64,000 nucleotides of DNA, from the NCBI GenBank assembly GCA_003144015.1, contig QFWS01000004.1, positions 186,001 through 250,000 on the forward strand. The letters are read 5' to 3'. Below the pieces are notes generated by a model, which was not told where the DNA came from, made no database searches, and saw only the letters and a program-made list of their open reading frames with translations. Shown piece by piece: positions 1 through 64,000 of the stretch. Numbering within the stretch: position 1 is the first letter of the stretch; the number at the start of each line of letters is the position of its first letter. This DNA comes from Flavobacteriaceae bacterium LYZ1037. GTDB taxonomy: Bacteria > Bacteroidota > Bacteroidia > Flavobacteriales > Flavobacteriaceae. The translations under genes and the position numbers were made by a program.

Positions 1-525
1 ATTTCAAAACATTTGGAGGGAAATCCATACGAACATTTATTGTTTTCATATCACGGCGTTCCAGAAAGACATATTTTTAAAAGCGATGTCACTAAATCTC
101 ATTGTAAAATAGATAGAAGTTGTTGCGAAACCCCGTCGAGTGCTCACGAATTTTGCTACAGGCATCAATGTTTGGAAGTCACGAGGTTGGTTGCAAAAAA
201 ATTAAATTTAAAGCCAGGCACTTATTCAAGTAGTTTTCAATCTCGTTTAGGTTTCGATCCTTGGTTGCTACCATATACAGACAGAACTATTGAGCGATTA
301 GGTAAAGAAGGCATTAAAAATATGGCTATTGTAACACCTGCTTTTGTTAGTGATTGTCTAGAAACTTTGGAAGAAATTGCCATGGAAGGTCAAGAAATAT
401 TTCATGAAATTGGAGGTAAAGAATTTACAACCGTTCCTTGTTTAAACGATGATGATCCATGGGTGCATTTACTGGCAAAATGGATAAAAAGTTGGGCAGA
501 ACCTAGTATAGCAGAACGCGTTTAA
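1..525 (+). CDS. hemH: Ferrochelatase, C-terminal part (cut by window edge)
   Basis: Ferrochelatase inserts Fe2+ into protoporphyrin IX, the last step of heme synthesis. The frame is open to the left edge, so the true start lies outside the window. The visible part holds the family motif FSYHGVPE with the active-site His and the distal SDCLETLEEI segment with the conserved Glu. A Cys-rich stretch (CC, then FCYRHQC) lies between them; such loops occur in ferrochelatases that bind a [2Fe-2S] cluster, but cluster binding here is inference. The stop codon overlaps the next start (TAATG), indicating translational coupling with the MATE gene. The downstream hemJ-like gene supports a heme-linked operon. 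Confidence 0.95.
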   Translation: MSKHLEGNPYEHLLFSYHGVPERHIFKSDVTKSHCKIDRSCCETPSSAHEFCYRHQCLEVTRLVAKKLNLKPGTYSSSFQSRLGFDPWLLPYTDRTIERLGKEGIKNMAIVTPAFVSDCLETLEEIAMEGQEIFHEIGGKEFTTVPCLNDDDPWVHLLAKWIKSWAEPSIAERV

Positions 526-1886
526 TGGCAAAAGCAACGTCACAAGATTTAGGCAAACAACCTATAGGTAAACTTCTTATAAAACAAGCAGTTCCAGCTT
601 CTATTGGCATATTGGTCATGTCTCTAAACATTCTTGTGGACACAATTTTTGTGGGTAATTGGATTGGGTCTACTGCCATTGCTGCTATTAATGTGGTCTT
701 ACCAGTTTCTTTTTTTATTGCTGCCTTAGGAATGTCTATTGGTATTGGAGGTTCCTCCATTATTTCCAGAGCTCTTGGTGGAGACCACACAGAAAAAGCC
801 TTAAAAACATTTGGTAACCAAATAACTTTAACGCTTTTGTTTACAGTTACTTTAGTGGTTTTTGGATTGTATTATGTCGATGATATTATTCCTGCTTTTG
901 GAGGAAAAGGAGCCATTTTCGAACCTGCAAAAATTTATTATACTATTGTGCTTTATGGTGTGCCATTTCTAGCCTTATGCATGATGGGGAACACAGTTAT
1001 AAGAGCAGAAGGCAAACCCAAATTTGCCATGTACGCTATGATGATTCCTTCGGTAGGAAACCTTATTTTAGATTATATTTTTATAAATCTTTTAGATTTT
1101 GGCATGGAAGGAGCAGCTTGGGCAACTACCATATCTTATTTGTTGTGTTTTGGATTTATTTTCTGGTATTTTCTTTCTAAGAATTCAGAATTAAAATTGA
1201 AATTCCCACATTTTGGACTTCAAAAAGCTATTGTTTCGGAAATTGGATCCCTGGGTTTTGTTACATTGGCCAGGCAAGCCGTTGTGAGTATTACCTATCT
1301 TTTTATGAATAATATTCTCTACGATTTAGGTGGAGAATCTTCAGTAACGGCTTACGCTATTGTTGGCAGAATGCTCATGTTTGCTTTATTTCCTGTGTTT
1401 GGAATTACGCAAGGATTTTTACCAATAGCAGGATTCAATTATGGTGCAGGAAAATTTGCAAGAGTTAGAGAATCGATTAACACAGCTATAAAATATGCGG
1501 TGTTTTTAGCAACCATTATTTTTATATTACTCATGATTTTCCCTGAAGCTATAACAAGGTTATTTACTAACAATGCTGAGGTTATTAAAGAAACTCCAAG
1601 TGCAATGCGTTGGGTTTTTGCAGCGACACCTATTATAGCCATTCAGCTTATTGGTGCTGCTTATTTTCAAGCTATCGGGAAAGCCATTCCAGCACTTTTA
1701 TTAACTTTAACAAGGCAAGGCTTCTTTTTTATACCTCTAATTCTCATTTTGCCTATATTTTATGGCGAATTAGGTGTTTGGATGTCCTTCCCAATTTCAG
1801 ATATATTAGCCACTATTGTCACAGCTTTTTATTTAAATAAAGAAATAAAAGCAACATTAGTCATTCAACTAGAAGAAAAAGAATAA
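525..1886 (+). CDS. MATE family multidrug/toxin efflux transporter
   Basis: A 453-residue integral membrane protein with about twelve hydrophobic segments, the usual size and layout of MATE (multi-antimicrobial extrusion) transporters, which export cations or drugs using a Na+ or H+ gradient. The N-terminal half carries the typical pattern of a short soluble start (KLLIKQAVPASIGIL) followed by a TM helix and an IGIGGSSIISRALG loop. It begins inside the stop codon of hemH (1-nt overlap) and is followed 13 nt later by hemJ, so the three are probably one transcript. The substrate cannot be read from the sequence; a link to porphyrin export would be speculation. Confidence 0.9.
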   Translation: MAKATSQDLGKQPIGKLLIKQAVPASIGILVMSLNILVDTIFVGNWIGSTAIAAINVVLPVSFFIAALGMSIGIGGSSIISRALGGDHTEKALKTFGNQITLTLLFTVTLVVFGLYYVDDIIPAFGGKGAIFEPAKIYYTIVLYGVPFLALCMMGNTVIRAEGKPKFAMYAMMIPSVGNLILDYIFINLLDFGMEGAAWATTISYLLCFGFIFWYFLSKNSELKLKFPHFGLQKAIVSEIGSLGFVTLARQAVVSITYLFMNNILYDLGGESSVTAYAIVGRMLMFALFPVFGITQGFLPIAGFNYGAGKFARVRESINTAIKYAVFLATIIFILLMIFPEAITRLFTNNAEVIKETPSAMRWVFAATPIIAIQLIGAAYFQAIGKAIPALLLTLTRQGFFFIPLILILPIFYGELGVWMSFPISDILATIVTAFYLNKEIKATLVIQLEEKE

Positions 1887-1899
1887 GTACCTTTAGACT

Positions 1900-2448
1900 G
1901 TGGAATATTACAATTACATAAAATCACTTCACCTTATTTTTGTGATTACTTGGTTTGCAGGTTTGTTTTACATTCCTAGACTTTTTGTGTATCAAATAGA
2001 AGCGTTTCATAAGCCTTCTCCAGAAAAAGAAATACTTGGTAAACAATTAAAGCTTATGGCAAAAAGATTGTGGAATATTATTACTTGGCCTTCGGCTATT
2101 TTAGCAACTATTTTTGCTGTTTGGTTATTAATATTACAACCGCAATGGTTACAACAACCATGGATGCATGTTAAATTAGGGTTTGTTTTGCTTTTATATA
2201 TCTACCATTTTAAAACACATATCTATTACAAACAACTGCAACAAGATGTCGTTAAAAAGTCATCTAATTTTATGAGACTTTGGAACGAAGGAGCCACATT
2301 TATTTTATTTGCAGTGGTGTTTTTGGTTATTTTAAAAAGTGCAATTAATTGGGTATTTGGTGTTATTGGTATTTTTGTTTTGGGCATGTTATTAATGTTA
2401 GGTTTCAAAATGTACAAAAGAATTAGAGAGAGAAACCCAGAAGCTTAA
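1900..2448 (+). CDS. hemJ: HemJ-type protoporphyrinogen IX oxidase (CopD-like membrane protein)
   Basis: A 182-residue membrane protein with four to five hydrophobic helices. The N-terminus SLHLIFVITWFAGLFYIPRLF matches the HemJ family signature, with the conserved His at residue 11; a conserved Lys lies in the HVKLGF segment. HemJ oxidises protoporphyrinogen IX to protoporphyrin IX in bacteria lacking HemG and HemY, feeding ferrochelatase. Nearness to hemH supports this over a copper-export (CopD) role. The start is GTG at 1900; the next in-frame ATG is far inside the protein and would remove the catalytic His. Confidence 0.82.
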   Translation: MEYYNYIKSLHLIFVITWFAGLFYIPRLFVYQIEAFHKPSPEKEILGKQLKLMAKRLWNIITWPSAILATIFAVWLLILQPQWLQQPWMHVKLGFVLLLYIYHFKTHIYYKQLQQDVVKKSSNFMRLWNEGATFILFAVVFLVILKSAINWVFGVIGIFVLGMLLMLGFKMYKRIRERNPEA

Positions 2449-2572
2449 TAAGCAATTTCTAAACCGTACTTTTCATTTTTTTAAACGTAGCACCAATTGA
2501 ATTTTAAATATAGCTTTAGTCAAGCACATTTGGTTTGATTATTGTTATATTTATTGCAGCACAATTTTTAGC

Positions 2573-4027
2573 ATGAATTTAGGAAAACTTTCGCTTCGAC
2601 TTCGCATTTTTATAGCCATGATTCTATTGGTTTTATTAGCATCTATCCTTATTGCTGCTGTAACTATTTATCAATATAATGAAGAGGCCAGAGACTACCA
2701 TAAAGAACGATTAGAGCGAAAAGAAGAAAATATAAAAGAAAGTATAGAATACGCTATAAAAAAAACAACCTATCCCGTTACTACAGAAAATATAGCCCTT
2801 ATTTTTAAAGAAGAAATTTATGAAATTGCTGCCATTCATAAATTACAGATTAACCTATACGATTTAGATGGCGAACTTATAAAATCTTCAAAACCACGCT
2901 TTGTAACAGATTCCATTTCAAAATGTTTAGACCCTGAGGTTTTAAATGTTATTTCTAATACGTACGAGCATAGATTTGTAAGTAAAACTGTTGAAGGTGG
3001 CGAGTCCTTTTTGTCTTCATACACCTATATTACAGATAAAAAATTCAAACCATTAGCCATATTAAACTTACCATATTTAGAGAACGACGATTTTCTAAAC
3101 AAAGAACTTAACGAGTTTTTAGAGCGATTAGCATATGCCTATTTATTAATGCTTGTAATTGCCATAAGTCTGGCATATTTTCTTTCAAAATATATTACCA
3201 AATCGCTTAAAACCATTAGTGATAAAATGAATGAAACCAGACTGGAAAAACACAATAAAAAAATAGAGATTGAATCTTCCAGCGAAGAGATTGCAGCTTT
3301 GGTAAAATCGTATAACGACATGATTGATCAATTAGAAGCAAGTGCTGTAAAATTAGCCACTAGCGAACGTGAACAAGCTTGGAGGGAAATGGCTAAGCAG
3401 GTAGCGCATGAAATTAAAAACCCCTTGACACCTATGCGATTAAGTGTACAAAGTTTTCAGAGAAAATTCGATCCAAACGACGAGAACATCTATCAAAAAG
3501 TAGACGAATATTCTAAAACGCTTATTCAGCAAATAGACACCATGAGTTCTATTGCTTCGGCATTTTCAAATTTTGCTAAAATGCCAGCTCAACAAAACGA
3601 AATGTTGAATTTGGTTGAAATTACACGCTTGGCTTTAGATATTTTTAGTGAAGATTATATTGTGTTTCAATGCGAAGAAACTGAGATTATGGCTAAATTA
3701 GATAGAACACAGCTTATTCGTGTGATTACCAATTTGGTAAAAAACGGTATTCAAGCCATTCCAGACGAGCAAGAAGAAAAACATATTGGAGTTAAATTAT
3801 TTGAAAAAAACAAACAAGTAATTATTGAAATTACAGATAATGGTATTGGTATTACGGAAGAAAATAACCGAAAGATTTTTGAACCAAAATTTACCACAAA
3901 ATCAAGTGGTATGGGATTAGGACTTGGAATGGTAAAAAACATTGTGGAAACTTATAACGGAAATATTACCTTTACAACTCAAAAAAATAAAGGCACAACG
4001 TTTAAAGTGTCTTTTCCAAAAGATTAA
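2573..4027 (+). CDS. Membrane sensor histidine kinase (NtrY-like)
   Basis: A 484-residue sensor kinase. TM1 lies near residues 13-33, a periplasmic sensor domain follows, TM2 is near 185-207, and a HAMP linker precedes the H-box VAHEIKNPLTPMRLS, with the phospho-accepting His at residue 279. The ATP-binding domain shows the N-box (TNLVKNGIQAI), G1 (ITDNGIGI) and G2 (SGMGLGLGMVK). The H-box with NPLTP is typical of NtrY-type kinases. No response regulator is adjacent, so it is an orphan kinase in this window and its partner and signal are unknown. Confidence 0.92.
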   Translation: MNLGKLSLRLRIFIAMILLVLLASILIAAVTIYQYNEEARDYHKERLERKEENIKESIEYAIKKTTYPVTTENIALIFKEEIYEIAAIHKLQINLYDLDGELIKSSKPRFVTDSISKCLDPEVLNVISNTYEHRFVSKTVEGGESFLSSYTYITDKKFKPLAILNLPYLENDDFLNKELNEFLERLAYAYLLMLVIAISLAYFLSKYITKSLKTISDKMNETRLEKHNKKIEIESSSEEIAALVKSYNDMIDQLEASAVKLATSEREQAWREMAKQVAHEIKNPLTPMRLSVQSFQRKFDPNDENIYQKVDEYSKTLIQQIDTMSSIASAFSNFAKMPAQQNEMLNLVEITRLALDIFSEDYIVFQCEETEIMAKLDRTQLIRVITNLVKNGIQAIPDEQEEKHIGVKLFEKNKQVIIEITDNGIGITEENNRKIFEPKFTTKSSGMGLGLGMVKNIVETYNGNITFTTQKNKGTTFKVSFPKD

Positions 4028-4092
4028 AAAAACTTAAATTATAAATATGATCGCTCTTGGTTAATTGAAGCGTCATTATAAAATCAACAATC

Positions 4093-4875
4093 ATGTCATA
4101 CAACAACATCATTTCAGAAAGCAATAACGGAATAACAACCATAACTATTAACAGACCAAGTAAATTAAATGCTTTAAACAAGGCAACAATTCAAGAATTA
4201 CATGATGCTTTAGATGCAGCAAATAAAGATGCCAACACCAAAGTCATTATTGTAACAGGAAGTGGCGAAAAGGCTTTTGTTGCTGGAGCAGATATTAGCG
4301 AGTTTGCGCATTTTGATGTTGCAAATGGTGGAAAGTTAGCAGCAAAAGGGCAAGAATTACTATTCGATTTTGTTGAAAATTTATCAACTCCAGTAATTGC
4401 TGCAGTTAATGGTTTTGCACTTGGTGGAGGCTTGGAATTAGCAATGGCTTGTCATTTTAGAGTGGCTAGCGATAATGCTAGAATGGGACTTCCAGAAACG
4501 TCTTTAGGTGTTATTCCTGGTTATGGTGGCACACAACGTTTACCACAATTGGTTGGGAAAGGTCGTGCTATGGAACTAGTTATGACAGCTGGAATGATTG
4601 ACGCTAACCAAGCACTTGCTTATGGCTTGGTAAACCATGTAACTACCCAAGAAGAACTTTTACCACTTGCAGAAAAAATTGCCAGTAAAATTATGCGAAA
4701 TTCCTCAGTTGCCATTAAAGGCGCAATTAAAGCTGTGAATGCAAATTTTAAAGATGGCGTAGATGGTTTTCAAGTAGAAATTGAGGAATTTGGAAACTGT
4801 TTTGGTACCGAAGATTTTACCGAAGGAACGACTGCTTTTTTAGAAAAACGTAAAGCTGATTTTCCTGGGAAATAA
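4093..4875 (+). CDS. Enoyl-CoA hydratase/isomerase family protein (crotonase)
   Basis: A 260-residue crotonase-fold enzyme, full family length. The oxyanion-hole region AFVAGADISEF and the GGGLELAMAC segment are clear. Both catalytic glutamates of classical enoyl-CoA hydratases are present: Glu115 (GGGLELAM) and Glu135 (LPETSLGVIPGYGGTQRL). It probably hydrates short-chain trans-2-enoyl-CoA, as in 3-hydroxybutyryl-CoA formation or beta-oxidation. It stands alone between an orphan kinase and a convergent secreted gene, so the exact pathway is not shown by context. Confidence 0.92.
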   Translation: MSYNNIISESNNGITTITINRPSKLNALNKATIQELHDALDAANKDANTKVIIVTGSGEKAFVAGADISEFAHFDVANGGKLAAKGQELLFDFVENLSTPVIAAVNGFALGGGLELAMACHFRVASDNARMGLPETSLGVIPGYGGTQRLPQLVGKGRAMELVMTAGMIDANQALAYGLVNHVTTQEELLPLAEKIASKIMRNSSVAIKGAIKAVNANFKDGVDGFQVEIEEFGNCFGTEDFTEGTTAFLEKRKADFPGK

Positions 4876-4972
4876 AAGATTATTTTACAGATTTAATTAG
4901 AATTTCATTTACGTGTTTGTGTATGATTTGTGGTGTGTTTAAGTACCTAATTTAGCTAATAAAAACCGAATA

Positions 4973-4992
4973 GAAAATCCGTGAGGATTTTC
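4973..4992. repeat. Perfect 8-bp hairpin GAAAATCC/GGATTTTC
   Basis: Two perfectly complementary 8-base arms with a GTGA loop lie in the gap between the crotonase gene and the convergent NTF2-like gene. A second small dyad (GCTAG-AA-CTAGC, 5001-5012) follows. The first could end either transcript, but it lacks a clear T-run, so it may instead be part of the cassette-like flank described at 5030-5589. Confidence 0.5.
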
Positions 4993-5029
4993 GTAAGTAG
5001 GCTAGAACTAGCAATTAATTTTATACGGT

Positions 5030-5038
5030 GTTAGCTGC
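5030..5038 (+). repeat. Left arm of inverted repeat flanking the 5053-5544 gene (GTTAGCTGC)
   Basis: GTTAGCTGC at 5030-5038 is the exact reverse complement of GCAGCTAAC at 5581-5589. The two arms enclose a single small gene with 14-36 bp margins. Outside each arm are short hairpins. The layout resembles an integron-type cassette with attC-like ends (core GTTRRRY/RYYYAAC), although the core differs from consensus at one base. Confidence 0.5.
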
Positions 5039-5052
5039 TGGAATTTTGTATT

Positions 5053-5544
5053 TTAATGAAGACTAATGACTCTCGTCACAGTCCAATTTTCATCCGTTTT
5101 TTTCCAAATCATAACGAATCTACTTGCTTGTGTTTTATTTTCTGGAGTTTCTTTGTTATTAAAAGTATGATAACCCATAATAACAGCTCCATAATCCTTT
5201 ATAGGGTAAACCTCTAAACTACCATCAATTAAGGTTCTTGAAACTTTATTGCAAATATTGTTTTCCAGTGCAGTTAGAACTTGTTTTTTTGAGGTAGATA
5301 GGCCTCCTTCATCGTGAAAAAATTCCAAATCTTCCGAATAAAGAGCGGTTTGCACATCCATATCACAGGAATTATAAGCATCAAATAATTTTTTATCCAA
5401 CGATACAATAGTTTCATACAATTCTTGATTGGCAGGTACATAAGTTCTTCCTAAAATATCTTCATATGTTTCTTGTGAATAGGATAATGAGGCTTGTAAT
5501 AGAATAATTGAAATAAAAAGCAATCTTATTTTTTGAAAAATCAT
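5053..5544 (-). CDS. Secreted NTF2-like (SnoaL/DUF4440-type) protein
   Basis: A 163-residue protein with an N-terminal signal peptide (hydrophobic segment ending in SYSQ). The mature part has the features of a cone-shaped NTF2-like fold of the DUF4440 group: the start LDKKLFDAYNSCDMDVQTALYSEDLEFFHDEGG, a middle sheet, and the terminal FVMIWKKTDENWTVTRVISLH. Members are often of unknown role. The gene is enclosed by exact 9-bp inverted arms (5030-5038 and 5581-5589), suggesting past mobility as a unit. No catalytic residues can be named. Confidence 0.8.
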   Translation of the reverse strand: MIFQKIRLLFISIILLQASLSYSQETYEDILGRTYVPANQELYETIVSLDKKLFDAYNSCDMDVQTALYSEDLEFFHDEGGLSTSKKQVLTALENNICNKVSRTLIDGSLEVYPIKDYGAVIMGYHTFNNKETPENKTQASRFVMIWKKTDENWTVTRVISLH

Positions 5545-5580
5545 ATCATTTTTAATTTAGGTTAATTGTTTCTTATTCTT

Positions 5581-5625
5581 GCAGCTAACGGTCTGATATG
5601 AAATTGTTTTAATGTTTTATATCAG
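5581..5625 (+). repeat. Right arm of inverted repeat plus small hairpin
   Basis: GCAGCTAAC (5581-5589) pairs with GTTAGCTGC at 5030-5038. It is followed by a local hairpin with arms CTGATAT (5593-5599) and ATATCAG (5619-5625). A conserved outer core with an internal hairpin is the general plan of attC sites, but no integrase is seen here, and this is inference from shape alone. Confidence 0.45.
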
Positions 5626-5678
5626 CTGTAAACGAAGTTCGTCTTTTTTTTGCACAAAGTCAAGATTAAGAGATTTTG

Positions 5679-6608
5679 TTAATTGCCAAATTCAAGTTGT
5701 CGTTGATATTCTTTGGTATCAAAATGGCCTTTCGATTCTTGGATGAGTCCTTCTTCACTTAAAGTCCATGCTTCAAAACCACTAATTTGCACTTTTTTAC
5801 CAGTGCCATTAGGTCCAGTGTTTGTTCCTATTAACGTCCAATGGAATTCGGTGCTATTTGTTTTTGGAACAAGGCTATCAAAACGTACAACCATATCTGG
5901 AAAAGCAGTCATAAATCCTTGTGCCACGTTTGTTATCGCTTCTCTGCCAATGGCATGATCGCCATCATTTACTTGTAATGATCCATCTTCTTCAAAGAAC
6001 ATAGCTACAAATTCCGGTCGCACACCACTCCAGACCTGCGCGTAGCTTTTAGCAAAAATCTCCAAATCAAATTTTCTCAACTCTTCAGGTAAGCGTGTAT
6101 TTGTAAATGAGATGTTAATAAACTTCCATTTACCATCTTCCTTGACAAGCGTGAAATTGTCGATGTTATTTGTCCGTGGAACACCAAAACTATGTAAGGT
6201 AGCATCAGCCCAAACAAAAGCAATTTGCCCTTTATTTATAAGGGTTTTGTATTTATTTACTGGCTCGTAAAAGGGCTTCCGTTCACGATTTTTTTGTGAC
6301 TCAAAATATTCACCAATTGTGATGACGGAATTTTTCGAAGCTCCATCTCGAATTATGGCACTTGCCAAGTTTGCTTTGTTTGAAACTATGGAATCCAAAG
6401 CTTGCCAATTAGAATTACCTACATTAAATAATAGCTTTTCTACAAGGGCTTTTAATTCTTCTTCCTCTGGATTTGGGGTTATTTCATTTTGTTCTGTAAG
6501 AACTTCTTCAATGACATCTGGTTTGTCTTGTTTTGATTGGCAACTAATAATAAGGATGGAAAGAACCAAAATGAATACGTTTGGATTTCTTAAAGAATTC
6601 GTCATCAT
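5679..6608 (-). CDS. Lipoprotein with two NTF2-like domains
   Basis: A 309-residue protein with a lipoprotein signal peptide (LSILIISC, lipid-anchored Cys) followed by an acidic linker. Two NTF2-like/SnoaL-type domains are apparent: about residues 50-175 (EEEELKALVEKLLFNVGNSNWQAL to WKFINISFTN) and about 180-305 (LEIFAKSYAQVWSG to GLIQESKGHFDTKEYQRQLE). The second resembles ester-cyclase/SnoaL-like proteins that bind small hydrophobic ligands. Activity is not predictable. It lies near another NTF2-like gene (5053-5544), but the two are not close in sequence. Confidence 0.78.
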   Translation of the reverse strand: MMTNSLRNPNVFILVLSILIISCQSKQDKPDVIEEVLTEQNEITPNPEEEELKALVEKLLFNVGNSNWQALDSIVSNKANLASAIIRDGASKNSVITIGEYFESQKNRERKPFYEPVNKYKTLINKGQIAFVWADATLHSFGVPRTNNIDNFTLVKEDGKWKFINISFTNTRLPEELRKFDLEIFAKSYAQVWSGVRPEFVAMFFEEDGSLQVNDGDHAIGREAITNVAQGFMTAFPDMVVRFDSLVPKTNSTEFHWTLIGTNTGPNGTGKKVQISGFEAWTLSEEGLIQESKGHFDTKEYQRQLEFGN

Positions 6609-6710
6609 GAATACGTTTTATTTATAATATAGATTGATATGAAACGCTATTTCTTGTAGGTAGAGAGGTACTAAGATATCATTTATTTCTAATAATGGTA
6701 ATTAGGTTGC

Positions 6711-6862
6711 AACTTAAAATGGATTCTTCAGTCGTTTCTCCTTGATTGACGGTCTGTCTTCTTGACTAAATTTTTCAAGATGTTGTTATTTCAACGATAG
6801 GAGGAATCTATAGTAATAAGATTCTTCGGTCGTCCTTTGAGACTCTCTTTGTATGACATATA
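6711..6862. repeat. Degenerate REP-like intergenic repeat, two partial copies
   Basis: The gap between two genes holds two related strings, GGATTCTTCAGTCGTTTCTCC (around 6721-6741) and GATTCTTCGGTCGTCCTTTGAG (around 6820-6842), the second ending in TATGACAT. An opposing AGGAGGAATCT (around 6800) can pair with AGATTCTTC. This resembles the dispersed flavobacterial palindromic repeat seen in many genomes of the group (a TTCGGTCG..TGACA core). The copies have decayed. No coding potential was seen in 6609-6864. Confidence 0.45.
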
Positions 6863-6864
6863 AA

Positions 6865-7521
6865 CTATTTTTCACCTTCCCATTCGGCATAAAATTGCTC
6901 TAGATAAAGCATCATGAACTCATGGCGTTTTTCGGCAATTAGTTTCCCTGTTTTTGTATTCATGAGATCTTTTAACAACAATAATTTTTCGTAAAAATGA
7001 TTGATGGTTGGAGCCGTAGATTTTTTATAGACATCTTTGCTCATGTTGAGGTCTGGAAGAATATCTGGATTGTAAAGTGCTCTGTTTTTAAAGCCACCAT
7101 AATTAAAGGTTCTAGCAATACCAATAGCTCCAAGTGCATCTAATCTATCTGCATCTTGAACCACATCTAATTCTGGGGATTTAAAAGTCTTTGAAGGATC
7201 AAGAGATGAGTTGTATGAAATGTTTTCAATGATATTAACAACATGTTCAATTACGTCTTTTTCAACATGTATACGAGTTAAAAAATCTTGAGCTAATTTG
7301 GGCCCAACTGTTTCGTCTCCATCATGGAACTTGCTATCAGCAATATCATGTAATAAAGCACCAAGTTGGACAACAAATCCATCCACTTCTTCTTTTTTAG
7401 AAATAAGTAAGGCATTTTTATAGACCCTTAAGATGTGAAACCAGTCATGACCACCTTCGGCATGCTTTAGGGTTTCTTTTACAAAAGTTTTGGTGTTTTC
7501 AATTTGCTCTTGCTGTGTCAT
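6865..7521 (-). CDS. HD-domain metal-dependent phosphohydrolase
   Basis: A 218-residue protein (start chosen at MTQQEQIENTK, 9 nt after the desaturase stop; an upstream in-frame ATG at 7551 would overlap the desaturase gene). The HD superfamily metal site is clear: GGHDWFHILRV (H..), GALLHDIADSKFHDGDE (HD) and a distal DVVQDADRLDALGAIGIAR. This arrangement is typical of the YedJ/uncharacterised HD hydrolase group acting on nucleotides or phosphoesters. The substrate is unknown. It is probably cotranscribed with the upstream acyl-ACP desaturase and PlsC genes. Confidence 0.88.
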   Translation of the reverse strand: MTQQEQIENTKTFVKETLKHAEGGHDWFHILRVYKNALLISKKEEVDGFVVQLGALLHDIADSKFHDGDETVGPKLAQDFLTRIHVEKDVIEHVVNIIENISYNSSLDPSKTFKSPELDVVQDADRLDALGAIGIARTFNYGGFKNRALYNPDILPDLNMSKDVYKKSTAPTINHFYEKLLLLKDLMNTKTGKLIAEKRHEFMMLYLEQFYAEWEGEK

Positions 7522-7529
7522 GTTAAGAT

Positions 7530-8513
7530 TTAAACAGCAGGTTCCACCCATTTAAACTGATGCGAATTTTCTGGAATTTTCATACGTTCAGAAAGTCTGG
7601 TTAAACGCGATGGTAGTTTCATTAAATAGTCTCGCGCTTTTTCGGCTTCATCAGATAGGTTGGTTATTTTATCTATTTCCCAACGTTTAATAAGCTTATC
7701 TAAAATATCCACATAATCGTTGGATGTGTAAACACCAATTCGTTGTGCTGTATTTGAAAACTCTTCGAAAGCAGAACCAATTTTACCACCAGATTCTCTT
7801 AAAAAATGTGCTGGCATCGTAATTTTTAGCTTCATCATTTGTTGAAAGGCCATCATCATTTGGTTGGGATCTACTTTAAAAATGCGTTCTACAAATTCGC
7901 AATAAGCATGATGGTGTCTCATCTCGTCTCCCGAAATAATTTTACACATTTTGCTTAATTGCTTATTGCCTTTGTCTTTAGCTAGTTTAGCCACACGATT
8001 GTGAGAAATGTAAGTTGCTAACTCTTGAAAACTGGTATATAAGAAGTTTTTGTATGGATCTTGATCTGTACCAATATCAAAACCATCGGCAATAAGATGC
8101 TGTGTGGTTTTTTCAATTTCTTTCATATTTACACGTCCAGAAAGATAAAGATATTTGTTTAAAACGTCTCCATGTCTATTCTCTTCGGCAGTCCAGTGTC
8201 TTACCCATTTTCCCCAAGAATTTCTACCAACTTGATCCACACCTTCTACATCCATTAACCAAGACTCGTAGGTTGGTAAAGCTTCTTCAGTAATCATATC
8301 TCCAACTAAAACCACCCAAAAATCGTAAGGAAGTTCTTTAGAAAGTTCTCTAATTTCTTTTACTTCTTCCATGAAGTTTTCACCTTCAGAATTAGGTAAA
8401 AAATCTGATGGTTGCCAAATACTATCTACAGGAATTAAATATTTTTCAATTAAAGAATCGACATCCTTCTCTAAATGGTTCATGACTTCTAATCTGACAT
8501 TTTTTAACGACAT
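7530..8513 (-). CDS. Acyl-ACP desaturase (FAB2/DesA1-type, ferritin-like diiron)
   Basis: A 327-residue soluble desaturase of the stearoyl-ACP 9-desaturase family, which introduces a cis double bond into acyl-ACP. The diiron site is visible as two E-x2-H helices: Glu111/His114 in EENRHG and Glu197/His200 in DEMRHH, with supporting acidic residues around Glu76-77 and Glu164. Length matches bacterial and plastid members. The gene lies 11 nt after the PlsC-type acyltransferase gene, consistent with joint control of membrane lipid unsaturation. Electron donor genes are not nearby. Confidence 0.93.
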   Translation of the reverse strand: MSLKNVRLEVMNHLEKDVDSLIEKYLIPVDSIWQPSDFLPNSEGENFMEEVKEIRELSKELPYDFWVVLVGDMITEEALPTYESWLMDVEGVDQVGRNSWGKWVRHWTAEENRHGDVLNKYLYLSGRVNMKEIEKTTQHLIADGFDIGTDQDPYKNFLYTSFQELATYISHNRVAKLAKDKGNKQLSKMCKIISGDEMRHHHAYCEFVERIFKVDPNQMMMAFQQMMKLKITMPAHFLRESGGKIGSAFEEFSNTAQRIGVYTSNDYVDILDKLIKRWEIDKITNLSDEAEKARDYLMKLPSRLTRLSERMKIPENSHQFKWVEPAV

Positions 8514-8524
8514 AATTTAGAATT

Positions 8525-9262
8525 TTAAGGTTTTATACAAGAACAAATAGTGGTTTCAATTTGTTTAATTAACTTTTGCTTATCATCAAAGTTAGTTAAT
8601 TTTAAAGGTTCATGAACCGTTAATTGGATGTGATTTCCAATTCCCATAGGAAATTTACCATATCTTAACATTTTCCATGAATTATTAATAGTAATAGGAA
8701 CAATGGTTGCTGAAGGAATTTTTTTAAATAACATTTCCAATCCTTTGGTTTGAAAAGGTTTTGGGTGTCCATCTTTACTTCTTGTGCCTTCAGGAAAAAT
8801 AACGGCTGAGCGTTTGGTTTCTTCAATATATTCTCCAAATTTTAAAATAGCAGGTAAGGATTGTCTTGGGTTTTTTCTGTCGATCAATACCGAACCACCA
8901 TGACGTAAATTGTAGGACACGCTTGGAATGCCTTTGCCTAATTCCTTTTTACTGATAAACTTTGGATGATGTTTGCGCATATACCACATAATAGGTGAAA
9001 TGTCGTACATGCTTTGATGATTAGACACTATAATTAAGGGAGTATCTTTACTTATAGTATGTGGATTGGTAAAGGTGTAACGGGTTCCTAAAATATTGGT
9101 ACACCTCATGATAAAAAACTGAAGCCAATCGACACTAATTTTATGGGCTTGATATCCTAACACATTATAACAAAACCATTGGATAGGATGGAATACAACT
9201 AAAGTCGATAAAAAGACGACAGCGTAAATAGACGTTAAGATATAAGCTACTAATTTTTGCAT
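8525..9262 (-). CDS. 1-acyl-sn-glycerol-3-phosphate acyltransferase (PlsC family)
   Basis: A 245-residue membrane-bound acyltransferase. An N-terminal hydrophobic helix precedes the catalytic NHQSMYD (NHx4D) motif and the FPEGTRS phosphate-binding motif, the hallmarks of PlsC/LPLAT enzymes that acylate lysophosphatidic acid to phosphatidic acid. It heads a short minus-strand group with the acyl-ACP desaturase and HD hydrolase, so a role in phospholipid synthesis is likely. A second, unrelated PlsC-type domain sits in the MMPL fusion of the pigment cluster. Confidence 0.92.
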   Translation of the reverse strand: MQKLVAYILTSIYAVVFLSTLVVFHPIQWFCYNVLGYQAHKISVDWLQFFIMRCTNILGTRYTFTNPHTISKDTPLIIVSNHQSMYDISPIMWYMRKHHPKFISKKELGKGIPSVSYNLRHGGSVLIDRKNPRQSLPAILKFGEYIEETKRSAVIFPEGTRSKDGHPKPFQTKGLEMLFKKIPSATIVPITINNSWKMLRYGKFPMGIGNHIQLTVHEPLKLTNFDDKQKLIKQIETTICSCIKP

Positions 9263-9298
9263 GTTACAAAATTAAGAAAATATAAGAGCTTACAAACA

Positions 9299-9700
9299 TT
9301 AATAGATAGGAATACAGGTATTATCTACGCAGTTGAAACCTATTGGAGGTTGTGGAGTATCACAAGTTGACATTCCACTACAACCCTCTTGATTGAAAGT
9401 CGCTTCAAGAGTATTGAAATCAGTAACCCAATTAGTAAGTTCTAAAGTGTCAATGGAAGTGGTATAAATTAAGAATTCCCATGGACCACCACATGGTTTG
9501 CTTCCGAAAGCTATAAAACGACATTCAAAATCGTCACTACAGATTGAAGTTTCTGCAAAAGCTCGGATTTGGTTTCGCTGTTCGTTTAAAAATAATTTCC
9601 TGTCTTTACATGAAGTAGGTTCATCATCATCTGAACAACTAAAAGCAGCTAAAAAGATTAGTTGCGAAATGATTAAGCTTATAATAAATGAGATTTTCAT
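9299..9700 (-). CDS. Hypothetical Cys-rich lipoprotein
   Basis: A 133-residue protein with a lipoprotein signal peptide (LIFLAAFSC, Cys at about 22) and an acidic SDDDEP tether, common in Bacteroidota surface lipoproteins. The mature part holds several cysteines (SCKD, ICSDDFEC, PCGGPW, GCSGMSTC, FNCVDNTC), suggesting disulfides. The pattern CGGPW..IYTTSID with C..STCDTPQPP is seen in small flavobacterial hypothetical proteins. I do not recognise a function. Confidence 0.8.
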   Translation of the reverse strand: MKISFIISLIISQLIFLAAFSCSDDDEPTSCKDRKLFLNEQRNQIRAFAETSICSDDFECRFIAFGSKPCGGPWEFLIYTTSIDTLELTNWVTDFNTLEATFNQEGCSGMSTCDTPQPPIGFNCVDNTCIPIY

Positions 9701-9750
9701 TACGGTTTTTTAAGACACAATATTATTAAATCCATATGAAATTCTATAAA

Positions 9751-9776
9751 AAAGCCACGATAAAAATCGTGGCTTT
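9751..9776 (-). terminator. Rho-independent terminator after the bacilliredoxin gene
   Basis: Perfect 11-bp arms AAAGCCACGAT (9751-9761) and ATCGTGGCTTT (9766-9776) around a 4-base loop. On the minus strand the stem is followed by a T-run, and it begins 24 nt after the bacilliredoxin stop codon. On the plus strand no gene ends here. Confidence 0.85.
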
Positions 9777-9799
9777 ATAATTTTAATTATAATGCTAGA

Positions 9800-10210
9800 C
9801 TAACAGTGTTCGTTATAAGCATCGATTAAGTTTTCTGCAATAATTTCTGCTGGACGTCCTTCAATATGATGACGTTCTAACATGTGAACCAATTCACCAT
9901 CTTTAAACAAAGCCATACAAGGAGAACTAGGAGGGAACGGAATCATGTGCTCTCTAGCTTTATCAACAGCTTCTTTATCTACACCTGCAAAAACCGTTAC
10001 TAAATTTGTAGGACGTTTTGCGTTTTGAATACTCATTCTTGCTCCTGGTCGTGCATTAGCTGCTGCACATCCACAAACCGAGTTTACTACTACTAAAGTA
10101 GTACCTTGTTTAGCTAAAGCAGTTTCAACAGCTTCGGCAGTATGTAATTCTTCAAAACCAACTTTGGTTAAATCTTCACGCATTGGTTTTACTAATTCTG
10201 CTGGATACAT
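9800..10210 (-). CDS. BrxA/BrxB-family bacilliredoxin
   Basis: A 136-residue thioredoxin-fold protein of the YphP/YqiW (BrxA/B) family, full length. The redox motif is CGC at residues 46-48 (VCGCAAANARPGAR), the atypical CXC site of bacilliredoxins, which remove bacillithiol from proteins. The conserved start MYPAELVKPMREDL and the FPPSSPCMALFKDGELVHMLERHHIEG segment with a further Cys also match. Bacillithiol is made by some Bacteroidota, so the same role is plausible. The gene is monocistronic, with its own terminator. Confidence 0.93.
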   Translation of the reverse strand: MYPAELVKPMREDLTKVGFEELHTAEAVETALAKQGTTLVVVNSVCGCAAANARPGARMSIQNAKRPTNLVTVFAGVDKEAVDKAREHMIPFPPSSPCMALFKDGELVHMLERHHIEGRPAEIIAENLIDAYNEHC

Positions 10211-10541
10211 ATCTTAAATTTTTAGATTAATATTTTCCCGATGTCTCGGGACTGCAAAGATACGGAAAAAGTAATCATTTGTCATGGAGCATTAGCAGAC
10301 TTTTAACGTGTTAAGATTTTTTGAAGACCAATTAAATTTTAGGGCGTTTGCGTAACAATTTCAACAAATAATCGACTAACAATAGTATATTTGCCCAAAA
10401 TTTAATAGTGTAATAATTCGGATTTCGTGAACCTGTTAAAGAATCTAAACATTTTTCAATAATAATGAAATCTGTACAGGTTTACCCAAAAATTGATAGG
10501 TTTAAATGACAGTTTTAAATCCTTAAAAAGAACAAAAATAA
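10211..10541. promoter_or_regulatory. 331-bp divergent intergenic region with possible -7 element
   Basis: This gap separates the bacilliredoxin gene (minus) from the TerB-DnaJ gene (plus). It holds a short dyad CCCGA-TGTC-TCGGG (10237-10250) close to the bacilliredoxin start and a TATATTTG string (10386-10393) matching the Bacteroidota -7 element, but without a good TTTG at -33. A leader of about 140 nt for the plus-strand gene would follow. No coding sequence was seen. Confidence 0.35.
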
Positions 10542-11279
10542 ATGAGTTTTTCAAAATGGATTGGTGCAGCTTTAGGATGGTCGATTGGAGGTCCAATAGG
10601 AGCTATACTTGGTATGGCATTAGGCAGTGTGGTTGATGGATTTTCTAATGGAAGTATTAAAGTAGATACACAACAGCCTTATAGAAGAACTAGGCAAACC
10701 CAATCTGGCGACTTTGAAGTGAGTCTCTTGGTGCTTTCTTCTATTGTTATAAAAGCAGATGGCAAACAAGATCAACGAGAATTGGATTTTGTACGTCAGC
10801 AATTTGTTGGAATGTACGGTAAAGATAGAGCCAATCGTGCTTTTAAGTTGTTTAAAAATATAAATAAACAAGACATTCCAACACGTCAGGTTTGTTTGCA
10901 AATAAGACAAATGATGGATCATCCATCACGTTTGCAATTGCTTCATTTTTTATTTGGAATAGCTAAAGCAGATGGGATTGTGGTTGAAAGCGAAGTGAGC
11001 ATTATTCAAACCATTGCAAATTACTTAGGGATTAGTCACCAGGATTTTGAAAGTATCAAAGCCATGTTTTATAACAGCAGCGATAACGCCTATAAAATTC
11101 TTGAAATAACTAAAGAAGCTACTACTTCAGAAATAAAAGCGGCTTATAGAAAAATGGCTAAGAAATACCATCCCGATAAAGTGATTCATTTAGGTAAAGA
11201 ACACCAACAAGGGGCAGAAGAAAAGTTTAGACAGGTTCAAGATGCTTATGAGCAGTTGCAGAAAGAGCGAGGGTTTTAA
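10542..11279 (+). CDS. TerB-like domain protein with C-terminal J domain (DjlA-like)
   Basis: A 245-residue protein in three parts. Residues 1-35 are a glycine-rich membrane-spanning segment (WIGAALGWSIGGPIGAILGMALGSV). Residues about 60-170 form a TerB/DjlA-type all-helical domain with acidic metal-like motifs (KADGKQDQRELDF; KADGIVVESEVSII). Residues about 180-245 are a DnaJ domain with the HPD motif at 210-212. This is the DjlA plan, a membrane-anchored co-chaperone that stimulates DnaK. Its stop overlaps the stop of the convergent permease gene by 3 nt. Confidence 0.88.
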   Translation: MSFSKWIGAALGWSIGGPIGAILGMALGSVVDGFSNGSIKVDTQQPYRRTRQTQSGDFEVSLLVLSSIVIKADGKQDQRELDFVRQQFVGMYGKDRANRAFKLFKNINKQDIPTRQVCLQIRQMMDHPSRLQLLHFLFGIAKADGIVVESEVSIIQTIANYLGISHQDFESIKAMFYNSSDNAYKILEITKEATTSEIKAAYRKMAKKYHPDKVIHLGKEHQQGAEEKFRQVQDAYEQLQKERGF

Positions 11280-12436
11280 CCTCTAAACAAGAAGAAATCG
11301 TCTTTCATATCTTCAATTTGGGCATCTTCGTTGGTAATTATATAATTGATAGCTTTTGAAGTAAATTCATCTCCTTTTTGGGTTAAGGACACAATATTAT
11401 TGTCAATAATAATCATGTTGTTTTTTAGGGCGAGATCCAAAACGGTTTTAGCTCTTACTTTTTGCCAATTGATATGTTCCTGAAGGTGATTCACATGTCG
11501 TTCACGTGTTTCAGAATGATTTTTTAAATGAAGTAAAAAGGTCAATAGAGATACTTCTGTACGTTGTTGTTTTTCTCGATACATTACAGCAATCAACCCT
11601 TTGCTTGGCGCAAACAAATAGATAATTAAGAACAATAAACCCAACATGGTTGTAATAGAACCTGCAATAGAAGCATCCAACCAATGAGCTAGCCAATAGC
11701 CAGAAATTGCACTAAACACACCAAAGGAGATAGCAAGACCCAACATCTTCTTTAAATTTGTGGTCAGTAAATAGGCGCTTGCAGCAGGAGCAATCATTAA
11801 TGCCACTACAAGAATGGCACCAACAGCATCGAAAGCACCAACAGTTGTAACAGAAGCAACTGTCATTAATCCGTAATGAATTAAGGCTGGAGAGAACCCT
11901 AAAGAAGCTGCTAAACCTGCATCAAAAGTGCTTATTTTTAATTCTTTAAAAAAGGCAATTAATAAGCCAATGGTCATGGATAAGATTGTTCCAATAATCC
12001 ATAAGGATTTTGGACCAACATCTGCTCCAGCAATCATAAGCCTATCGAATGGAGCAAAAGCTAATTCACCTAATAACACAGCATCCACATCTAAATGCAC
12101 ATCGTTGGCATTTTTAGCAATTAAAATAACGCCAATACTAAACAAGGCAGGAAAGACTAGGCCAATGGCTGTATCTTCTTTTACCAAGCCCGTTTTTTGA
12201 ATCCGTTCAACTAAAACAACTGTAATAACTCCCGTTAAAGCAGCTAATAAAATAAGAAAAGGAGAGTTGAGGTCTTGTGTAATGAAAAAGCCAATGACAA
12301 GTCCAGGTAAAATAGAATGACTAATAGCATCGCTAATCATAGCCATTTTTCTAAGTACTAAAAAAGTACCTGGAATAGCACAAGCAACAGCCACCAAGCT
12401 TGCAATTAATTGTATTTCTATTTGTGCATTATTCAT
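11276..12436 (-). CDS. Mn/Zn ABC transporter permease with C-terminal winged helix (TroD/MntD-like)
   Basis: A 386-residue permease of the ABC-3 family (TroC/TroD/ZnuB). Residues 1-280 give about eight TM helices with the family pattern MISDAISHSILPGLVIGF and a DAGLAASLGFSP coupling segment. Residues about 295-386 are an additional soluble domain (LLTFLLHLKNHSETRERHVNHL ... NNIVSLTQKGDEF) that looks like a winged helix of the DtxR/MarR kind; usual family length is 270-300. It is the last gene of the metal operon, overlapping the other permease gene by 8 nt. Confidence 0.88.
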   Translation of the reverse strand: MNNAQIEIQLIASLVAVACAIPGTFLVLRKMAMISDAISHSILPGLVIGFFITQDLNSPFLILLAALTGVITVVLVERIQKTGLVKEDTAIGLVFPALFSIGVILIAKNANDVHLDVDAVLLGELAFAPFDRLMIAGADVGPKSLWIIGTILSMTIGLLIAFFKELKISTFDAGLAASLGFSPALIHYGLMTVASVTTVGAFDAVGAILVVALMIAPAASAYLLTTNLKKMLGLAISFGVFSAISGYWLAHWLDASIAGSITTMLGLLFLIIYLFAPSKGLIAVMYREKQQRTEVSLLTFLLHLKNHSETRERHVNHLQEHINWQKVRAKTVLDLALKNNMIIIDNNIVSLTQKGDEFTSKAINYIITNEDAQIEDMKDDFFLFRG

Positions 12437-13556
12437 CTTTTATGGCTTGTTGATTATATAAATTGGCAGCAGTTTCAAACCCTTTTTCTGTTAAACTCCA
12501 CATGGTTCCATCTAAGGTTACATAATCTTTATCTACTAATTTTTGAAGGGTTTTACGTGTGTAACCTTGAAAATTATTTAAGATTTTTATGGTATGTGGA
12601 TGCGAAATATTCTCGTGAGTTTCAGCAATATGATACATAAATGCTAAAGTTTTTTGTTGTTCTAAATCACGTCTGTTAGAAATAAATCTAATTTGACGGA
12701 AAAGCAATCCTCGACTAGGTGAAAAAATGAAAGAGAATATGACAAAAACAGAAGCAACAATAACAATAACTGGTCCTGTAGATAAATTGTTTTGGCTAGC
12801 ACTAATGGCAGTTCCAAATACTCCCGAAAATGCGCCAAAAATTGCAGCTAAAAGCACCATTTTTGATAAACTATTTGTCCACTGTCTTGCAGCAGCTGCA
12901 GGCGCTAATAACATGGCACTCATTAGTACAACACCAACAGTTTGTAATCCTAAAACGATGGCTAAAACAATGAAAGACGTAATAAGGATGTCAATGAATT
13001 TGGTATTAAAACCAAGGGTTTTAGCATAGTCTGCATCAAAGAGAAAGAGTTTGAATTCTTTCCAAAAGAACAACAACACAATGAGGCATAGACCTGTAAT
13101 AATTGCCATTAGCCACACATCGCTTTCTACTAAGGTTGCAGCTTGACCAAATAAATATTTATCCAATCCAGCTTGATTGGCATTCGGTTGCTTTTGTATA
13201 AATGTTAATAGCAACATTCCAAATCCGAAAAACAAGGAAAGGATTAAACCTAAGGCTGTATCTGATTTTAAATGTGTTTTAGTAACAATCCCTCGAATCC
13301 AAAAGGTCCCAATTAAACCACTTACTAAGGCTCCAATAAGTAAGGTGTTGCTGTCTTTAGCTCCGGTAATTAAAAAGGCAATGGCAATTCCGGGAAGTGC
13401 AGCATGAGAAATAGCATCTCCAAGTAAACTTTGTTTTCTTAATACAGCAAAACTACCAAGCATACCAGTAACAGCACCTAAAACAGCTGTTCCTAATGTA
13501 ATAGTTCGTAACGTGTAGTCACTAAAAACTAAAGAAAAATACTCTTGAATGTCCAT
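12429..13556 (-). CDS. Mn/Zn ABC transporter permease with C-terminal winged helix (TroC/MntC-like)
   Basis: A 375-residue ABC-3 family permease. The start and core match the family (GSFAVLRKQSLLGDAISHAALPGIAIAF; DADYAKTLGFNT). Residues about 300-375 form a soluble tail (HIAETHENISHPHTIKILNNFQG..LVDKDYVTLDGTMWSLTEKGFETA) with a winged-helix look, similar in layout to that of the partner permease. It starts at the stop of the ATPase gene (1-nt overlap) and overlaps the next permease gene, so tightly coupled translation is expected. The two permeases probably form a heterodimeric channel. Confidence 0.88.
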   Translation of the reverse strand: MDIQEYFSLVFSDYTLRTITLGTAVLGAVTGMLGSFAVLRKQSLLGDAISHAALPGIAIAFLITGAKDSNTLLIGALVSGLIGTFWIRGIVTKTHLKSDTALGLILSLFFGFGMLLLTFIQKQPNANQAGLDKYLFGQAATLVESDVWLMAIITGLCLIVLLFFWKEFKLFLFDADYAKTLGFNTKFIDILITSFIVLAIVLGLQTVGVVLMSAMLLAPAAAARQWTNSLSKMVLLAAIFGAFSGVFGTAISASQNNLSTGPVIVIVASVFVIFSFIFSPSRGLLFRQIRFISNRRDLEQQKTLAFMYHIAETHENISHPHTIKILNNFQGYTRKTLQKLVDKDYVTLDGTMWSLTEKGFETAANLYNQQAIKDE

Positions 13557-14293
13557 TATTCTTGAATGCTTACTTTATAATTTATGCCGTATGTTTTGGT
13601 TAGATTATCATCATTAAAGATGTCTTTAACAGGTCCAGTTGCTATTTTCTTCACATTTAAAAAAGTAACCCAGTCGAAATATTCTGGAACGGTTTGTAAA
13701 TCGTGATGAACCACAATAACCGTTTTTCCTGCTTTACGTAATTCCTTTAAAATATTAATAATAGCAATTTCTGTAGTAGCATCGACACCTTGAAACGGTT
13801 CGTCCATAAAATATATTGAGGCATCTTGCACTAAAGCACGAGCTAGAAAAATACGCTGTTGTTGGCCTCCAGAAAGCTGGCTGATCTGTCTGCCTTTAAA
13901 AGGTAGCATGCCTACTTTTTCTAGAGCTTCAAGAGCTGCTTTTTTTTCTTTTTGCCCTGGACGTTTTATCCAACCTAAGCTTCCATAAGTTCCCATCATA
14001 ACAACATCTAAGGCTGTTGTAGGAAAATCCCAATCGACACTTCCTTTTTGAGGCACATAAGCAACTAGTTTGCGTTGCTGGTCGTATGGTTTTCCATAGA
14101 TGCTTACACTTCCGGCAATAGGTTTTAGAATGCCTAATATGGCTTTAATTAAGGTGGATTTTCCTGCGCCATTTGGACCAACGATAGCCATAAGAACCCC
14201 TTCGGGAATTTCTAAATCAATATCCCAAAGTACAGGCTTGTAATTGTATGCAACCGTTAAATCGTCTACTTGTACTGCTATTTTTTTGTCCAT
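13556..14293 (-). CDS. Mn/Zn ABC transporter ATP-binding protein (TroB/MntB-like)
   Basis: A 245-residue ABC ATPase. Walker A is GPNGAGKST, the signature is LSGGQQQR, and Walker B is [10 protein letters not shown], followed by the switch His in VVHHDL. Sequence character ([22 protein letters not shown]) is that of the manganese/zinc/iron chelate uptake group. It sits between the binding-protein gene and the two permease genes with 1-nt overlaps on either side, and powers their transport. Confidence 0.95.
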
Positions 14294-15204
14294 TATTTTA
14301 ATGCATTTACAATTGTATTGACGTTGTATTCAAACATACCAATATAAGTGCCTTCAGTTGTTCCAGCATTTCCTAAAGCATCTGAAAACAAAGTGCCTCC
14401 AATAATTACGTCATGACCTTTAGACTTAACTGCTGCTTGTAGAGCCTCAATAGTTCTCTTTGGAACGGAACTTTCAACAAATATAGCTTTCACTTTCTTA
14501 TCAATAATAAAGGTTGTTAATTTTTGAACATCTTGCACACCAGCTTCGGTTGCAGTTGAAAGGCCTTGTAAGCCTACTACTTCAAATCCGAAAGCTCTTC
14601 CGAAGTAATTAAAGGCGTCATGAGCTGTAACTAAAATGCGTTTGTCCTTTGGAAGGATACTTATAGTTGTTTTTAATTTTTCGTTTAAAACGTTTAATTT
14701 TTCGATATACGTTTTTGCATTTGCCTCATAAAAAAGCTGGTTTTCAGGATTGATTTCAGATAATTGATCTGCCACATATTGTGTGATTTGAATCCAATAA
14801 TCAACATTAAACCATATATGAGGATCGTAATTACTTGCAAAATATTCTGAAGAAATAAGTGTGTTTTGATCTAATGCATCTGAAACAGCAATGGTTTTAA
14901 TGTTTTGATGACTCATTTTCTCGAAAACTTCTACCAATTTACCTTCCAGGTGTAATCCACCATAGAAAACAACATTTGCATTTGCCAATTTAGTAACATC
15001 TCCTTCACTTGCTTTATATAAATGTGGATCGACACCAGAACCCATGAGTCCCTGCACATTTATACGGTCTCCGCCAATGTTTTTTACCAAATCGGTAATC
15101 ATGGTTGTGGTTGTTACAATATTTAATTTACCATTGTTTTCTTTTTCGTTTTTACAGCTACTAATTGCTAGAAACACTAAGGATAAAAGAATAATTTTTT
15201 TCAT
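14293..15204 (-). CDS. Mn/Zn ABC transporter substrate-binding lipoprotein (TroA/ZnuA family)
   Basis: A 303-residue cluster A-I (TroA-like) metal-binding protein with a lipoprotein signal (LAISSC, Cys17). The four expected metal ligands are visible: His61 (DPHLY), His129 (DPHIW), His195 (TAHDAF) and Asp275 (LFSDAL). A His-His-His-Asp set is that of TroA and differs from the His-His-Glu-Asp set of manganese-specific PsaA/MntC; it fits Zn or Mn binding. The usual His-rich loop of Zn-specific ZnuA is absent. It is followed directly by the ATPase gene. Confidence 0.92.
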
Positions 15205-15206
15205 TT

Positions 15207-16019
15207 CTAATTGTTTTTTGAAGGAATTCTATAGCTAAGGCCAGCACTTATCATTAAATCTTGACCTTTTGTGATGCTAGTTCCAAAACTTGCATCTAAT
15301 TGTAAGTTGTTTGTTATTAAGTAGGTGGCACCTGCATTCCAAAGATGATTGGCTTTACTGTTTTCAGGAAAATCTCCATATAATTCTGCATAGGCACCCA
15401 TTTTTTCTGTTAAACTATAACCATAAGCTATGGTATAAATATAAGTTGCTTCTGGAGAGTCATTCCCCCAAGCAACTCCAAAGTTGTAAGATAAATTTGA
15501 TTTTTCGTTTAGGGTATGTGAAAAAGCAAACCTAAAATCTATTCCTGTGGTGTCCGGTTTATAATCTGAACCAGCTGTAAATGGTAAGTACAAGTGTCCT
15601 AAAAGGCCTATTTCTGGCAACCAATTATTTTCTTTTGCTATACTCGTTTTAATTCCTAATAATAAAGGACTAAAGCCACTACTTATATCATCTATTCTAT
15701 TGTTGTTGATTTTGGTTTTATTTTCATCAAAATTCCACCCTAAGCGTAATTCTAAATTACTAAGTAACCCATATCGAACTAAAGTGGTGTTGTAAGTGGT
15801 GTTTTCAGTTTTAATATTTTGGTTTTTAAAAACCTCATAAGCTGCGCCAGTCTCAATTTGAATGGATCTTTTTGAAACAAGGTTTGGAGATTCTGTTTGA
15901 TCTGGTCTGTCTGTTATAAGAGGTTCTAGAGTGCTTTTTTCTTGTGCAAAACTCATTGTTTTTGCAGTAAATAAAGTTAAGCCTAGAACCGTATTCTTAA
16001 TAGCTCGATTCATTGACAT
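15207..16019 (-). CDS. Predicted outer-membrane transporter (MetA-pathway-of-phenol-degradation family)
   Basis: About 270 residues, a signal peptide (start taken at MSMNRAIKN; an ATG 33 nt upstream also exists but overlaps the regulator gene further) and a beta-rich mature part. The start PLITDRPDQTESPNLVSKRSIQIETGAAYE is typical of the family once named for phenol degradation and now generally annotated as outer-membrane transporter. Amphipathic strands continue to the C-terminal aromatic region. It lies between the DtxR-type regulator and the binding-protein gene, overlapping the former by about 23 nt, so it is likely an outer-membrane component of metal uptake. That role is inference from position. 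Confidence 0.8.
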   Translation of the reverse strand: MSMNRAIKNTVLGLTLFTAKTMSFAQEKSTLEPLITDRPDQTESPNLVSKRSIQIETGAAYEVFKNQNIKTENTTYNTTLVRYGLLSNLELRLGWNFDENKTKINNNRIDDISSGFSPLLLGIKTSIAKENNWLPEIGLLGHLYLPFTAGSDYKPDTTGIDFRFAFSHTLNEKSNLSYNFGVAWGNDSPEATYIYTIAYGYSLTEKMGAYAELYGDFPENSKANHLWNAGATYLITNNLQLDASFGTSITKGQDLMISAGLSYRIPSKNN

Positions 16020-16659
16020 ATATAATATTTGTAAAATCTTCGTTAAGAACAATGTTGTTATTATTAATAGTGATTTGAGTCATTTTATTTTTATTGAATT
16101 GCTTAGTAACAAGAAGAGAGTTCCCATATTTTAATCCATTTAATGCGCAAAAATCAAAAAACTCTTTATCATCGCTCATGAGTCTGGAAATGATATATGT
16201 TTTACCTTCTTGTGTGTTAGAAAGAGCGATGGAGTTATCAATAGTTGTTATTTCCCCATGGGCGTTAGGAATAGGGTCTCCATGTGGATCGAATTTTGGA
16301 TTGCCAAGATATTCACTAATTCTATCTGCTAAAAAATTGGAGGTTTCATGTTCTAAAAGCTCGGCTTCGCGATGTATTTCATGAAGAGACATGTCGAACA
16401 ATTTAAACAATAAGGCTTCCCAAAGACGATGCTTCCTAATAACATTTAAAGCCATTTTTGTACCTTCATCAGTCAATTGAAGGGCTTGGTATTTTTCGTA
16501 CTTCAATAAATTTTTTGAAGCTAATTTTTTAGCCATGTCAGTAGCAGCAGCATTCGATATTCCAAGTTTTTTTGCAATATTACCAGGCTTAGTATCGTTG
16601 GTATTGTTTTTATCGTTTTTGTAAATAGCTTTTACAAAATTTTCTATAGCTACAGACAT
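15997..16659 (-). CDS. DtxR/MntR-family metal-dependent transcriptional regulator
   Basis: A 220-residue regulator. Residues 1-65 form a winged helix (IAKKLGISNAAATDMAKKLASKNLLKY), residues 70-140 the dimerisation and metal-binding domain with the family signature RKHRLWEALLF and HREAELLEHETSNFLADRISEYLGNP, then DPHGDPIP, and a C-terminal SH3/FeoA-like domain. DtxR-family proteins repress metal uptake genes when Mn2+ or Fe2+ is bound. It is the first gene of the TroABCD-type operon; a promoter (16703-16733) and operator-like dyad (16680-16695) lie just upstream, indicating autoregulation. Confidence 0.93.
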   Translation of the reverse strand: MSVAIENFVKAIYKNDKNNTNDTKPGNIAKKLGISNAAATDMAKKLASKNLLKYEKYQALQLTDEGTKMALNVIRKHRLWEALLFKLFDMSLHEIHREAELLEHETSNFLADRISEYLGNPKFDPHGDPIPNAHGEITTIDNSIALSNTQEGKTYIISRLMSDDKEFFDFCALNGLKYGNSLLVTKQFNKNKMTQITINNNNIVLNEDFTNIIYVNESSY

Positions 16660-16679
16660 TTCAAGTGCTTTAAATTTAA

Positions 16680-16695
16680 TTTAAGTATGCTTAAA
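16680..16695. promoter_or_regulatory. DtxR-family operator-like dyad
   Basis: TTTAAGTATGCTTAAA: the two halves match in 7 of 8 positions as a dyad (TTTAAG-N4-CTTAAA). The form is close to TTTAGG-N4-CCTAAA boxes bound by DtxR/TroR-type repressors. It lies 20 bp upstream of the regulator start codon and covers the predicted transcription start, as expected for a repressor site. A half-site-like TTTTTAAGCA lies at 16722-16731. Confidence 0.7.
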
Positions 16696-16702
16696 TATTA
16701 TT

Positions 16703-16733
16703 CAAATGTAACTAAAATATATTTTTAAGCAAA
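16703..16733 (-). promoter_or_regulatory. Bacteroidota-type promoter of the metal uptake operon
   Basis: On the minus strand, TTTG (16733-16730) and TACATTTG (16710-16703) are separated by exactly 19 nt, a full match to the Bacteroidota consensus TTTG-N19-TAnnTTTG. The predicted start near 16697 falls at the edge of the operator-like dyad and 38 nt before the regulator start codon. Confidence 0.75.
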
Positions 16734-16765
16734 ATAATTTGTAAATTGTCCATAATAAATGTAAA

Positions 16766-17203
16766 ATGTCACTTATGAAGTTCTATTTATTAATTGTGTT
16801 GGTTTTGATTTCAAAACACACTATGGCCCAAGATTCTACTAACATCAAGATTGAAGCTCCAAAAATTGTTGCAAAACTACCTTTGGGAAAAACCTATAAT
16901 TCTGAAGACATTCAAATTAAATTTGTCGATGTTTTAACCGATTCTCGTTGTCCAGAAGATGCCACCTGTTTTTGGGCAGGACAAGTTGTTGCTTTAGTTG
17001 AAGTGTATAAAAACAATACCTTATTAACTCAAAAAGAATTGGTTTTTGAGCCTGGAAAAACCATGAGTAAAGATTTAATGACTTTATATGCTTCTGAAGA
17101 AACAGTGATATTAGCGCAAAATGTGTTTCCTTATCCAAGAGACAAAAAACAGATTAAAAAGGAAGATTATTATTTACAGTTAGGAGTACATTTAAAGGAA
17201 TAG
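16766..17203 (+). CDS. Hypothetical secreted protein
   Basis: A 145-residue protein with an N-terminal signal peptide (KFYLLIVLVLISKHTMAQ). The mature part starts with the extended segment KLPLGKTYNSEDIQIKFVDVLTDSRCPEDATCFWAGQ; the DSRCP..C.WAG motif with two cysteines recurs in many small Bacteroidota exported proteins of unknown role. It is transcribed divergently from the DtxR-type regulator and shares its 106-bp control region, so it may respond to metals too. The predicted start is MSLMKFYLL; an internal Met four codons later is possible. Confidence 0.8.
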   Translation: MSLMKFYLLIVLVLISKHTMAQDSTNIKIEAPKIVAKLPLGKTYNSEDIQIKFVDVLTDSRCPEDATCFWAGQVVALVEVYKNNTLLTQKELVFEPGKTMSKDLMTLYASEETVILAQNVFPYPRDKKQIKKEDYYLQLGVHLKE

Positions 17204-17211
17204 ATGTCTTT

Positions 17212-17349
17212 TTAATGACAATTATCGCAATCATGGATTTTAATTCCTTTTTTAGGTTTCGATTTTTTCCAAAAGAATTTCTTCACCAAAAAGCTTAATG
17301 CCATAAATAGGGCAGTAAAAGCTAGAATATTTTGAAGTAGTTCGTTCAT
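17212..17349 (-). CDS. FeoB-associated Cys-rich membrane protein (45 residues)
   Basis: A small gene below usual ORF cut-offs: ATG at 17349, stop TAA at 17214-17212, 45 residues. It has a single TM helix (NILAFTALFMALSFLV), a basic stretch (KKFFWKKSKPKKG) and a C-terminal HDCDNCH motif with two Cys and flanking His. This is the plan of FeoB-associated Cys-rich membrane proteins (FeoB-associated, virus-attachment p12-like family), encoded after feoB in many bacteria. It lies 30 nt downstream of feoB on the same strand and ends 8 nt from the convergent gene. It probably helps Fe2+ entry or regulates FeoB. Confidence 0.88.
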   Translation of the reverse strand: MNELLQNILAFTALFMALSFLVKKFFWKKSKPKKGIKIHDCDNCH

Positions 17350-17379
17350 AATTTCTTTGTCGTATTTTTTTCTTAAACC

Positions 17380-19479
17380 TTATATCAAAATTTGATAAGC
17401 TATTAGTGCAACTACATATGCAAAAGCACTCATAAGGACTAATTGTAACGTAGGCCATTTCCAACTATTGGTTTCCCGTTTTACAATGGCAAGTGTACTC
17501 ATACATTGCATGGCAAAAGCATAAAAAAGTAATAAGGAAATTCCGGATGCAAAATTAAATAGTGGTCCACCCAGTATTGGGTTTACTTCACCAGCCATAC
17601 GGTTTTTAATAGTTTCTTCTTCGTCGTTACCAACACTATAAATAGTCGCTAAAGTACCAACAAATACTTCTCTGGCTGCAAAAGAACTTACAATGGCAAT
17701 ACCAATTTTCCAATCGTAACCTAAAGGTCTTATAGCAGGTTCAATAGCTCTTCCTGTTAAACCAATAAATGAATATTCTAATTTTTGTGATGCAATTTCT
17801 TTGTCTAATTCATCTTCTGATAAATTTTGAGATGCGAATTTTTCGGTGACTATTTGTTCGGCATTATTAAATTGTTCGCCTGGACCATAAGATGCTAAAA
17901 ACCATAAAACAATGGAGATAGCAAGTATTATTTTTCCAGCTCCAAAGACAAACGATTTAGTTTTTTCTATAACCGTTAAGACCACATTCTTTATTAAAGG
18001 TAATTTGTAATTTGGCATTTCAACCACAAAAAACGATTTGCTTTTAATTTTTAAAATTTTATTTAATATCATGGCAGAAATTAAAGCAGCTCCAAATCCT
18101 ATTAAATACAGAAGCATTAATGTAAGAGCTTGGTAGCTTAATCCTAGAAAACGACCTTCAGGAATGACCAATGAAATGATAATAAGATAAACTGGAAGCC
18201 TAGCTGAACAGGTTGTAAAAGGAGTAACCAATATGGTAATTAAACGTTCTTTCCAGCTTTCAATATTTCTGGTAGCCATAATGGCTGGAATGGCACAAGC
18301 AGTTCCGGAGATTAAAGGGACAACACTTTTTCCACTTAAACCAAATCGGCGCATACCTCGATCCATTAGAAATACAACACGACTCATATAACCACTTTCT
18401 TCAAGAACAGAGATAAACAAGAATAAGAAAGCAATTTGTGGAATAAAGATAACAATACCTCCAAGGCCTGGAATAATTCCTTCGGAGAGTAAATCTGTAA
18501 AGGTACCAGGAGGTAAAGTGTTTTTTGTCCATTCACTAAAAGACGCAAAAGTGGCATCGATAAAATCCATTGGAATTGCCGACCAATCGTAAATAGCTTG
18601 AAAAATGGTTAATAAAATAATTCCAAAAATAACATAACCCCAAATTTTATGAGTTAAGATTCTATCTAATTTAATTCGTAAATCTTTAGCAGTACTTAGG
18701 TCTATAGTTTGCCCAATTTTAAGGGTGTTGTTTATAAACTGATAGCGTTTTATAGTTTCTTTTTGCTGTAGTTTTTTTAAATCGGCTTTGGTTTTAGTTT
18801 TAAAATCTGCAACAGCATCAATTTCGTTTCTATCTGTTTTTCCAAAATTCACATCCTGGGTAATAACAAGCCATAGCTTATATAGTAACTGATTAGGAAA
18901 GGCTTTTTGAAGATTATCGAAATAGATTTTGTCAATTTCGGATGCGTTCATACAAGGTTCAACAGACAGGTCTTTATAATTAAAAATAAGTTCCTTTAGG
19001 TTGTCTATACCTTCTTTTTTTCTAGTACTTATAACTGCTATTTTTGTTTTAAGTTCAGTTTCTAGAAATGGAATATCTAACGAAATACCTTTATATTTCA
19101 TCCTGTCTGACATATTAATAACAAGAATAGTTGGTATTTCTAAGTCTTTAATTTGTGTGAATAAAAGTAAGTTTCGTTTTAAGTTTTCTACATCACTTAT
19201 TACCACAGCAACATCTGGAAAATCTTTATCGTTTTTGTTTAAAAGTAATTCAATAACTACATTTTCATCCAGAGAAGAAGCGTTTAAACTGTAAGTTCCT
19301 GGTAAATCTATAATATGTGCTTTAACGCCACGAGGGAGTTTGCAAATACCTTCTTTTTTTTCGACGGTTATGCCTGGATAATTTCCAACTTTTTGGTTTA
19401 ATCCTGTTAAGGCATTAAAAACCGATGTTTTTCCAGTATTTGGATTTCCAATTAAGGCAACGTTTATCTGCTTACTCAT
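17380..19479 (-). CDS. feoB: Ferrous iron transport protein B
   Basis: A 699-residue Fe2+ transporter. The N-terminal G domain has the P-loop GNPNTGKTS (11-19), G3 DLPGTYSL and G4 NMSD. A helical GDI-like spacer follows to about residue 265, then the membrane domain with two Gate regions; SGTACAIPAIMATR and TTCSARLPVYLIII are typical of FeoB with pore cysteines. Length is standard. It overlaps feoA by 8 nt and is followed by the 45-residue Cys-rich partner, giving a complete feo operon. Confidence 0.97.
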   Translation of the reverse strand: MSKQINVALIGNPNTGKTSVFNALTGLNQKVGNYPGITVEKKEGICKLPRGVKAHIIDLPGTYSLNASSLDENVVIELLLNKNDKDFPDVAVVISDVENLKRNLLLFTQIKDLEIPTILVINMSDRMKYKGISLDIPFLETELKTKIAVISTRKKEGIDNLKELIFNYKDLSVEPCMNASEIDKIYFDNLQKAFPNQLLYKLWLVITQDVNFGKTDRNEIDAVADFKTKTKADLKKLQQKETIKRYQFINNTLKIGQTIDLSTAKDLRIKLDRILTHKIWGYVIFGIILLTIFQAIYDWSAIPMDFIDATFASFSEWTKNTLPPGTFTDLLSEGIIPGLGGIVIFIPQIAFLFLFISVLEESGYMSRVVFLMDRGMRRFGLSGKSVVPLISGTACAIPAIMATRNIESWKERLITILVTPFTTCSARLPVYLIIISLVIPEGRFLGLSYQALTLMLLYLIGFGAALISAMILNKILKIKSKSFFVVEMPNYKLPLIKNVVLTVIEKTKSFVFGAGKIILAISIVLWFLASYGPGEQFNNAEQIVTEKFASQNLSEDELDKEIASQKLEYSFIGLTGRAIEPAIRPLGYDWKIGIAIVSSFAAREVFVGTLATIYSVGNDEEETIKNRMAGEVNPILGGPLFNFASGISLLLFYAFAMQCMSTLAIVKRETNSWKWPTLQLVLMSAFAYVVALIAYQILI

Positions 19480-19705
19480 GGGTTATTTCAATTAAAATAT
19501 GAATAGCAGTTTCTTTTCTTATAGCTAAATGCGTCCCATTAATGTTGAGGTATAATGGATCTGAAAAAGGAGCTACTTGTAAAAGCTCGACACTATTGCC
19601 TGGTAAACAACCCATTTCCAAAAGTTTTAATGGGATGTTCATGGAAGAGACATCAACAATAATGGCCTTTTCCCCTCTTTTAAGATGTGCTAATGTTACT
19701 TCCAA
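19472..19705 (-). CDS. feoA: Ferrous iron transport protein A
   Basis: A 77-residue SH3-like protein, the typical FeoA length. The conserved pattern LAHLKRGEKAIIVDV ... LLEMGCLPGNSVELLQVAPFSDPLYLNINGTHLAIRKETAIHI is clear. FeoA binds and modulates FeoB at the inner membrane. The start codon appears to be TTG at 19705-19703; no in-frame ATG lies before the conserved region, so this start is needed to keep the first strand. It overlaps feoB by 8 nt. A dyad and -7 element lie upstream (19711-19759). Confidence 0.92.
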   Translation of the reverse strand: MEVTLAHLKRGEKAIIVDVSSMNIPLKLLEMGCLPGNSVELLQVAPFSDPLYLNINGTHLAIRKETAIHILIEITHE

Positions 19706-19710
19706 GCTTA

Positions 19711-19759
19711 TTTAGATTGATTTTAAAGAAGCAAAAATAAGTTAAAAAATCAGTCTAAA
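19711..19759 (-). promoter_or_regulatory. Candidate feo promoter with flanking inverted repeat
   Basis: Two opposed copies of TTTAGAyTGATTTT lie at 19711-19727 and, as reverse complement, 19742-19759. They flank a minus-strand TATTTTTG (19739-19732), a match to the -7 element TAnnTTTG. The -33 region is only T-rich. Each arm also contains a TTTAGA..TTTAAA-like dyad. A metal repressor (Fur or DtxR type) binding here would block the promoter; which protein binds is not known. Confidence 0.5.
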
Positions 19760-19777
19760 AAAATTGTAAACAAAAAA

Positions 19778-20449
19778 CTATTTATATTCTTCTTTTAAGA
19801 TTTTAATATCTTCAAGTAAGCGTGAAATGTCTTCGGGGTTTGTACCATCATAATAACCTCTAATTTGATGTTTTTTATCTATTAGCATAAAGTTTTCGGT
19901 ATGAATCATATCATACTCGTCGCCAGCTCCAACTGTTTTAACTGCCAAATAACTTTTTCTTGCTAATTCATAAATTTCCTTCTTGTCTCCAGTTACTAAA
20001 TTCCATTTGTTATCGTTCACACCTTTTTTAATAGCATATTTTTTAAGTTGAGGAACACTATCAATTTTTGGAGTTACAGTATGAGAAAGTAACATAATGT
20101 CTGGATCATTCATTGTTTCTTTTTGAATTAACACCATATGATCTGTCATAATTGGACAAATGGTTTGGCAGGTTGTAAAAAAGAAATCGGCCACATAGAT
20201 TTTATCTTTATAAGTATCCTGTGTGATGGTTTCTCCATTTTGGTTAATGAGACTAAAATCGGCAATTTTATGATACTTTTTTTTGTATTGAATGGTACTA
20301 TCTACCATTTCGATATTTACCATGGCTGGTTGATAAATAGGAAGTGGCTTATAAACATCGAAAATATTGTAGATAATAGTAATAATGATAAGTGAAAGGG
20401 TTGCAAATACTATGGCAAAGTATTTATAGTCTTTAAAAAATGAAAGCAT
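19778..20449 (-). CDS. SCO1/SenC-family copper chaperone
   Basis: A 223-residue membrane-anchored thioredoxin-fold protein. One N-terminal TM helix (FAIVFATLSLIIITIIYNIF) is followed by the SCO1 core. The Cu-binding CxxxC is at Cys94 and Cys98 (CQTICPIMTDHM), and the distal His is in DMIHTENFML. SCO1 proteins insert copper into the CuA centre of cytochrome c oxidase. No oxidase genes are in the window. It follows feoA at 72 nt on the same strand and is probably separately transcribed. Confidence 0.93.
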   Translation of the reverse strand: MLSFFKDYKYFAIVFATLSLIIITIIYNIFDVYKPLPIYQPAMVNIEMVDSTIQYKKKYHKIADFSLINQNGETITQDTYKDKIYVADFFFTTCQTICPIMTDHMVLIQKETMNDPDIMLLSHTVTPKIDSVPQLKKYAIKKGVNDNKWNLVTGDKKEIYELARKSYLAVKTVGAGDEYDMIHTENFMLIDKKHQIRGYYDGTNPEDISRLLEDIKILKEEYK

Positions 20450-20544
20450 TTTCTATTAATTTAAAATTTCTTATAAGATTTGATAGCAAAAATACGACAG
20501 ATACGTGTTTAATTAGGTATTTTTAACATCTTAAATACAACGTT

Positions 20545-22482
20545 GTGAAAAAACTAATGAATTACCTTTTGTTACTACTTCCAGTAATTTCTTTTGGACA
20601 AGATTTTACAGAATCAATGGAACAGATTAGAGAAGCTGAAACCAAAGCAGCTTTAAATAAAATGCTTCATCGGGTGAATATGAATACTGGAAATTACGAT
20701 GTTACCTATCATCGTTTAGAATTTAATATAGATCCATCTCAAGCTTTCATTTCAGGAGATGTAACAACTTATTTTGAAGCCAAAGAAAATCTTTCAGAGG
20801 TGACCTTCGAGTTAACTCAAAACATGGTTGTTTCTCAAGTAATGCAACGTGGGAACCCACTTTCGTATACACAAAACACAGATGATGAATTGGTTATTAC
20901 TTTAGATCAAGTTCAAAATATGGGTGTTTTAGACTCTTTAACCATAAGTTATTCTGGAAATCCAATTAGTTCTGGTTTTGGGTCGTTTGAGCAAACAACC
21001 CACAATGGAGATCCCATAATCTGGACACTTTCCGAACCTTATGGAGCAAAAGGTTGGTGGCCTTGTAAACAAGATTTAATCGATAAAATTGATAATATTG
21101 ATGTGTTTATTACCACACCAATAAACAATCCTTCCAACGAAGAATATGTTGCTGTTGCTAATGGTTTGGAGCAAAGTCAAACTATAAATGGCAGTAATAA
21201 GACCACGCATTTTAAGCATCAATATCCTATTCCTGCTTATTTAGTTGCTATAGCTGTTACCAATTATGAAGTCTATTCTCATACTGTTGCAAACAATGGC
21301 AATCCGTTTGAAATTATTAATTATGTCTATCCAGAAGATTTAGCATATGCTCAATCTAACACGCCAGTTACTGTAGACATAATGAATCTTTTTACAGACT
21401 TATTTGAAGAGTATCCTTATGCTAGCGAGAAATATGGTCATGCCCAATTTGGTTGGGGAGGAGGCATGGAACATACCACAGTTTCTTTTATGGGAAGTTT
21501 TGGTAGAGGTTTAATTGCACACGAATTAGCGCATCAATGGTTTGGAGATAAGGTGACTTGTGGTAGCTGGAAAGACATTTGGTTGAATGAAGGTTTTGCA
21601 ACCTATTTGTCTGGCCTTGTGGTTGAAAATTTAGATGGTAATAGTTCTTTTATCAATTGGAAACAAAACTTAAACAACTCTATAACTTCTCAAAATGGAG
21701 GCGCTGTTTTTTTATCAGATACAGATACTTTAAGTGTTAATAGGATTTTTAGTGGCAGATTGAGCTATAATAAAGGAGCTATGGTTACACATATGCTTAG
21801 AAAAAAGCTTGGAGACGCCATGTTTTTTCAGGGCATGCAAAACTATTTAGATGCTCCCAACTTGTCTTACGCCTATGCTAAAACAGAAGATTATAAACAA
21901 GTTATGGAAGCAACTAGTGGTCAAGATTTATCCGAATTTTTTAGCGATTGGATTTATAATCAAGGATATCCAAGTTACGCAATAGAATGGCATCAACCCA
22001 ATGCAAGCCAAGTAAGAATTACAATTACTCAAACTCAAAGTCATTCCTCTGTTTCTTATTTTGAAGCTCCAATACCTATAAGACTTGTTGGAACTTCTGG
22101 AGAAATTTTAGATATTGTTTTAGATAATACTTCAAATAACGAAACTTTTATTAGAAATGTTACATTTCCAGTAAGCACTGTTTTGTTCGACCCAGAAGTG
22201 GATTTAATATCTAAAAATAATTCGGTTACTTTAGGCATCAATGACGTTGTATTAGAAAATCAATTAATTATTTATCCAAATCCTGCAAGCCATTCTATTT
22301 CTATTCAAAAACCTAAGGCTATGGAGGTAGAAAGTATAGAAATTTATAATTCTTTGGGTCAGTTACTTATTAAAACCAATTGGCAAGAGAGTATTGATCT
22401 TTCAGCATTATCTACTGGATTGTTTTTCATTCAGCTACAAACAAATCAAGGTATAATTAATAAATCGGTGTTAAAAAACTAG
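20545..22482 (+). CDS. Secreted M1 family zinc aminopeptidase with T9SS sorting domain
   Basis: A 645-residue protein with a signal peptide ending near SFGQ. Residues 40-460 are an M1 (gluzincin) peptidase: substrate motif GGGMEHTT (a variant of GAMEN) and the zinc site HELAHQWFGD with His326, His330 and Glu349 (NEGF). The C-terminal 75 residues (IIYPNPASHSISIQK to IINKSVLKN) are a T9SS type A sorting domain, so it is exported and attached to or released from the cell surface. The frame opens with GTG at 20545; ATG at 20557 is an alternative start. It probably degrades extracellular peptides. Confidence 0.93.
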   Translation: MKKLMNYLLLLLPVISFGQDFTESMEQIREAETKAALNKMLHRVNMNTGNYDVTYHRLEFNIDPSQAFISGDVTTYFEAKENLSEVTFELTQNMVVSQVMQRGNPLSYTQNTDDELVITLDQVQNMGVLDSLTISYSGNPISSGFGSFEQTTHNGDPIIWTLSEPYGAKGWWPCKQDLIDKIDNIDVFITTPINNPSNEEYVAVANGLEQSQTINGSNKTTHFKHQYPIPAYLVAIAVTNYEVYSHTVANNGNPFEIINYVYPEDLAYAQSNTPVTVDIMNLFTDLFEEYPYASEKYGHAQFGWGGGMEHTTVSFMGSFGRGLIAHELAHQWFGDKVTCGSWKDIWLNEGFATYLSGLVVENLDGNSSFINWKQNLNNSITSQNGGAVFLSDTDTLSVNRIFSGRLSYNKGAMVTHMLRKKLGDAMFFQGMQNYLDAPNLSYAYAKTEDYKQVMEATSGQDLSEFFSDWIYNQGYPSYAIEWHQPNASQVRITITQTQSHSSVSYFEAPIPIRLVGTSGEILDIVLDNTSNNETFIRNVTFPVSTVLFDPEVDLISKNNSVTLGINDVVLENQLIIYPNPASHSISIQKPKAMEVESIEIYNSLGQLLIKTNWQESIDLSALSTGLFFIQLQTNQGIINKSVLKN

Positions 22483-22500
22483 GGTTTGGGTAGTTAATAG

Positions 22501-22531
22501 TTTTCTAAATGATGCTAAAACACTACTTTTG
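22501..22531 (+). promoter_or_regulatory. Candidate rseP promoter
   Basis: TACTTTTG (22524-22531) is a full match to the -7 element TAnnTTTG. TTTT (22501-22504), 19 nt upstream, is a one-base variant of the -33 TTTG. The start codon of rseP lies 31 nt downstream of the -7 element. Confidence 0.5.
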
Positions 22532-22561
22532 CAAATTAATTTACATTAGACAAGAAATTAC

Positions 22562-23908
22562 ATGGAGTTTGTTATAAAAATATCTCAATTTTTATTGAGC
22601 CTTTCCTTATTAATTGTTTTACACGAACTAGGTCATTTTGTTCCTGCAAAACTATTTAAAACCAGAGTTGAAAAATTTTACCTGTTTTTTGACATCAAGT
22701 TTTCTTTATTCAAAAAAAAGATAGGAGACACTGTTTATGGTATTGGTTGGTTGCCTCTTGGTGGTTATGTTAAAATATCTGGAATGATAGACGAAAGCAT
22801 GGATAAAGAGCAAATGGCACTTCCTCCACAACCATGGGAATTTCGTTCTAAACCAGCTTGGCAACGATTAATTATTATGCTTGGTGGTGTTACCGTTAAT
22901 TTCCTATTAGCTATTCTAATCTATATTGGTATGAGTTATTATTATGGAGATAGAATTTTACCAAATGAGAACATTAAAGATGGTCTTTTAATTGAAAGTT
23001 CGGTTGTAAATAATGCTGGTTTAATTACAGGTGATAAAATTATTTCAGTTGATGGTGATAAGATAGATCACTTTTCGCAAATTTCAGAAAAGGTTCTTTT
23101 TGGAAAAGAAATCACCATAGAAAGAAATGGAAAACAATCAACCGTTGTTTTACCAGAAGATTTTTTAGCTCAATTAATAGATTCTAAAGAAAAGAAATTT
23201 ATTGATTTACGCATGCCTTTTGTAATTGCTGAAGTGCCAGACACCTCTTTTAATAGAGGAAGTGGTATTTTAAAAGGCGATATAATTACTGGGTTTAATA
23301 ATCAGGAAACAAAATATATTGATGAAGTGATTCCTGCACTTGAAACGTTGAAAGGACAACAAGTAGAAGCAACTATTTTAAGAGATAATCAAAGCATCCA
23401 AATTCCTTTAACTATTAACGAAAAAGGGAAATTAGGGTTGGTATATGCAACAGGAGCAACCCCTGAAACTTTAGAGGCATTAGGGTATTATACTTTTGAA
23501 ACTCAAAATTATAGTTTTTTTGAAGCTATTCCAGTTGGTCTTGTAAAATCTAAAGATAAATTAACTTCATATATAACCCAAGTGAAGGCTATTTTTACTC
23601 CAAGCACAGGAGCTTATAAAGGAGTAGGTGGTTTTAAAGCCATTTACGATATTTTTCCAGACTACTGGAGCTGGCAAGTATTTTGGAATATTACAGCCTT
23701 TTTATCCATCATGTTAGGATTCTTAAATTTACTGCCAATACCTGCTTTAGATGGAGGACATGTTATGTTTTTACTATACGAAATGATCTCTGGTAGAAAG
23801 CCTAGCGATAAATTTTTAGAATATGCACAAATGGTTGGATTTATTCTTTTAATTGCTTTGGTATTATTTGCAAATGGGAATGATATCTTTAAAGCTATTT
23901 TTAATTAA
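22562..23908 (+). CDS. rseP: RIP metalloprotease RseP (site-2 protease)
   Basis: A 448-residue intramembrane zinc protease. The first TM helix holds HELGH (residues 21-25), and the last membrane segments hold NLLPIPALDGGH with the third zinc ligand Asp. A PDZ-like region lies between them (about 130-300; GDKIISVDGDKI and KGDIITGFNNQE suggest two PDZ domains). RseP cuts transmembrane anti-sigma factors and leftover signal peptides. The length is that of the full enzyme. Monocistronic, ahead of tRNA-Asn. Confidence 0.95.
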   Translation: MEFVIKISQFLLSLSLLIVLHELGHFVPAKLFKTRVEKFYLFFDIKFSLFKKKIGDTVYGIGWLPLGGYVKISGMIDESMDKEQMALPPQPWEFRSKPAWQRLIIMLGGVTVNFLLAILIYIGMSYYYGDRILPNENIKDGLLIESSVVNNAGLITGDKIISVDGDKIDHFSQISEKVLFGKEITIERNGKQSTVVLPEDFLAQLIDSKEKKFIDLRMPFVIAEVPDTSFNRGSGILKGDIITGFNNQETKYIDEVIPALETLKGQQVEATILRDNQSIQIPLTINEKGKLGLVYATGATPETLEALGYYTFETQNYSFFEAIPVGLVKSKDKLTSYITQVKAIFTPSTGAYKGVGGFKAIYDIFPDYWSWQVFWNITAFLSIMLGFLNLLPIPALDGGHVMFLLYEMISGRKPSDKFLEYAQMVGFILLIALVLFANGNDIFKAIFN

Positions 23909-23925
23909 AATTTTTTAAAATATAA

Positions 23926-23956
23926 TTTGTTGTAATTAATAAATAATTTATATTTG
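23926..23956 (+). promoter_or_regulatory. Bacteroidota-type promoter of tRNA-Asn
   Basis: TTTG (23926-23929), 19 nt, then TATATTTG (23949-23956): a full match to TTTG-N19-TAnnTTTG. The predicted start is near 23962, about 70 nt before the tRNA. The leader holds a 20-nt perfect palindrome. Confidence 0.75.
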
Positions 23957-23977
23957 CGCTCGCAAAAGCGAAAAGAA

Positions 23978-23997
23978 CACTCTTTTTAAAAAGAGTG
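23978..23997 (+). repeat. 20-nt perfect palindrome in the tRNA leader
   Basis: CACTCTTTTTAAAAAGAGTG is fully self-complementary. In the tRNA precursor it would form a short hairpin between the promoter and the mature 5' end, possibly a processing signal or a protein-binding site. Confidence 0.6.
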
Positions 23998-24031
23998 GAA
24001 GTCAGAAAAAAGACTCAAAAAGACAACATAC

Positions 24032-24105
24032 TCCTCCTTAGCTCAGTTGGTTAGAGCATCTGACTGTTAATCAGAGGGTCCTTAGTTCGAGCCTAAGAGG
24101 AGGAG
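24032..24105 (+). tRNA. tRNA-Asn (anticodon GTT)
   Basis: A 74-nt cloverleaf. The acceptor arms are TCCTCCT (24032-24038) and AGGAGGA (24098-24104) with discriminator G at 24105. The D arm is GCTCAGTTGGTTAGAGC, the anticodon stem is TCTGA/TCAGA around the loop CTGTTAA with anticodon GTT, and the T arm is CTTAG-TTCGAGC-CTAAG. The 3' CCA is not encoded (CAA follows). A terminator lies 11 nt downstream. Confidence 0.97.
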
Positions 24106-24115
24106 CAAGTTAGAC

Positions 24116-24151
24116 AAAGCCTTTACAGAAATGTAAAGGCTTTTGTTTTTT
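24116..24151 (+). terminator. Rho-independent terminator after tRNA-Asn
   Basis: Arms AAAGCCTTTAC and GTAAAGGCTTT surround the loop AGAAAT, and the stem runs into TTTTGTTTTTT. It is placed just after the tRNA and has the canonical stem plus T-tract. Confidence 0.88.
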
Positions 24152-24442
24152 GTATGGGTCGAACATAGGTCGAACAAATGCTTGGAAAATTAGACTGATA
24201 ATTAGTTATAAAATAATTTTGCTTATAAGGTCTTGTTGTTGGATATTGTGAAGAAGGAAAGAAATTACTTTTAAAGTAAATACAATTCCATGAATTCTTT
24301 TAGGGACTTTATTTGATTGTTTTTGATTTTACTTTTTTAAAATTCCCAAAAACCAAACTAACGAAAAGCTATATTTTAAGATGGTTACAATGTTGGTTTA
24401 TTCTTAGTGATAGTTCAAGTCATTTAAATTATAATAGCAAAA
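24152..24442. other. Non-coding gap with a GGTCGAACA direct repeat
   Basis: No gene was seen in the roughly 400 bases after the tRNA terminator. Two copies of GGTCGAACA (24157-24165 and 24168-24176) sit 11 bases apart right behind the tRNA terminator. Their position next to a tRNA is one where integrase attachment sites or scars often lie, but no integrase or element boundary was found. Confidence 0.4.
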
Positions 24443-24468
24443 GGCCTATTTATTTTAAAAAATAGGCC
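24443..24468 (-). terminator. Rho-independent terminator of the HYR surface protein gene
   Basis: Arms GGCCTATTT (24443-24451) and AAATAGGCC (24460-24468). On the minus strand the stem is followed by TTTTGC. It lies about 80 nt after the stop codon of the 1630-residue protein. Confidence 0.7.
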
Positions 24469-24549
24469 CTAGCTAACATAAAATATAGATTGTTTATAAT
24501 GGACTATCTATTAAAGTCCCGTTTAAAATAGAATTAACTAAATCCCTAT

Positions 24550-27500
24550 TTAATTCACTATCAATTTTTTTATCACACGTATTTCTTCGCCTTTTAATTC
24601 TACAAAATATGTAGCATTACTTAAACTCGTAACATCTACAATCATGTTATTACTACCTGTTAATACCTCCGATTTGATAACGACTCTTCCAGTTATATCA
24701 TAAATGGTAATGGTATTGATGCCTGCAAGCTGAAGGTTTTTAACAGTAAAGGTTGTGGATGCAGGGTTGGGGAATAACTGCAATAGATTTTGATTAAATT
24801 CACTAACTCCTAATGTAGGCGAAACAGTAATTGTAAAACTACAAACGGTTTCGTTTCCGGCAGCATCTGTAGCTGTAATGGATACAGTTATTACATTATT
24901 AGTAGGTACCATGGTACCTGCTATTGGATCTTGCACTATTGTTAAATCTGATCCTGATGAACAATCATCGGTAACGGTATACCCATAATCTAAAACAGTA
25001 TAATCTGAATCTGTATTCACTTCAAAATCTACTGGACAATTAATTACTGGACTTTCTGTACCAGAAACAATGACATCAAAACTACAAGTTGTTGTATTTC
25101 CAGCTTCATCCGTTGCTTCAAAGGTATTTGTAGTCGTTCCTAACGGAAAGGTGCTTCCACTTGGTAAACCAGCAATTTGTGTCATCTGTCCTTTTGGTTC
25201 TACAATTTCTGATACAAATGATGTTGCAATGGCTTCCATAGTTGCATCGTCTACAACACCACTATCAATACTCGCAAATAATAAATAGTACAACCTTGTT
25301 GTGCCTGTTAAAGCAGTTACTTGATGTTGATCGTCACCTGTATCTGTGGTAAAGTTATGAGTCGCATTTACGTTCTCTGGGATAATTATCAAATGGTTTA
25401 CAGAAGGATCGCTATCTACAACTCCTACTTCCTCATTTACACGTTTGGCAAAAATGTTATAATTAAGTCCTGCAACGTTAATAATTGTGGTGTATCCTGT
25501 TGCTGTACCATCACCATCTGCACCTAAATTTCCCTCGATATTAAAACTATCAATAGCATCTAAATCTGCCGCTAACAACCACATATCCTCTACCTTTCTA
25601 GTGAAATATTGGCCAGTCGTTCCAAAATTGATATCTGAAACCACTAAATTATCTGAATAGCTAATATCATTTCCAGTCTCTGTAGAAATGTAGTTACCAC
25701 CATCATACATGTCATTTCCGCCATCGTCAATATTATCACTGTTTAGCCCATCATCCAGAATAAAATCGAAGGCATTTGGAATTAAAGCCGTGACACTTGA
25801 ATTGTTGCCGTTAAAATTTGATAAAATAGACTCTAAAGATGTATTAAAAGTGGTACAATTATCTGTTGCCGTTGGCATGTTATAAGTAACAACAGCATCA
25901 CATTCATTCGCAGCGTTTACCACGGTTATATTTGTAGGACATGTTATTACTGGATTTTCAGCATCATTAACTGTAATAGTTTGTGTACAATTCACACTAT
26001 TACCTCCAATATCTGTAGCAGTCCAAGTTACAACCGTATCTCCAACAGGATAAAACCCTGAAGCGTCAGCTGTTTGATTATAATCATTTGTTAATTGAAT
26101 GGTGCCAGTTATTAAAGCATTTATAATAAACGTATCTGGGTTTTCTTCACCTTCATCACATTGACCTGAATCGACATAATCATTTGCTATTAAAGTAAAT
26201 ATTAAACTAGACCCAAAATTAGTTACCCAAGTATTCCATGTGGCTAAAGGCACAGTTACTTTCCTGTTAATTAGATCGCAAGTACCTTCCATATCACATT
26301 CAGAAAATAAGATATTGCCATCAGGATCGTTTAGCTCAAAACATTCTGTTGTCCCATTAAGATCACCCCTAAAGTTCAGGTCTAACACAACATCCGATGA
26401 AGCTGTAATTGCATTTAGCAAGGTTCCTGGAGTATCTATTAATTCGCCATCAATATTAAAATTAAAGTTTACAAGTCCTGTGGAAGGCGCAATAGCAGTA
26501 CCACAATTATCAATTAGAGTGGGTGGAGTAAGAGTGACAGCTGCACCACATAAACCTAAATCGTTATTGACTGCTACATCTCCTGAACAAGTTATTGTTG
26601 GTGGAATATTATCCTGCACAAAAATGGTAAAGCTACACACCGTCATAATGCCGTTTAAATCAGTTGCAGTAAACTCTATGGTATGTGATCCAGCTGAAAA
26701 AACGGAACCACTTGGCATGCCTGCTGTTTGTGTAACTGTTACAGCGCCGGCACAATTATTTGGAGAAACAGGTGTGTTAAAATTAACAACAGTATCACAC
26801 ATTCCTGGATCTACATTTACTGTTATATCTGAAGGGCATTCTATTATAGGAAGTGTATCTAATACCGTTACTGTTGCATCACAGCTAACAACTGTACCAC
26901 AAATGCTTGTAACAGAAACGGTAACTGTATTAGCTCCAAGATCTGCACATGTAAAATTAGAGACCGAAAACGTTGCATTAGTTATTGGTGTTGCAATAAA
27001 CAGATAATCTATAATACTATTATTAAGTGTTGTTGCCTGTGGCCCTAAGTCTGTTAAAGATCCAGAAATTAAATCTACAGATAGATTCCCATCTCCGCAA
27101 TTGTTTAATCCTACTACAACGGTATCTTTTCCTAAATACTCTATAGCTTGAACGTAACATGCATCAAGAATGTTTCCTGTAGTTAATACGTTTTTAACAC
27201 CTGTGTTTAAATCTATTTCAGTAAAAATAAGATCGAATGATCCACCACCACCTCGAGGTGAGACATACACACTTGTTAAATAAATCAATCTGTTATTTTT
27301 TAGATCTGTTGTTAAGCTTATAGTTCCATCATATAAAAAGGAAGAAAATGGACTCATAGTATCTGTAGCAATATTATAAGCGTTTATTTCTCCAGATTCG
27401 AAAGCAAAATATAATGTACCATCGGGACCAAAACTCATACTTAATGCAAAAGGGTCTCCAGATACAGACTCTAAAGAGCTAATTAGCACAGGATTTAAAG

Positions 27501-29442
27501 TTCCGTTTTGAAGCGTGATAGTATATAAATTACTAATAGTTTCTGGGCCCGTATAGTCTTGCCTTAATAAATAAACAGTCTCATCAACGGGGTTAATGTC
27601 TATACTCAAATGAGGTCCCCCTGCTAAGGTAGAACTTCCTGTAAAACTAGGATCAACCGTTGTGGTAGGGGCATTTGCATCGTAATCATAAAGTGCAATA
27701 TCGTTAATGCCTTCATTGTATAATGCTAATCCATAAAGTTTACCCTTTCCATGCAAAACGTCTTCAGCCGTTATAGATGCCATTCCGTTTTCATCTAAAT
27801 AGATAGAAACATCCGTGCAATTTGCTACAGGCGCTTCTTCTACAACAGTTACAGTAGTTGTACATGTATCTGTTAATTCATCACCTCCAAGCAGGCCAGC
27901 ATCTGTAACGGTAAGTGTTACTATATTTGTTCCTAAATTGGAGCAATCAAACGTGTTTTGGCTCACAGAAAATGTTAATGCCGAACCCTCGGGATCACTA
28001 GAACCTCCATCAACTTCTTCTGGTAAAATAGTTGCATTACCCATGGCGTCTAGTTGTACTGTTATATCTTGACAAACAGCTATTGGTGCTAAATTAACAA
28101 AGCTAAACACTCTTGCATGGCCAAAATTAGCGCTTGAAGATGCATCACCTGCATCATTGTATCTGGCTCCAATGGCTACTAGAGTTCCATCACTATTAAT
28201 ACTAACAGCATAACCAGATTCATCATTAGTTGCTTCGCCATCTATATCGGAGCCCAACTGTTCCCAAGCATTGGTTCCGCTATTAAATTCAAATACCCTT
28301 GCATGGCCAGAATCTACACCATTTCCCCCATCATTATATCTCGCCCCTACAATAGTTCTGTTGCCATCAGCACTAATACTTGCTGATGTTCCAAACCAAT
28401 CTCCTACAGCTTCACCATTTATGGTTTGCATGAGCACCCAAGAATTAGTGCCATTATTATATTCATATATTTTTGCAAGTCCAGTATTTAAACCACCAAT
28501 ATCAGACCTTGCTCCGGCAATAAGTCTAGTTCCATCTGAACTTAAACTTAGTGATTGACCAAAAAAATCGTCGATACTATCACCATCCATGTTTTGTCCT
28601 AATTGTTCCCATAAACTTGTGCTATTATTATATTGGTATACTTGTACTTGACCAGAATTATCAATGGTGTTAGCATCAGTTCCCGAAGCGCTTACTGCAA
28701 CAATAGTACCATCTGCATTTAAACTAACCTTTGAACCAAAAAAGTCTGAAAATGCCATACCCTCTATATCTTGTCCCAATTGAACCCAATCTGTAGAAAA
28801 CGTATAGGCACGCATATAACCTCCATTAGATGCGCCACCAAATGAAGCTCCAATAGCGATAATATTTCCATCATCACTTATGCTAACTGAACTTCCAAAT
28901 TGATTGTTTTGTGATTCTCCAAAAAGAACAGATCCTACTTGAACCCAATTATTTCCTATATTATCATAAACTGTAGCTGTACCGTAATTAGTTTCTGTAC
29001 CAATATCTACGCCAAGCGCTCCAATGACAACGCGATTACCATCAGCACTTAAAGCCACAGAGCTCCCAAATAAATCACTTGCAGATACACCATTTATATC
29101 AGAACCAATTTGAAGCCAATTATTATTTATATTTTGAAAGATTCTTACATGACCTGAATTCGGCGCCCCACCATCGTTATATTCTCCACCAACGGCCATT
29201 ATTGAGCCATCGGCATTTAAACTTATGGCTCTTCCAAATTGATCGGAAAATGATTCGCCATCAATATCAGAACCTATCTGTGTTTGTGCGTGTAAGTTGC
29301 TGCTTAAAATAAAAGTAATTAGTAAAGCAATCAGTTTGAACTGATGTCTTTGCTTCCATACTAAATTATTTAACATTGAAAAATCAATGATTTTTCTACG
29401 GTTTTTGAGGGAAGATGTACCCTTAAGTTGTTTTTGTTTCAT
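24550..29442 (-). CDS. Large T9SS-secreted surface protein: seven-repeat propeller plus HYR repeats
   Basis: A 1630-residue exported protein. A long N-region precedes the signal peptide (LIALLITFILSSNLHAQ); Met23 (MLNNLVW) is an alternative start. Residues about 48-450 hold seven repeats of the form GSDIDGE..DQFGRAISLNADG, an FG-GAP-like seven-bladed propeller. After this come Ig-like/HYR repeats with paired Cys (IxCPxDITV ... CSFTITV). Three of them are interrupted by long inserted segments (about residues 562-817, 981-1117, 1197-1414). The end (LFPNPASTTFTVKNLQ to IKKLIVN) is a T9SS type A sorting domain. It is probably an adhesin or matrix protein; the ligand is unknown. Confidence 0.9.
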   Translation of the reverse strand: MKQKQLKGTSSLKNRRKIIDFSMLNNLVWKQRHQFKLIALLITFILSSNLHAQTQIGSDIDGESFSDQFGRAISLNADGSIMAVGGEYNDGGAPNSGHVRIFQNINNNWLQIGSDINGVSASDLFGSSVALSADGNRVVIGALGVDIGTETNYGTATVYDNIGNNWVQVGSVLFGESQNNQFGSSVSISDDGNIIAIGASFGGASNGGYMRAYTFSTDWVQLGQDIEGMAFSDFFGSKVSLNADGTIVAVSASGTDANTIDNSGQVQVYQYNNSTSLWEQLGQNMDGDSIDDFFGQSLSLSSDGTRLIAGARSDIGGLNTGLAKIYEYNNGTNSWVLMQTINGEAVGDWFGTSASISADGNRTIVGARYNDGGNGVDSGHARVFEFNSGTNAWEQLGSDIDGEATNDESGYAVSINSDGTLVAIGARYNDAGDASSSANFGHARVFSFVNLAPIAVCQDITVQLDAMGNATILPEEVDGGSSDPEGSALTFSVSQNTFDCSNLGTNIVTLTVTDAGLLGGDELTDTCTTTVTVVEEAPVANCTDVSIYLDENGMASITAEDVLHGKGKLYGLALYNEGINDIALYDYDANAPTTTVDPSFTGSSTLAGGPHLSIDINPVDETVYLLRQDYTGPETISNLYTITLQNGTLNPVLISSLESVSGDPFALSMSFGPDGTLYFAFESGEINAYNIATDTMSPFSSFLYDGTISLTTDLKNNRLIYLTSVYVSPRGGGGSFDLIFTEIDLNTGVKNVLTTGNILDACYVQAIEYLGKDTVVVGLNNCGDGNLSVDLISGSLTDLGPQATTLNNSIIDYLFIATPITNATFSVSNFTCADLGANTVTVSVTSICGTVVSCDATVTVLDTLPIIECPSDITVNVDPGMCDTVVNFNTPVSPNNCAGAVTVTQTAGMPSGSVFSAGSHTIEFTATDLNGIMTVCSFTIFVQDNIPPTITCSGDVAVNNDLGLCGAAVTLTPPTLIDNCGTAIAPSTGLVNFNFNIDGELIDTPGTLLNAITASSDVVLDLNFRGDLNGTTECFELNDPDGNILFSECDMEGTCDLINRKVTVPLATWNTWVTNFGSSLIFTLIANDYVDSGQCDEGEENPDTFIINALITGTIQLTNDYNQTADASGFYPVGDTVVTWTATDIGGNSVNCTQTITVNDAENPVITCPTNITVVNAANECDAVVTYNMPTATDNCTTFNTSLESILSNFNGNNSSVTALIPNAFDFILDDGLNSDNIDDGGNDMYDGGNYISTETGNDISYSDNLVVSDINFGTTGQYFTRKVEDMWLLAADLDAIDSFNIEGNLGADGDGTATGYTTIINVAGLNYNIFAKRVNEEVGVVDSDPSVNHLIIIPENVNATHNFTTDTGDDQHQVTALTGTTRLYYLLFASIDSGVVDDATMEAIATSFVSEIVEPKGQMTQIAGLPSGSTFPLGTTTNTFEATDEAGNTTTCSFDVIVSGTESPVINCPVDFEVNTDSDYTVLDYGYTVTDDCSSGSDLTIVQDPIAGTMVPTNNVITVSITATDAAGNETVCSFTITVSPTLGVSEFNQNLLQLFPNPASTTFTVKNLQLAGINTITIYDITGRVVIKSEVLTGSNNMIVDVTSLSNATYFVELKGEEIRVIKKLIVN

Positions 29443-29768
29443 TTTTAAAGATTTTATGGTTGCTAGTTTGCTTCATCAATATTACCTAACATGACCTTTA
29501 AAATCTAACATTCAACATGGACAAACACATGGACAAAAACTAACGCTACAATATAAAATACTGATAATAAGCAGTTTAGCAAGTTGTGTTTAATAGAAAG
29601 AGAAAAAGGAGTTAGTATTAAAGCACAACCTTTAAAGTAATAATAAGAGTCTTAAACTGTCATTTAATTGATAAAAGGAATCTTCTAAAAAAAGGAATAA
29701 ATTAAATTCTATCACATATATTTACTCAAATAATAATCTCATAATAAATTTGAGAACTACTTTTTTAC
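29443..29768. promoter_or_regulatory. 326-bp divergent control region
   Basis: This gap lies between the HYR protein (minus) and the TPR regulator (plus). It is AT-rich and has no ORF of note. A plus-strand TAAATTTG (29745-29752) matches the -7 element, with a weak TTTA 20 nt upstream; the regulator start codon follows 16 nt later, giving a very short leader. Because the regulator carries a DNA-binding domain, control of the divergent surface gene is possible. Confidence 0.35.
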
Positions 29769-31628
29769 ATGATTAAACACTCCATTCTCTTCATTTTTTT
29801 AATATTTATTTTATCAAACTTACAAGCACAAGAATCGATAAGCATTACAGATTCCATACAAAAATCTCATTACTTAAAAGCGTTAGATACCATCCAGTCA
29901 AAGGAAAGTAGAGTTGAAGTAATAGGTAAATTAATTCCACTTTTAGATCAAGACCCTATAGATTACCCAAATTATATTGAAGAATCTGTTTATTTAATGA
30001 TGGATTTAGAGCAATATGATCAGGCTGCAGAGCTTGCAATCAAATCATTTTATACGTTCAATATTCGGCTAAATCAAACAGAAAGAGCGCTTCATCTAAT
30101 GGATACACTAGAACTGGTTATCTCTAAAATTGAAGATTCGCAACACAGAGGAAACATCTATTTTAAGAAAGGAGAATATTATTTAAACCGAGAGGAATAT
30201 GTAAATGCTAATAAAAATTACGAGCTAGCAATTAAGTCCTTTGGAAAAAAAGATTCTATTTATGTGGCAGACACTTATTTATCAAAAGGCACTACCAATT
30301 TTGAATTAGGCAATTATTTAGAAGGATTAGAGGACACTCAAAAAGCTTCTAATTACTACCTAAATCTTAACGATATAGATTATTTTATTAATGCTCAAAA
30401 CAGTATTTTTATTTTATATGGGGAAATGGGCATGCACGACAAAGCCTTAAAAGAACAAAATAAATTAATTGAAATTATTCGTGGTCATAATAAAAAAGAA
30501 AGCCTATCTACTTTGCTTTTTAATAAAGCCTTAACCCAAAAAGAATTAGGAGATTTAAGAGGACAAGAAAATAGTTTACTAGAAGGGCTTGCATATGCAA
30601 AATCAATAGAATCAGAAAGAAATGGTACGGTATTAATATTCTATGCAGTCTTGGCTAAATTTTATGCAGATGATGATTTATTAAAAGCGAATGCCTATTT
30701 AGATTCTACAAATCTAATAAAAAAGAGCACCAACATTTCTCCATGGTTTCTTAATCAATCAAAGTTACTTACTAGTTATTTATATTCTAAGCAGAACAAT
30801 CACGATTTAGCTATAAAAATTAATTTAGAAGAATTTCAGTCTGCTAAAGAAGATAAAGCTAAAACCAGAATGTTATCTATATATGAGAATTTGTATAAAA
30901 TTTATGAAAATAAAGGCGATAAATTAGCTGCATACAATTACTTCAAATTATATTCTAACCTAAAAGATTCTTTAAAAAATGTGAAGCAAGTTAACGCCTT
31001 GTCTTACTATCAGTCGTTATTTGAAACTGAAACTAAAGACAAAAAAATAAGTTTACAAAAAGCAGATATAAAAATTTTAGAACAGCAAAAATCTATTGAA
31101 AAACGTAAGAAAACAATTTTATATTTAGTTTTGATACTAATTTTGTTTTTGGGTTTTACCATTATTTATTATTTAAGAAAACGCAGTTCGAATTTAAAAA
31201 AGCAATTGGTTTTAAATAAAGAAGAGTTAGTATCTTATACAAAAAGGCTTTTGGCAAATGCTAAAGAACTTAAAATTTTAAAAGATGAAGTACATAAGTA
31301 TAAAAAAGATTTTAATAAAATCGATGAGTCTAAAAACATTGAAACATTAATGTCGAGTAAGATTTTAACGGAAAATGAATGGACGGAGTTCAAAAACAGA
31401 TTTAATAAGGTATATCCATCCTTTTTAATTCAAATAAGGAAAAATTATCAGGATATTACAAATTCCGAAGAACGTTTAATATGTTTGGAAAAACTGAATT
31501 TAAAAACTAAAGAAATTGGAGATATTTTAGGAATATCGAAAGAAAGCGTTGTGAAATCTAGATATAGATTAAAGAAAAAGCTAAATGTTGATAAAGATAT
31601 TCCTCTTGTTGAATATCTAGAAAATTAA
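29769..31628 (+). CDS. Membrane-bound TPR regulator with C-terminal LuxR-type helix-turn-helix
   Basis: A 619-residue protein with a signal peptide (IFLIFILSNLQAQ), a periplasmic array of tetratricopeptide repeats (about residues 40-420; for example NIYFKKGEYYLNREEYVNANKN), a single TM helix (TILYLVLILILFLGFTIIYYL, near 455-475), a cytoplasmic coiled coil (KKQLVLNKEELVSYTKRLLA) and a C-terminal helix-turn-helix (NLKTKEIGDILGISKESVVKSRYRLKKKL). This TPR-TM-HTH plan is common in Bacteroidota one-component regulators. The signal is unknown. It is divergent from the HYR surface gene and is followed by a secreted protein gene 7 nt later. Confidence 0.87.
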   Translation: MIKHSILFIFLIFILSNLQAQESISITDSIQKSHYLKALDTIQSKESRVEVIGKLIPLLDQDPIDYPNYIEESVYLMMDLEQYDQAAELAIKSFYTFNIRLNQTERALHLMDTLELVISKIEDSQHRGNIYFKKGEYYLNREEYVNANKNYELAIKSFGKKDSIYVADTYLSKGTTNFELGNYLEGLEDTQKASNYYLNLNDIDYFINAQNSIFILYGEMGMHDKALKEQNKLIEIIRGHNKKESLSTLLFNKALTQKELGDLRGQENSLLEGLAYAKSIESERNGTVLIFYAVLAKFYADDDLLKANAYLDSTNLIKKSTNISPWFLNQSKLLTSYLYSKQNNHDLAIKINLEEFQSAKEDKAKTRMLSIYENLYKIYENKGDKLAAYNYFKLYSNLKDSLKNVKQVNALSYYQSLFETETKDKKISLQKADIKILEQQKSIEKRKKTILYLVLILILFLGFTIIYYLRKRSSNLKKQLVLNKEELVSYTKRLLANAKELKILKDEVHKYKKDFNKIDESKNIETLMSSKILTENEWTEFKNRFNKVYPSFLIQIRKNYQDITNSEERLICLEKLNLKTKEIGDILGISKESVVKSRYRLKKKLNVDKDIPLVEYLEN

Positions 31629-31635
31629 AAAATAA

Positions 31636-32295
31636 ATGTTTAATTTAATAAAAATAACTCTGCTTTTAGTGTTGATTACTGGAGCTAATAAGTGTTTTTC
31701 TCAAACAAAATCTGTTTTGTTTTATAAAGACGGAACCTCACAAACAGGTTATGTTACTTTTAAGAAAAAGGAAATTAAATTTCAAGAACAAAAGAAAAGT
31801 AAAAAAGAAAAAATTAAATACGAACAGTTAGATTCTATATCTGGTTATATAAACCCTCGATCCAAACGAAAGGATAATAACCCCAGAATGGCTTATATTT
31901 TTCCTACTGGGAAGGATGGTAAAGATTTTAAAGTTTACGATTTAGTAAAAAAAGGAAAGGTTAATTTGTATACATACAGTAAATATGGTAACTATCCTGT
32001 GCTTTGGTTGCCCTCTAGCAATAATATTGGAACGACTCCTGTTTTTACTGGCACAAGAAATGATATTACCATTTATGGAGTTAAAAGAGACAATGAAGCT
32101 TTTGTAACCATACTAGGAAATAAAGATACGTCGGTATCATTTATTACTATTGCAGATAGTTTTAAAACTCAAGGGAGTGAATATTTTTCAGATTGCTCTG
32201 AATTAAAAATAAAAATTAAAGAAGGTGAAAAAGGTTTTAGCAAAAAAGACATAAAAAAAGTTGTGGACTATTACAATACGAAATGTCATGAGTAA
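31636..32295 (+). CDS. Hypothetical secreted protein
   Basis: A 219-residue protein with a signal peptide (ITLLLVLITGANKCFSQ). The mature N-terminus (SVLFYKDGTSQTGYVTFKKKEIKFQEQ) is a strand-rich segment followed by a lysine-rich linker. Such DGT..GYV starts occur in many flavobacterial exported proteins of unknown role. It follows the TPR regulator by 7 nt and is almost surely cotranscribed, so it could be its sensor partner or target. I do not recognise a family. Confidence 0.78.
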   Translation: MFNLIKITLLLVLITGANKCFSQTKSVLFYKDGTSQTGYVTFKKKEIKFQEQKKSKKEKIKYEQLDSISGYINPRSKRKDNNPRMAYIFPTGKDGKDFKVYDLVKKGKVNLYTYSKYGNYPVLWLPSSNNIGTTPVFTGTRNDITIYGVKRDNEAFVTILGNKDTSVSFITIADSFKTQGSEYFSDCSELKIKIKEGEKGFSKKDIKKVVDYYNTKCHE

Positions 32296-32673
32296 CAGAT
32301 TAATATAAGTTAAAACCATTGAAGTCTTAATATTTTAAATTTGAAGGTTGAAAAACATCTTAGATTACAATATCTAAAGTTAGATTATTATCCAATTTAC
32401 ATTTAATAGTGAGTTTAATTTTTTGATGTTTATTTAAAAAATTGCACAAACATTACTTTTACCGTCCTCCATATTTCCAAATTCATAATATTTATTATTT
32501 TGTTTAAAACGCATGCATTCAGATATATATGTTTTTATGAGTGTTTTAAAAGAGTTGTAATAATGATAATGAGTGATTAATAATGGGGGCTTTTTTTTTC
32601 TTCAACATGCAGTTGACATAGTTTTAGTTTTTGAACTTTTACCTTAAATATTAACAAAAACAAAACAAAATTT
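32296..32673. other. 378-bp AT-rich intergenic region
   Basis: No gene, RNA or strong dyad was seen. A TTGACATAG string (about 32611) and TTTTTGAAC nearby are promoter-like but do not match the Bacteroidota spacing. The start codon of the downstream gene follows an A-rich leader (AACAAAAACAAAACAAAATTT), a usual translation context in this phylum. Confidence 0.4.
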
Positions 32674-35226
32674 ATGAAAAAAATTACCTTATGGTGTTTC
32701 GCCATTTGTCTTTTAGCCTTTTCATGGCAAAGTAAAGCACAATTTGGATGTGGATCAGCTATTGCAATTTCAGATGGTTATACAGCAACAGGAATAACCA
32801 CCTTAGGAGACGGCTCTCAAGACTGGAATAATAACCCACCTAATAGTTGTTTAAATGGTATTTACTTTAACTCAGACGTATATATGTATACATATACTTC
32901 GACTAATAACGAAGAAATAGCAATGACACTTATTGGCAATGCAGCTAATGCAGCAGCTGGGATTTATTCAACTTGCTCAGGTGTGGATTTTAACGATTGT
33001 TTAGATGGCTCTACACTTTCTACATCTCCTACTACTATTTCAGCCACATTATTGCCAGGACAAACGGTATATATTGCTGTTGGAATATATGCTGGTGGTT
33101 TAAATTTTGATGTTACAGATTTTAGCGTAACAACAATAACTTGTCCGCAACCTTCTAATATTACAGTGTCTGCAATTACTACAACCTCAGCAACTATAGA
33201 TTGGACTGCAGGAGATAGTGAATCTGACTGGGAATATGTAGTACAACCTTTAGGTACAGGTGAGCCAACAAGTTCTGGAACTCCATCTGCTTCAAATTCA
33301 ATAAATTTAACGACTCTAACTCAAGGTACAGATTATGAAGTATATGTAAGAGCAGATTGTTCAGTAGATGGAGTTAGCTATTGGACTGGGCCAGCTTACT
33401 TTAACACCGAATTGGCTTGTCCTGAGCCTATTAATATTGTAGCAACTGCAATTACTACAACTTCAGCAACTATAGGTTGGACTGCTGGAAATAGTGAAAC
33501 TCAATGGGAATATGTAGTTCAAGCTCGTGATACTGGAGAACCAACAGATTCTGGAACAGCAACTGCTTCAAATTCTGTTAATGTTAGCTCTCTAACTTCT
33601 GGGACACCATACGAAGTGTACGTAAGAGGAAATTGTAATATTGATGGATTTAGTTTTTGGGCTGGTCCTTATAATTTTTCCACAGCATGTGATGTGGTAA
33701 CACAATTTTTTCAAGATTTTGAAAGCACTGAAGGTATTAATTTGCCTGTATGTTGGAATCAAGTAGGAACAACAGGGACTGTTAGAACAGTTAATAATGC
33801 ATCTGTTTCATCTACAGGGTCTCGTGCTTTACATATACAAAGTACGTCTGATATAGATAGAGGGATGGTTGCTTTGCCAACTGTCAACAATGCTGATACT
33901 GGAACCTATCAATTAAAAATGAATTATAAAGCAACAGTAACGTCTCAAATAGGACAAACTCTAGAGCTGGGTTATTTAACAAACCCTACAGATGCTAATA
34001 CATTTGTTTCTATTTCATCTGTTGTTACAACTTCTACAACTCGTAGTGAATTTATAACCATTCCAACTGGAATGCCTTCAGGAAATGTCACATTTGCATT
34101 AAGAACAGGTGATTTAAATAAGAATTTACTTGTAGATGATATTGTTTGGGAATTAGCACCAACATGTCCTTATCCAAGTGCCTTATCGGTTTCAAATATA
34201 ACATCTAATTCTGCTGATTTAGAATGGAATGAATCAGGAACAGCTACAACGTGGGATATCGAGTGGGGAGTTTCAGGCTTTACACCGTCAGGAACACCTA
34301 CTATTGAAGATACTATTAATAATCCTTATACGTTATCTGGATTAGATTCTGCAACTGCTTACGAATTTTATGTGCGTTCTGATTGTGGTGGTGGAGATAC
34401 AAGTGATTGGGTTGGACCTTTTGAATTTACAACAGAATGTGCAACTTATACCATGCCTTTTCTGGAAGATTTTACTAGTTTTTTACCATCATGTTGGAGC
34501 GAAGGGAACAATACAGATATAGCTACAGGACCTGACGGAGTTAATGGAAACTGGTCTCAAGATGGATTTTTAAATAATGGTACTAGTGGCGCAGCTAGAT
34601 TTAATTTCTTTGGAGGAACCGATCAAGATTGGTTAGTTTCACCAACTTTAGATTTATCTAGTGGAGATAATGGTGTATCTGTAAATGTTGGAATTACTGC
34701 TTATTCAGGATCTGCTGCAGAAACCATGGAAGTGGATGATGAAGTTCAATTTTTAATTAGTGAAGATAATGGTGCTACATGGAATCTTATCTATACTTGG
34801 AATGAACTTAACTCACCTTCAAACACAGGAGAACAGGTAATTATAGATTTGTCTTCATATAGTTCAGCTACTTCAAAATTAGCTTTTTGGGCTAATGAAG
34901 GAGGCTCAGGAACCAAAGATTACAACTTTTATGTAGATGATTTTAATGTAGATAGTTATTCAACCTTATCTGTTGAAAATGTTGAAAGTCAAGAATTAAA
35001 CCATCTTACTTACTTTCCAAATCCTGTTAGTAATGTTTTTACTATTAAAGCTCAAAAGCCAATTGATAGTATTTCTGTATATAATTTATTAGGCCAAGAG
35101 ATGTTGAGAGCTACTCCTAAAACGTATAGTAGTGAATTAAACCTTTCGCAACTTAATGTTGGCATGTATTTAGTAAAAGTTAGCATAGAAGGAGTTTCTA
35201 AAAATATTCGAATAATTAAAAGATGA
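32674..35226 (+). CDS. Fibronectin type III surface protein with T9SS sorting domain
   Basis: An 850-residue exported protein with a signal peptide ending in SKAQ. Domains in order: an N-terminal sheet domain (about 24-155), fibronectin III domains at about 157-248 and 249-340 (CPQPSNITVSAITTTSATIDWTAG and CPEPINIVATAITTTSATIGW), an anchor-type jelly-roll (CDVVTQFFQDFESTEG to VDDIVWEL), a third Fn3 (CPYPSALSVSNITSNSADLEW), a second jelly-roll (MPFLEDFTSFLPSCWSEG to FYVDDFNVD) and a T9SS type A domain (YFPNPVSNVFTIKA to NIRIIKR). The role is probably adhesion or polymer binding; no catalytic motif was seen. Confidence 0.9.
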   Translation: MKKITLWCFAICLLAFSWQSKAQFGCGSAIAISDGYTATGITTLGDGSQDWNNNPPNSCLNGIYFNSDVYMYTYTSTNNEEIAMTLIGNAANAAAGIYSTCSGVDFNDCLDGSTLSTSPTTISATLLPGQTVYIAVGIYAGGLNFDVTDFSVTTITCPQPSNITVSAITTTSATIDWTAGDSESDWEYVVQPLGTGEPTSSGTPSASNSINLTTLTQGTDYEVYVRADCSVDGVSYWTGPAYFNTELACPEPINIVATAITTTSATIGWTAGNSETQWEYVVQARDTGEPTDSGTATASNSVNVSSLTSGTPYEVYVRGNCNIDGFSFWAGPYNFSTACDVVTQFFQDFESTEGINLPVCWNQVGTTGTVRTVNNASVSSTGSRALHIQSTSDIDRGMVALPTVNNADTGTYQLKMNYKATVTSQIGQTLELGYLTNPTDANTFVSISSVVTTSTTRSEFITIPTGMPSGNVTFALRTGDLNKNLLVDDIVWELAPTCPYPSALSVSNITSNSADLEWNESGTATTWDIEWGVSGFTPSGTPTIEDTINNPYTLSGLDSATAYEFYVRSDCGGGDTSDWVGPFEFTTECATYTMPFLEDFTSFLPSCWSEGNNTDIATGPDGVNGNWSQDGFLNNGTSGAARFNFFGGTDQDWLVSPTLDLSSGDNGVSVNVGITAYSGSAAETMEVDDEVQFLISEDNGATWNLIYTWNELNSPSNTGEQVIIDLSSYSSATSKLAFWANEGGSGTKDYNFYVDDFNVDSYSTLSVENVESQELNHLTYFPNPVSNVFTIKAQKPIDSISVYNLLGQEMLRATPKTYSSELNLSQLNVGMYLVKVSIEGVSKNIRIIKR
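33142..33690 (+). repeat. Tandem duplication of a 276-bp Fn3 unit
   Basis: Two Fn3-coding units lie exactly 276 bp (92 codons) apart (33142 and 33418). DNA around ATTACTACAAC-TCAGCAACTATAG and TGGGAATATGTAGT is nearly identical between them, so the duplication is recent compared with the third, diverged Fn3 unit. Confidence 0.75.
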
Positions 35227-35258
35227 TTAGTAGATTGATTAATATTGTTTTTTAATTT

Positions 35259-35286
35259 AAAGAGCCTGTTATATAACAGGCTCTTT
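35259..35286. terminator. Bidirectional terminator between Fn3 gene and pigment cluster
   Basis: A perfect 28-nt palindrome (AAAGAGCCTGTTAT and its complement), flanked by A/T tracts on both sides. It lies 33 nt after the plus-strand Fn3 gene and 34 nt after the end of the last minus-strand pigment gene, so it can end both transcripts. Confidence 0.88.
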
Positions 35287-35319
35287 TATTATTATATGAA
35301 GTTGAATTTTGAAAGCTAG

Positions 35320-36618
35320 TTAAGACTCATTTTGTCTTTTATCAATTACCATCACAGGCTTTCTACTCATAATAGGGAATTGTAATTTTTGGATGACTTT
35401 TTTATCGTGTATTTCAATGCGAGGAGACACACGAAGTTTGGCTCTAAAATGATCTTTAATTCTAGACAATAAATTATCTGTTGGTGCATTGGTTGCTATT
35501 TTAATACAGATTTCGTCTGTTCCAATAGTGTTTCTAGAAATTTCTATAATATAGCTTTCAACCTCGTTAAAATCGTTTAAAATATTATCCATTGCTGGAG
35601 GGTATAAGGTTGTGCCTTTATATTTAATCATCTGCTTTTTTCTGCCTACAACAGGCCCTAAACGCATCGTGTTTCTACCACAACTACAAGCTTCAGTATG
35701 TGCTTGAACCATATCTCCCGTTTTAAAGCGAAGCAAAGGCATGCCTTCAATTCCTAAAGTGGTAATGGTCAATTCGCCAACATCATTTGCTAAAACCGGT
35801 TGATCGTTTTCATCTAAAATTTCAACAATAATTAATTCTGGATGATGGTGTCCACCTTGTTGTTTTTCACATTCATTAAAAGCTGTATTCATTTCGGTTG
35901 AAGCATAGGTAGAATACAATTCAATTTGCCATTGAGAGGTAATTTTATCTGCTAAGGTATTCAACGAAAAATCTTGATTTCGTAAAGGTTCCCCAATACA
36001 AATAGCTCCTTTTACTCCAGAAGATTTTAAATCGATATCATGTTGCTTGGCATACTCAATTAATTTCAATAAAAAAGAAGGAACTGCAATAAGGTAGGTA
36101 GGTTTAAATTTTAAAATAGAATCCCATTGTAATTCTGGAATGCCTGCTCCAACACGAATAATGCCAGCACCAAGTTTTCTAGCTCCAAGAAAATAAGCCA
36201 AACCAGCCATAAAACGTCTGTCTATGGTGGTCATGAGTTGCAAAACATCGTTTTCTGTAACGCCAGAACAAGCAAAAGACAAGGCTTCGTTATATGCTAA
36301 ACGGTTTAAATCGTTGTCTGTTAAAGCAAAAGTTACCGGATCTCCCATAGTACCTGAAGTGGTGACATAATCGATAATTTTGCTTTTAGGCACACATAAA
36401 AAATCGTTATTATATTGTTGTAATTGATCTTTAGTTGTAGTTGGAATCATGGTCAAGTCTTCCAAAGCATGTATAGAACGAATATCTATATTTTGCTCTT
36501 TAAACATCCGATTGTAATAAGGTGAATGAGTGTTTAAATATTGTAATAATTCTTTCAATTTGTCTTCTTGAAAGGTTTTTATGTCTTGGGTTGATGCTTT
36601 TTCTATTTCGGGAATCAT
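35320..36618 (-). CDS. Phenylacetate-CoA ligase-like AMP-forming enzyme
   Basis: A 432-residue member of the ANL (adenylate-forming) superfamily, PaaK-like branch. The P-loop TTSGTMGDPVTF (86-97), the STYASTEMN segment, the acceptor LLRFKTGDMVQ and the Cys-rich CSCGRNTMRLGPVVGR with GRKK are visible. Such enzymes activate aryl or acyl acids with ATP and pass them to CoA or an ACP. In this cluster a likely substrate is an aromatic starter such as 4-coumarate or a finished polyene acid; which one is inference. It is the last gene of the run, overlapping the C45 gene by 4 nt. Confidence 0.85.
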   Translation of the reverse strand: MIPEIEKASTQDIKTFQEDKLKELLQYLNTHSPYYNRMFKEQNIDIRSIHALEDLTMIPTTTKDQLQQYNNDFLCVPKSKIIDYVTTSGTMGDPVTFALTDNDLNRLAYNEALSFACSGVTENDVLQLMTTIDRRFMAGLAYFLGARKLGAGIIRVGAGIPELQWDSILKFKPTYLIAVPSFLLKLIEYAKQHDIDLKSSGVKGAICIGEPLRNQDFSLNTLADKITSQWQIELYSTYASTEMNTAFNECEKQQGGHHHPELIIVEILDENDQPVLANDVGELTITTLGIEGMPLLRFKTGDMVQAHTEACSCGRNTMRLGPVVGRKKQMIKYKGTTLYPPAMDNILNDFNEVESYIIEISRNTIGTDEICIKIATNAPTDNLLSRIKDHFRAKLRVSPRIEIHDKKVIQKLQFPIMSRKPVMVIDKRQNES

Positions 36619-38288
36619 TCTTCGTTTAATTTCCTTTTAATCTTTTTAATATACAAATCTATCTGTTCTTTGTCAGGAACTGTTGTAATTTCTTTAGTTT
36701 TTGCTTCTTCAAAAGCATTTAATGCAGCTCTGTAATGCTTTTTTTCATAATGATATTTTCCTACTAAATAATACCCTTTCCAATAATCTGGATTTGCATC
36801 CTGTAATTCTGTTAGCATGATTGGAACAATATGGTCATCATGACTTATAGATTTTTCAACTTGCCTGCTTAAAACACGATAAGTTTCATAATCTAAATAG
36901 GCTTGTGTGTATTGAAATGGGTCTTCCTCAATTGTCAGCGACTTGCTATTTAATGGTTCTGCTTGATTGTTATTTGGTGCTTCATTAAAAACGGTGTTCA
37001 AGTTATAAGCTACAAATTCCCCTAATTGATACGGATTTGACGATACCCAAACCAAGCGATCTTCGGGTTTAAAAACAATTCCATGATGTGCTAAAAGCTG
37101 ATTCAAGGCTTTTTCGTTTCCATAACCAATGGTTTTATCATGCAAACCTTCTTTGTTTCTTAAAATATCGACAGCTATTTGTGGTGTTAGTTTTGGAGTG
37201 TCATTTAAAAGCTCTTCCATGCGTTCGTAACGATATAGTGAATGACTCTCAAGTTTGTGTTTTGTGTTTTTTTCGTCGTTAGCATAAGCCTCACTTTGAA
37301 AGTGATTGGAGCAAATTAATTGATTGGAATTTTCAACGTCATACACACCAAAATTCTTTGGAGACACTTCAATAGTAATGGCTCGATTGTCTTTAGCACT
37401 TCCAATAAAAATGGATTCGGATACAAAAACTTGACGTTTTTTTGCAATTTCAATAGCTTCATCAATATTAGAAGCATATTGTAAAATCTCTCGAGTTAAA
37501 ATGGAAATAGGTGTTTTTGCTACCCATGGAATATCAGATTTTCCTGCATTTATAGTAACTGTTAACCCTTGATCGTTCATACCAGAAACCACTCCCAACA
37601 TACCTGCCCATGTAACGGACATAAAACTATAACCGTTTGTGGGTTTTATAAAAGCAATTATTTTGTCTTTTGAAAAATCGTCTCCTGCATAAAAATCGAA
37701 ATTTCTTCCAACGATTAAGTCGCCATCTTCAGTTTTATTTCCCCAAGCAGCAAAAGACGAGCAACCTACTAACATGAGGTCTTGTAACGCATGACCAATA
37801 TCGTGAGCACTATGGAAATAAAGAATTCGCAAATAATCGTCTGCAACATAATCGTAAGTGTCTCCTGCATATTTCGAAACACCCAAAATTTCAGATTTAT
37901 ATTCTTCAGGAATATGTAAGTACATTTTACGATTGTACCAAGCCAACATTTTTCTTAACAGATATTGTTTGAATTTTGAAGGTACTAATTCGTCCACTTT
38001 TCCTAAAAAAGCGTGTTCTTGTTTTTCAAATAGCTCCTGAGTTAAACTTCCGGTATTTAAGCCAATTTGATAAGGGTCTCCAGTAACATATAATTCCCAT
38101 TGACCAAATTTATTTTTTGTGAGATACCCATTTTTAGTTGTAAAAGAAGTGTCTGATATGGTTTGACGTTCTGGAATGGTTGGATTGTAACTGCTAACAT
38201 CTGGAATATCATGTAAGGAATTAGAAACACCACAAGAAGCTAAACTTAACAGAATATACAGAGATAATATGTAGGTTTTTAATGTCAT
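36615..38288 (-). CDS. C45-family (acyl-CoA:6-APA acyltransferase-like) lipoprotein with TPR tail
   Basis: A 557-residue exported lipoprotein (SLASC, Cys19). Residues about 60-430 match the N-terminal-nucleophile C45 peptidase/acyltransferase family: the predicted nucleophile is Cys176 in LMLVGCSSFAAWGN, followed by GDLIVGRNFDFYAGDD and MNDQGLTVTINAGK. C45 precursors cut themselves before this Cys. Residues about 495-557 (YWKGYYLVGKYHYEKKHYRAALNAFEEAK) form a TPR-like hairpin. In the flexirubin cluster it may hydrolyse or transfer an acyl or amide group on the pigment at the membrane; that is inference. Overlaps both neighbours by 4 nt. Confidence 0.82.
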   Translation of the reverse strand: MTLKTYILSLYILLSLASCGVSNSLHDIPDVSSYNPTIPERQTISDTSFTTKNGYLTKNKFGQWELYVTGDPYQIGLNTGSLTQELFEKQEHAFLGKVDELVPSKFKQYLLRKMLAWYNRKMYLHIPEEYKSEILGVSKYAGDTYDYVADDYLRILYFHSAHDIGHALQDLMLVGCSSFAAWGNKTEDGDLIVGRNFDFYAGDDFSKDKIIAFIKPTNGYSFMSVTWAGMLGVVSGMNDQGLTVTINAGKSDIPWVAKTPISILTREILQYASNIDEAIEIAKKRQVFVSESIFIGSAKDNRAITIEVSPKNFGVYDVENSNQLICSNHFQSEAYANDEKNTKHKLESHSLYRYERMEELLNDTPKLTPQIAVDILRNKEGLHDKTIGYGNEKALNQLLAHHGIVFKPEDRLVWVSSNPYQLGEFVAYNLNTVFNEAPNNNQAEPLNSKSLTIEEDPFQYTQAYLDYETYRVLSRQVEKSISHDDHIVPIMLTELQDANPDYWKGYYLVGKYHYEKKHYRAALNAFEEAKTKEITTVPDKEQIDLYIKKIKRKLNEE

Positions 38289-39829
38289 GCTTGTTCTGGT
38301 TTTGAAGGCTTATTGGCCTCCACAATTTTATTTAATAAATACTCTTGCCCTAAAATTTCAGAGCAGGTAACAACGCCTCCAATGGTAACACCTAAGATGC
38401 CATGCATGTTTAAACATTGTCCTGTAAATAACAAGTTTTCTATTTTGGTTTTAGGGGAAATAAAAGACTGCATGGATTTATTGACATCTTTTGCATAACC
38501 ATACATAGAACCACGATTGGTAGCAATATAATCTCTGTAAGATAAAGGCGAGGAGGTGTACGTTTCCTGAATACAGTCTCTAATATTTGGAAATTTTTTC
38601 TCAAGTTCTACGATGATTTTTTCTGCTTTTTCACTTTTAAATTCTTCGTAAGTCTGTCCCCTGTCGTTTTTATTTGCTGTTGTATTAAACGTGTTTTCCC
38701 AAGCTTTAACTTCTTCATAACGCATATAAGTCATTATGGTTATGTTGTCTCCATATGCGTCGTTATTCTTCTTAATTCCCATAGATAACATGTAATTTTC
38801 AGGCCAACTTTCTTGGGTGTAATGTTGTGCATTCCAAACAGCATCTACCGATTTGAAATGGTAATAATTCTTATTTAAATATTTAAAACAACCTGGTTTT
38901 AAAACAATATATAAACTAAAAGCAGCGATAGTACTTTCTATTTTTTCGATTCTATTGATGTAGGATTTTCTTAGTTTCCCATCTCCAACAAGTTTAAGTG
39001 TTAGTTTAGGTTCAATGTTCGAAATAAATAGGTCGCCTTGTATTTCATTGCCATTTTCGCAGATTACCGAACTTATTTTGTCGTCTTTAAACTCAAATTT
39101 AACAGCCTCATGATATTTGTAAACTTCGCCACCAGCCTCCATGAGCCTTCGGATTAATAATTTGGTTATCTGACTGCCTCCATTTAAACAACGATACGAA
39201 CTTTGTATGTAGGAGTTTACAGATAAAGAATGCACATAAAAAGGGGTTTTATAACCATCGCCTGCATATAGAAAATTGGTTCCAGCTAAAACAGCCTGAA
39301 GCCTTTTGTTATCGGTAATAGACTCTAAAAACTTTCTTATTTGTAACTTAAAAACACCATCGGCATAAGGTCTTCCAAGTTTTAAACGGTACAGAGGAAA
39401 CTTATCGCAAGTTTCTTTAATTTTGTTGCAATATGCTTGTATGGCTTCAGCTTCATTTGGGAAATCCTTAATTAAACTTTTGGTGAATTTCTCGTAGCCT
39501 TGCGCATAATTATATTCTTTTTTATCGTCGTCAAAAGTAATGGCATCAAAGCCATCTTCATCCATTTTTTTAAGAGCAAGTTCGTCCATAATACCTAAAT
39601 AATTAAAGTATTGATAGAGGTTTTGACCTTGGTCTAAACTTCCGATATAATGAACACCTGTATCGAAAATAGATTTATCTCTTACAAAGGTTTGAAGATT
39701 GCCACCATATTGCTGATTTTTTTCCAAAACGCAAACGCTGTAGCCTTCTTTAGCTAGTATAACTGCCGAAACAAGGCCTCCTAAACCACTACCAACTATA
39801 ACAACATCATATTTAGATTTTGGTTTCAA
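38285..39829 (-). CDS. FAD-dependent oxidoreductase (phytoene-desaturase/CrtI-like)
   Basis: A 514-residue flavoprotein. The Rossmann fingerprint VVIVGSGLGGLVSAVILAKEGYSVCVLEKN has Gly13-x-Gly15 and Glu36; the C-terminal FAD motif is LLFTGQCLNMHGILGVTIGGVVTCSEIL. The family includes carotenoid desaturases and all-trans-retinol saturases, which act on polyenes. In a flexirubin cluster it probably changes the redox state of the polyene or the resorcinol ring. It overlaps the MMPL fusion and the C45 gene by 4 nt each. Confidence 0.87.
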   Translation of the reverse strand: MKPKSKYDVVIVGSGLGGLVSAVILAKEGYSVCVLEKNQQYGGNLQTFVRDKSIFDTGVHYIGSLDQGQNLYQYFNYLGIMDELALKKMDEDGFDAITFDDDKKEYNYAQGYEKFTKSLIKDFPNEAEAIQAYCNKIKETCDKFPLYRLKLGRPYADGVFKLQIRKFLESITDNKRLQAVLAGTNFLYAGDGYKTPFYVHSLSVNSYIQSSYRCLNGGSQITKLLIRRLMEAGGEVYKYHEAVKFEFKDDKISSVICENGNEIQGDLFISNIEPKLTLKLVGDGKLRKSYINRIEKIESTIAAFSLYIVLKPGCFKYLNKNYYHFKSVDAVWNAQHYTQESWPENYMLSMGIKKNNDAYGDNITIMTYMRYEEVKAWENTFNTTANKNDRGQTYEEFKSEKAEKIIVELEKKFPNIRDCIQETYTSSPLSYRDYIATNRGSMYGYAKDVNKSMQSFISPKTKIENLLFTGQCLNMHGILGVTIGGVVTCSEILGQEYLLNKIVEANKPSKPEQA

Positions 39830-42800
39830 AGGATTTCTGTTTTTGTTAATATGGTTATTTTTTCAGCTTGATGGTTCACTTTAAAACTTTGATATTCAAT
39901 TATTTTAGGAGATAGATTTATGCTAGATTGCAGTAAAACAATTTTACAAACGCCATTTTGAATAGCTGTCTCCAACTGATTACTGGTTAATTGAATATCG
40001 TCTATAATAATTACATTCGCTTGATAGTTTAAAACCTCATCACGTGTATTTAAAACCGAAATACGATAGTGATTATTGCTTAAATAACTGTTTCTGATAA
40101 TCTCTCTGATGGTTTGATCTTCAAAATAAGTATTTATTTTTCTATCAGGTCTATCTAATGCTAATAAGAAATCTAATTGCCCACAAGTTTTTGAAAAGTG
40201 AAGAATATTGTCTTTTTCTCCAATGGAATCTATAATGGTTTTGTAAACTATTGCATTGGTCTTTAAATCTAATTTCACTTGTTTGTATAAGGTATCACCT
40301 TTATATCTAAATTCTTCTAAAACCACCTTATGAAAATAGGTTGCATCTTCTTTTATTTTTCTAAATGCATTAAATTCATTTTTAAAATGGCTACTTATTT
40401 TTTTGGTTAGTTCTCTATTTCCCTCAGAAAGGGACCCATCCTTAAAAGGAATTCTATCTAATATTTTTACTGAAATAATCCCTTTCTTAATAACGAAATT
40501 TCCTTTTGGAAGTACTTCAGAATTTCCATGAATTAATACAGGCACAATATCTAATTGAAACTTTTCAGCTAAAAAGAAAGCCCCTTTATGAAAGCGTTTC
40601 ATTTTGTTTGTATAAGAACGCGTACCTTCTGGGAAGGCCATTAAACTATAACCTTGTTTCACTTTTTCCTGAAGATGGTCTACGCCCTTTTCAATGCCAC
40701 TAGATACTGGATAAAAACCGGCAAGTTTCACTGCTTTACCAAAAAAAGGCGAATTGTAAACCCAGTCGTTTACCAAAAAAATCATTTTTGGATGGAGCAT
40801 GCCAATAGCAAGAATATCTAGAAAAGATGTGTGATTGGCTATAACCATGGCTTGTTTTTCAAAGGTTTCTTTAGATTTATTAATCACTCTTGTTTTAAAG
40901 AATGGATATGAATCTAAAACCGATTTCATAAACTTAGACATGACTCTATGGAACCAATTCATTTTAATTTTCATGCTTATAGGTACTACTTTCATAACAG
41001 CAATTCCTATTAAAGACAATAATAAACCACCCAAGCCATAATATGTAAAAGATATGGATGAATGAATAAACATGTGTACTGGTGAAGGTCTACTATGTTT
41101 GCTTCCAATAAAAAACATAAACAAAAGTGGCTGAATAGCAAACGAAATTAACATGGCAGAAAGAATACCAATTAAAGACACCAAAGAAATGCTATGTAAA
41201 GCTGGGTGCTTCGCGAAAATTAAAACTCCTACTCCTAAAATTGTGGTAATTACAGAAAGTAAAATAGAGGTTTTATGAGTAGGTAAAGAGCTTTCGCCTG
41301 TTCTTAATTCATGGAGTAAACCATTTGTTATAAAAATGCTATAATCGATGCCTAAACCAAAAATAAATGTCGTAATAATAATATTGAAAATATTAAATTG
41401 AATATCCAACAAGCCCATAATTCCAAGGGTTAAAAACCAGGTTAAAGCTATTGGAAGAAGTGTAACAAGTGTTAATGAAAAGCTTCTGTAAAAGAGTAGT
41501 AATAGTAATAAAACGACAACAAATGAATAGCCTACTAAACTATTAAAATCGGTTTTAAGGCTTCCCAAAAAGGTTTCATTCATTTGTTTTCTGTCAATAA
41601 CCATGGTTTGTGAGCTGTTTTCAAATTTATTAAATAAGTTTTCGGCTTGCTCATCCTTTAGTTTAACTAAAGTCGTTATGGTTGTAAAATCATCTTTGGT
41701 AGCTATATAATCGTCAACCGAAATGGTTTCTAAGTCGTTAAAAGCTTCAGGGTTTAGGGGTTTGAAATCCTTATTTAATTGTGTGTAAAACTCCTGAAAA
41801 CTAGTTGGCTTAAACCCTAATTTCGAGCCACTTTCGATGAGGTTTTTTTGGATGTTTTGTTTAGTGTCTTCTGTCCAGAAATTATTCCAAAATGCAAGTT
41901 GCTTTTCTTGGATTTTATCTGATTTTATTAAGGCACTAATGGAACTAAAACCAATAAGACTATCTTTTTTTCTAAGGGTTTTTAAGGCTGAAAAAACGCT
42001 GTCGTTTGTAGATAAAACGCTTTGTTCATTTGTTCCGTAAGCAGCTATATAAACAGATTTTGAATTGATATTGGTTAATGCATCTAATCTGTTTTGGGCT
42101 TCACGAAGTTCGGTTGGTTCAAAATTTAAATTGGCTAAATCGTTGTTGAAAGTTACTTTGTTATAGGTAAAGTAGCTCATGATAAACAACATGACTAAAC
42201 CAATTAAAATCCATTTGTTTTTATGTAATGGATAACTTGCAATCTTGTCTAAAATTGTTGTTTTTTTGGCTGTTTCACTTTTGTTTTTATAAACTAAAGG
42301 AATAAAAATCAAGGCAAAAAATGATGATCCAAGCACACTAATAGAAGCGAAAAGTCCTAAATCTTGAAGGGCTTGAGAATCTAAAAACAACAAACATAAA
42401 AATGCTAAAGCTGTTGTTAAACTGCTCATTAAAATAGGTTTGGTAATTTCTTGATATAAAGCTTTAACGTTGTTATTACTTCGAATATGCGTTAATATAT
42501 GCAAGGCATAATCTAAGGTAATCCCTAGTAAAACGGAACCAATTCCTAAAGAAATTGCAGAAATTTTAGTGCGTATTAAAAAGAGTAACGCTACAGCCAG
42601 CAAGGCGCCAAAAGCTGTTGGTGTAAATAGAATTAGAGGAACGCTTAGCTTTCTATAAAAAAGAATTAAGATTAAAAGTAAAACCGAAATAGCAATACCA
42701 ACCGTTAATTGAATGTCTTTTTTTATTTGTTTGGCATTAGCTACAGCAACTAAAGCGCCTCCAAAATATTCGCTACTTACCTTGCCTTTAAAGACATGAT

Positions 42801-43518
42801 TTAAATTTGTATTTAATTGATAAAGTTGCTCAGCAAAAAGGGTGTTTTTTGATGTTTCACTAGATGCATGCGTTGGAGAAATAAAGAGCAGCACGTGTTT
42901 TTTGTCTTTGCTTAATAAAAAGCCATTTTGCATGGTAAACTCATTACCAAAACTTAAGAGTTGTAATTTTTTTAAAGCTAAAAAAGATAAACCCAAAGGG
43001 TCTCTCAAAATGGTTTCTTTAGCAACCATTCCAGAGGGCGAAATCAAAGTTTTATAATTGGCTTTGGTAATAGCTTCTATACTATCTTTTTGTAGTTTAT
43101 TTTGGATGGTTTTATAGTCAGATTCTTCAAGAAAATGTGGTAAGTTGTTATAAACAAAATCTAAAGTATTGAGAATATCTTCATCTTCAACTTTTCCTTG
43201 AATTTTTGTGAAATATTCACTAGAACTATTGTTAATACTATCAATAAACTGCGAAGCGTATTGTGTTAAGTCGTTGATAGAACCGGCAGATTCTCTCTTA
43301 ATATTTACAATAATCTTATCGGCAAAATTGACTGATTTTAAAACTTTTTGAGCATCAGAGTTTTCTTCGTTTATTGGAATAAGCTTTGTAATATCTTCTT
43401 CAAATTCAATTTTAGATGCTAGAAACCCTAAGCTTAAAACCAGTAGGACTAAAGCAAAAAAGCCTACAATTTTTCTTGAGGCTAAATACGTATGTATGTT
43501 GTAAAAAAAGTTAGTCAT
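39826..43518 (-). CDS. MMPL/RND transporter fused to PlsC acyltransferase and methyltransferase-like domain
   Basis: A 1230-residue fusion. Residues 1-820 are an MMPL/RND exporter with two sets of TM helices (for example SVLLLILILFYRKLSVPLILF; VVLLLLLLFYRSFSL) and two periplasmic domains. After another membrane segment, residues about 870-1060 are a PlsC-type acyltransferase with NHTSFLD (about 895) and FPEGTRS (about 958). The last 155 residues resemble a class I SAM methyltransferase fold, but the nucleotide motif (ILHFSKTCGQLDF) lacks the glycine pattern. This triple plan is known from flexirubin clusters of Bacteroidota. It could acylate the pigment at the membrane and move it outward. 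Confidence 0.87.
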   Translation of the reverse strand: MTNFFYNIHTYLASRKIVGFFALVLLVLSLGFLASKIEFEEDITKLIPINEENSDAQKVLKSVNFADKIIVNIKRESAGSINDLTQYASQFIDSINNSSSEYFTKIQGKVEDEDILNTLDFVYNNLPHFLEESDYKTIQNKLQKDSIEAITKANYKTLISPSGMVAKETILRDPLGLSFLALKKLQLLSFGNEFTMQNGFLLSKDKKHVLLFISPTHASSETSKNTLFAEQLYQLNTNLNHVFKGKVSSEYFGGALVAVANAKQIKKDIQLTVGIAISVLLLILILFYRKLSVPLILFTPTAFGALLAVALLFLIRTKISAISLGIGSVLLGITLDYALHILTHIRSNNNVKALYQEITKPILMSSLTTALAFLCLLFLDSQALQDLGLFASISVLGSSFFALIFIPLVYKNKSETAKKTTILDKIASYPLHKNKWILIGLVMLFIMSYFTYNKVTFNNDLANLNFEPTELREAQNRLDALTNINSKSVYIAAYGTNEQSVLSTNDSVFSALKTLRKKDSLIGFSSISALIKSDKIQEKQLAFWNNFWTEDTKQNIQKNLIESGSKLGFKPTSFQEFYTQLNKDFKPLNPEAFNDLETISVDDYIATKDDFTTITTLVKLKDEQAENLFNKFENSSQTMVIDRKQMNETFLGSLKTDFNSLVGYSFVVVLLLLLLFYRSFSLTLVTLLPIALTWFLTLGIMGLLDIQFNIFNIIITTFIFGLGIDYSIFITNGLLHELRTGESSLPTHKTSILLSVITTILGVGVLIFAKHPALHSISLVSLIGILSAMLISFAIQPLLFMFFIGSKHSRPSPVHMFIHSSISFTYYGLGGLLLSLIGIAVMKVVPISMKIKMNWFHRVMSKFMKSVLDSYPFFKTRVINKSKETFEKQAMVIANHTSFLDILAIGMLHPKMIFLVNDWVYNSPFFGKAVKLAGFYPVSSGIEKGVDHLQEKVKQGYSLMAFPEGTRSYTNKMKRFHKGAFFLAEKFQLDIVPVLIHGNSEVLPKGNFVIKKGIISVKILDRIPFKDGSLSEGNRELTKKISSHFKNEFNAFRKIKEDATYFHKVVLEEFRYKGDTLYKQVKLDLKTNAIVYKTIIDSIGEKDNILHFSKTCGQLDFLLALDRPDRKINTYFEDQTIREIIRNSYLSNNHYRISVLNTRDEVLNYQANVIIIDDIQLTSNQLETAIQNGVCKIVLLQSSINLSPKIIEYQSFKVNHQAEKITILTKTEIL

Positions 43519-44707
43519 TTTTTAATGCCATTTTCTTCTTATTAAAAAAACTGAAGAAAATATATCCTATAAATCCAAAAACAATAGCTCCAATAATTGC
43601 TAAGGCAAAACTTCCAACAAGATACGTTTTTAGATGTTTAAAAGCTTCAAAATTAGCCATCATTTCTTCAATAGAGTAAGAGATTTTTTCACCTAAAACC
43701 CACTGTCCTAATTCTAAACTAGCAAATATAATAAAGGGAATAAAAGGAGGTAAGCTGACGTTTGAGAAAGCAAAAGCTATGGTTTTGTTTAATTTTAAAA
43801 ACACAGCAAGGGTTAAAACTAAAATGGTATGAAATCCCCAAAGTGGCGAAAAACCTATAAAAGTACCTAAAGCAATAGAAAGGGCTTTCTTTTTAGGAGA
43901 ATCGTTACTGCCTAAAAGGTCTTCTACAAAAAAACGCTTAAGGCCTTTTTTTTTAATATTTCTAAAAATGCGTCTTGGTAAATAATAGATAAGGGTTAAA
44001 AAAACCAGCCAGGTATTTAAGATACTTATTCTGGTAAAATCTTTAAAAGGTCTAAAATGTGAGACGCGTTCAGATTCATCGTAAAGAACTTGAATTGGCA
44101 TGTTTTTAACTTCAATATCTTTCCATGCCGTTTTTACAATCACTTCAATTTCAAATTCGAATTTGGTGGTGTAGAATTTTAGGTTTTTAATAACGTCTAA
44201 AGGATACAATCTAAACCCCGACTGCGTGTCTTTTAGTTTGATACCAGTTTCTGCCCAAAACCAAAAGTTTGAAAATTTATTTCCAAAACTACTTTTACCA
44301 GGAACACCTTCTTGCTCCATGTTTCTAGAACCTATAATTAAGATGTTTTTATCTTCATTTTGTTCTAACTCATTGATGAAATTTGGAATATCATTTGGAA
44401 AATGTTGCCCATCAGAATCAATAGTAATAGCAAATTGATACCCTAAAGAAATTGCGTGTTTAAATCCTTCTCTTAAAGCAACACCTTTGCCTTTATTTTC
44501 AGAAAAATGAATCTGTTCTAGTTGCTGGTAATCTTTAAGAATGGTTGAGGTTGTGTCTGTAGAACCATCATTTACAATAAGGATGTTATTGGTAAGTTCT
44601 AGAACCCCTTCAACAACTCGTTTTAGGGTGTGCTGGTTGTTGTATGTTGGAATAATAACACATACGTTTAAATCGGTAATTTTTTGTTTAATAAGCTCGT
44701 TAGTCAC
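43511..44707 (-). CDS. Family 2 glycosyltransferase fused to DUF2062
   Basis: A 398-residue protein. Residues 14-240 are a GT-A glycosyltransferase (CVIIPTYNNQHTLKRVV, VNDGSTD, TIDSDG with the metal-binding Asp97/Asp99) of the polyprenyl-phosphate sugar synthase type. Residues about 265-385 are a DUF2062 membrane domain with several helices (SIALGTFIGFSPLWGFHTILVLTLA). In aryl polyene clusters similar fusions exist and are thought to decorate or flip the lipid; the sugar and acceptor are unknown. Overlaps the MMPL gene by 8 nt. Confidence 0.88.
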   Translation of the reverse strand: MTNELIKQKITDLNVCVIIPTYNNQHTLKRVVEGVLELTNNILIVNDGSTDTTSTILKDYQQLEQIHFSENKGKGVALREGFKHAISLGYQFAITIDSDGQHFPNDIPNFINELEQNEDKNILIIGSRNMEQEGVPGKSSFGNKFSNFWFWAETGIKLKDTQSGFRLYPLDVIKNLKFYTTKFEFEIEVIVKTAWKDIEVKNMPIQVLYDESERVSHFRPFKDFTRISILNTWLVFLTLIYYLPRRIFRNIKKKGLKRFFVEDLLGSNDSPKKKALSIALGTFIGFSPLWGFHTILVLTLAVFLKLNKTIAFAFSNVSLPPFIPFIIFASLELGQWVLGEKISYSIEEMMANFEAFKHLKTYLVGSFALAIIGAIVFGFIGYIFFSFFNKKKMALKND

Positions 44708-44786
44708 TTCAAGGAAGCTTTTTTGTTACTGTTCCCAAATTACTGATTTTTACTCTTAATTTAAGCGATAGTTTAAATAATTAGGA

Positions 44787-45449
44787 CTAAAATTTCTGAT
44801 CCGGTTTTTTGCTTTTATTTTTAAGTAGGTAATTGTAATGTTTCAAAGCGTTTACAATAGATTGGGCAGTATCATGACCTTCAACACTCATTACTAATTT
44901 GCGTTTATCCCACTTGTCTTTCTTTTCGTTAAATAAGAATGGCACATGAAAATTGATATAAGCTAGCTCGTTAGCTCTTCTATCAGGCCTTCTAAAAGAA
45001 TACACGTTTTTAAAATTGTATAAATAGTTGCTTAATTCCTTGGTTTGATTTTTATTCATGACAATTAATCTTAAATAATCACCTTCAAAGATTGCTTTAT
45101 ATCTATTTTTTAAATAGCCATTATCATCATAGCAATAGGTTTCAATATATTCTTTTAAAAATGCTTCTGTTTCTTCTAATGTGGCACTTTTTTCTTCAGA
45201 TGTTGTATTATTTGAATCAGATTCAAAGGTATCAACATCTCCATTTTCAAAAATAATTTTTGTTACATCTGTTTTTTCTATATGATAGGTAGGTCCAGAT
45301 AAGTTATTAAATTTTTTATAAGAAATTGTTTCAATATGAATCTCTTCAACTTTAGCAGAGATTTCTTCATTGGTTGATGTTATAATAAGATCTTGTGCTG
45401 AGATAGAAAGTGAAAAAACAAAAAAGACTAATAGGGTAATTTTCTTCAT
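44787..45449 (-). CDS. Hypothetical secreted protein in pigment cluster
   Basis: A 220-residue protein with a signal peptide (ITLLVFFVFSLSISAQ). The mature start DLIITSTNEEISAKVEEIHIETISYKKFNN ... TDVTKIIFENGDV is a repeated strand-turn pattern found in many Bacteroidota exported proteins. The rest has no recognised motif. The ends carry basic residues (KKPDQKF). It lies between DUF2062 and another secreted gene; the spacing of 79 nt to the glycosyltransferase start is among the larger gaps of the run. Function unknown. Confidence 0.75.
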   Translation of the reverse strand: MKKITLLVFFVFSLSISAQDLIITSTNEEISAKVEEIHIETISYKKFNNLSGPTYHIEKTDVTKIIFENGDVDTFESDSNNTTSEEKSATLEETEAFLKEYIETYCYDDNGYLKNRYKAIFEGDYLRLIVMNKNQTKELSNYLYNFKNVYSFRRPDRRANELAYINFHVPFLFNEKKDKWDKRKLVMSVEGHDTAQSIVNALKHYNYLLKNKSKKPDQKF

Positions 45450-45478
45450 AATAAATTTAGGGATAAAAATAATGATGC

Positions 45479-45976
45479 TTATTGGTTATTTATGGTTTGT
45501 TTTTCTTCATCTGTAAAGACAGTAGATTGTAAAATATAGTCTTTTACATGCATTTTTAAATTTGCTGAAGAAATATTTTGATATTGTTTAAGCAAAAACA
45601 ATTTGTCCTCGTCTATATTACTTTTATACTTTAAAATTTTTGGCGAATTCTCTTGTATGCCAATTCTAACAAATCGAGGTTCCACTGCATTTGGTTCTTT
45701 CTCGATTGCAAATTCTATATAGGACACGCCTTCAATAAACCCTTCTTTTTTGGCTTTAATAGTTTTGGCATATTTGGCTTTTAAAGCAATGGAAGCGCCT
45801 TTATAAGCGACTAAAGCAACATTATCTTTTTTTGTTACTTCTTGAAGCATCTGACTAAAGTCTTCTACTTTAGATTTATCGTGAGCAGCTTCCTTATAAG
45901 CCACACGAACTTTGCTTAAGTCTAGATCTAGACCTAATAAGCTGCATGAGAATATAAGCGCAATAAAAAATTTCAC
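45479..45976 (-). CDS. Hypothetical secreted helical protein in pigment cluster
   Basis: A 165-residue protein with a short signal peptide (MKFFIALIFSCSLLGLD). The mature part is mostly helical and rich in Lys and Glu (SKVRVAYKEAAHDKSKVEDF; IEKEPNAVEPRFVRIGIQENSPKILKYKSNIDEDKLFLLKQYQ). The pattern EPNAVEPRFVRIGIQ..P.FLKY is known in conserved flavobacterial hypothetical proteins of flexirubin clusters. It starts 10 nt after the FabZ-like gene ends. No enzyme motif was seen; a periplasmic carrier or chaperone role is only a guess. Confidence 0.75.
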   Translation of the reverse strand: MKFFIALIFSCSLLGLDLDLSKVRVAYKEAAHDKSKVEDFSQMLQEVTKKDNVALVAYKGASIALKAKYAKTIKAKKEGFIEGVSYIEFAIEKEPNAVEPRFVRIGIQENSPKILKYKSNIDEDKLFLLKQYQNISSANLKMHVKDYILQSTVFTDEEKQTINNQ

Positions 45977-45986
45977 AATATTGGAT

Positions 45987-46352
45987 TTATTTTATAATGT
46001 AATTAGTAGTCAATTTTAATGCCACAGTGTCACCAAATGTGGTATTGTTTTTTACTTTGTAGCCAGAATCTGTTTTAGTAATATCTAATTCCAACGTTAA
46101 ATCTGGTGTCTTATCTGGATTAATAATTGCCATAAACTTGACATTGCTTGCCGATTCCATAAAAAGTTTTTTATCGACAATTTGCTCTGTAAGCTCTTTA
46201 ATTATCTGCATCATACAAACACCAGGAGTAACAGGATTTCCAGGAAAATGCCCTTTAAAAACCTCATGGTCTTTGTTGATGGTAATTTTAGCTATTGCCA
46301 AATTTTCTGTTACAGTAAGACTATTTAATTTGTAAAAACCTTTTAAAAGCAT
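45987..46352 (-). CDS. FabZ-like hot-dog 3-hydroxyacyl-ACP dehydratase
   Basis: A 121-residue hot-dog protein. The active-site region FKGHFPGNPVTPGVCMMQIIKEL aligns with the FabZ motif HFPGxPxMPGVLxxEAxAQ: His35 is kept, but the catalytic Glu position is Gln49. It probably dehydrates the growing polyene acyl-ACP (as ApeI does in aryl polyene synthesis), with altered acid/base chemistry, or only binds acyl chains. It lies between OM-barrel and secreted genes, with 2-10 nt spacings, well inside the operon. Confidence 0.85.
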   Translation of the reverse strand: MLLKGFYKLNSLTVTENLAIAKITINKDHEVFKGHFPGNPVTPGVCMMQIIKELTEQIVDKKLFMESASNVKFMAIINPDKTPDLTLELDITKTDSGYKVKNNTTFGDTVALKLTTNYIIK

Positions 46353-46354
46353 GA

Positions 46355-46960
46355 TTATTCTTTTTTTGTTAAGCTGAATGTATAAGCTAAACCAATTTGG
46401 AAAACAGAATTAAATTGGGTTTCGTTTTCAAATAATTCAGATTCAAAATTATGAAATGAACCTGAATAAACATCAATTAAACCTTGTTTATATCGTGCTT
46501 CTATAGCTAAGCCGTTTTTAAATTCGATTCCTAAACCAAAAGAAAGTGTAAAATCTATAAAGGTAGCATTATTTCCACTTCCTTCCCCTCTGTTAATAAG
46601 GCCAATTAGTGTGTCGTCTAAATCAAAATCAAAACCAGGAGTGACTAACATATATAAGCCTGCTTTTGGAGATAAAAACAATTTATTGGTAATACCTAAA
46701 GTAAGATATTCCACATATATATTAGCATCCGTAGTTTTGCCTCCTTGATTGGAATAACCTATTTCAGGTTGTAAGGCATATAAGTCTGACAATCTTACCT
46801 GATAAAATATACCAAAATAGCCATTGGTTTTATAGTCTAAGTTTGCATTGGTAAGTTTAGAGAAATTTAAGCCACCTCGAAACCCTAATCCTTTTTCGTT
46901 TTGTGAAAAAGACATGTTTATAAAAGATATAAAACATAATGAGAGTAGTAAGTTTTTCAT
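46355..46960 (-). CDS. Outer-membrane beta-barrel protein (porin-like), first of three
   Basis: A 201-residue protein with a signal peptide (SLCFISFINMSFSQ) and alternating amphipathic strands, ending with an aromatic-rich strand (FNSVFQIGLAYTFSL), the usual end of an eight-stranded OmpA/OmpX-like barrel of Bacteroidota (porin family PorT-like). The RGGLNFSKLTN start and LQPEIGYSNQGGKT match the two downstream-numbered paralogues. It sits 3 nt from the FabZ-like gene. Confidence 0.87.
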   Translation of the reverse strand: MKNLLLSLCFISFINMSFSQNEKGLGFRGGLNFSKLTNANLDYKTNGYFGIFYQVRLSDLYALQPEIGYSNQGGKTTDANIYVEYLTLGITNKLFLSPKAGLYMLVTPGFDFDLDDTLIGLINRGEGSGNNATFIDFTLSFGLGIEFKNGLAIEARYKQGLIDVYSGSFHNFESELFENETQFNSVFQIGLAYTFSLTKKE

Positions 46961-46969
46961 GATAAAAAG

Positions 46970-47599
46970 TTACATTCCGAATTTATAATACACATTAAAT
47001 TGAAATACAGAGTTTAATTTATTTTTTCCGTTATAGTATTCGTCGTCGTAGTTATAATCGTCGTAATAAATATCATAATAACCATCTCTAACATCAACAA
47101 TTCCTTGCTTGTATCTAGCTTCAATACCGAGACCCATTGGAAATTCGTAACCAATACCACCAAACAGAGATAAATCGACAGGTGTAATGTCATAATACGA
47201 ATTATCTGAAATATTAAACTCCAAACTTGGACCAACAATAAAATGCAAGCCTAAATTAGGAACTACATAAAATTTATTTGCAATACCAAGACCTAGATAA
47301 TGGGTATTTACATCGCTATCACTAGAAGTAATTAAAGGGTCAAAAGAACCTACATATCTATGTTGTACTCCATTAAAACCTTGATTAGAGTAAGTTAATT
47401 CTGGTTGTAGTTCGTAAAAATTTGCAAGATGAATGTTTACAAACACAGCACCATTTAACCCAAAAACTCTTTCAGAATTATAATGGTTTGTAATATTAGA
47501 AGCGTTCAATCCTAAGCGCAATCCTGGACGCACTTTAACTTGGGAGAATGTAGGTAAGCTAATGGCAACACATGCGATAGCAAGAAATAGGTTTTTCAT
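46970..47599 (-). CDS. Outer-membrane beta-barrel protein, second of three
   Basis: A 209-residue paralogue of the flanking barrels. Signal peptide SLPTFSQ, then VKVRPGLRLGLNASNITNH and FYELQPELTYSNQGF. A Tyr/Asp-rich stretch near the end (DGYYDIYYDDYNYDDEYYNG) replaces an outer loop and is suited to metal or ligand contact. The final strand is NSVFQFNVYYKFGM. Close kinship with the next gene (47618-48238) shows recent tandem duplication. The role is likely pigment placement or a structural barrel, by context only. Confidence 0.87.
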   Translation of the reverse strand: MKNLFLAIACVAISLPTFSQVKVRPGLRLGLNASNITNHYNSERVFGLNGAVFVNIHLANFYELQPELTYSNQGFNGVQHRYVGSFDPLITSSDSDVNTHYLGLGIANKFYVVPNLGLHFIVGPSLEFNISDNSYYDITPVDLSLFGGIGYEFPMGLGIEARYKQGIVDVRDGYYDIYYDDYNYDDEYYNGKNKLNSVFQFNVYYKFGM

Positions 47600-47617
47600 T
47601 TTTTTAGGGTGTATTTA

Positions 47618-48238
47618 TTAAAAATCGAATTTATAAGATACATTTAATTGAAACACAGAATTTAGTTTGTTGTTGTAGTTATAGAGTTCATTGTCATCAT
47701 GATAGTTAGGATCGTCATAATAATCTTTTCTAACATCTATGAGTCCTTGTTTGAATCTAGCTTCAATACCAAGTCCCATTTGAAATTCGTATCCAACTCC
47801 GCCAAATAATGAAAAGTCAATTGGGGTTATATCATCATATTGAGAATCGTCTGAAACGTTCATTTCAATACTTGGGCCTACAATAAAATGCAAACCAGTA
47901 TTTGGAACAACAAAAAACTTGTTTGCAACTGAAAGACCTATATAATTAATGTTAAAGCCACCTCCAATTTCATTTGTTCCATTTCCAGTATAATATATAA
48001 TATTTCGTCTCTTAAAACCTTGGTTAGAATATGTTAACTCTGGCTGTAATTCATAAAAACGGGTAAAATGAATATTCGCAAATATGGCGCCATCAAATCC
48101 AATCTTTCTTTCAGAGTCCTCATGATTGGTAATAGTAGCTGCATTAAGCCCCAATCGTAATCCTGGTCTAACTTTTACTTGCGAGAATGTTGGTATGCTA
48201 ATGGCAATAATAGCGATAGCTAAAAGTAGGTTTTTCAT
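47618..48238 (-). CDS. Outer-membrane beta-barrel protein, third of three
   Basis: A 206-residue barrel with signal peptide SIPTFSQ. Its first 75 residues are nearly the same as those of the middle copy (VKVRPGLRLGLNAATITNHEDSER; FYELQPELTYSNQGFKRR). It also carries an acidic Tyr-rich loop (KDYYDDPNYHDDNELYN). The final strand is NSVFQLNVSYKFDF. It starts 4 nt before the end of the upstream lipoprotein gene, so translation is coupled. Confidence 0.87.
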   Translation of the reverse strand: MKNLLLAIAIIAISIPTFSQVKVRPGLRLGLNAATITNHEDSERKIGFDGAIFANIHFTRFYELQPELTYSNQGFKRRNIIYYTGNGTNEIGGGFNINYIGLSVANKFFVVPNTGLHFIVGPSIEMNVSDDSQYDDITPIDFSLFGGVGYEFQMGLGIEARFKQGLIDVRKDYYDDPNYHDDNELYNYNNKLNSVFQLNVSYKFDF

Positions 48239-48852
48239 TGGGTAATAGATTTTAGGGTAATTTGTAATTTAATATTGTTGTGTTTTATTGAAATTTGATT
48301 GGCAAAATTAGTGCTTATTTCTGTGAATAAAAACTGAACATTTTCTTTTCCGTTTTTTGTTCGAATAACATGGGAAAGTTGATTCTCATTAAAATAATAA
48401 TAATGTTTTTTATTATAAATAATTGTTTCAAAAATATGATTATCAGCTTCTGAGAATCTGTTCGTTACGTTAATTTTTTCTGTAATTAAGACTTTGAAAT
48501 CTTTCTTTAAAATATTGATAAGTATTTTTTTATTAAGCTCATCGAGAATAAAATTGACTTTAAAGTCGTCTTCAAAAAAGGAGAAATCGAAAAGTTTGTT
48601 TCCCATTTCGGTTGTAAAAACAACTCGATGTTCCTGCTCATTTATTTTTTTGATAATTAAAAGGCCACCAAAATGCTTGTCGTACACATCAATGGATGCT
48701 TTGTAAATATAATCTTTTGTTTCATCTGAAAAATAGGGGTTTTCGATACTTTTTGAAACCGAATTATCTAATTGAAAGTGTTGTTTTTTGGGATAACTGG
48801 CACAAGATACAAGCAACAAACAAATACTAATGAGTAAAAATCGCATCAGCAA
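48235..48852 (-). CDS. Hypothetical lipoprotein next to LolA-like gene
   Basis: A 205-residue lipoprotein (LLLVSCASYP, Cys17). The mature part is strand-rich (DIYDKHFGGLLIIKKINEQEHRVVFTTEMGNKLFDFSFFEDDFKVNFIL). Its size, signal and position beside a LolA-like gene match the lipoprotein component commonly seen in aryl polyene clusters, where it may take a lipid to the outer membrane. No motif defines function. It overlaps the LolA-like gene by 26 nt. Confidence 0.8.
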   Translation of the reverse strand: MLMRFLLISICLLLVSCASYPKKQHFQLDNSVSKSIENPYFSDETKDYIYKASIDVYDKHFGGLLIIKKINEQEHRVVFTTEMGNKLFDFSFFEDDFKVNFILDELNKKILINILKKDFKVLITEKINVTNRFSEADNHIFETIIYNKKHYYYFNENQLSHVIRTKNGKENVQFLFTEISTNFANQISIKHNNIKLQITLKSITQ

Positions 48853-49444
48853 GTGGTTTGTTTAAGACTTTGTTATTGAAGACGATTTTAGTAAAATCTC
48901 CTGAAGGTTCTATCATTTTCACTTCAATAACATCGCCTTTTGTATTAAAAGTTATGTGAAATGCAGAAATGTATTTTGAGGATTTTTTGTCTTTAGGAAT
49001 AAAATGTACCAGACTGTTATTGTCTATTTTGAAGAATTCAATTTTAAAGGTTTCATCATCGAACATATCACCTTTTATGCTATTAATAATTAAACTGTTT
49101 AATTGTTTAAACAATTTATTAGAACCCATATTTACCTGGTTTTTTTTACCTTCATCATTAATATAAAGGGTTTCATTTTTAAAAAGCACTGTATATTTAT
49201 ATGGGTCTGTATATTCCCACTTTACTAAATCTGGTGTTTTAAATGCTAAAGTACCTTTAGTGATAATATCGTTTGATAGAAAATCTAAATGTTTGTATTG
49301 TATAAAATTGCTAGAAATAGTTTTAGTCGTTAAAGCCTGACTTTTTACTAGGGTTTTTAATGTTTCTGCTTCAGATATAGACATTTTTGTTTGCGCTTGA
49401 ACTGCAACACACATAAAAAATAAAAGAAAAACAATACTACGCAT
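48827..49444 (-). CDS. LolA-like outer-membrane lipid/lipoprotein carrier
   Basis: A 205-residue periplasmic protein with a signal peptide (FLLFFMCVAVQAQ). The LolA fold is recognised from the typical strand series: SSNFIQYKHLDFLSNDIITKGTLAFKTPDLVKWEYTDPYKYTVLFKNETLYIND. LolA carries lipoproteins; LolA-like proteins in pigment clusters are thought to ferry the hydrophobic product across the periplasm. A housekeeping LolA is presumably elsewhere. Overlaps the deacetylase-like gene by 8 nt and the lipoprotein gene by 26 nt. Confidence 0.87.
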   Translation of the reverse strand: MRSIVFLLFFMCVAVQAQTKMSISEAETLKTLVKSQALTTKTISSNFIQYKHLDFLSNDIITKGTLAFKTPDLVKWEYTDPYKYTVLFKNETLYINDEGKKNQVNMGSNKLFKQLNSLIINSIKGDMFDDETFKIEFFKIDNNSLVHFIPKDKKSSKYISAFHITFNTKGDVIEVKMIEPSGDFTKIVFNNKVLNKPLADAIFTH

Positions 49445-50213
49445 AAGGTTCTATATTAAATAAGCTATCAACAGTTACAGCTTGTAAATTTTGCTTTTGT
49501 AAAATTAACAATAACTGTTCCAAAACCCATAAGGTTTTTTCACTTGCATCATGAAGTAGAATGACATCTCCTTTTTTTAGGCTTTTAGACGCACGATTTA
49601 AAATGGTTTCTTTACTTAAATTTGTGGTGTCTAAAGAGCGTTTGTTCCATCCAATAGCTTGAAGTTGCGTTGCTTTTAATGCTTTTTTAATTCTAGGGTT
49701 TGTTACTCCAAAAGCAGGCCTGTATAAGTTTAATTTTAAACTTGATTGTTCGAACACTATTTTATTGGTTTGCTTTAATTCTGAAATGATTTTTTCAGTG
49801 CTAAAAAACCCGAAAAGATGATCATGAGAATAAGTATGATTTCCAACAGTATGCCCTTCGTTAATGATGTTTTTGAATACATCTGGATAAGCTTCAATTT
49901 GTTTCCCAATACAGAAAAAGCTAGCTTTTGCTTGATGTTTTTTTAAAAGCTCTAGAACTTTAGGCGTGAATTCTGGGTTTGGGCCATCGTCGAAAGTGAT
50001 AGCTACTTGATTTTTTACAATTGAAGGATTACTATTAAGAGCTACTAAATGATAATTCCAGCCAATTAAACCAGAGCCTAAAGCAGTTAATATGAACCAA
50101 AAAAAACCTAATAAAAGAAACCACCAAAAAGAAATGCCAATTAAAAAGTAAGCGACTATTAAACTTATTAAAACAATAAGTGTTAAGCTGTTTACTGTTT
50201 TAAAGTTTAGCAT
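49437..50213 (-). CDS. Membrane-anchored polysaccharide deacetylase-like (NodB) protein
   Basis: A 258-residue protein with two N-terminal TM helices (LTLIVLISLIVAYFLIGI; FWWFLLLGFFWFILTALG) and a NodB domain. Motif 1 is TFDDGPNPEF with catalytic and metal-binding Asp, motif 2 is GNHTYSHDHL (HxxxH), motif 3 is YRPAFG and the end motif is LLHDA. Such enzymes remove acetyl groups from sugars such as N-acetylglucosamine. Within the pigment operon its substrate is unclear; a deacylation step on the pigment or wall is possible. Overlaps the CLF gene by 7 nt. Confidence 0.9.
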   Translation of the reverse strand: MLNFKTVNSLTLIVLISLIVAYFLIGISFWWFLLLGFFWFILTALGSGLIGWNYHLVALNSNPSIVKNQVAITFDDGPNPEFTPKVLELLKKHQAKASFFCIGKQIEAYPDVFKNIINEGHTVGNHTYSHDHLFGFFSTEKIISELKQTNKIVFEQSSLKLNLYRPAFGVTNPRIKKALKATQLQAIGWNKRSLDTTNLSKETILNRASKSLKKGDVILLHDASEKTLWVLEQLLLILQKQNLQAVTVDSLFNIEPYA

Positions 50214-51271
50214 GTTTTAAGCAAGGTGAAACTATGATTTTCTCCACGATACTGATTATAAAGTAAGATGTTTTTAAAGGAACCTGTTTCTTTATCGTTC
50301 AATTTTAAGATATCAGGTAAGCTTTGTGTTTTCAATATCTTTGAAGCAATCCAAATACCAAAAGGTGAAGCAGTATTGAATTCACCACAAAGATGTTTGT
50401 AACAAACTTGTTGTGTGTTGTTGAAAACAGTAGAAGTCAATTGGTTGAAGTAACCATCAAAATCAATATCGCCATTATTACCAAGAACAACAATATCTAT
50501 ATCTTCTATTGTTAAATTATTCTTTTTTAAAAAGTTTGTGGTTAATCCAGAAACTTCATCTAGAGGTAAGGTATTATACATTTTTACTGAAACCAATTCA
50601 GCATAAGTCGATGCTTGTTTTTTGTTTGATAACACAAAAAAACTAGCACCTTCACCAAACATAGAACCTTTTGTTTTTGACTTTAAAAGGGTGTTTGTTG
50701 TAATCGCTTCATTTTTAATAAGATGGATTAATTGTTGTAATTTCGTGGTATGATCTCCTAATTCATCTACACCACCAACTAAAATGTTTTGTGCCTCATT
50801 CAATTCTAACTGAAGTTTTGCATCTAATAAAGCCGATTCAAAGGAGTTACTTCCATGAACATAGGTAAAATTATAGCCTTTACATTGCAACTCTAATGCT
50901 ATTTGTCCTCCAACTGTATTATGTGTAGATTGAATAAAAGACGTTGGTGTTAAAAATTGTTCGTTGTTATCAATAATTGCACTTAAAAACTTTTCAGAAT
51001 CACGTAAACAACCCATTCCTGTTCCAGTTATAATAGCATCTACATGTTCTAATTCGGCTTCTTTTAAAGCCATTTTAGAAGCAACTACTCCCATTTTAAT
51101 CCCTTTTGCCATACGTCTAGCAGCAGCAGGAGGAATATAATCTTTATAAATAGGTTCTACAGCAAAAACAACTTGGTTTTCATGATTTATAACCTCATTT
51201 AAAAATTCCGAATTATCGAAAGTTTTTTGAGGAGATATACTCGATATGCTATTGATATAGACTTTATTCAT
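50207..51271 (-). CDS. Ketosynthase-like chain length factor (catalytic triad lost)
   Basis: A 354-residue thiolase-fold protein. Compared with the neighbouring ketosynthase, the catalytic Cys is replaced (HGSNSFES, Ser141), the first His motif HGTAT is LGNNGD, and the second His position (GHT) is GEF. The fold is otherwise kept (GGVDELGD, FGEGASFFVLSN). This is the pattern of chain length factors, such as ApeC, which pair with an active ketosynthase (ApeO) to set polyene length. It lies 12 nt after the active ketosynthase gene, which is its probable partner. Confidence 0.87.
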   Translation of the reverse strand: MNKVYINSISSISPQKTFDNSEFLNEVINHENQVVFAVEPIYKDYIPPAAARRMAKGIKMGVVASKMALKEAELEHVDAIITGTGMGCLRDSEKFLSAIIDNNEQFLTPTSFIQSTHNTVGGQIALELQCKGYNFTYVHGSNSFESALLDAKLQLELNEAQNILVGGVDELGDHTTKLQQLIHLIKNEAITTNTLLKSKTKGSMFGEGASFFVLSNKKQASTYAELVSVKMYNTLPLDEVSGLTTNFLKKNNLTIEDIDIVVLGNNGDIDFDGYFNQLTSTVFNNTQQVCYKHLCGEFNTASPFGIWIASKILKTQSLPDILKLNDKETGSFKNILLYNQYRGENHSFTLLKTC

Positions 51272-51283
51272 TATAATTATTAA

Positions 51284-52486
51284 TTATTGCTCTTTCGAAA
51301 AAATAACCGTGGAACAATTACCACCAAAACCAAAAGAATTAGACATAACCGTTTTCAAAGTTTTTTCTTTAAACTCTAATTGTGGTGTGATATTAAACTC
51401 TTTCATCTGGGTTTTATAATTCAGATTTGGATAAATAACATTGTTTTGTAAGGCTAAAATTGAATATACGGCTTCAATTGCTCCAGCTGCAGCTAAGGTG
51501 TGACCAGTATATGCTTTTGTAGAACTAAATTCAGGAACATTTTCACCAAACACTCTTATAATTGCTCTACCTTCAGATAAATCGTTATTTCCAGTTGCAG
51601 TTCCATGGGCATTGATATAATCGATATCATTTGCAGTATAACCAGCAACTTGTAATGCTTTTTCCATGGCTAAAGTGGCTCCATCTCCATGATCTGAAGA
51701 GGCTGTTTGATGAAACGCATCATTTGCATTACCATATCCTTTTACATAAGCTATAACGGTTTTGTTTTCTGCTTTTACAACTGTATCAGATTCTAAAACC
51801 AAAAATGCAGCAGCTTCCCCAAGATTCAAGCCTTTTCTGTTTTCATCGAAAGGTGTGTTGTAAGTATCTGATAAAATCATTAATGTTTTAAATCCATTGA
51901 TAGTGAATTTAGACATACAGTCTGAGCCACCTACAATTACACGATCTAATTGTCCAGATTTAATAAGTCTGGCTCCAAGCATAATGGCATTTGCTGCAGA
52001 TGAGCAAGCTGTGCTAATTGTTGTTATCAAACTCTTTTCTATACCTAATTGCTCAGCAATTTTCTGTGTAGAATCTCCTGCATGATGCCCTTCTATATAT
52101 TTATGGTTGGTATTGTTTTCTAAATATTGGTAATAAAATTTTTCAGTCATATCCATCCCTCCAACACTTGTGGCAGATATTAAACCAGTTTTATATTTAT
52201 TAATATCATTAATTCCGGCATGCGCAACAGCCTCCTTAGCAGCTACAGTTCCAAGTAACCCTGTTCTTGAAAAATTATTATCTGGAGATAAACCTAAAAG
52301 TTGCTCTAACTGACTATTAGTATAGTCAATTTCTCCAACCATAATATCATTCTTATGGATGGTATCTATTTTAGAAATTCTAGAAATTCCTTTTTTACTT
52401 TCTATAAGCGACTGAAAATTTTCTGCAACATTGTTTCCTATTGCAGATATAATTCCCATTCCAGTAATAGCAACTCCTTTATTCAT
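51284..52486 (-). CDS. Beta-ketoacyl-ACP synthase (KS II type)
   Basis: A 400-residue FabF-like ketosynthase. The Cys-His-His set is complete: Cys161 (STACSSAAN), His294 (INAHGTATG) and His329 (YTGHTLAAAG), with Lys324 before it and the ending SNSFGFGGN. It extends acyl-ACP chains by two carbons from malonyl-ACP. Paired with the adjacent CLF-like gene, it probably builds the polyene, like ApeO. It starts 30 nt after the ACP gene stop. Confidence 0.95.
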   Translation of the reverse strand: MNKGVAITGMGIISAIGNNVAENFQSLIESKKGISRISKIDTIHKNDIMVGEIDYTNSQLEQLLGLSPDNNFSRTGLLGTVAAKEAVAHAGINDINKYKTGLISATSVGGMDMTEKFYYQYLENNTNHKYIEGHHAGDSTQKIAEQLGIEKSLITTISTACSSAANAIMLGARLIKSGQLDRVIVGGSDCMSKFTINGFKTLMILSDTYNTPFDENRKGLNLGEAAAFLVLESDTVVKAENKTVIAYVKGYGNANDAFHQTASSDHGDGATLAMEKALQVAGYTANDIDYINAHGTATGNNDLSEGRAIIRVFGENVPEFSSTKAYTGHTLAAAGAIEAVYSILALQNNVIYPNLNYKTQMKEFNITPQLEFKEKTLKTVMSNSFGFGGNCSTVIFSKEQ

Positions 52487-52516
52487 CTATACTACCTATT
52501 TTTTTGCAGGAATTTA

Positions 52517-52774
52517 TTATTTAGATCTGTGCTCAGAAATATAAGCAGCCATCGTGTTGATTGATTCAAAAATGGCACGACCTTCTTTAGGGTCTGTTAA
52601 TTTAATTCCATAGTTTTTATCTAGCATCACGATTAATTCTAAAGCATCAATTGAATCTAATGCTAATCCATCACCAAAAAGCATATCATCATCTGATATG
52701 TCTGCAGCCGTCATATCTTCAAGGTTTAATTGCTCGATAATGTTTTCTTTTAATTCTTGTTTTAAAGCTTCCAT
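52517..52774 (-). CDS. Acyl carrier protein
   Basis: An 85-residue ACP with the phosphopantetheine site LALDSIDALEL (Ser42 region), four-helix pattern and acidic composition. It holds the growing acyl chain for the ketosynthases. It is one of two ACPs in the cluster (the other at 63317-63559), which likely serve the polyene and the resorcinol branches separately. It starts 1 nt after the preceding KS-like gene stop. Confidence 0.95.
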   Translation of the reverse strand: MEALKQELKENIIEQLNLEDMTAADISDDDMLFGDGLALDSIDALELIVMLDKNYGIKLTDPKEGRAIFESINTMAAYISEHRSK

Positions 52775-52775
52775 A

Positions 52776-53393
52776 TTATGTATTATATAATGTTATTATG
52801 TTCTGTTTATTGTGTTCTATATTGCCTTCATTTGAAACCAAATATAAAAAGGCTTCATAATGATCTCCTTCAAATTCAACCCAACCACAAAGCACTGATT
52901 CTGCTTTGTTTGTATCTAACAAACTGTTTGTATATGTTAACAAATGCTTGGCATTAAAGTGGTCAAAGATAAAAAAACTATTCTCAGTATATAGCTTATA
53001 TTTAATACTTATCTCGCCAAGGCAAATATTTGGTAATGTGTATACAAAAACAGCAGGGCTAGGAAAATAATTGTCTTTATGTTGAATGGCTTTTTGGTGT
53101 GACCTATCTGTGTCTAAACTCGATGCTTTGTTAGAAAACACTAAAGCAATATTATTGGTTTCTTCTAAATTTAAGTTTTCATTTTTAAGTAAAATATCTG
53201 CTGCCAAAAAGGCGAGTTTACTTAGATTATCCATTTTAAAAAACTTAGGATATTTTGTGTCTTGAGATTTATATGCTGCTTTTATAAATTCAGGAAAATC
53301 TAGTAATTGCTCACTAAAAATAACAGAACCATTTAAAGAAACTTTAGAATTCTTTATATGGCAATAGGATGTTATTTTATAATTAGTGTTCAT
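52776..53393 (-). CDS. Minimal ketosynthase-like protein (half length, no catalytic Cys)
   Basis: A 205-residue protein resembling the N-terminal half of ketosynthases: LSKLAFLAADILLKNENLNLEETNNIALVFSNKASSLDTD matches the KS region before the active site, and FVYTLPNICLGEISIKYKLYTENSFFI takes the place of the nucleophile region, with no Cys in register. The C-terminal half with both His motifs is absent. Conserved homologues occur in flexirubin clusters. It probably has a structural or regulatory role with another KS. Confidence 0.75.
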   Translation of the reverse strand: MNTNYKITSYCHIKNSKVSLNGSVIFSEQLLDFPEFIKAAYKSQDTKYPKFFKMDNLSKLAFLAADILLKNENLNLEETNNIALVFSNKASSLDTDRSHQKAIQHKDNYFPSPAVFVYTLPNICLGEISIKYKLYTENSFFIFDHFNAKHLLTYTNSLLDTNKAESVLCGWVEFEGDHYEAFLYLVSNEGNIEHNKQNIITLYNT

Positions 53394-53400
53394 TATGTTA

Positions 53401-54462
53401 TTACTTTTTTTTACAAACTAAAATGGTGTGATATTCTCCAACAGCAATATCTTCTTTTAACACCAATCCTGCTTGATCTATAAGTTTCATAAATACTTTG
53501 GCTGGATACATTTTACTATTTCCATTTGCCATAACTGTAAAATAAAGTGATGTTGCTTCAAGTGCAAATCTGGCATTGTCAAAACGTTGTCTATCGGTAA
53601 ATGTTTCCATGATTAGAATTTCTCCATCATCATTTACAGCAGCAGCACAAGCATTTAGAATGGTTAGAATTTCATCTTCTGAAAAACAATCTAAAAACTG
53701 ACTCATCCAAATAGTATCTGCTCCTTTTGGTAACTGTGGATTAGAAGTCAACCAATCTATTTCATGATGGGTTACGCGATCTTTAAAACCGGCTTCAGCT
53801 ACATTTTTAAGTGCAATTTTTAATTGACCAGGTAAATCGACCATTTTTATAGAAACAGAATCACTGTATTGGCTGCCACTAATAGTGAATTTTCCAGTGT
53901 TTGCACCTACGTCGTATATGGTTTTTGGGTTGTTTCTAAAAACGGTTTCTAAGGCTTCCTGAAATACATCGTCTGAATAATGATGATCAAACTCAAACCA
54001 AGCCTTTTGAACATTTGGAGTTAACTTAGATAATCCTTCATAAATGGTATTCCAATTACCTAATTCTTTTAAACCGGATGGTTTTTCGGTTTTAATTGCT
54101 TCTTCCAAATGAAATAATCCTTTATAGCAAACATCTTGTGTAAAGTTAATATTTACATTTACGGTTTTGTTATATGCTAGAAAGTAACCTGTTGTAGTTA
54201 GACTAAATTTATTGTTTTCGTCTTGACTAACCACATCTGAGCTTTCGGCAATTTCTAATAAAACACCTACACCATAAGTGCTTAGAGATAATTCTTTTGA
54301 GATGTCTTCTATTGAGATGCCTCCTTTTTTTCTTTTTTCGAAAATAAGATCGAAAATACCAAGGTTTCTTAAAGAAACAACAGCTTGAAATACAAAGGGA
54401 GCAAATGCTATTTTTTGTGCTTCTTGAATGGCATCTATAGCTTTTATAGGGTTTTTAGACAT
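53401..54462 (-). CDS. SAM-dependent O-methyltransferase-like protein
   Basis: A 353-residue methyltransferase of the plant-COMT/hydroxyindole type. The N-terminal 100 residues form a winged-helix dimerisation domain (SIEDISKELSLSTYGVGVLLEIAESS), and the SAM-binding motif is IYDVGANTGKF (about residues 188-198), followed by KMVDLPGQL and WMSQFLDCFSEDE. Flexirubins carry a methyl group on the aryl ring in several species, so ring O- or C-methylation is a likely role. Overlaps the upstream KS gene by 8 nt. Confidence 0.9.
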   Translation of the reverse strand: MSKNPIKAIDAIQEAQKIAFAPFVFQAVVSLRNLGIFDLIFEKRKKGGISIEDISKELSLSTYGVGVLLEIAESSDVVSQDENNKFSLTTTGYFLAYNKTVNVNINFTQDVCYKGLFHLEEAIKTEKPSGLKELGNWNTIYEGLSKLTPNVQKAWFEFDHHYSDDVFQEALETVFRNNPKTIYDVGANTGKFTISGSQYSDSVSIKMVDLPGQLKIALKNVAEAGFKDRVTHHEIDWLTSNPQLPKGADTIWMSQFLDCFSEDEILTILNACAAAVNDDGEILIMETFTDRQRFDNARFALEATSLYFTVMANGNSKMYPAKVFMKLIDQAGLVLKEDIAVGEYHTILVCKKK

Positions 54463-55612
54463 AGTTATTTTTTATTTTTTTAAAGATGACAGCTGTATTA
54501 CATCCTCCAAAACCTGAGGCTGTTTTTAAAAAGGTTTTTAATTCTTTTGGAGTGGTTTTTTTAATGACATTTATAGGTTTCGAAACGCCTAAAGTTTCAA
54601 AGCCTCTAGATGCGTAAAGTATATTGTTATTTAAAGAGTGCATGCCAATTATGGTTTCTAATAAACCTGAAGCGCCCAAAGTGTGCCCGAAATAGCCTTT
54701 TAAACTATTCATTGGCACATTTTGTAATTCTAATCGGTTTATAGCAATAGCTTCCATCTCGTCGTTAAACATGGTTGCAGTTCCATGAGCCGAAATATAA
54801 TCGATGTCTTTAGTTTTAAGGTTTGCTTGATTTAAAGCAGAGAACATGCTTCTGTATAACCCTTCTCCAGTTCTAGATGGACCAGAAATATGATTGGCGT
54901 CGTTACAGGAACTTTCTCCTAAGATTTCAACAGCATTGTTTGAAAGATTTTTAGAGTTATTAGTTACCAAAACACTTGCAGCAACTTCGCCAATATTGAT
55001 TCCTGTTCTATTTTTATCGTAAGGTCTGCAAGGCACATTGCTTAAAGCTTGAAAGGAATTGAAACCCGATAGAATAAATTCTGTAACCACGTCTCCACTA
55101 ACAATAAATACGTGGTCGTAAGTGTTTTGCTGGATGTATCTTTTAGCAATAGCTATTGCTAAAATACCAGAAACACAGGCGTTTGAAACAACTATGGCGT
55201 CATTTTTAAAACTAAAAAACTCTTTGATGTTTTTACCTAATTCACTTAGATAAGCACGTTCTATTGGAAACGGGTTGTTTTCATCTAAGGCATCAATATT
55301 GCCTTTTGTTGTTGAAATAATGAATCCTACGCGTTCGTTTAATTCAATTTTTGAACTTTGAATAACTTCATTTAAAGAAGTGATCATCATTTTTTCTAAT
55401 CGTGTAAAATCCTCTTTAGGTTGAAGTTTTAAAAATGCTTGTTCTAGTTCTTCAGAATTTATTAATGCTGAATAAAAAGGTTCAGGTAGGACATTTTTAT
55501 TGTCTATTAATTTCAAACCAGAAACTTCATTGCGAATGTTTTCTACAACCGTTTCACTATTAAAACCTAATGATGAAACTATGTTATTATATGAAACAAA
55601 TGTTTTATTCAT
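54455..55612 (-). CDS. Beta-ketoacyl-ACP synthase family protein
   Basis: A 385-residue ketosynthase with a full active-site set: Cys146 (SNACVSGIL), His276 (SAHGTATM) and His310 (YFGHTLGASG) with Lys305, and the ending TASGFGGCN. The first 90 residues are shorter and more diverged than in FabF. By analogy with ApeR, it may start or complete the aryl polyene chain. Overlaps the methyltransferase and the thioesterase genes by 8 nt each. Confidence 0.92.
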   Translation of the reverse strand: MNKTFVSYNNIVSSLGFNSETVVENIRNEVSGLKLIDNKNVLPEPFYSALINSEELEQAFLKLQPKEDFTRLEKMMITSLNEVIQSSKIELNERVGFIISTTKGNIDALDENNPFPIERAYLSELGKNIKEFFSFKNDAIVVSNACVSGILAIAIAKRYIQQNTYDHVFIVSGDVVTEFILSGFNSFQALSNVPCRPYDKNRTGINIGEVAASVLVTNNSKNLSNNAVEILGESSCNDANHISGPSRTGEGLYRSMFSALNQANLKTKDIDYISAHGTATMFNDEMEAIAINRLELQNVPMNSLKGYFGHTLGASGLLETIIGMHSLNNNILYASRGFETLGVSKPINVIKKTTPKELKTFLKTASGFGGCNTAVIFKKIKNNYV

Positions 55613-56057
55613 CCAGTAAGCCTACGTTTTGTTTCCAATCTTTAAAAAATGATGGAATGGTTAGCCACAAATCTCCTTCTCCAATTTTGTCTACAAATAC
55701 TTGTATGGTTTCACCTGTACAAACCAGCTGATCGTTTTGGTTGTAAATTTCGTAACGAAACACCATTTTTGCAGCCTGACTATCTACATAAATGGTTTTA
55801 ATAGTCGCGATATCTCCATATCGCAAAGGTAATTTATGATCTGTGCTGGATTTTACAATTGGTGTAGCAAAACCGTATTTTTTCTGGTCTAAATAAGAAA
55901 TACCATGATGTCTTCCAAAAGCTTCACGACCATCCTCAAAATATTGAATGTAATTGCCATGCCAAACAATTCCTAGCGGATCTGTTTCAACAAAGCGTAC
56001 ACGCACTTGACTTTTGTGAACGATTTCTTTTGGTTTAAACGGTGTTTTTCTTTTCAT
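55605..56057 (-). CDS. Acyl-CoA/ACP thioesterase (4HBT hot-dog family)
   Basis: About 150 residues with the 4-hydroxybenzoyl-CoA thioesterase signature VRFVETDPLGIVWHGNYIQYFEDGREAFG, including the catalytic Asp (TDPLG). It probably releases an acyl or aryl group from CoA or ACP in the pigment pathway. Start taken at MKRKTPFK; an earlier ATG (56072) adds five residues. Both starts lie inside the end of the ABC permease gene. Confidence 0.9.
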   Translation of the reverse strand: MKRKTPFKPKEIVHKSQVRVRFVETDPLGIVWHGNYIQYFEDGREAFGRHHGISYLDQKKYGFATPIVKSSTDHKLPLRYGDIATIKTIYVDSQAAKMVFRYEIYNQNDQLVCTGETIQVFVDKIGEGDLWLTIPSFFKDWKQNVGLLDE

Positions 56058-57303
56058 TATAAACAATGGCAATTAATGTGGTTGCTATAAAAAACAGGAA
56101 TAGCAAGCTAATTTCTGGTAAAATATCTAACAAGGAACCATGACGCAAAAATACATCGTAAAATGCATTTAACCCCCAATTCATCGGCGAAATATTAGAG
56201 AGTGTTTGCATGAATTTTGGCATGATAAAGACAGGAACCCAAACACCTCCTAAAGCAGCTAGAATAACAACAAACGTTGCTCCAAAAGGAGCTGATTGCT
56301 CTTGAGTTTTAGCAATGGTACCTAACAATAAGCCTAAGCCAATAGCGGCCAGACCAGCAAAAATAGCTACCACAAAAAGCAATGGTAATCTACCAGAAAT
56401 ATCTAAGGTTGGTAAACCTATGGCTGGAAATAAATAAACTCCTACTAAGAGCATTAATACAAATTGAATAAGGCAGACCACTAAATAAACAAGTGTTTTA
56501 CCTCCTAAAACGGTTGCGTAGGAAACCGGATTTGTACGTAACCTAACAAAAGTCCCTTGACTTTTTTCTTTTACGATATTGATTGAAAGAGGTACAATTA
56601 TAAAAAAGATAGCGAACAAGGTCCAAGCTGGAACGTTGTGTTGTACCGAATTTGGAATAAGTTCTTCATTATCTTTTTTAGGAAGTATTTCTTTAAAAGT
56701 GATGAAGTTTTCAGTTTCAAAAATAGTTTCTGTTGGGTCGTCTGTTATTTGTTCTTGAAATGCTTTATAAATGGATTCTGTTTCAATTTTAGCAACCATT
56801 TTATCAATCCCGTTTTTTACAGAGCTTTTAAAAGTCATTTGTGTTGCAGGATCGAAATAAAGTTTTACCACTTTACTTTCTATGATTTGATTTGGAGGAC
56901 CTTCAGTTTCATCTTCTAAACCAAATTTTTCAATAATACCTTCCACATTCTGAGCTACTTTTTGCTCTAATCCAGAACTTAAGCCTTCAGGAATAATAAT
57001 AGCTAATTGAAAAGTCCCTTTAAAGACCAAATCTTTTGCAATGTCTTCGGTGTCTTTTATGTTTACTTCAAAAGCATTAGATTCTTCTAATCCTTTTAAA
57101 ATAGTTTCAGAAACTTTACCCTGATCGTTATTTACTACCAGAATAGGAATTTTGGCATCAGAAACTGTTTTAAATGTACTATCTTGAATGAGTGTAATAG
57201 TTACAATTAATACCAATGGCATGATGAAAAGTATGGCAATACCACCAATATCGCGTATAAGCAATAAAAACTCTTTGTGTGCTGAAGCCTTTAATTTATG
57301 CAT
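56035..57303 (-). CDS. ABC-2 type transporter permease
   Basis: A 422-residue membrane protein with one N-terminal helix, a long extracytoplasmic domain (about 45-225), and five C-terminal helices (VPAWTLFAIFFIIVPLSINIV; GKTLVYLVVCLIQFVLMLLV). This is the YhgE/DrrB/NatB-like ABC-2 export plan. It overlaps the ATPase gene by 8 nt. In this cluster it probably moves the pigment or its lipid precursor across the inner membrane. Confidence 0.92.
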   Translation of the reverse strand: MHKLKASAHKEFLLLIRDIGGIAILFIMPLVLIVTITLIQDSTFKTVSDAKIPILVVNNDQGKVSETILKGLEESNAFEVNIKDTEDIAKDLVFKGTFQLAIIIPEGLSSGLEQKVAQNVEGIIEKFGLEDETEGPPNQIIESKVVKLYFDPATQMTFKSSVKNGIDKMVAKIETESIYKAFQEQITDDPTETIFETENFITFKEILPKKDNEELIPNSVQHNVPAWTLFAIFFIIVPLSINIVKEKSQGTFVRLRTNPVSYATVLGGKTLVYLVVCLIQFVLMLLVGVYLFPAIGLPTLDISGRLPLLFVVAIFAGLAAIGLGLLLGTIAKTQEQSAPFGATFVVILAALGGVWVPVFIMPKFMQTLSNISPMNWGLNAFYDVFLRHGSLLDILPEISLLFLFFIATTLIAIVYNEKKNTV

Positions 57304-58039
57304 GATCTCTTAAGGCTTTTCCAGTGATACTTATAAAAACATCTTCTAAATTGTGTGAGCCTTCACTATTCTCAATCAATTCTTTTGGTTTCCCTTTAAT
57401 AACTAATTTTCCATGATCTATAATAGCAACTCTAGTACAGAAGGTCTCAGCTTCGTTTAAGTGATGTGAGGTGTAAATAATGGTGGCTCCATTTTTATTT
57501 AATTCTTGAAGGAATTCGATAATAACGTTTTTAGATTGCACATCCACACCAACTGTTGGCTCATCTAGAAACAAGACTTTAGGGTTGTGAAGAATGCTTG
57601 CAATTAAATTGATGCGACGTTTCATGCCACCAGAAAACGTATCAATTTTTTTATGAGCAAAAGCTGCAAGTCCTAAATGTTCTAAAGAGTTATTTATCTT
57701 ATTGTCTAAAACAGTTCCTTTTAAACCATACATGCTTCCGAAGTATTTTAAATTCTCAAAAGCTGTTAACGAAGGATATAAAGCATACTCTTGTGGCACA
57801 ATACCAATAAGCTGCTTAAGTTCATTTTTGTTCTTCTGGTAGGTTAATCCATCAATAGAGAAGGAGCCAGAAGTAGGTTTAATAAGCGAGCATAAAATGG
57901 AAATTAATGTAGTTTTGCCAGCACCATTGGGGCCTAATAAACCAAAGATTTCTTTTTCAGTAATGAGCAGATTTAAGTCAGATAAAGAATAATTATCTGC
58001 ATGTTTATATTTTTTAGATATGTGCTCAATGTTGATCAT
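57296..58039 (-). CDS. ABC transporter ATP-binding protein
   Basis: A 247-residue ATPase with Walker A GPNGAGKTT, signature FSGGMKRRI, Walker B VLFLDEPTVGVD and switch His in YTSHHLNEAE. The DrrA/CcmA-like type pairs with ABC-2 permeases, here the next gene. It lies 2 nt after the BtrH-like gene, giving an ordered export pair within the pigment operon. Confidence 0.95.
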   Translation of the reverse strand: MINIEHISKKYKHADNYSLSDLNLLITEKEIFGLLGPNGAGKTTLISILCSLIKPTSGSFSIDGLTYQKNKNELKQLIGIVPQEYALYPSLTAFENLKYFGSMYGLKGTVLDNKINNSLEHLGLAAFAHKKIDTFSGGMKRRINLIASILHNPKVLFLDEPTVGVDVQSKNVIIEFLQELNKNGATIIYTSHHLNEAETFCTRVAIIDHGKLVIKGKPKELIENSEGSHNLEDVFISITGKALRDHA

Positions 58040-58041
58040 TT

Positions 58042-59040
58042 TTATTTAATAGCGTTCTTTAACTTTTTAAAGAAGACCTCTTCTTTATCTGCAATAACTT
58101 CTAGTTGTGTCGCCACGTTGTTATAAGCATCTTCTTTAGCGCTTCGGTTTTTATAAATTCTTGAAGCATCTACTGCAAAATCCCGCCATGAATCGCCAAT
58201 TAACGTCATTTCTTTAGACAGATTAGAAAGTTCTGGTTTATTTAATATGTTACTAGATTCTTGTAAAAAAGCTGCAAAAATATACCTAAAACCTCCACCT
58301 CCAGTTCCAATTTCCTCTTGCATTCTAACTATTTGACCTAAGTAATGATTGGCTTTTTTAACACCTTTTTTCTTTGGCCATTTTCTAATAAGTTTGGCAG
58401 TATGTCGAATACCATTAACCCCTAAAACAGGAATAGGAGCCAACATGTCTTTACAAGTATGTTTGATGCCTTTTACAATGGCTTTCTCTAAGTCTAATTC
58501 TTTTGGGAAATCTACAGGGTAATAGATGTGTCCTTTTGGAGCGAAGGCTCCTTTAGCAAAACGGACTTTTTCCAATTGTTTGTCTGTTAAGGTAGTTACC
58601 GTTTCCATAACAGGATCGCTAATTAAATAGGTGTCGTTTTGCTTACCGTAAACTACTAAATTATGTGCGTTAAAATGAAAACGATATTCATCTGGAAAAT
58701 ACACCAAATTATATACACCAACTTGAAGTCCAACAGGGTTGTTATTTTTTAAATTCTCGTCTAATCGAGCTTTAGCTTGTTGCGGGTTTTTAAATTTTTC
58801 TCGTTTTATTTTTATTCCAACACGTTTAGCAAAACGTTTAAAAATAATCCCTGGTAAAGCTCTATATGTAAAAGCTGGTGCATGGTTTACCATTAAGAAA
58901 GGAATGTAACAAAACAACAAGCCAGAACCAATACCAAAAGCCAAAGGTTCACTAACTTGAAAACCATGATGTTTCATTAAATTAGAAATCACACCGTTTT
59001 CGCAATGTGCCGATTGATGATGTGTGAAATTAATTTCCAT
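58042..59040 (-). CDS. BtrH N-terminal domain protein (cysteine-transferase-like)
   Basis: A 332-residue protein. The N-terminus FTHHQSAHCENGVISNLMKHHG matches the BtrH_N domain, a papain-like fold; in BtrH it transfers an acyl group from an ACP to an aminoglycoside. Cys13 would be the nucleophile and HFNAHNLVVYG the His region. The C-terminal part (about 190-330) is helical. A role in moving the acyl polyene from ACP onto the resorcinol to form the ester is an attractive inference, as this cluster must join the two halves. Overlaps the 136-residue gene by 11 nt. Confidence 0.83.
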   Translation of the reverse strand: MEINFTHHQSAHCENGVISNLMKHHGFQVSEPLAFGIGSGLLFCYIPFLMVNHAPAFTYRALPGIIFKRFAKRVGIKIKREKFKNPQQAKARLDENLKNNNPVGLQVGVYNLVYFPDEYRFHFNAHNLVVYGKQNDTYLISDPVMETVTTLTDKQLEKVRFAKGAFAPKGHIYYPVDFPKELDLEKAIVKGIKHTCKDMLAPIPVLGVNGIRHTAKLIRKWPKKKGVKKANHYLGQIVRMQEEIGTGGGGFRYIFAAFLQESSNILNKPELSNLSKEMTLIGDSWRDFAVDASRIYKNRSAKEDAYNNVATQLEVIADKEEVFFKKLKNAIK

Positions 59041-59440
59041 GAAGGGTTATGTTATTTAGTTGTTCCATACTCACGTCGAAAACATCAGCATATTTTTGTA
59101 GTATTTTTTTAGGTAATTTATTGAATACTTTGGGTTTGAAATGTCTTTTTACACGCCATTTCCACATACCAACGTAACTAGCTAAAATAGGAAGGTCCAT
59201 TTTATGAAATTCCATGTAATATTCAATAGGGCTGCTTTGGTTATTTAAAACACGTTGTTTGGCATCTTCAACACGTTCTTTAATATCTTCAATAGCTTTG
59301 TTTAATGCAATGGTTTTTGGGTCCCAACCGGAACTATTAACGGTTGTATATTCTCCATTCTCATCGACAGCATAACACAATTCTTTAAAATTTGCCGATT
59401 CTAGATTACTCTTATCCTGTGGGACTTCATCTTTTTTCAT
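59030..59440 (-). CDS. Conserved hypothetical protein of flexirubin clusters
   Basis: A 136-residue cytoplasmic protein without signal or TM helix. It is rich in charged residues. A central region IEYYMEFHKMDLPILASYVGMWKWRVKRHFKPKVF is followed by KLPKKILQKYADVFDVSMEQLNNI, which looks like a short helix-turn-helix of the XRE kind. It overlaps the BtrH-like gene start by 11 nt, suggesting the two products work together. It could be a regulator or a partner protein. I cannot assign a family with confidence. Confidence 0.7.
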   Translation of the reverse strand: MKKDEVPQDKSNLESANFKELCYAVDENGEYTTVNSSGWDPKTIALNKAIEDIKERVEDAKQRVLNNQSSPIEYYMEFHKMDLPILASYVGMWKWRVKRHFKPKVFNKLPKKILQKYADVFDVSMEQLNNITLHGN

Positions 59441-59447
59441 ACTGAAT

Positions 59448-59900
59448 TTATTTGACTTCTTGTATAACCAAATTTAATTCGCAAGATAGTAATTCTTTAT
59501 GGTCTAGTGTTGTAGTACAAATTATTGTACAGATGCTATATTGGTCTGTATCGAATCTAGATTTTAGTTTTGCATTTGTAACAATAGTACTGCCTACATT
59601 TGGGCACAAACTCACAACTACTTTCTTTATGGCACTAATAAACCCTATTAATTTTACACCTTCACCTTCAGTATCATCTTCTTTAAAAAAACTTTTTCCA
59701 ACAATAGATGAACAGGTTTGTGCTGCATTCTCAAGTAAACCTGCTTCATTAAAAACACCAAGTTCATTAAAAATACAGTTTGGTTTAATATTAAATGAAG
59801 TAGAAACATGCTCGTCATCGATAGACAATACTTGGTCTACCATTAAAAACGGCGCACGATGTGGTAAGAATTTTTTTATGTCTAAATAGTGACCATCCAT
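59448..59900 (-). CDS. ApeP-like hot-dog dehydratase (150 residues)
   Basis: A hot-dog protein with LPHRAPFLMVDQVLSID, as in FabZ/ApeP. The helix motif is FNEAGLLENAAQTCSS: Glu57 and Gln61 align with the FabZ Glu and Gln, but the HFPG His is absent (CIFNELG). ApeP-type (COG4706) dehydratases have the same pattern. It begins at the stop codon of the next hot-dog gene (1-nt overlap); the pair may form a heterodimer. Confidence 0.82.
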   Translation of the reverse strand: MDGHYLDIKKFLPHRAPFLMVDQVLSIDDEHVSTSFNIKPNCIFNELGVFNEAGLLENAAQTCSSIVGKSFFKEDDTEGEGVKLIGFISAIKKVVVSLCPNVGSTIVTNAKLKSRFDTDQYSICTIICTTTLDHKELLSCELNLVIQEVK

Positions 59901-60331
59901 TAGTTAGCAATAACCGTTTTCATTTCACCAGAGGCGATTTCTTCATTATCATTATTAAATACGTTAATCGCAACCATGGTAACACCATTAAACTCGTGTA
60001 AAATATCTACTTTGGTTGTGATAATATCGTTTAAAGCTGGCAGTTTTGAAATTTCAACTTTTTTAATTGAACCTATATATCCTGTTGGTGCTTCTTCGTT
60101 TTTAATAAAAAAGTCGTAACCTGTATGAAGTGCAACGGTTTGGGCCATATTTTCAATAAGACCAGACTCTAATAAGATATTGTTTTTTACAAATAGGTTG
60201 TCTTCTTTTATTAAAAATGAAGAAACGACTTTGCTATTGGTGAAATCCAACAAGGTATCTACCATCACAAAGGGTTTTTTCTGAGGAATTAAATGAGAGA
60301 TATCTGTTATTGGAAATGAATGCTGTATCAT
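59900..60331 (-). CDS. ApeP-like hot-dog dehydratase (143 residues)
   Basis: A hot-dog protein with LIPQKKPFVMVDTLLDF and the helix NNILLESGLIENMAQTVALHTG (Glu60, Gln64). It lacks the His of FabZ and the PHR motif is PQK. It is a tandem diverged copy of the adjacent 150-residue protein. It probably takes part in forming polyene double bonds, alone or paired. It begins 1 nt after the end of the darB gene. Confidence 0.82.
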   Translation of the reverse strand: MIQHSFPITDISHLIPQKKPFVMVDTLLDFTNSKVVSSFLIKEDNLFVKNNILLESGLIENMAQTVALHTGYDFFIKNEEAPTGYIGSIKKVEISKLPALNDIITTKVDILHEFNGVTMVAINVFNNDNEEIASGEMKTVIAN

Positions 60332-60332
60332 T

Positions 60333-61466
60333 TTAACAAACTGTTAAAAGGGCATAAGCATAAGCAAAACGTGCGCTTTCTGGAACAGATAGCAAAATGT
60401 TATCTCCTTTTTTTAATTTTCCTGAAGAGGATAACTCTTCTAACATAATATAAATGGATGCGGCTCCAACATTCCCTACTTTGCTTAAATTCATAAACCA
60501 GTTTTCCCAAGGGATTTCAACGCCTTGTTTTACCATTTCTTCGTATAGTTTTTCTTTAAAATAATATGAAGAAATATGTGGTAAATAATAATCAACATCT
60601 TCTGGTTTTAAACCATGTTTCTCGATAGCCATTTTTAAGCTGTCAACACCTTTTACAAGAATGTTTTCGCCTAAAAGTTTGACATCTTGTTTCATGGCAA
60701 ATAATGATTTTTTACTCCATTGATCCGAGGGGTACTCGCTCCATGGTTTTAAAAAGCCATTTTCAAGCTTATCGGCTCCAGCATACATACATGCTTCTAA
60801 TTCGTGAGCGTAAGAATACCCTTCCATCCATTCAATTTTCAGAGGAAGTTCTCCATTTGGTTCGTTTTCTAATAAAAAAGCTCCTGCGCCATCCGAAAGC
60901 ATCCAACGTAAAAAATCTTTATTAAAAGCTAGAATAGGGTTTTCTTCAAGGGTATTTAAATGTTTTAATTCGTCTTCAAAGGTATCCGATTTCATCCAAG
61001 AAGATGTGCGTTCTGAACCTGTACAAACAGCATTTTCTGTTTGTCCAGATTTTACTGCTAGAAAACCGTATTTTAACGCATTCATTCCAGAGCAACATGC
61101 TCCTGAAGGTGAATTTATTTCTGTATTCCCGTTTTTTAAGAATCCATGAACCATGGCTGCATGGGAAGGTAATATTTGATCTGGACTCGATGTGCCACAA
61201 GATAATAATTCAATGTCGCTTGGGTTTAAGTTATCATCATATAGTTTTTCAATTGCTTCCTTTGTAAGTTGCGCATTGTTATGGGTTATCTTTCCATAAT
61301 CATCGATTGCATAATATCTAGTTTTTATTTGGTTGTTTCGTAAAACAATACGTCTTCCTTTAGAAGATTTTCCATCAATTATTCCTAATTTATCTTCCAT
61401 CTCATCATTACTAATGGGACGATTGGGTAAAAATTTTGATATTTTTGTAATGTAAACTTCCTTCAT
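60333..61466 (-). CDS. darB: DarB-type beta-ketoacyl synthase III
   Basis: A 377-residue FabH-like ketosynthase. The Cys-His-Asn set is visible: Cys125 (SGACCSGMNALKYG), His (DYYLPHISSYYF) and Asn (SKVGNVGAASIY). DarB joins two 3-oxoacyl units to make the precursor that DarA turns into a dialkylresorcinol (DarA and DarB are described for flexirubin and other dialkylresorcinol pathways). The next gene is darA, 14 nt upstream, which settles the assignment. Confidence 0.92.
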   Translation of the reverse strand: MKEVYITKISKFLPNRPISNDEMEDKLGIIDGKSSKGRRIVLRNNQIKTRYYAIDDYGKITHNNAQLTKEAIEKLYDDNLNPSDIELLSCGTSSPDQILPSHAAMVHGFLKNGNTEINSPSGACCSGMNALKYGFLAVKSGQTENAVCTGSERTSSWMKSDTFEDELKHLNTLEENPILAFNKDFLRWMLSDGAGAFLLENEPNGELPLKIEWMEGYSYAHELEACMYAGADKLENGFLKPWSEYPSDQWSKKSLFAMKQDVKLLGENILVKGVDSLKMAIEKHGLKPEDVDYYLPHISSYYFKEKLYEEMVKQGVEIPWENWFMNLSKVGNVGAASIYIMLEELSSSGKLKKGDNILLSVPESARFAYAYALLTVC

Positions 61467-61480
61467 TTTTTTAGTACCTT

Positions 61481-62401
61481 CTATTTTAATACAACAGATG
61501 AGTAATAGATCTTATCTTTTTTTATTTTACCATATAAAGGTAAATAAGTGAGCAAAAATAAGATAAATACGATAGGTGCAATAATCCATATAGCAAATAA
61601 AAGATAATAATTAAACATTTTAACGAATAATTGCCTTTTTGAGACGTTTTTTCTTCCTTTCGATTGAATTAAATGTGCCCATTTTGAAAATAAAATGTTT
61701 GCTCTTTTGTCAACAGTTATTAAAAATGGTTTAATTTTTACAGCATCTTGGCTTAAAAGTTCGGGTTGTAAGGTACTATAATTATTAGTTAATAAGTGAT
61801 TTTTTATTACTAGTCCAAATTTAACAGATTCATCGATATCTTTTTGAGACACTCCTGGTTTTGGAAAGATTCCTAAAAAACGTTCTTTTTTTCCAGAGAA
61901 CATCCATTGTGCAATAGTTATCACACTAATATGATTAATATGTCTATCAGCAAGAACAATATTTCCTACCAAAGTTGCTTGAAGATCTTTTAGCTTTCTC
62001 TTCATTTTTTCTTGTGCCATTATCCACATATTTCTACAACCTATAACTGTTATTACTGGTGTGTTTGCAAATAATTTTTTAGCATCTGGAGAATTTAAAA
62101 AGGAAGTTGTAGGCAAAGATGGAGTTAAATACCAAATGGCATAGCCAAAAACTATTAAATCGTACTTTTTATTAAGAATGGATTCTGGAACTATTTTTGT
62201 TTTTTGTGGAATTTGAAGAAAAGTTTCTGGAAAAACACCATAAAACTCTTTCTTGTTCCAAGGGAACGGAAATGGGTTTTCCATTTCAATATTTAGAAAA
62301 GTTAGATTTGTTTCTTCAGTTTTTAAAGGTGAAACAATATTATTTACAATCTCTGTTAATTGGCCAGATTGCGAATAATGTATGACTAAAATTTCTTTCA
62401 T
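61481..62401 (-). CDS. darA: Dialkylresorcinol condensing enzyme DarA
   Basis: A 306-residue protein with the DarA signature start MKEILVIHYSQSGQLTEIVNNI, a flavodoxin-like segment, then PFPFPWNKKEFYGVFPETFLQIP and the VFGYAIWYLTPSLPTTSFL region. The C-terminus has hydrophobic helices (YYLLFAIWIIAPIVFILFLLTYL) that anchor it in the membrane. DarA closes and aromatises the product formed with DarB to give the dialkylresorcinol part of flexirubin. Order acyltransferase-darA-darB is compact. Confidence 0.93.
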   Translation of the reverse strand: MKEILVIHYSQSGQLTEIVNNIVSPLKTEETNLTFLNIEMENPFPFPWNKKEFYGVFPETFLQIPQKTKIVPESILNKKYDLIVFGYAIWYLTPSLPTTSFLNSPDAKKLFANTPVITVIGCRNMWIMAQEKMKRKLKDLQATLVGNIVLADRHINHISVITIAQWMFSGKKERFLGIFPKPGVSQKDIDESVKFGLVIKNHLLTNNYSTLQPELLSQDAVKIKPFLITVDKRANILFSKWAHLIQSKGRKNVSKRQLFVKMFNYYLLFAIWIIAPIVFILFLLTYLPLYGKIKKDKIYYSSVVLK

Positions 62402-62411
62402 AAATCTTTAA

Positions 62412-63296
62412 TTATTTTTTGAACGAACTCCAAAAATCAAAATAGTTAAACCATTGTAAAGGATATTTTTTTAACATCCAGCTAACACTTTCGGTATATT
62501 CTTTTAATAAAGCTTGCGCATCTCTATGCTTAGCAGTTGCTCTTCTAGCATATAAATGATAATGTTTCTTAGGTTCTTTCATAACATATACAAACAACAC
62601 TGGAACATGCAGTCTGGAAGCCAACATAAAAGGGCCAGCCGGGAACTTGGCTTCTTCTCCTAAAAGTTTTTCTGTTAGAAATTTAGAGCCTTTAATGTAT
62701 CGATCTCCAGTAATACAAACAATTTCATTTCTTGCTAAAGCTGCATTGACTTCAAAGATATGAGATAAATCGTCTTTTATGATTATTAGATTGATGTTCG
62801 ATTTTTTTCTAACACTATCTAAATAGTCTTTAATAGCTGTGTGTTCAATGTCTGTAGTAAGTAAACTTATGGACGCATTTTCTTCAAGTTCTCCAAAAAA
62901 ATACTCAGAAATTTCAAAATTTCCAACATGAGCACTAATCAAAATACCTCCTTTTTTTTCTTTAAGGGTTTCGTTTATAAGATGAACACCATCTGACTCG
63001 TAAGTAAATTTATGACTTAAATTTGAAGAGATAGCAATTTTATCCAGAATGGTTTGACCAAAAACATAATAGCTTTTATAAACATTTATAAAACTTTTAG
63101 CTTTAGAATAATTTAACCGATGTTTTAGATAATAATAGATGGATTTTGTGCTGTCTTTTGAAAAAAGACAAAAATAAGCAGCTACAAAAAATAAGATAAA
63201 GTAGGCTGCACCAATTCCAACTTTCTTCATGAAAAACACGAAGATTTTGTACCCAAGAACGGTTCCTCTGGATTTACCTTGCCATTCTGCAGCCAT
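62412..63296 (-). CDS. LpxL/HtrB-type lysophospholipid acyltransferase
   Basis: A 294-residue inner-membrane acyltransferase of the lipid A late-acyltransferase family. It has one N-terminal TM helix (AAYFILFFVAAYFCLFS) and the active-site H-x4-E motif HVGNFE (LISAHVGNFEISEYF). Aryl polyene clusters contain such enzymes, which are thought to fix the pigment to a lipid. Here it follows the ACP gene by 20 nt and precedes darA by 10 nt, so it likely acylates the resorcinol or polyene product. Confidence 0.9.
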   Translation of the reverse strand: MAAEWQGKSRGTVLGYKIFVFFMKKVGIGAAYFILFFVAAYFCLFSKDSTKSIYYYLKHRLNYSKAKSFINVYKSYYVFGQTILDKIAISSNLSHKFTYESDGVHLINETLKEKKGGILISAHVGNFEISEYFFGELEENASISLLTTDIEHTAIKDYLDSVRKKSNINLIIIKDDLSHIFEVNAALARNEIVCITGDRYIKGSKFLTEKLLGEEAKFPAGPFMLASRLHVPVLFVYVMKEPKKHYHLYARRATAKHRDAQALLKEYTESVSWMLKKYPLQWFNYFDFWSSFKK

Positions 63297-63316
63297 ATAT
63301 TATAAAGTCTAGTTTT

Positions 63317-63559
63317 TTAGGCTAGTTTATTTTCAATAAGTGTATAGAAATCGCTTAAAGATTTAACATTGATAAAATCTTCTCCAACCAATTTAACACC
63401 AAAATTAGATTCTACAGCAACCACAAGATCTACAAAATCTAAACTGTCTAATTCTAGAGTTTCTTTTAAGTTAGCATTTGGTGAAATGTCTTCACTCTCA
63501 ACTTCAAATTCATCGATAAGAAAGTCGTTTATCTTTTCAATAATAACCTCTTTATTCAT
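63317..63559 (-). CDS. Acyl carrier protein (second in cluster)
   Basis: An 80-residue ACP with the phosphopantetheine site LELDSLDFVDLV. It is the DarC-like ACP by position, upstream of darA and darB, and presumably carries the acyl substrates of DarB. Starts 7 nt after the ketosynthase gene stop. Confidence 0.95.
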   Translation of the reverse strand: MNKEVIIEKINDFLIDEFEVESEDISPNANLKETLELDSLDFVDLVVAVESNFGVKLVGEDFINVKSLSDFYTLIENKLA

Positions 63560-63566
63560 TACTACA

Positions 63567-64000
63567 CTATATTTTTTTAATTATTAATGCTGAATTTGTT
63601 CCTCCAAATCCAAAAGAATTGGACAAAAGTACATCAATTTTTTTATCTAGCGTTTTGTTAACTAAATTTAATTTTATAGCATCATCGTCTGGTTCCTCTA
63701 AATTAATGTTTGGCGCAATAAAATCATTCTGCATCATTAGGACTGAATATAACACTTCGCTCGCTCCAGCCATCCAACATTCGTGTCCAGTCATAGATTT
63801 TGTTGAGCTTACATAAGGGCCATTTTCACCAAATACTTCAAAGATAGCCTTTGCCTCATTAGCATCGCCAACAGGAGTTGAGGTAGCATGGGCATTTACA
63901 TATTGTATATCTGTTGGATGAATACCTGCTTGTTTGATTGCCATTTTCATAGCTCTTGCTGGTCCATCGACATTTGGAGTTGAAATATGGTCTCCATTTG
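63567..64000 (-). CDS. Beta-ketoacyl-ACP synthase, C-terminal part (cut by window edge)
   Basis: The frame is open to the right edge; only the C-terminal 140 or so residues are seen. The visible His motifs are VNAHATSTPVGD (HATST in place of HGTAT) and MTGHECWMAGASEV (GHE.. in place of GHT), with the ending SNSFGFGGTNSAL. Before the first Met lies DHISTPNVDGPARA, as in FabF-type enzymes. The nucleophile Cys is outside the window. It probably serves the dialkylresorcinol or polyene branch. Confidence 0.92.
   Translation of the reverse strand, partial: NGDHISTPNVDGPARAMKMAIKQAGIHPTDIQYVNAHATSTPVGDANEAKAIFEVFGENGPYVSSTKSMTGHECWMAGASEVLYSVLMMQNDFIAPNINLEEPDDDAIKLNLVNKTLDKKIDVLLSNSFGFGGTNSALIIKKI

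Follow-up and report, generated by a model that had tools for sequence, protein, structure and literature searches.

Which pathway does the dense minus-strand gene run at the right of the window (the whole 64,000-nt stretch of Flavobacteriaceae bacterium LYZ1037 analysed here) encode, and is that pathway complete? The original prediction was a flexirubin cluster, that is, one combining aryl polyene and dialkylresorcinol (DAR) genes. Flexirubins are yellow-orange outer-membrane pigments of many Bacteroidota.

Extent and gene content of the locus

Gene identities were assigned with NCBIfam models and their curated cut-offs, Pfam and motif inspection (Table 1). Between 35320 and 64000 the minus strand carries 31 complete open reading frames (ORFs) and one cut at the window edge (32 in all), tightly packed at spacings of -38 to +30 nt save for a single 79-nt gap (44707/44787); the predicted layout of about 30 genes with 1-30 nt spacings or overlaps stands, apart from that gap, which went unmentioned. 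Its right end had been placed outside the window, and extension along the contig carried the run 4.2 kb past the edge to window-equivalent 68236, giving 35 genes, 99% coding, among which the 79-nt gap is still the largest. All the parts named from the letters (DarB, two acyl carrier proteins (ACPs), ketosynthases, hot-dog dehydratases, an ABC-2 exporter, an MMPL fusion and LolA-like carriers) were present, with darA recognised by position. The SDR ketoreductase (KR) and tyrosine ammonia-lyase (TAL) expected right of 64,000 were located there as FlxB and FlxA, and a search of the same genome placed a phosphopantetheinyl transferase domain protein, expected beyond 64,000 or elsewhere, on contig C23 (Pfam ACPS, over cut-off). 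A different pathway, suggested by the missing TAL and KR genes, was rejected, as both lie 0.8-4.2 kb beyond the window edge. The genome also holds a second ammonia-lyase, L001, apart from FlxA.

Table 1. Features of the locus; positions above 64000 are window-equivalents on the extended contig.
Feature	Position	Strand	Evidence and remarks
FlxY, 4-coumarate-CoA ligase (acyl-CoA ligase)	35320-36618	-	NCBIfam FlxY_rubin 750 bits, cut-off 520
C45-type autoproteolytic acyltransferase/hydrolase	36615-38288	-	NCBIfam C45_proenzyme 250 bits, cut-off 85; Pfam AAT; lipoprotein-like N-terminus; candidate for an acyl transfer or processing step
CrtI/CrtD-like FAD oxidoreductase	38285-39829	-	Phytoene desaturase families, weak, below cut-offs
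MMPL-family exporter fused to 1-acylglycerol-3-phosphate-type acyltransferase	39826-43518	-	A single ORF matching both Pfam MMPL and Pfam Acyltransferase
Family-2 glycosyltransferase-DUF2062 fusion	43511-44707	-	Pfam
220-aa protein, variable accessory	44787-45449	-	No family; in 5/21 relatives' stretches
165-aa all-helical protein	45479-45976	-	No family; in 13/21 relatives' stretches (flavobacterial clusters)
Hot-dog dehydratase (FabZ-like)	45987-46352	-	FabZ 35 bits, below cut-off
Three tandem small outer-membrane beta-barrels	46355-46960, 46970-47599, 47618-48238	-	Pfam OMP_b-brl/OMP_b-brl_2
LolB2, flexirubin lipoprotein-acceptor-like protein	48235-48852	-	NCBIfam LolB2_flexi 270 bits, cut-off 60
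LolA2, flexirubin periplasmic carrier	48827-49444	-	NCBIfam LolA2_flexi 238 bits, cut-off 125
Polysaccharide deacetylase-like protein	49437-50213	-	NCBIfam deacetylase families, below cut-offs
Ketosynthase-like protein without Cys motif	50207-51271	-	FabF similarity weak; Cys/His motifs absent; probably chain-length-factor-like
Ketosynthase with Cys/His/His	51284-52486	-	FabF-type, below cut-offs; motifs
Acyl carrier protein	52517-52774	-	NF006617 85.7 bits, cut-off 70; DSI motif
Short ketosynthase-like protein, 205 aa	52776-53393	-	FabF weak, E 1e-4; no Pfam match; without Cys/His/His motifs
FlxJ-like methyltransferase	53401-54462	-	FlxJ_fam 438 bits, below cut-off 560; homologue in 10/21 relatives' stretches
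Ketosynthase with Cys/His/His	54455-55612	-	FabF-type, below cut-offs; motifs
YbgC/FadM-type thioesterase	55605-56072	-	TIGR00051 81 bits, cut-off 68.7
ABC-2 exporter permease	56035-57303	-	RbbA/SagH/DrrB-type, below cut-offs
ABC exporter ATPase	57296-58039	-	DrrA-type, below cut-offs
DarH, BtrH-related acyltransferase	58042-59040	-	DarH_acyl 516 bits, cut-off 300; Pfam BtrH_N and DUF4872
DarG	59030-59440	-	flexirubin_DarG 214 bits, cut-off 170
Two hot-dog dehydratases	59448-59900, 59900-60331	-	FabZ weak, below cut-offs
DarB, ketosynthase for dialkylresorcinol ring precursor	60333-61466	-	resorcinol_DarB 672 bits, cut-off 550
DarA	61481-62401	-	Position beside darB; no family hit
Lipid A-type acyltransferase	62412-63296	-	Pfam Lip_A_acyltrans
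Acyl carrier protein	63317-63559	-	NF003757 66.1 bits, cut-off 65; DSL motif
Ketosynthase with Cys/His/His, 3' part	63567-64000	-	Rest of gene reaches 64784
FlxB, SDR ketoreductase	64797-65528	-	NCBIfam 417 bits, cut-off 340
WG-repeat protein	65576-66703	-	Between FlxB and FlxA
FlxA, tyrosine ammonia-lyase	66716-68236	-	FlxA_rubin_TAL 895 bits, cut-off 700
Flavin halogenase-like gene	68345-69595	+	Divergent from flxA

Eight models specific to flexirubin or DAR pathways exceeded their cut-offs (FlxY, LolB2, LolA2, DarH, DarG, DarB, FlxB and FlxA), in support of the flexirubin reading. DarA matched no family in NCBIfam or Pfam, and a comparison with solved structures returned one match at E 0.063, which we counted as nothing; its homologue adjoins darB in all 12 relatives' loci that carry the full set.

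Among the accessory genes, the 165-aa protein has a helical AlphaFold2 fold (mean pLDDT 90) and gave no match in a PDB search at E<=0.001; a TPR-like reading of the best-ranked matches would be guesswork. The site of the tandem barrels falls within the stretches of 16 relatives; in these, tblastn, which a diverged copy could escape, detected one barrel in seven, two in two and none in seven. The idea that the tandem barrels are a unique insertion is weakened, since nine of these 16 carry one or two, and the third copy would be the sole one particular to this genome among them.

Conservation and published counterparts

Of 21 fetched relatives' loci, 12 carried 30-32 of the 32 cluster genes with none out of order, so the arrangement is not a matter of chance; the nine without the full set comprised two (G020, G045) lacking dar genes in their stretch and seven whose fetched stretch lay on the wrong flank or was not long enough to tell. 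The curated NCBIfam families, these 12 relatives and published clusters contradict the claim that this set is known from no other Bacteroidota locus: a survey listed 268 flexirubin clusters in 252 strains (PMC9248904), and a 2014 paper published the cluster of Chitinophaga pinensis and also described that of Flavobacterium johnsoniae (PMC3992019). Aequorivita capsosiphonis, which has aryl polyene and dar genes, was reported as flexirubin-positive with data not shown (PMC5932025); other Aequorivita occur among the named relatives' loci. A rhodopsin search of our own genome, after the 'parasol' idea of the same paper, found no match, as did control genomes, and is hence uninformative.

The F. 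johnsoniae UW101 cluster (MIBiG BGC0000838, 37 kb, with darA and darB) was set beside the locus by its description (PMC9248904). The flxA-flxY cluster of C. pinensis (Cpin_1853-Cpin_1877), as described, is likewise bounded by the FlxA TAL on one side and the FlxY CoA ligase on the opposite side, and encloses, as here, ketosynthases, reductases, dehydratases, thioesterases, a polysaccharide deacetylase, an acyltransferase, LolA, a glycosyltransferase and an exporter, whereas its darAB genes form a separate cluster and ours lie inside (PMC3992019). The arcuflavin/xanthomonadin-type aryl polyene clusters of Proteobacteria, such as that of Azoarcus sp. BH72, likewise use type II polyene assembly; the description of BH72 also includes LolA, an exporter, a glycosyltransferase and a polysaccharide deacetylase, as well as genes annotated as an outer-membrane protein and a halogenase (PMC3949708). 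In contrast, their starter comes from a chorismate-utilising enzyme (XanB2 type) rather than from TAL and FlxY as here. The cluster is of a standard flexirubin type, ordinary apart from the adjoining halogenase-like gene.

Predicted route and alternative readings

From the eight models, the 35-gene run, the order kept in relatives, the phosphopantetheinyl transferase domain and the published clusters and biochemistry, we predict with a probability of about 0.96 that this is a Flavobacteriaceae-type flexirubin cluster and that it is complete. The points against are the FlxJ-like score (438 of the 560 bits at cut-off), DarA without a family match and the nine of 21 loci without the full set. FlxA would deaminate tyrosine to 4-coumarate and FlxY would convert this to its CoA thioester, which the ketosynthases, acting on the two ACPs with FlxB and the hot-dog dehydratases, would extend to an aryl polyene carboxylate; the FlxJ-like enzyme probably C-methylates the ring. 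DarB and DarA would join two fatty-acid-derived chains into a dialkylresorcinol, the candidate ester-forming enzyme DarH or another acyltransferase of the cluster would link it to the polyene, and the ABC-2 pair, the MMPL fusion and LolA2/LolB2 would move the pigment to the outer membrane. In C. pinensis, FlxA and FlxY are reported to be active in vitro and expressed darA/darB to form a dialkylresorcinol (PMC3992019); we infer the whole route in this organism, including ester formation, methylation and export.

Polyene and dialkylresorcinol might instead be made by neighbouring genes and released apart, one as a membrane pigment and the other as a free signal or antibiotic, as could be imagined from 17 Chryseobacterium loci (L113-L129) in which no dar gene lies within 10 kb of flxA, from the separate dar and flx sites of C. 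pinensis (PMC3992019) and from the signalling role described for dialkylresorcinols in Zobellia galactanivorans, also of the Flavobacteriaceae (PMC7440613). We consider this very improbable, because the dar genes here sit within the tightly packed same-strand flx run, beside DarH, whose acyltransferase family is named for DAR clusters, and an F. johnsoniae darB mutant is reported to be flexirubin-negative (PMC3992019). Slimmer still are the chances of a decaying or silent relic without product: nothing came up in its favour, none of the 35 genes has lost its open reading frame, the catalytic residues are intact in three ketosynthases and DarB, and identity to congeners with the same gene order reaches 98% for single proteins. 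A complete flexirubin cluster, our preferred reading, predicts flexirubin production and a positive KOH test in this organism.

A halogenase-like gene beside flxA

The less described, under-studied part of the locus is the halogenase-like gene divergent from flxA, for which our literature searches found no biochemistry. At the thresholds used, it was detected in 27/27 FlxA genomes among close relatives, in 23/25 and 13/18 in two wider samples (all three overlapping), and in none of the FlxA-less genomes. The protein scored 96 bits against Pfam Trp_halogenase (cut-off 21) and reached no halogenase cut-off in NCBIfam (CmlS model, 164 of 900 bits). Its solved relatives comprised 16 distinct sequences at E<=1e-10: the best was 3NIX (576 bits), the next nine were halogenases (106-176 bits) and four further halogenases followed at 74 bits, with the non-halogenase matches ranking lower (reductase 3oz2, 54 bits; FixC-type 7koe, 45 bits).

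WxWxIP and FxxPxxSxG were present in 16 of 17 translated ORFs, two of the 16 being our own gene fetched twice; the 17th, L031, is a fragment of 24% identity. Lys73 is invariant in all 14 aligned halogenase-like ORFs and faces a Lys in PltA and CmlS. These two motifs and an active-site Lys we take to be marks of flavin-dependent halogenases. Alignment A1 held 14 of the 17 halogenase-like ORFs (leaving out L002, our own gene again, L031, as unrelated, and L013, whose translated copy ran on beyond its stop at codon 415), A2 held 13 of 18 FlxA-like ORFs (leaving out two repeats of our own gene, the close congeners L013 and L025, and L001) and A3 held 12 of 14 rows.

Ring chlorination of flexirubins is known, and chlorinated and unchlorinated forms serve chemotaxonomy. 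The halogenase-like gene is a candidate for this step, and we lean towards a flexirubin ring halogenase of PltA/CmlS type that would chlorinate the carrier-bound coumaroyl or aryl-polyene ring. The C. pinensis pigment contains no chlorine (C43H54O4; PMC3992019), and on this reading that species would lack the gene or leave it unexpressed. A core, non-halogenating role was also considered, and the 27/27 co-occurrence in close relatives would fit an obligate step; however, the gene is absent from 2/25 and 5/18 FlxA genomes at the thresholds used, so tailoring fits better.

If the halogenase assignment is true, the known chlorinated flexirubins gain a gene, and 3NIX, labelled only 'Flavoprotein/dehydrogenase', would fall in a flexirubin halogenase family. 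The flavoprotein offers a testable candidate gene for ring halogenation, seen only alongside the flexirubin pathway in the searched samples, and could relate genotype to whether the flexirubins used in chemotaxonomy are chlorinated or not.

Extent and gene content of the cluster

The locus is an ordinary, complete flexirubin cluster of a known kind. ORF calling placed 31 complete minus-strand genes within 35320–63559 and a 32nd truncated at the window edge. The contig (C31, of which the window is 186001–250000) extends past the window, and the following 18 kb (stretch L003, whose first 1000 bases are those of the window's last 1000 by identity check) was therefore taken to follow the run rightward. 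The original prediction had correctly recognised a flexirubin cluster. Curated NCBIfam flexirubin/dialkylresorcinol models were passed by FlxY, LolB2, LolA2, DarH, DarG, DarB, FlxB and FlxA, and the SDR and ammonia-lyase genes that it had expected beyond 64,000 or elsewhere lie to the right on the extended contig. The 35-gene run is 99% coding, with gaps of −38 to +79 nt and overlaps at 14 of 34 junctions, and 108 bases separate flxA from a divergent plus-strand gene.

Features in and around the cluster (positions above 64000 continue the window's numbering along the contig)
Feature	Position	Strand	Remark
Genes for metal ABC transport (a substrate-binding protein and two permeases) and FeoB	11276–15204; 17380–19479	−	transporter genes under curated cut-offs
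Large proteins carrying HYR/FG-GAP and fn3 domains and T9SS sorting tails	24550–29442; 32674–35226	−; +	left of cluster
Helical 165-aa protein	45479–45976		
Three tandem outer-membrane beta-barrel paralogues	46355–48238	−	inside pigment cluster
FlxJ-like methyltransferase	53401–54462		438 bits, cut-off 560
Ketosynthase, cut by window edge	to 64784	−	ORF calling
SDR (FlxB)	64797–65528	−	NCBIfam FlxB passed
WG-repeat protein	65576–66703 (L003:2576–3703)	−	between flxB and flxA
Ammonia-lyase (FlxA)	66716–68236	−	NCBIfam FlxA passed
Flavin halogenase-like gene	68345–69595 (L003:5345–6595)	+	divergent

DarA has no family match in NCBIfam or Pfam and is so named because its gene adjoins darB. By motif search, Cys/His/His is kept in three FabF-type ketosynthases and Cys in DarB, and the serine motif DSL/DSI is present in each ACP. 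Two ketosynthase-like ORFs (354 and 205 aa) are without the searched ketosynthase motifs, and we take them to be comparable to a chain-length-factor-like partner. A candidate for the phosphopantetheinyl transferase missed by the original prediction is the single Pfam ACPS-domain protein found in the genome (contig C23, 42 bits, cut-off 25). A second ammonia-lyase (contig C34) scored 347 bits against the FlxA model, below its cut-off of 700. The 165-aa protein has a confident predicted model and a homologue in 13 of 21 relatives' stretches, with no family and no significant structural match.

Published clusters and proposed pathway

It had been claimed that no other Bacteroidota locus is known with this gene set, which is wrong because flexirubin clusters have been published. 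PMC3992019 describes a flxA–flxY cluster with separate darAB in C. pinensis, with FlxA and FlxY active in vitro, and a 37 kb cluster in F. johnsoniae, whose darB mutant is flexirubin-negative. It also proposes an export function for LolA, exporter, deacetylase and glycosyltransferase genes. Other sources report 268 flexirubin clusters in 252 strains, with one Flavobacteriia-specific family that includes BGC0000838 (PMC9248904), a mapped F. johnsoniae APE cluster with a proposed UV 'parasol' role (PMC5932025), a KOH-positive Galbibacter whose flexirubin cluster is complete (PMC11237725) and a sponge isolate that carries a flexirubin-like cluster (PMC7440613). In the pathway we propose, FlxA and FlxY would prime synthesis with 4-coumaroyl-CoA, as demonstrated in C. 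pinensis, the polyene would be assembled by KS/KR/DH cycles on the ACPs, DarA/DarB would make the resorcinol, an acyltransferase, with DarH favoured, would form the ester bond, and ABC-2/MMPL/Lol components would carry the pigment to the outer membrane.

Conservation among relatives

Of 99 genomes, 26 have FlxY above its cut-off, among them the genome of the window itself; 40 stretches fetched from 21 of the 25 others were searched with 38 proteins. In 12 of the 21 relatives (G035, G007, G046, G001, G034, G003, G004, G002, G048, G008, G019 and G025) flxY, darA/darB and flxA lie on one stretch, and 30–32 of 32 cluster genes, a count that excludes the three beta-barrel genes, are present with none out of order. 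The 220-aa protein is missing from 7 of these 12 loci and the FlxJ-like methyltransferase from 4 (G048, G008, G019 and G025), otherwise near-full clusters that may point to unmethylated flexirubins. Two relatives (G020, G045) have flx genes and no dar within the fetched stretch; stretches from seven were uninformative, falling largely on the wrong flank of flxY (G087, G063, G076, G095, G030) or being too short (G084, G010).

A scan of named loci with the FlxA alignment took the best 80 of 573, so this sample leans towards near relatives; it spans Bizionia, Aequorivita, Winogradskyella, Maribacter, Flavobacterium, Chryseobacterium and other genera, the closest being, at 89%, a MAG labelled only "Bacteroidia bacterium" and, at 88%, two species of Bizionia. 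In these best 80 of 573, the 10 kb around flxA contain FlxB at 79 loci and DarB at 51, some contigs ending sooner. Of the same 80, 53 have a WG-repeat homologue in the vicinity of flxA. The 17 Chryseobacterium loci among them (L113–L129) all have flxB and the halogenase-like gene, with dar genes absent within 10 kb of flxA. The strict FlxA search was passed by one of 14 control genomes, Bacteroides ihuae.

The three barrels are a local expansion: the copies at 46970 and 47618 share ~65% identity and that at 46355 ~35% with both, and among 16 relatives with a stretch covering the site G003 and G004 have two copies each, seven others have one, and in the remaining seven none was detected. Near LolA2/LolB2, they possibly have a role in pigment placement.

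A halogenase-like flavoprotein divergent from flxA

The less described part of the locus is the flavoprotein divergent from flxA. Its top solved relative by sequence is 3NIX ('Flavoprotein/dehydrogenase', 576 bits), followed by nine sequences of halogenases at 106–176 bits, PltA, CmlS and ChlB4 among them, four at 74 and then a reductase at 54 bits; it falls under every NCBIfam halogenase cut-off. ORF translation and alignments show Lys73, WxWxIP and FxxPxxSxG conserved in its family, presumably the motifs of flavin-dependent halogenases, and on sequence grounds we regard it as halogenase-like. Ring chlorination differs between known flexirubins (PMC3992019), and an annotated halogenase is present in the Azoarcus arcuflavin cluster (PMC3949708). 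No flexirubin halogenase assignment was found in the literature searched, which is weak evidence of absence as most subscription journals fell outside coverage.

Among the best 80 of 573 loci, 79 have the gene on the strand opposite to flxA and upstream of it, at a distance of ≤400 bases in 76 and ~1.3–1.4 kb in three; no flavoprotein gene was found in the stretch of L109. Linkage is not universal, the flavoprotein lying >500 kb from flxA in G030, G114 and G361, close to flxY in G030, and ~32 kb away in G319. We searched three samples with some genomes in common. Among relatives, FlxA exceeded its cut-off in 27 of 99 genomes (own included), and the flavoprotein (E ≤ 1e-100) occurred in the same 27 and in none of the 72 others; across the phylum FlxA was present in 25 of 296 genomes, of which 23 also had the flavoprotein (E ≤ 1e-100), as did 0 of the 271 others, and in one further family FlxA was present in 18 of 121, 13 of them with the flavoprotein (E ≤ 1e-60), against 0 of the 103 others. 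At most the best six (phylum) or 14 (further family) candidates were scored per genome, making a miss possible, albeit unlikely for so strong a match; FlxA-negative genomes had first-look candidates, none of which reached the E thresholds. Within the three samples searched, at the thresholds used, the flavoprotein is restricted to genomes with FlxA.
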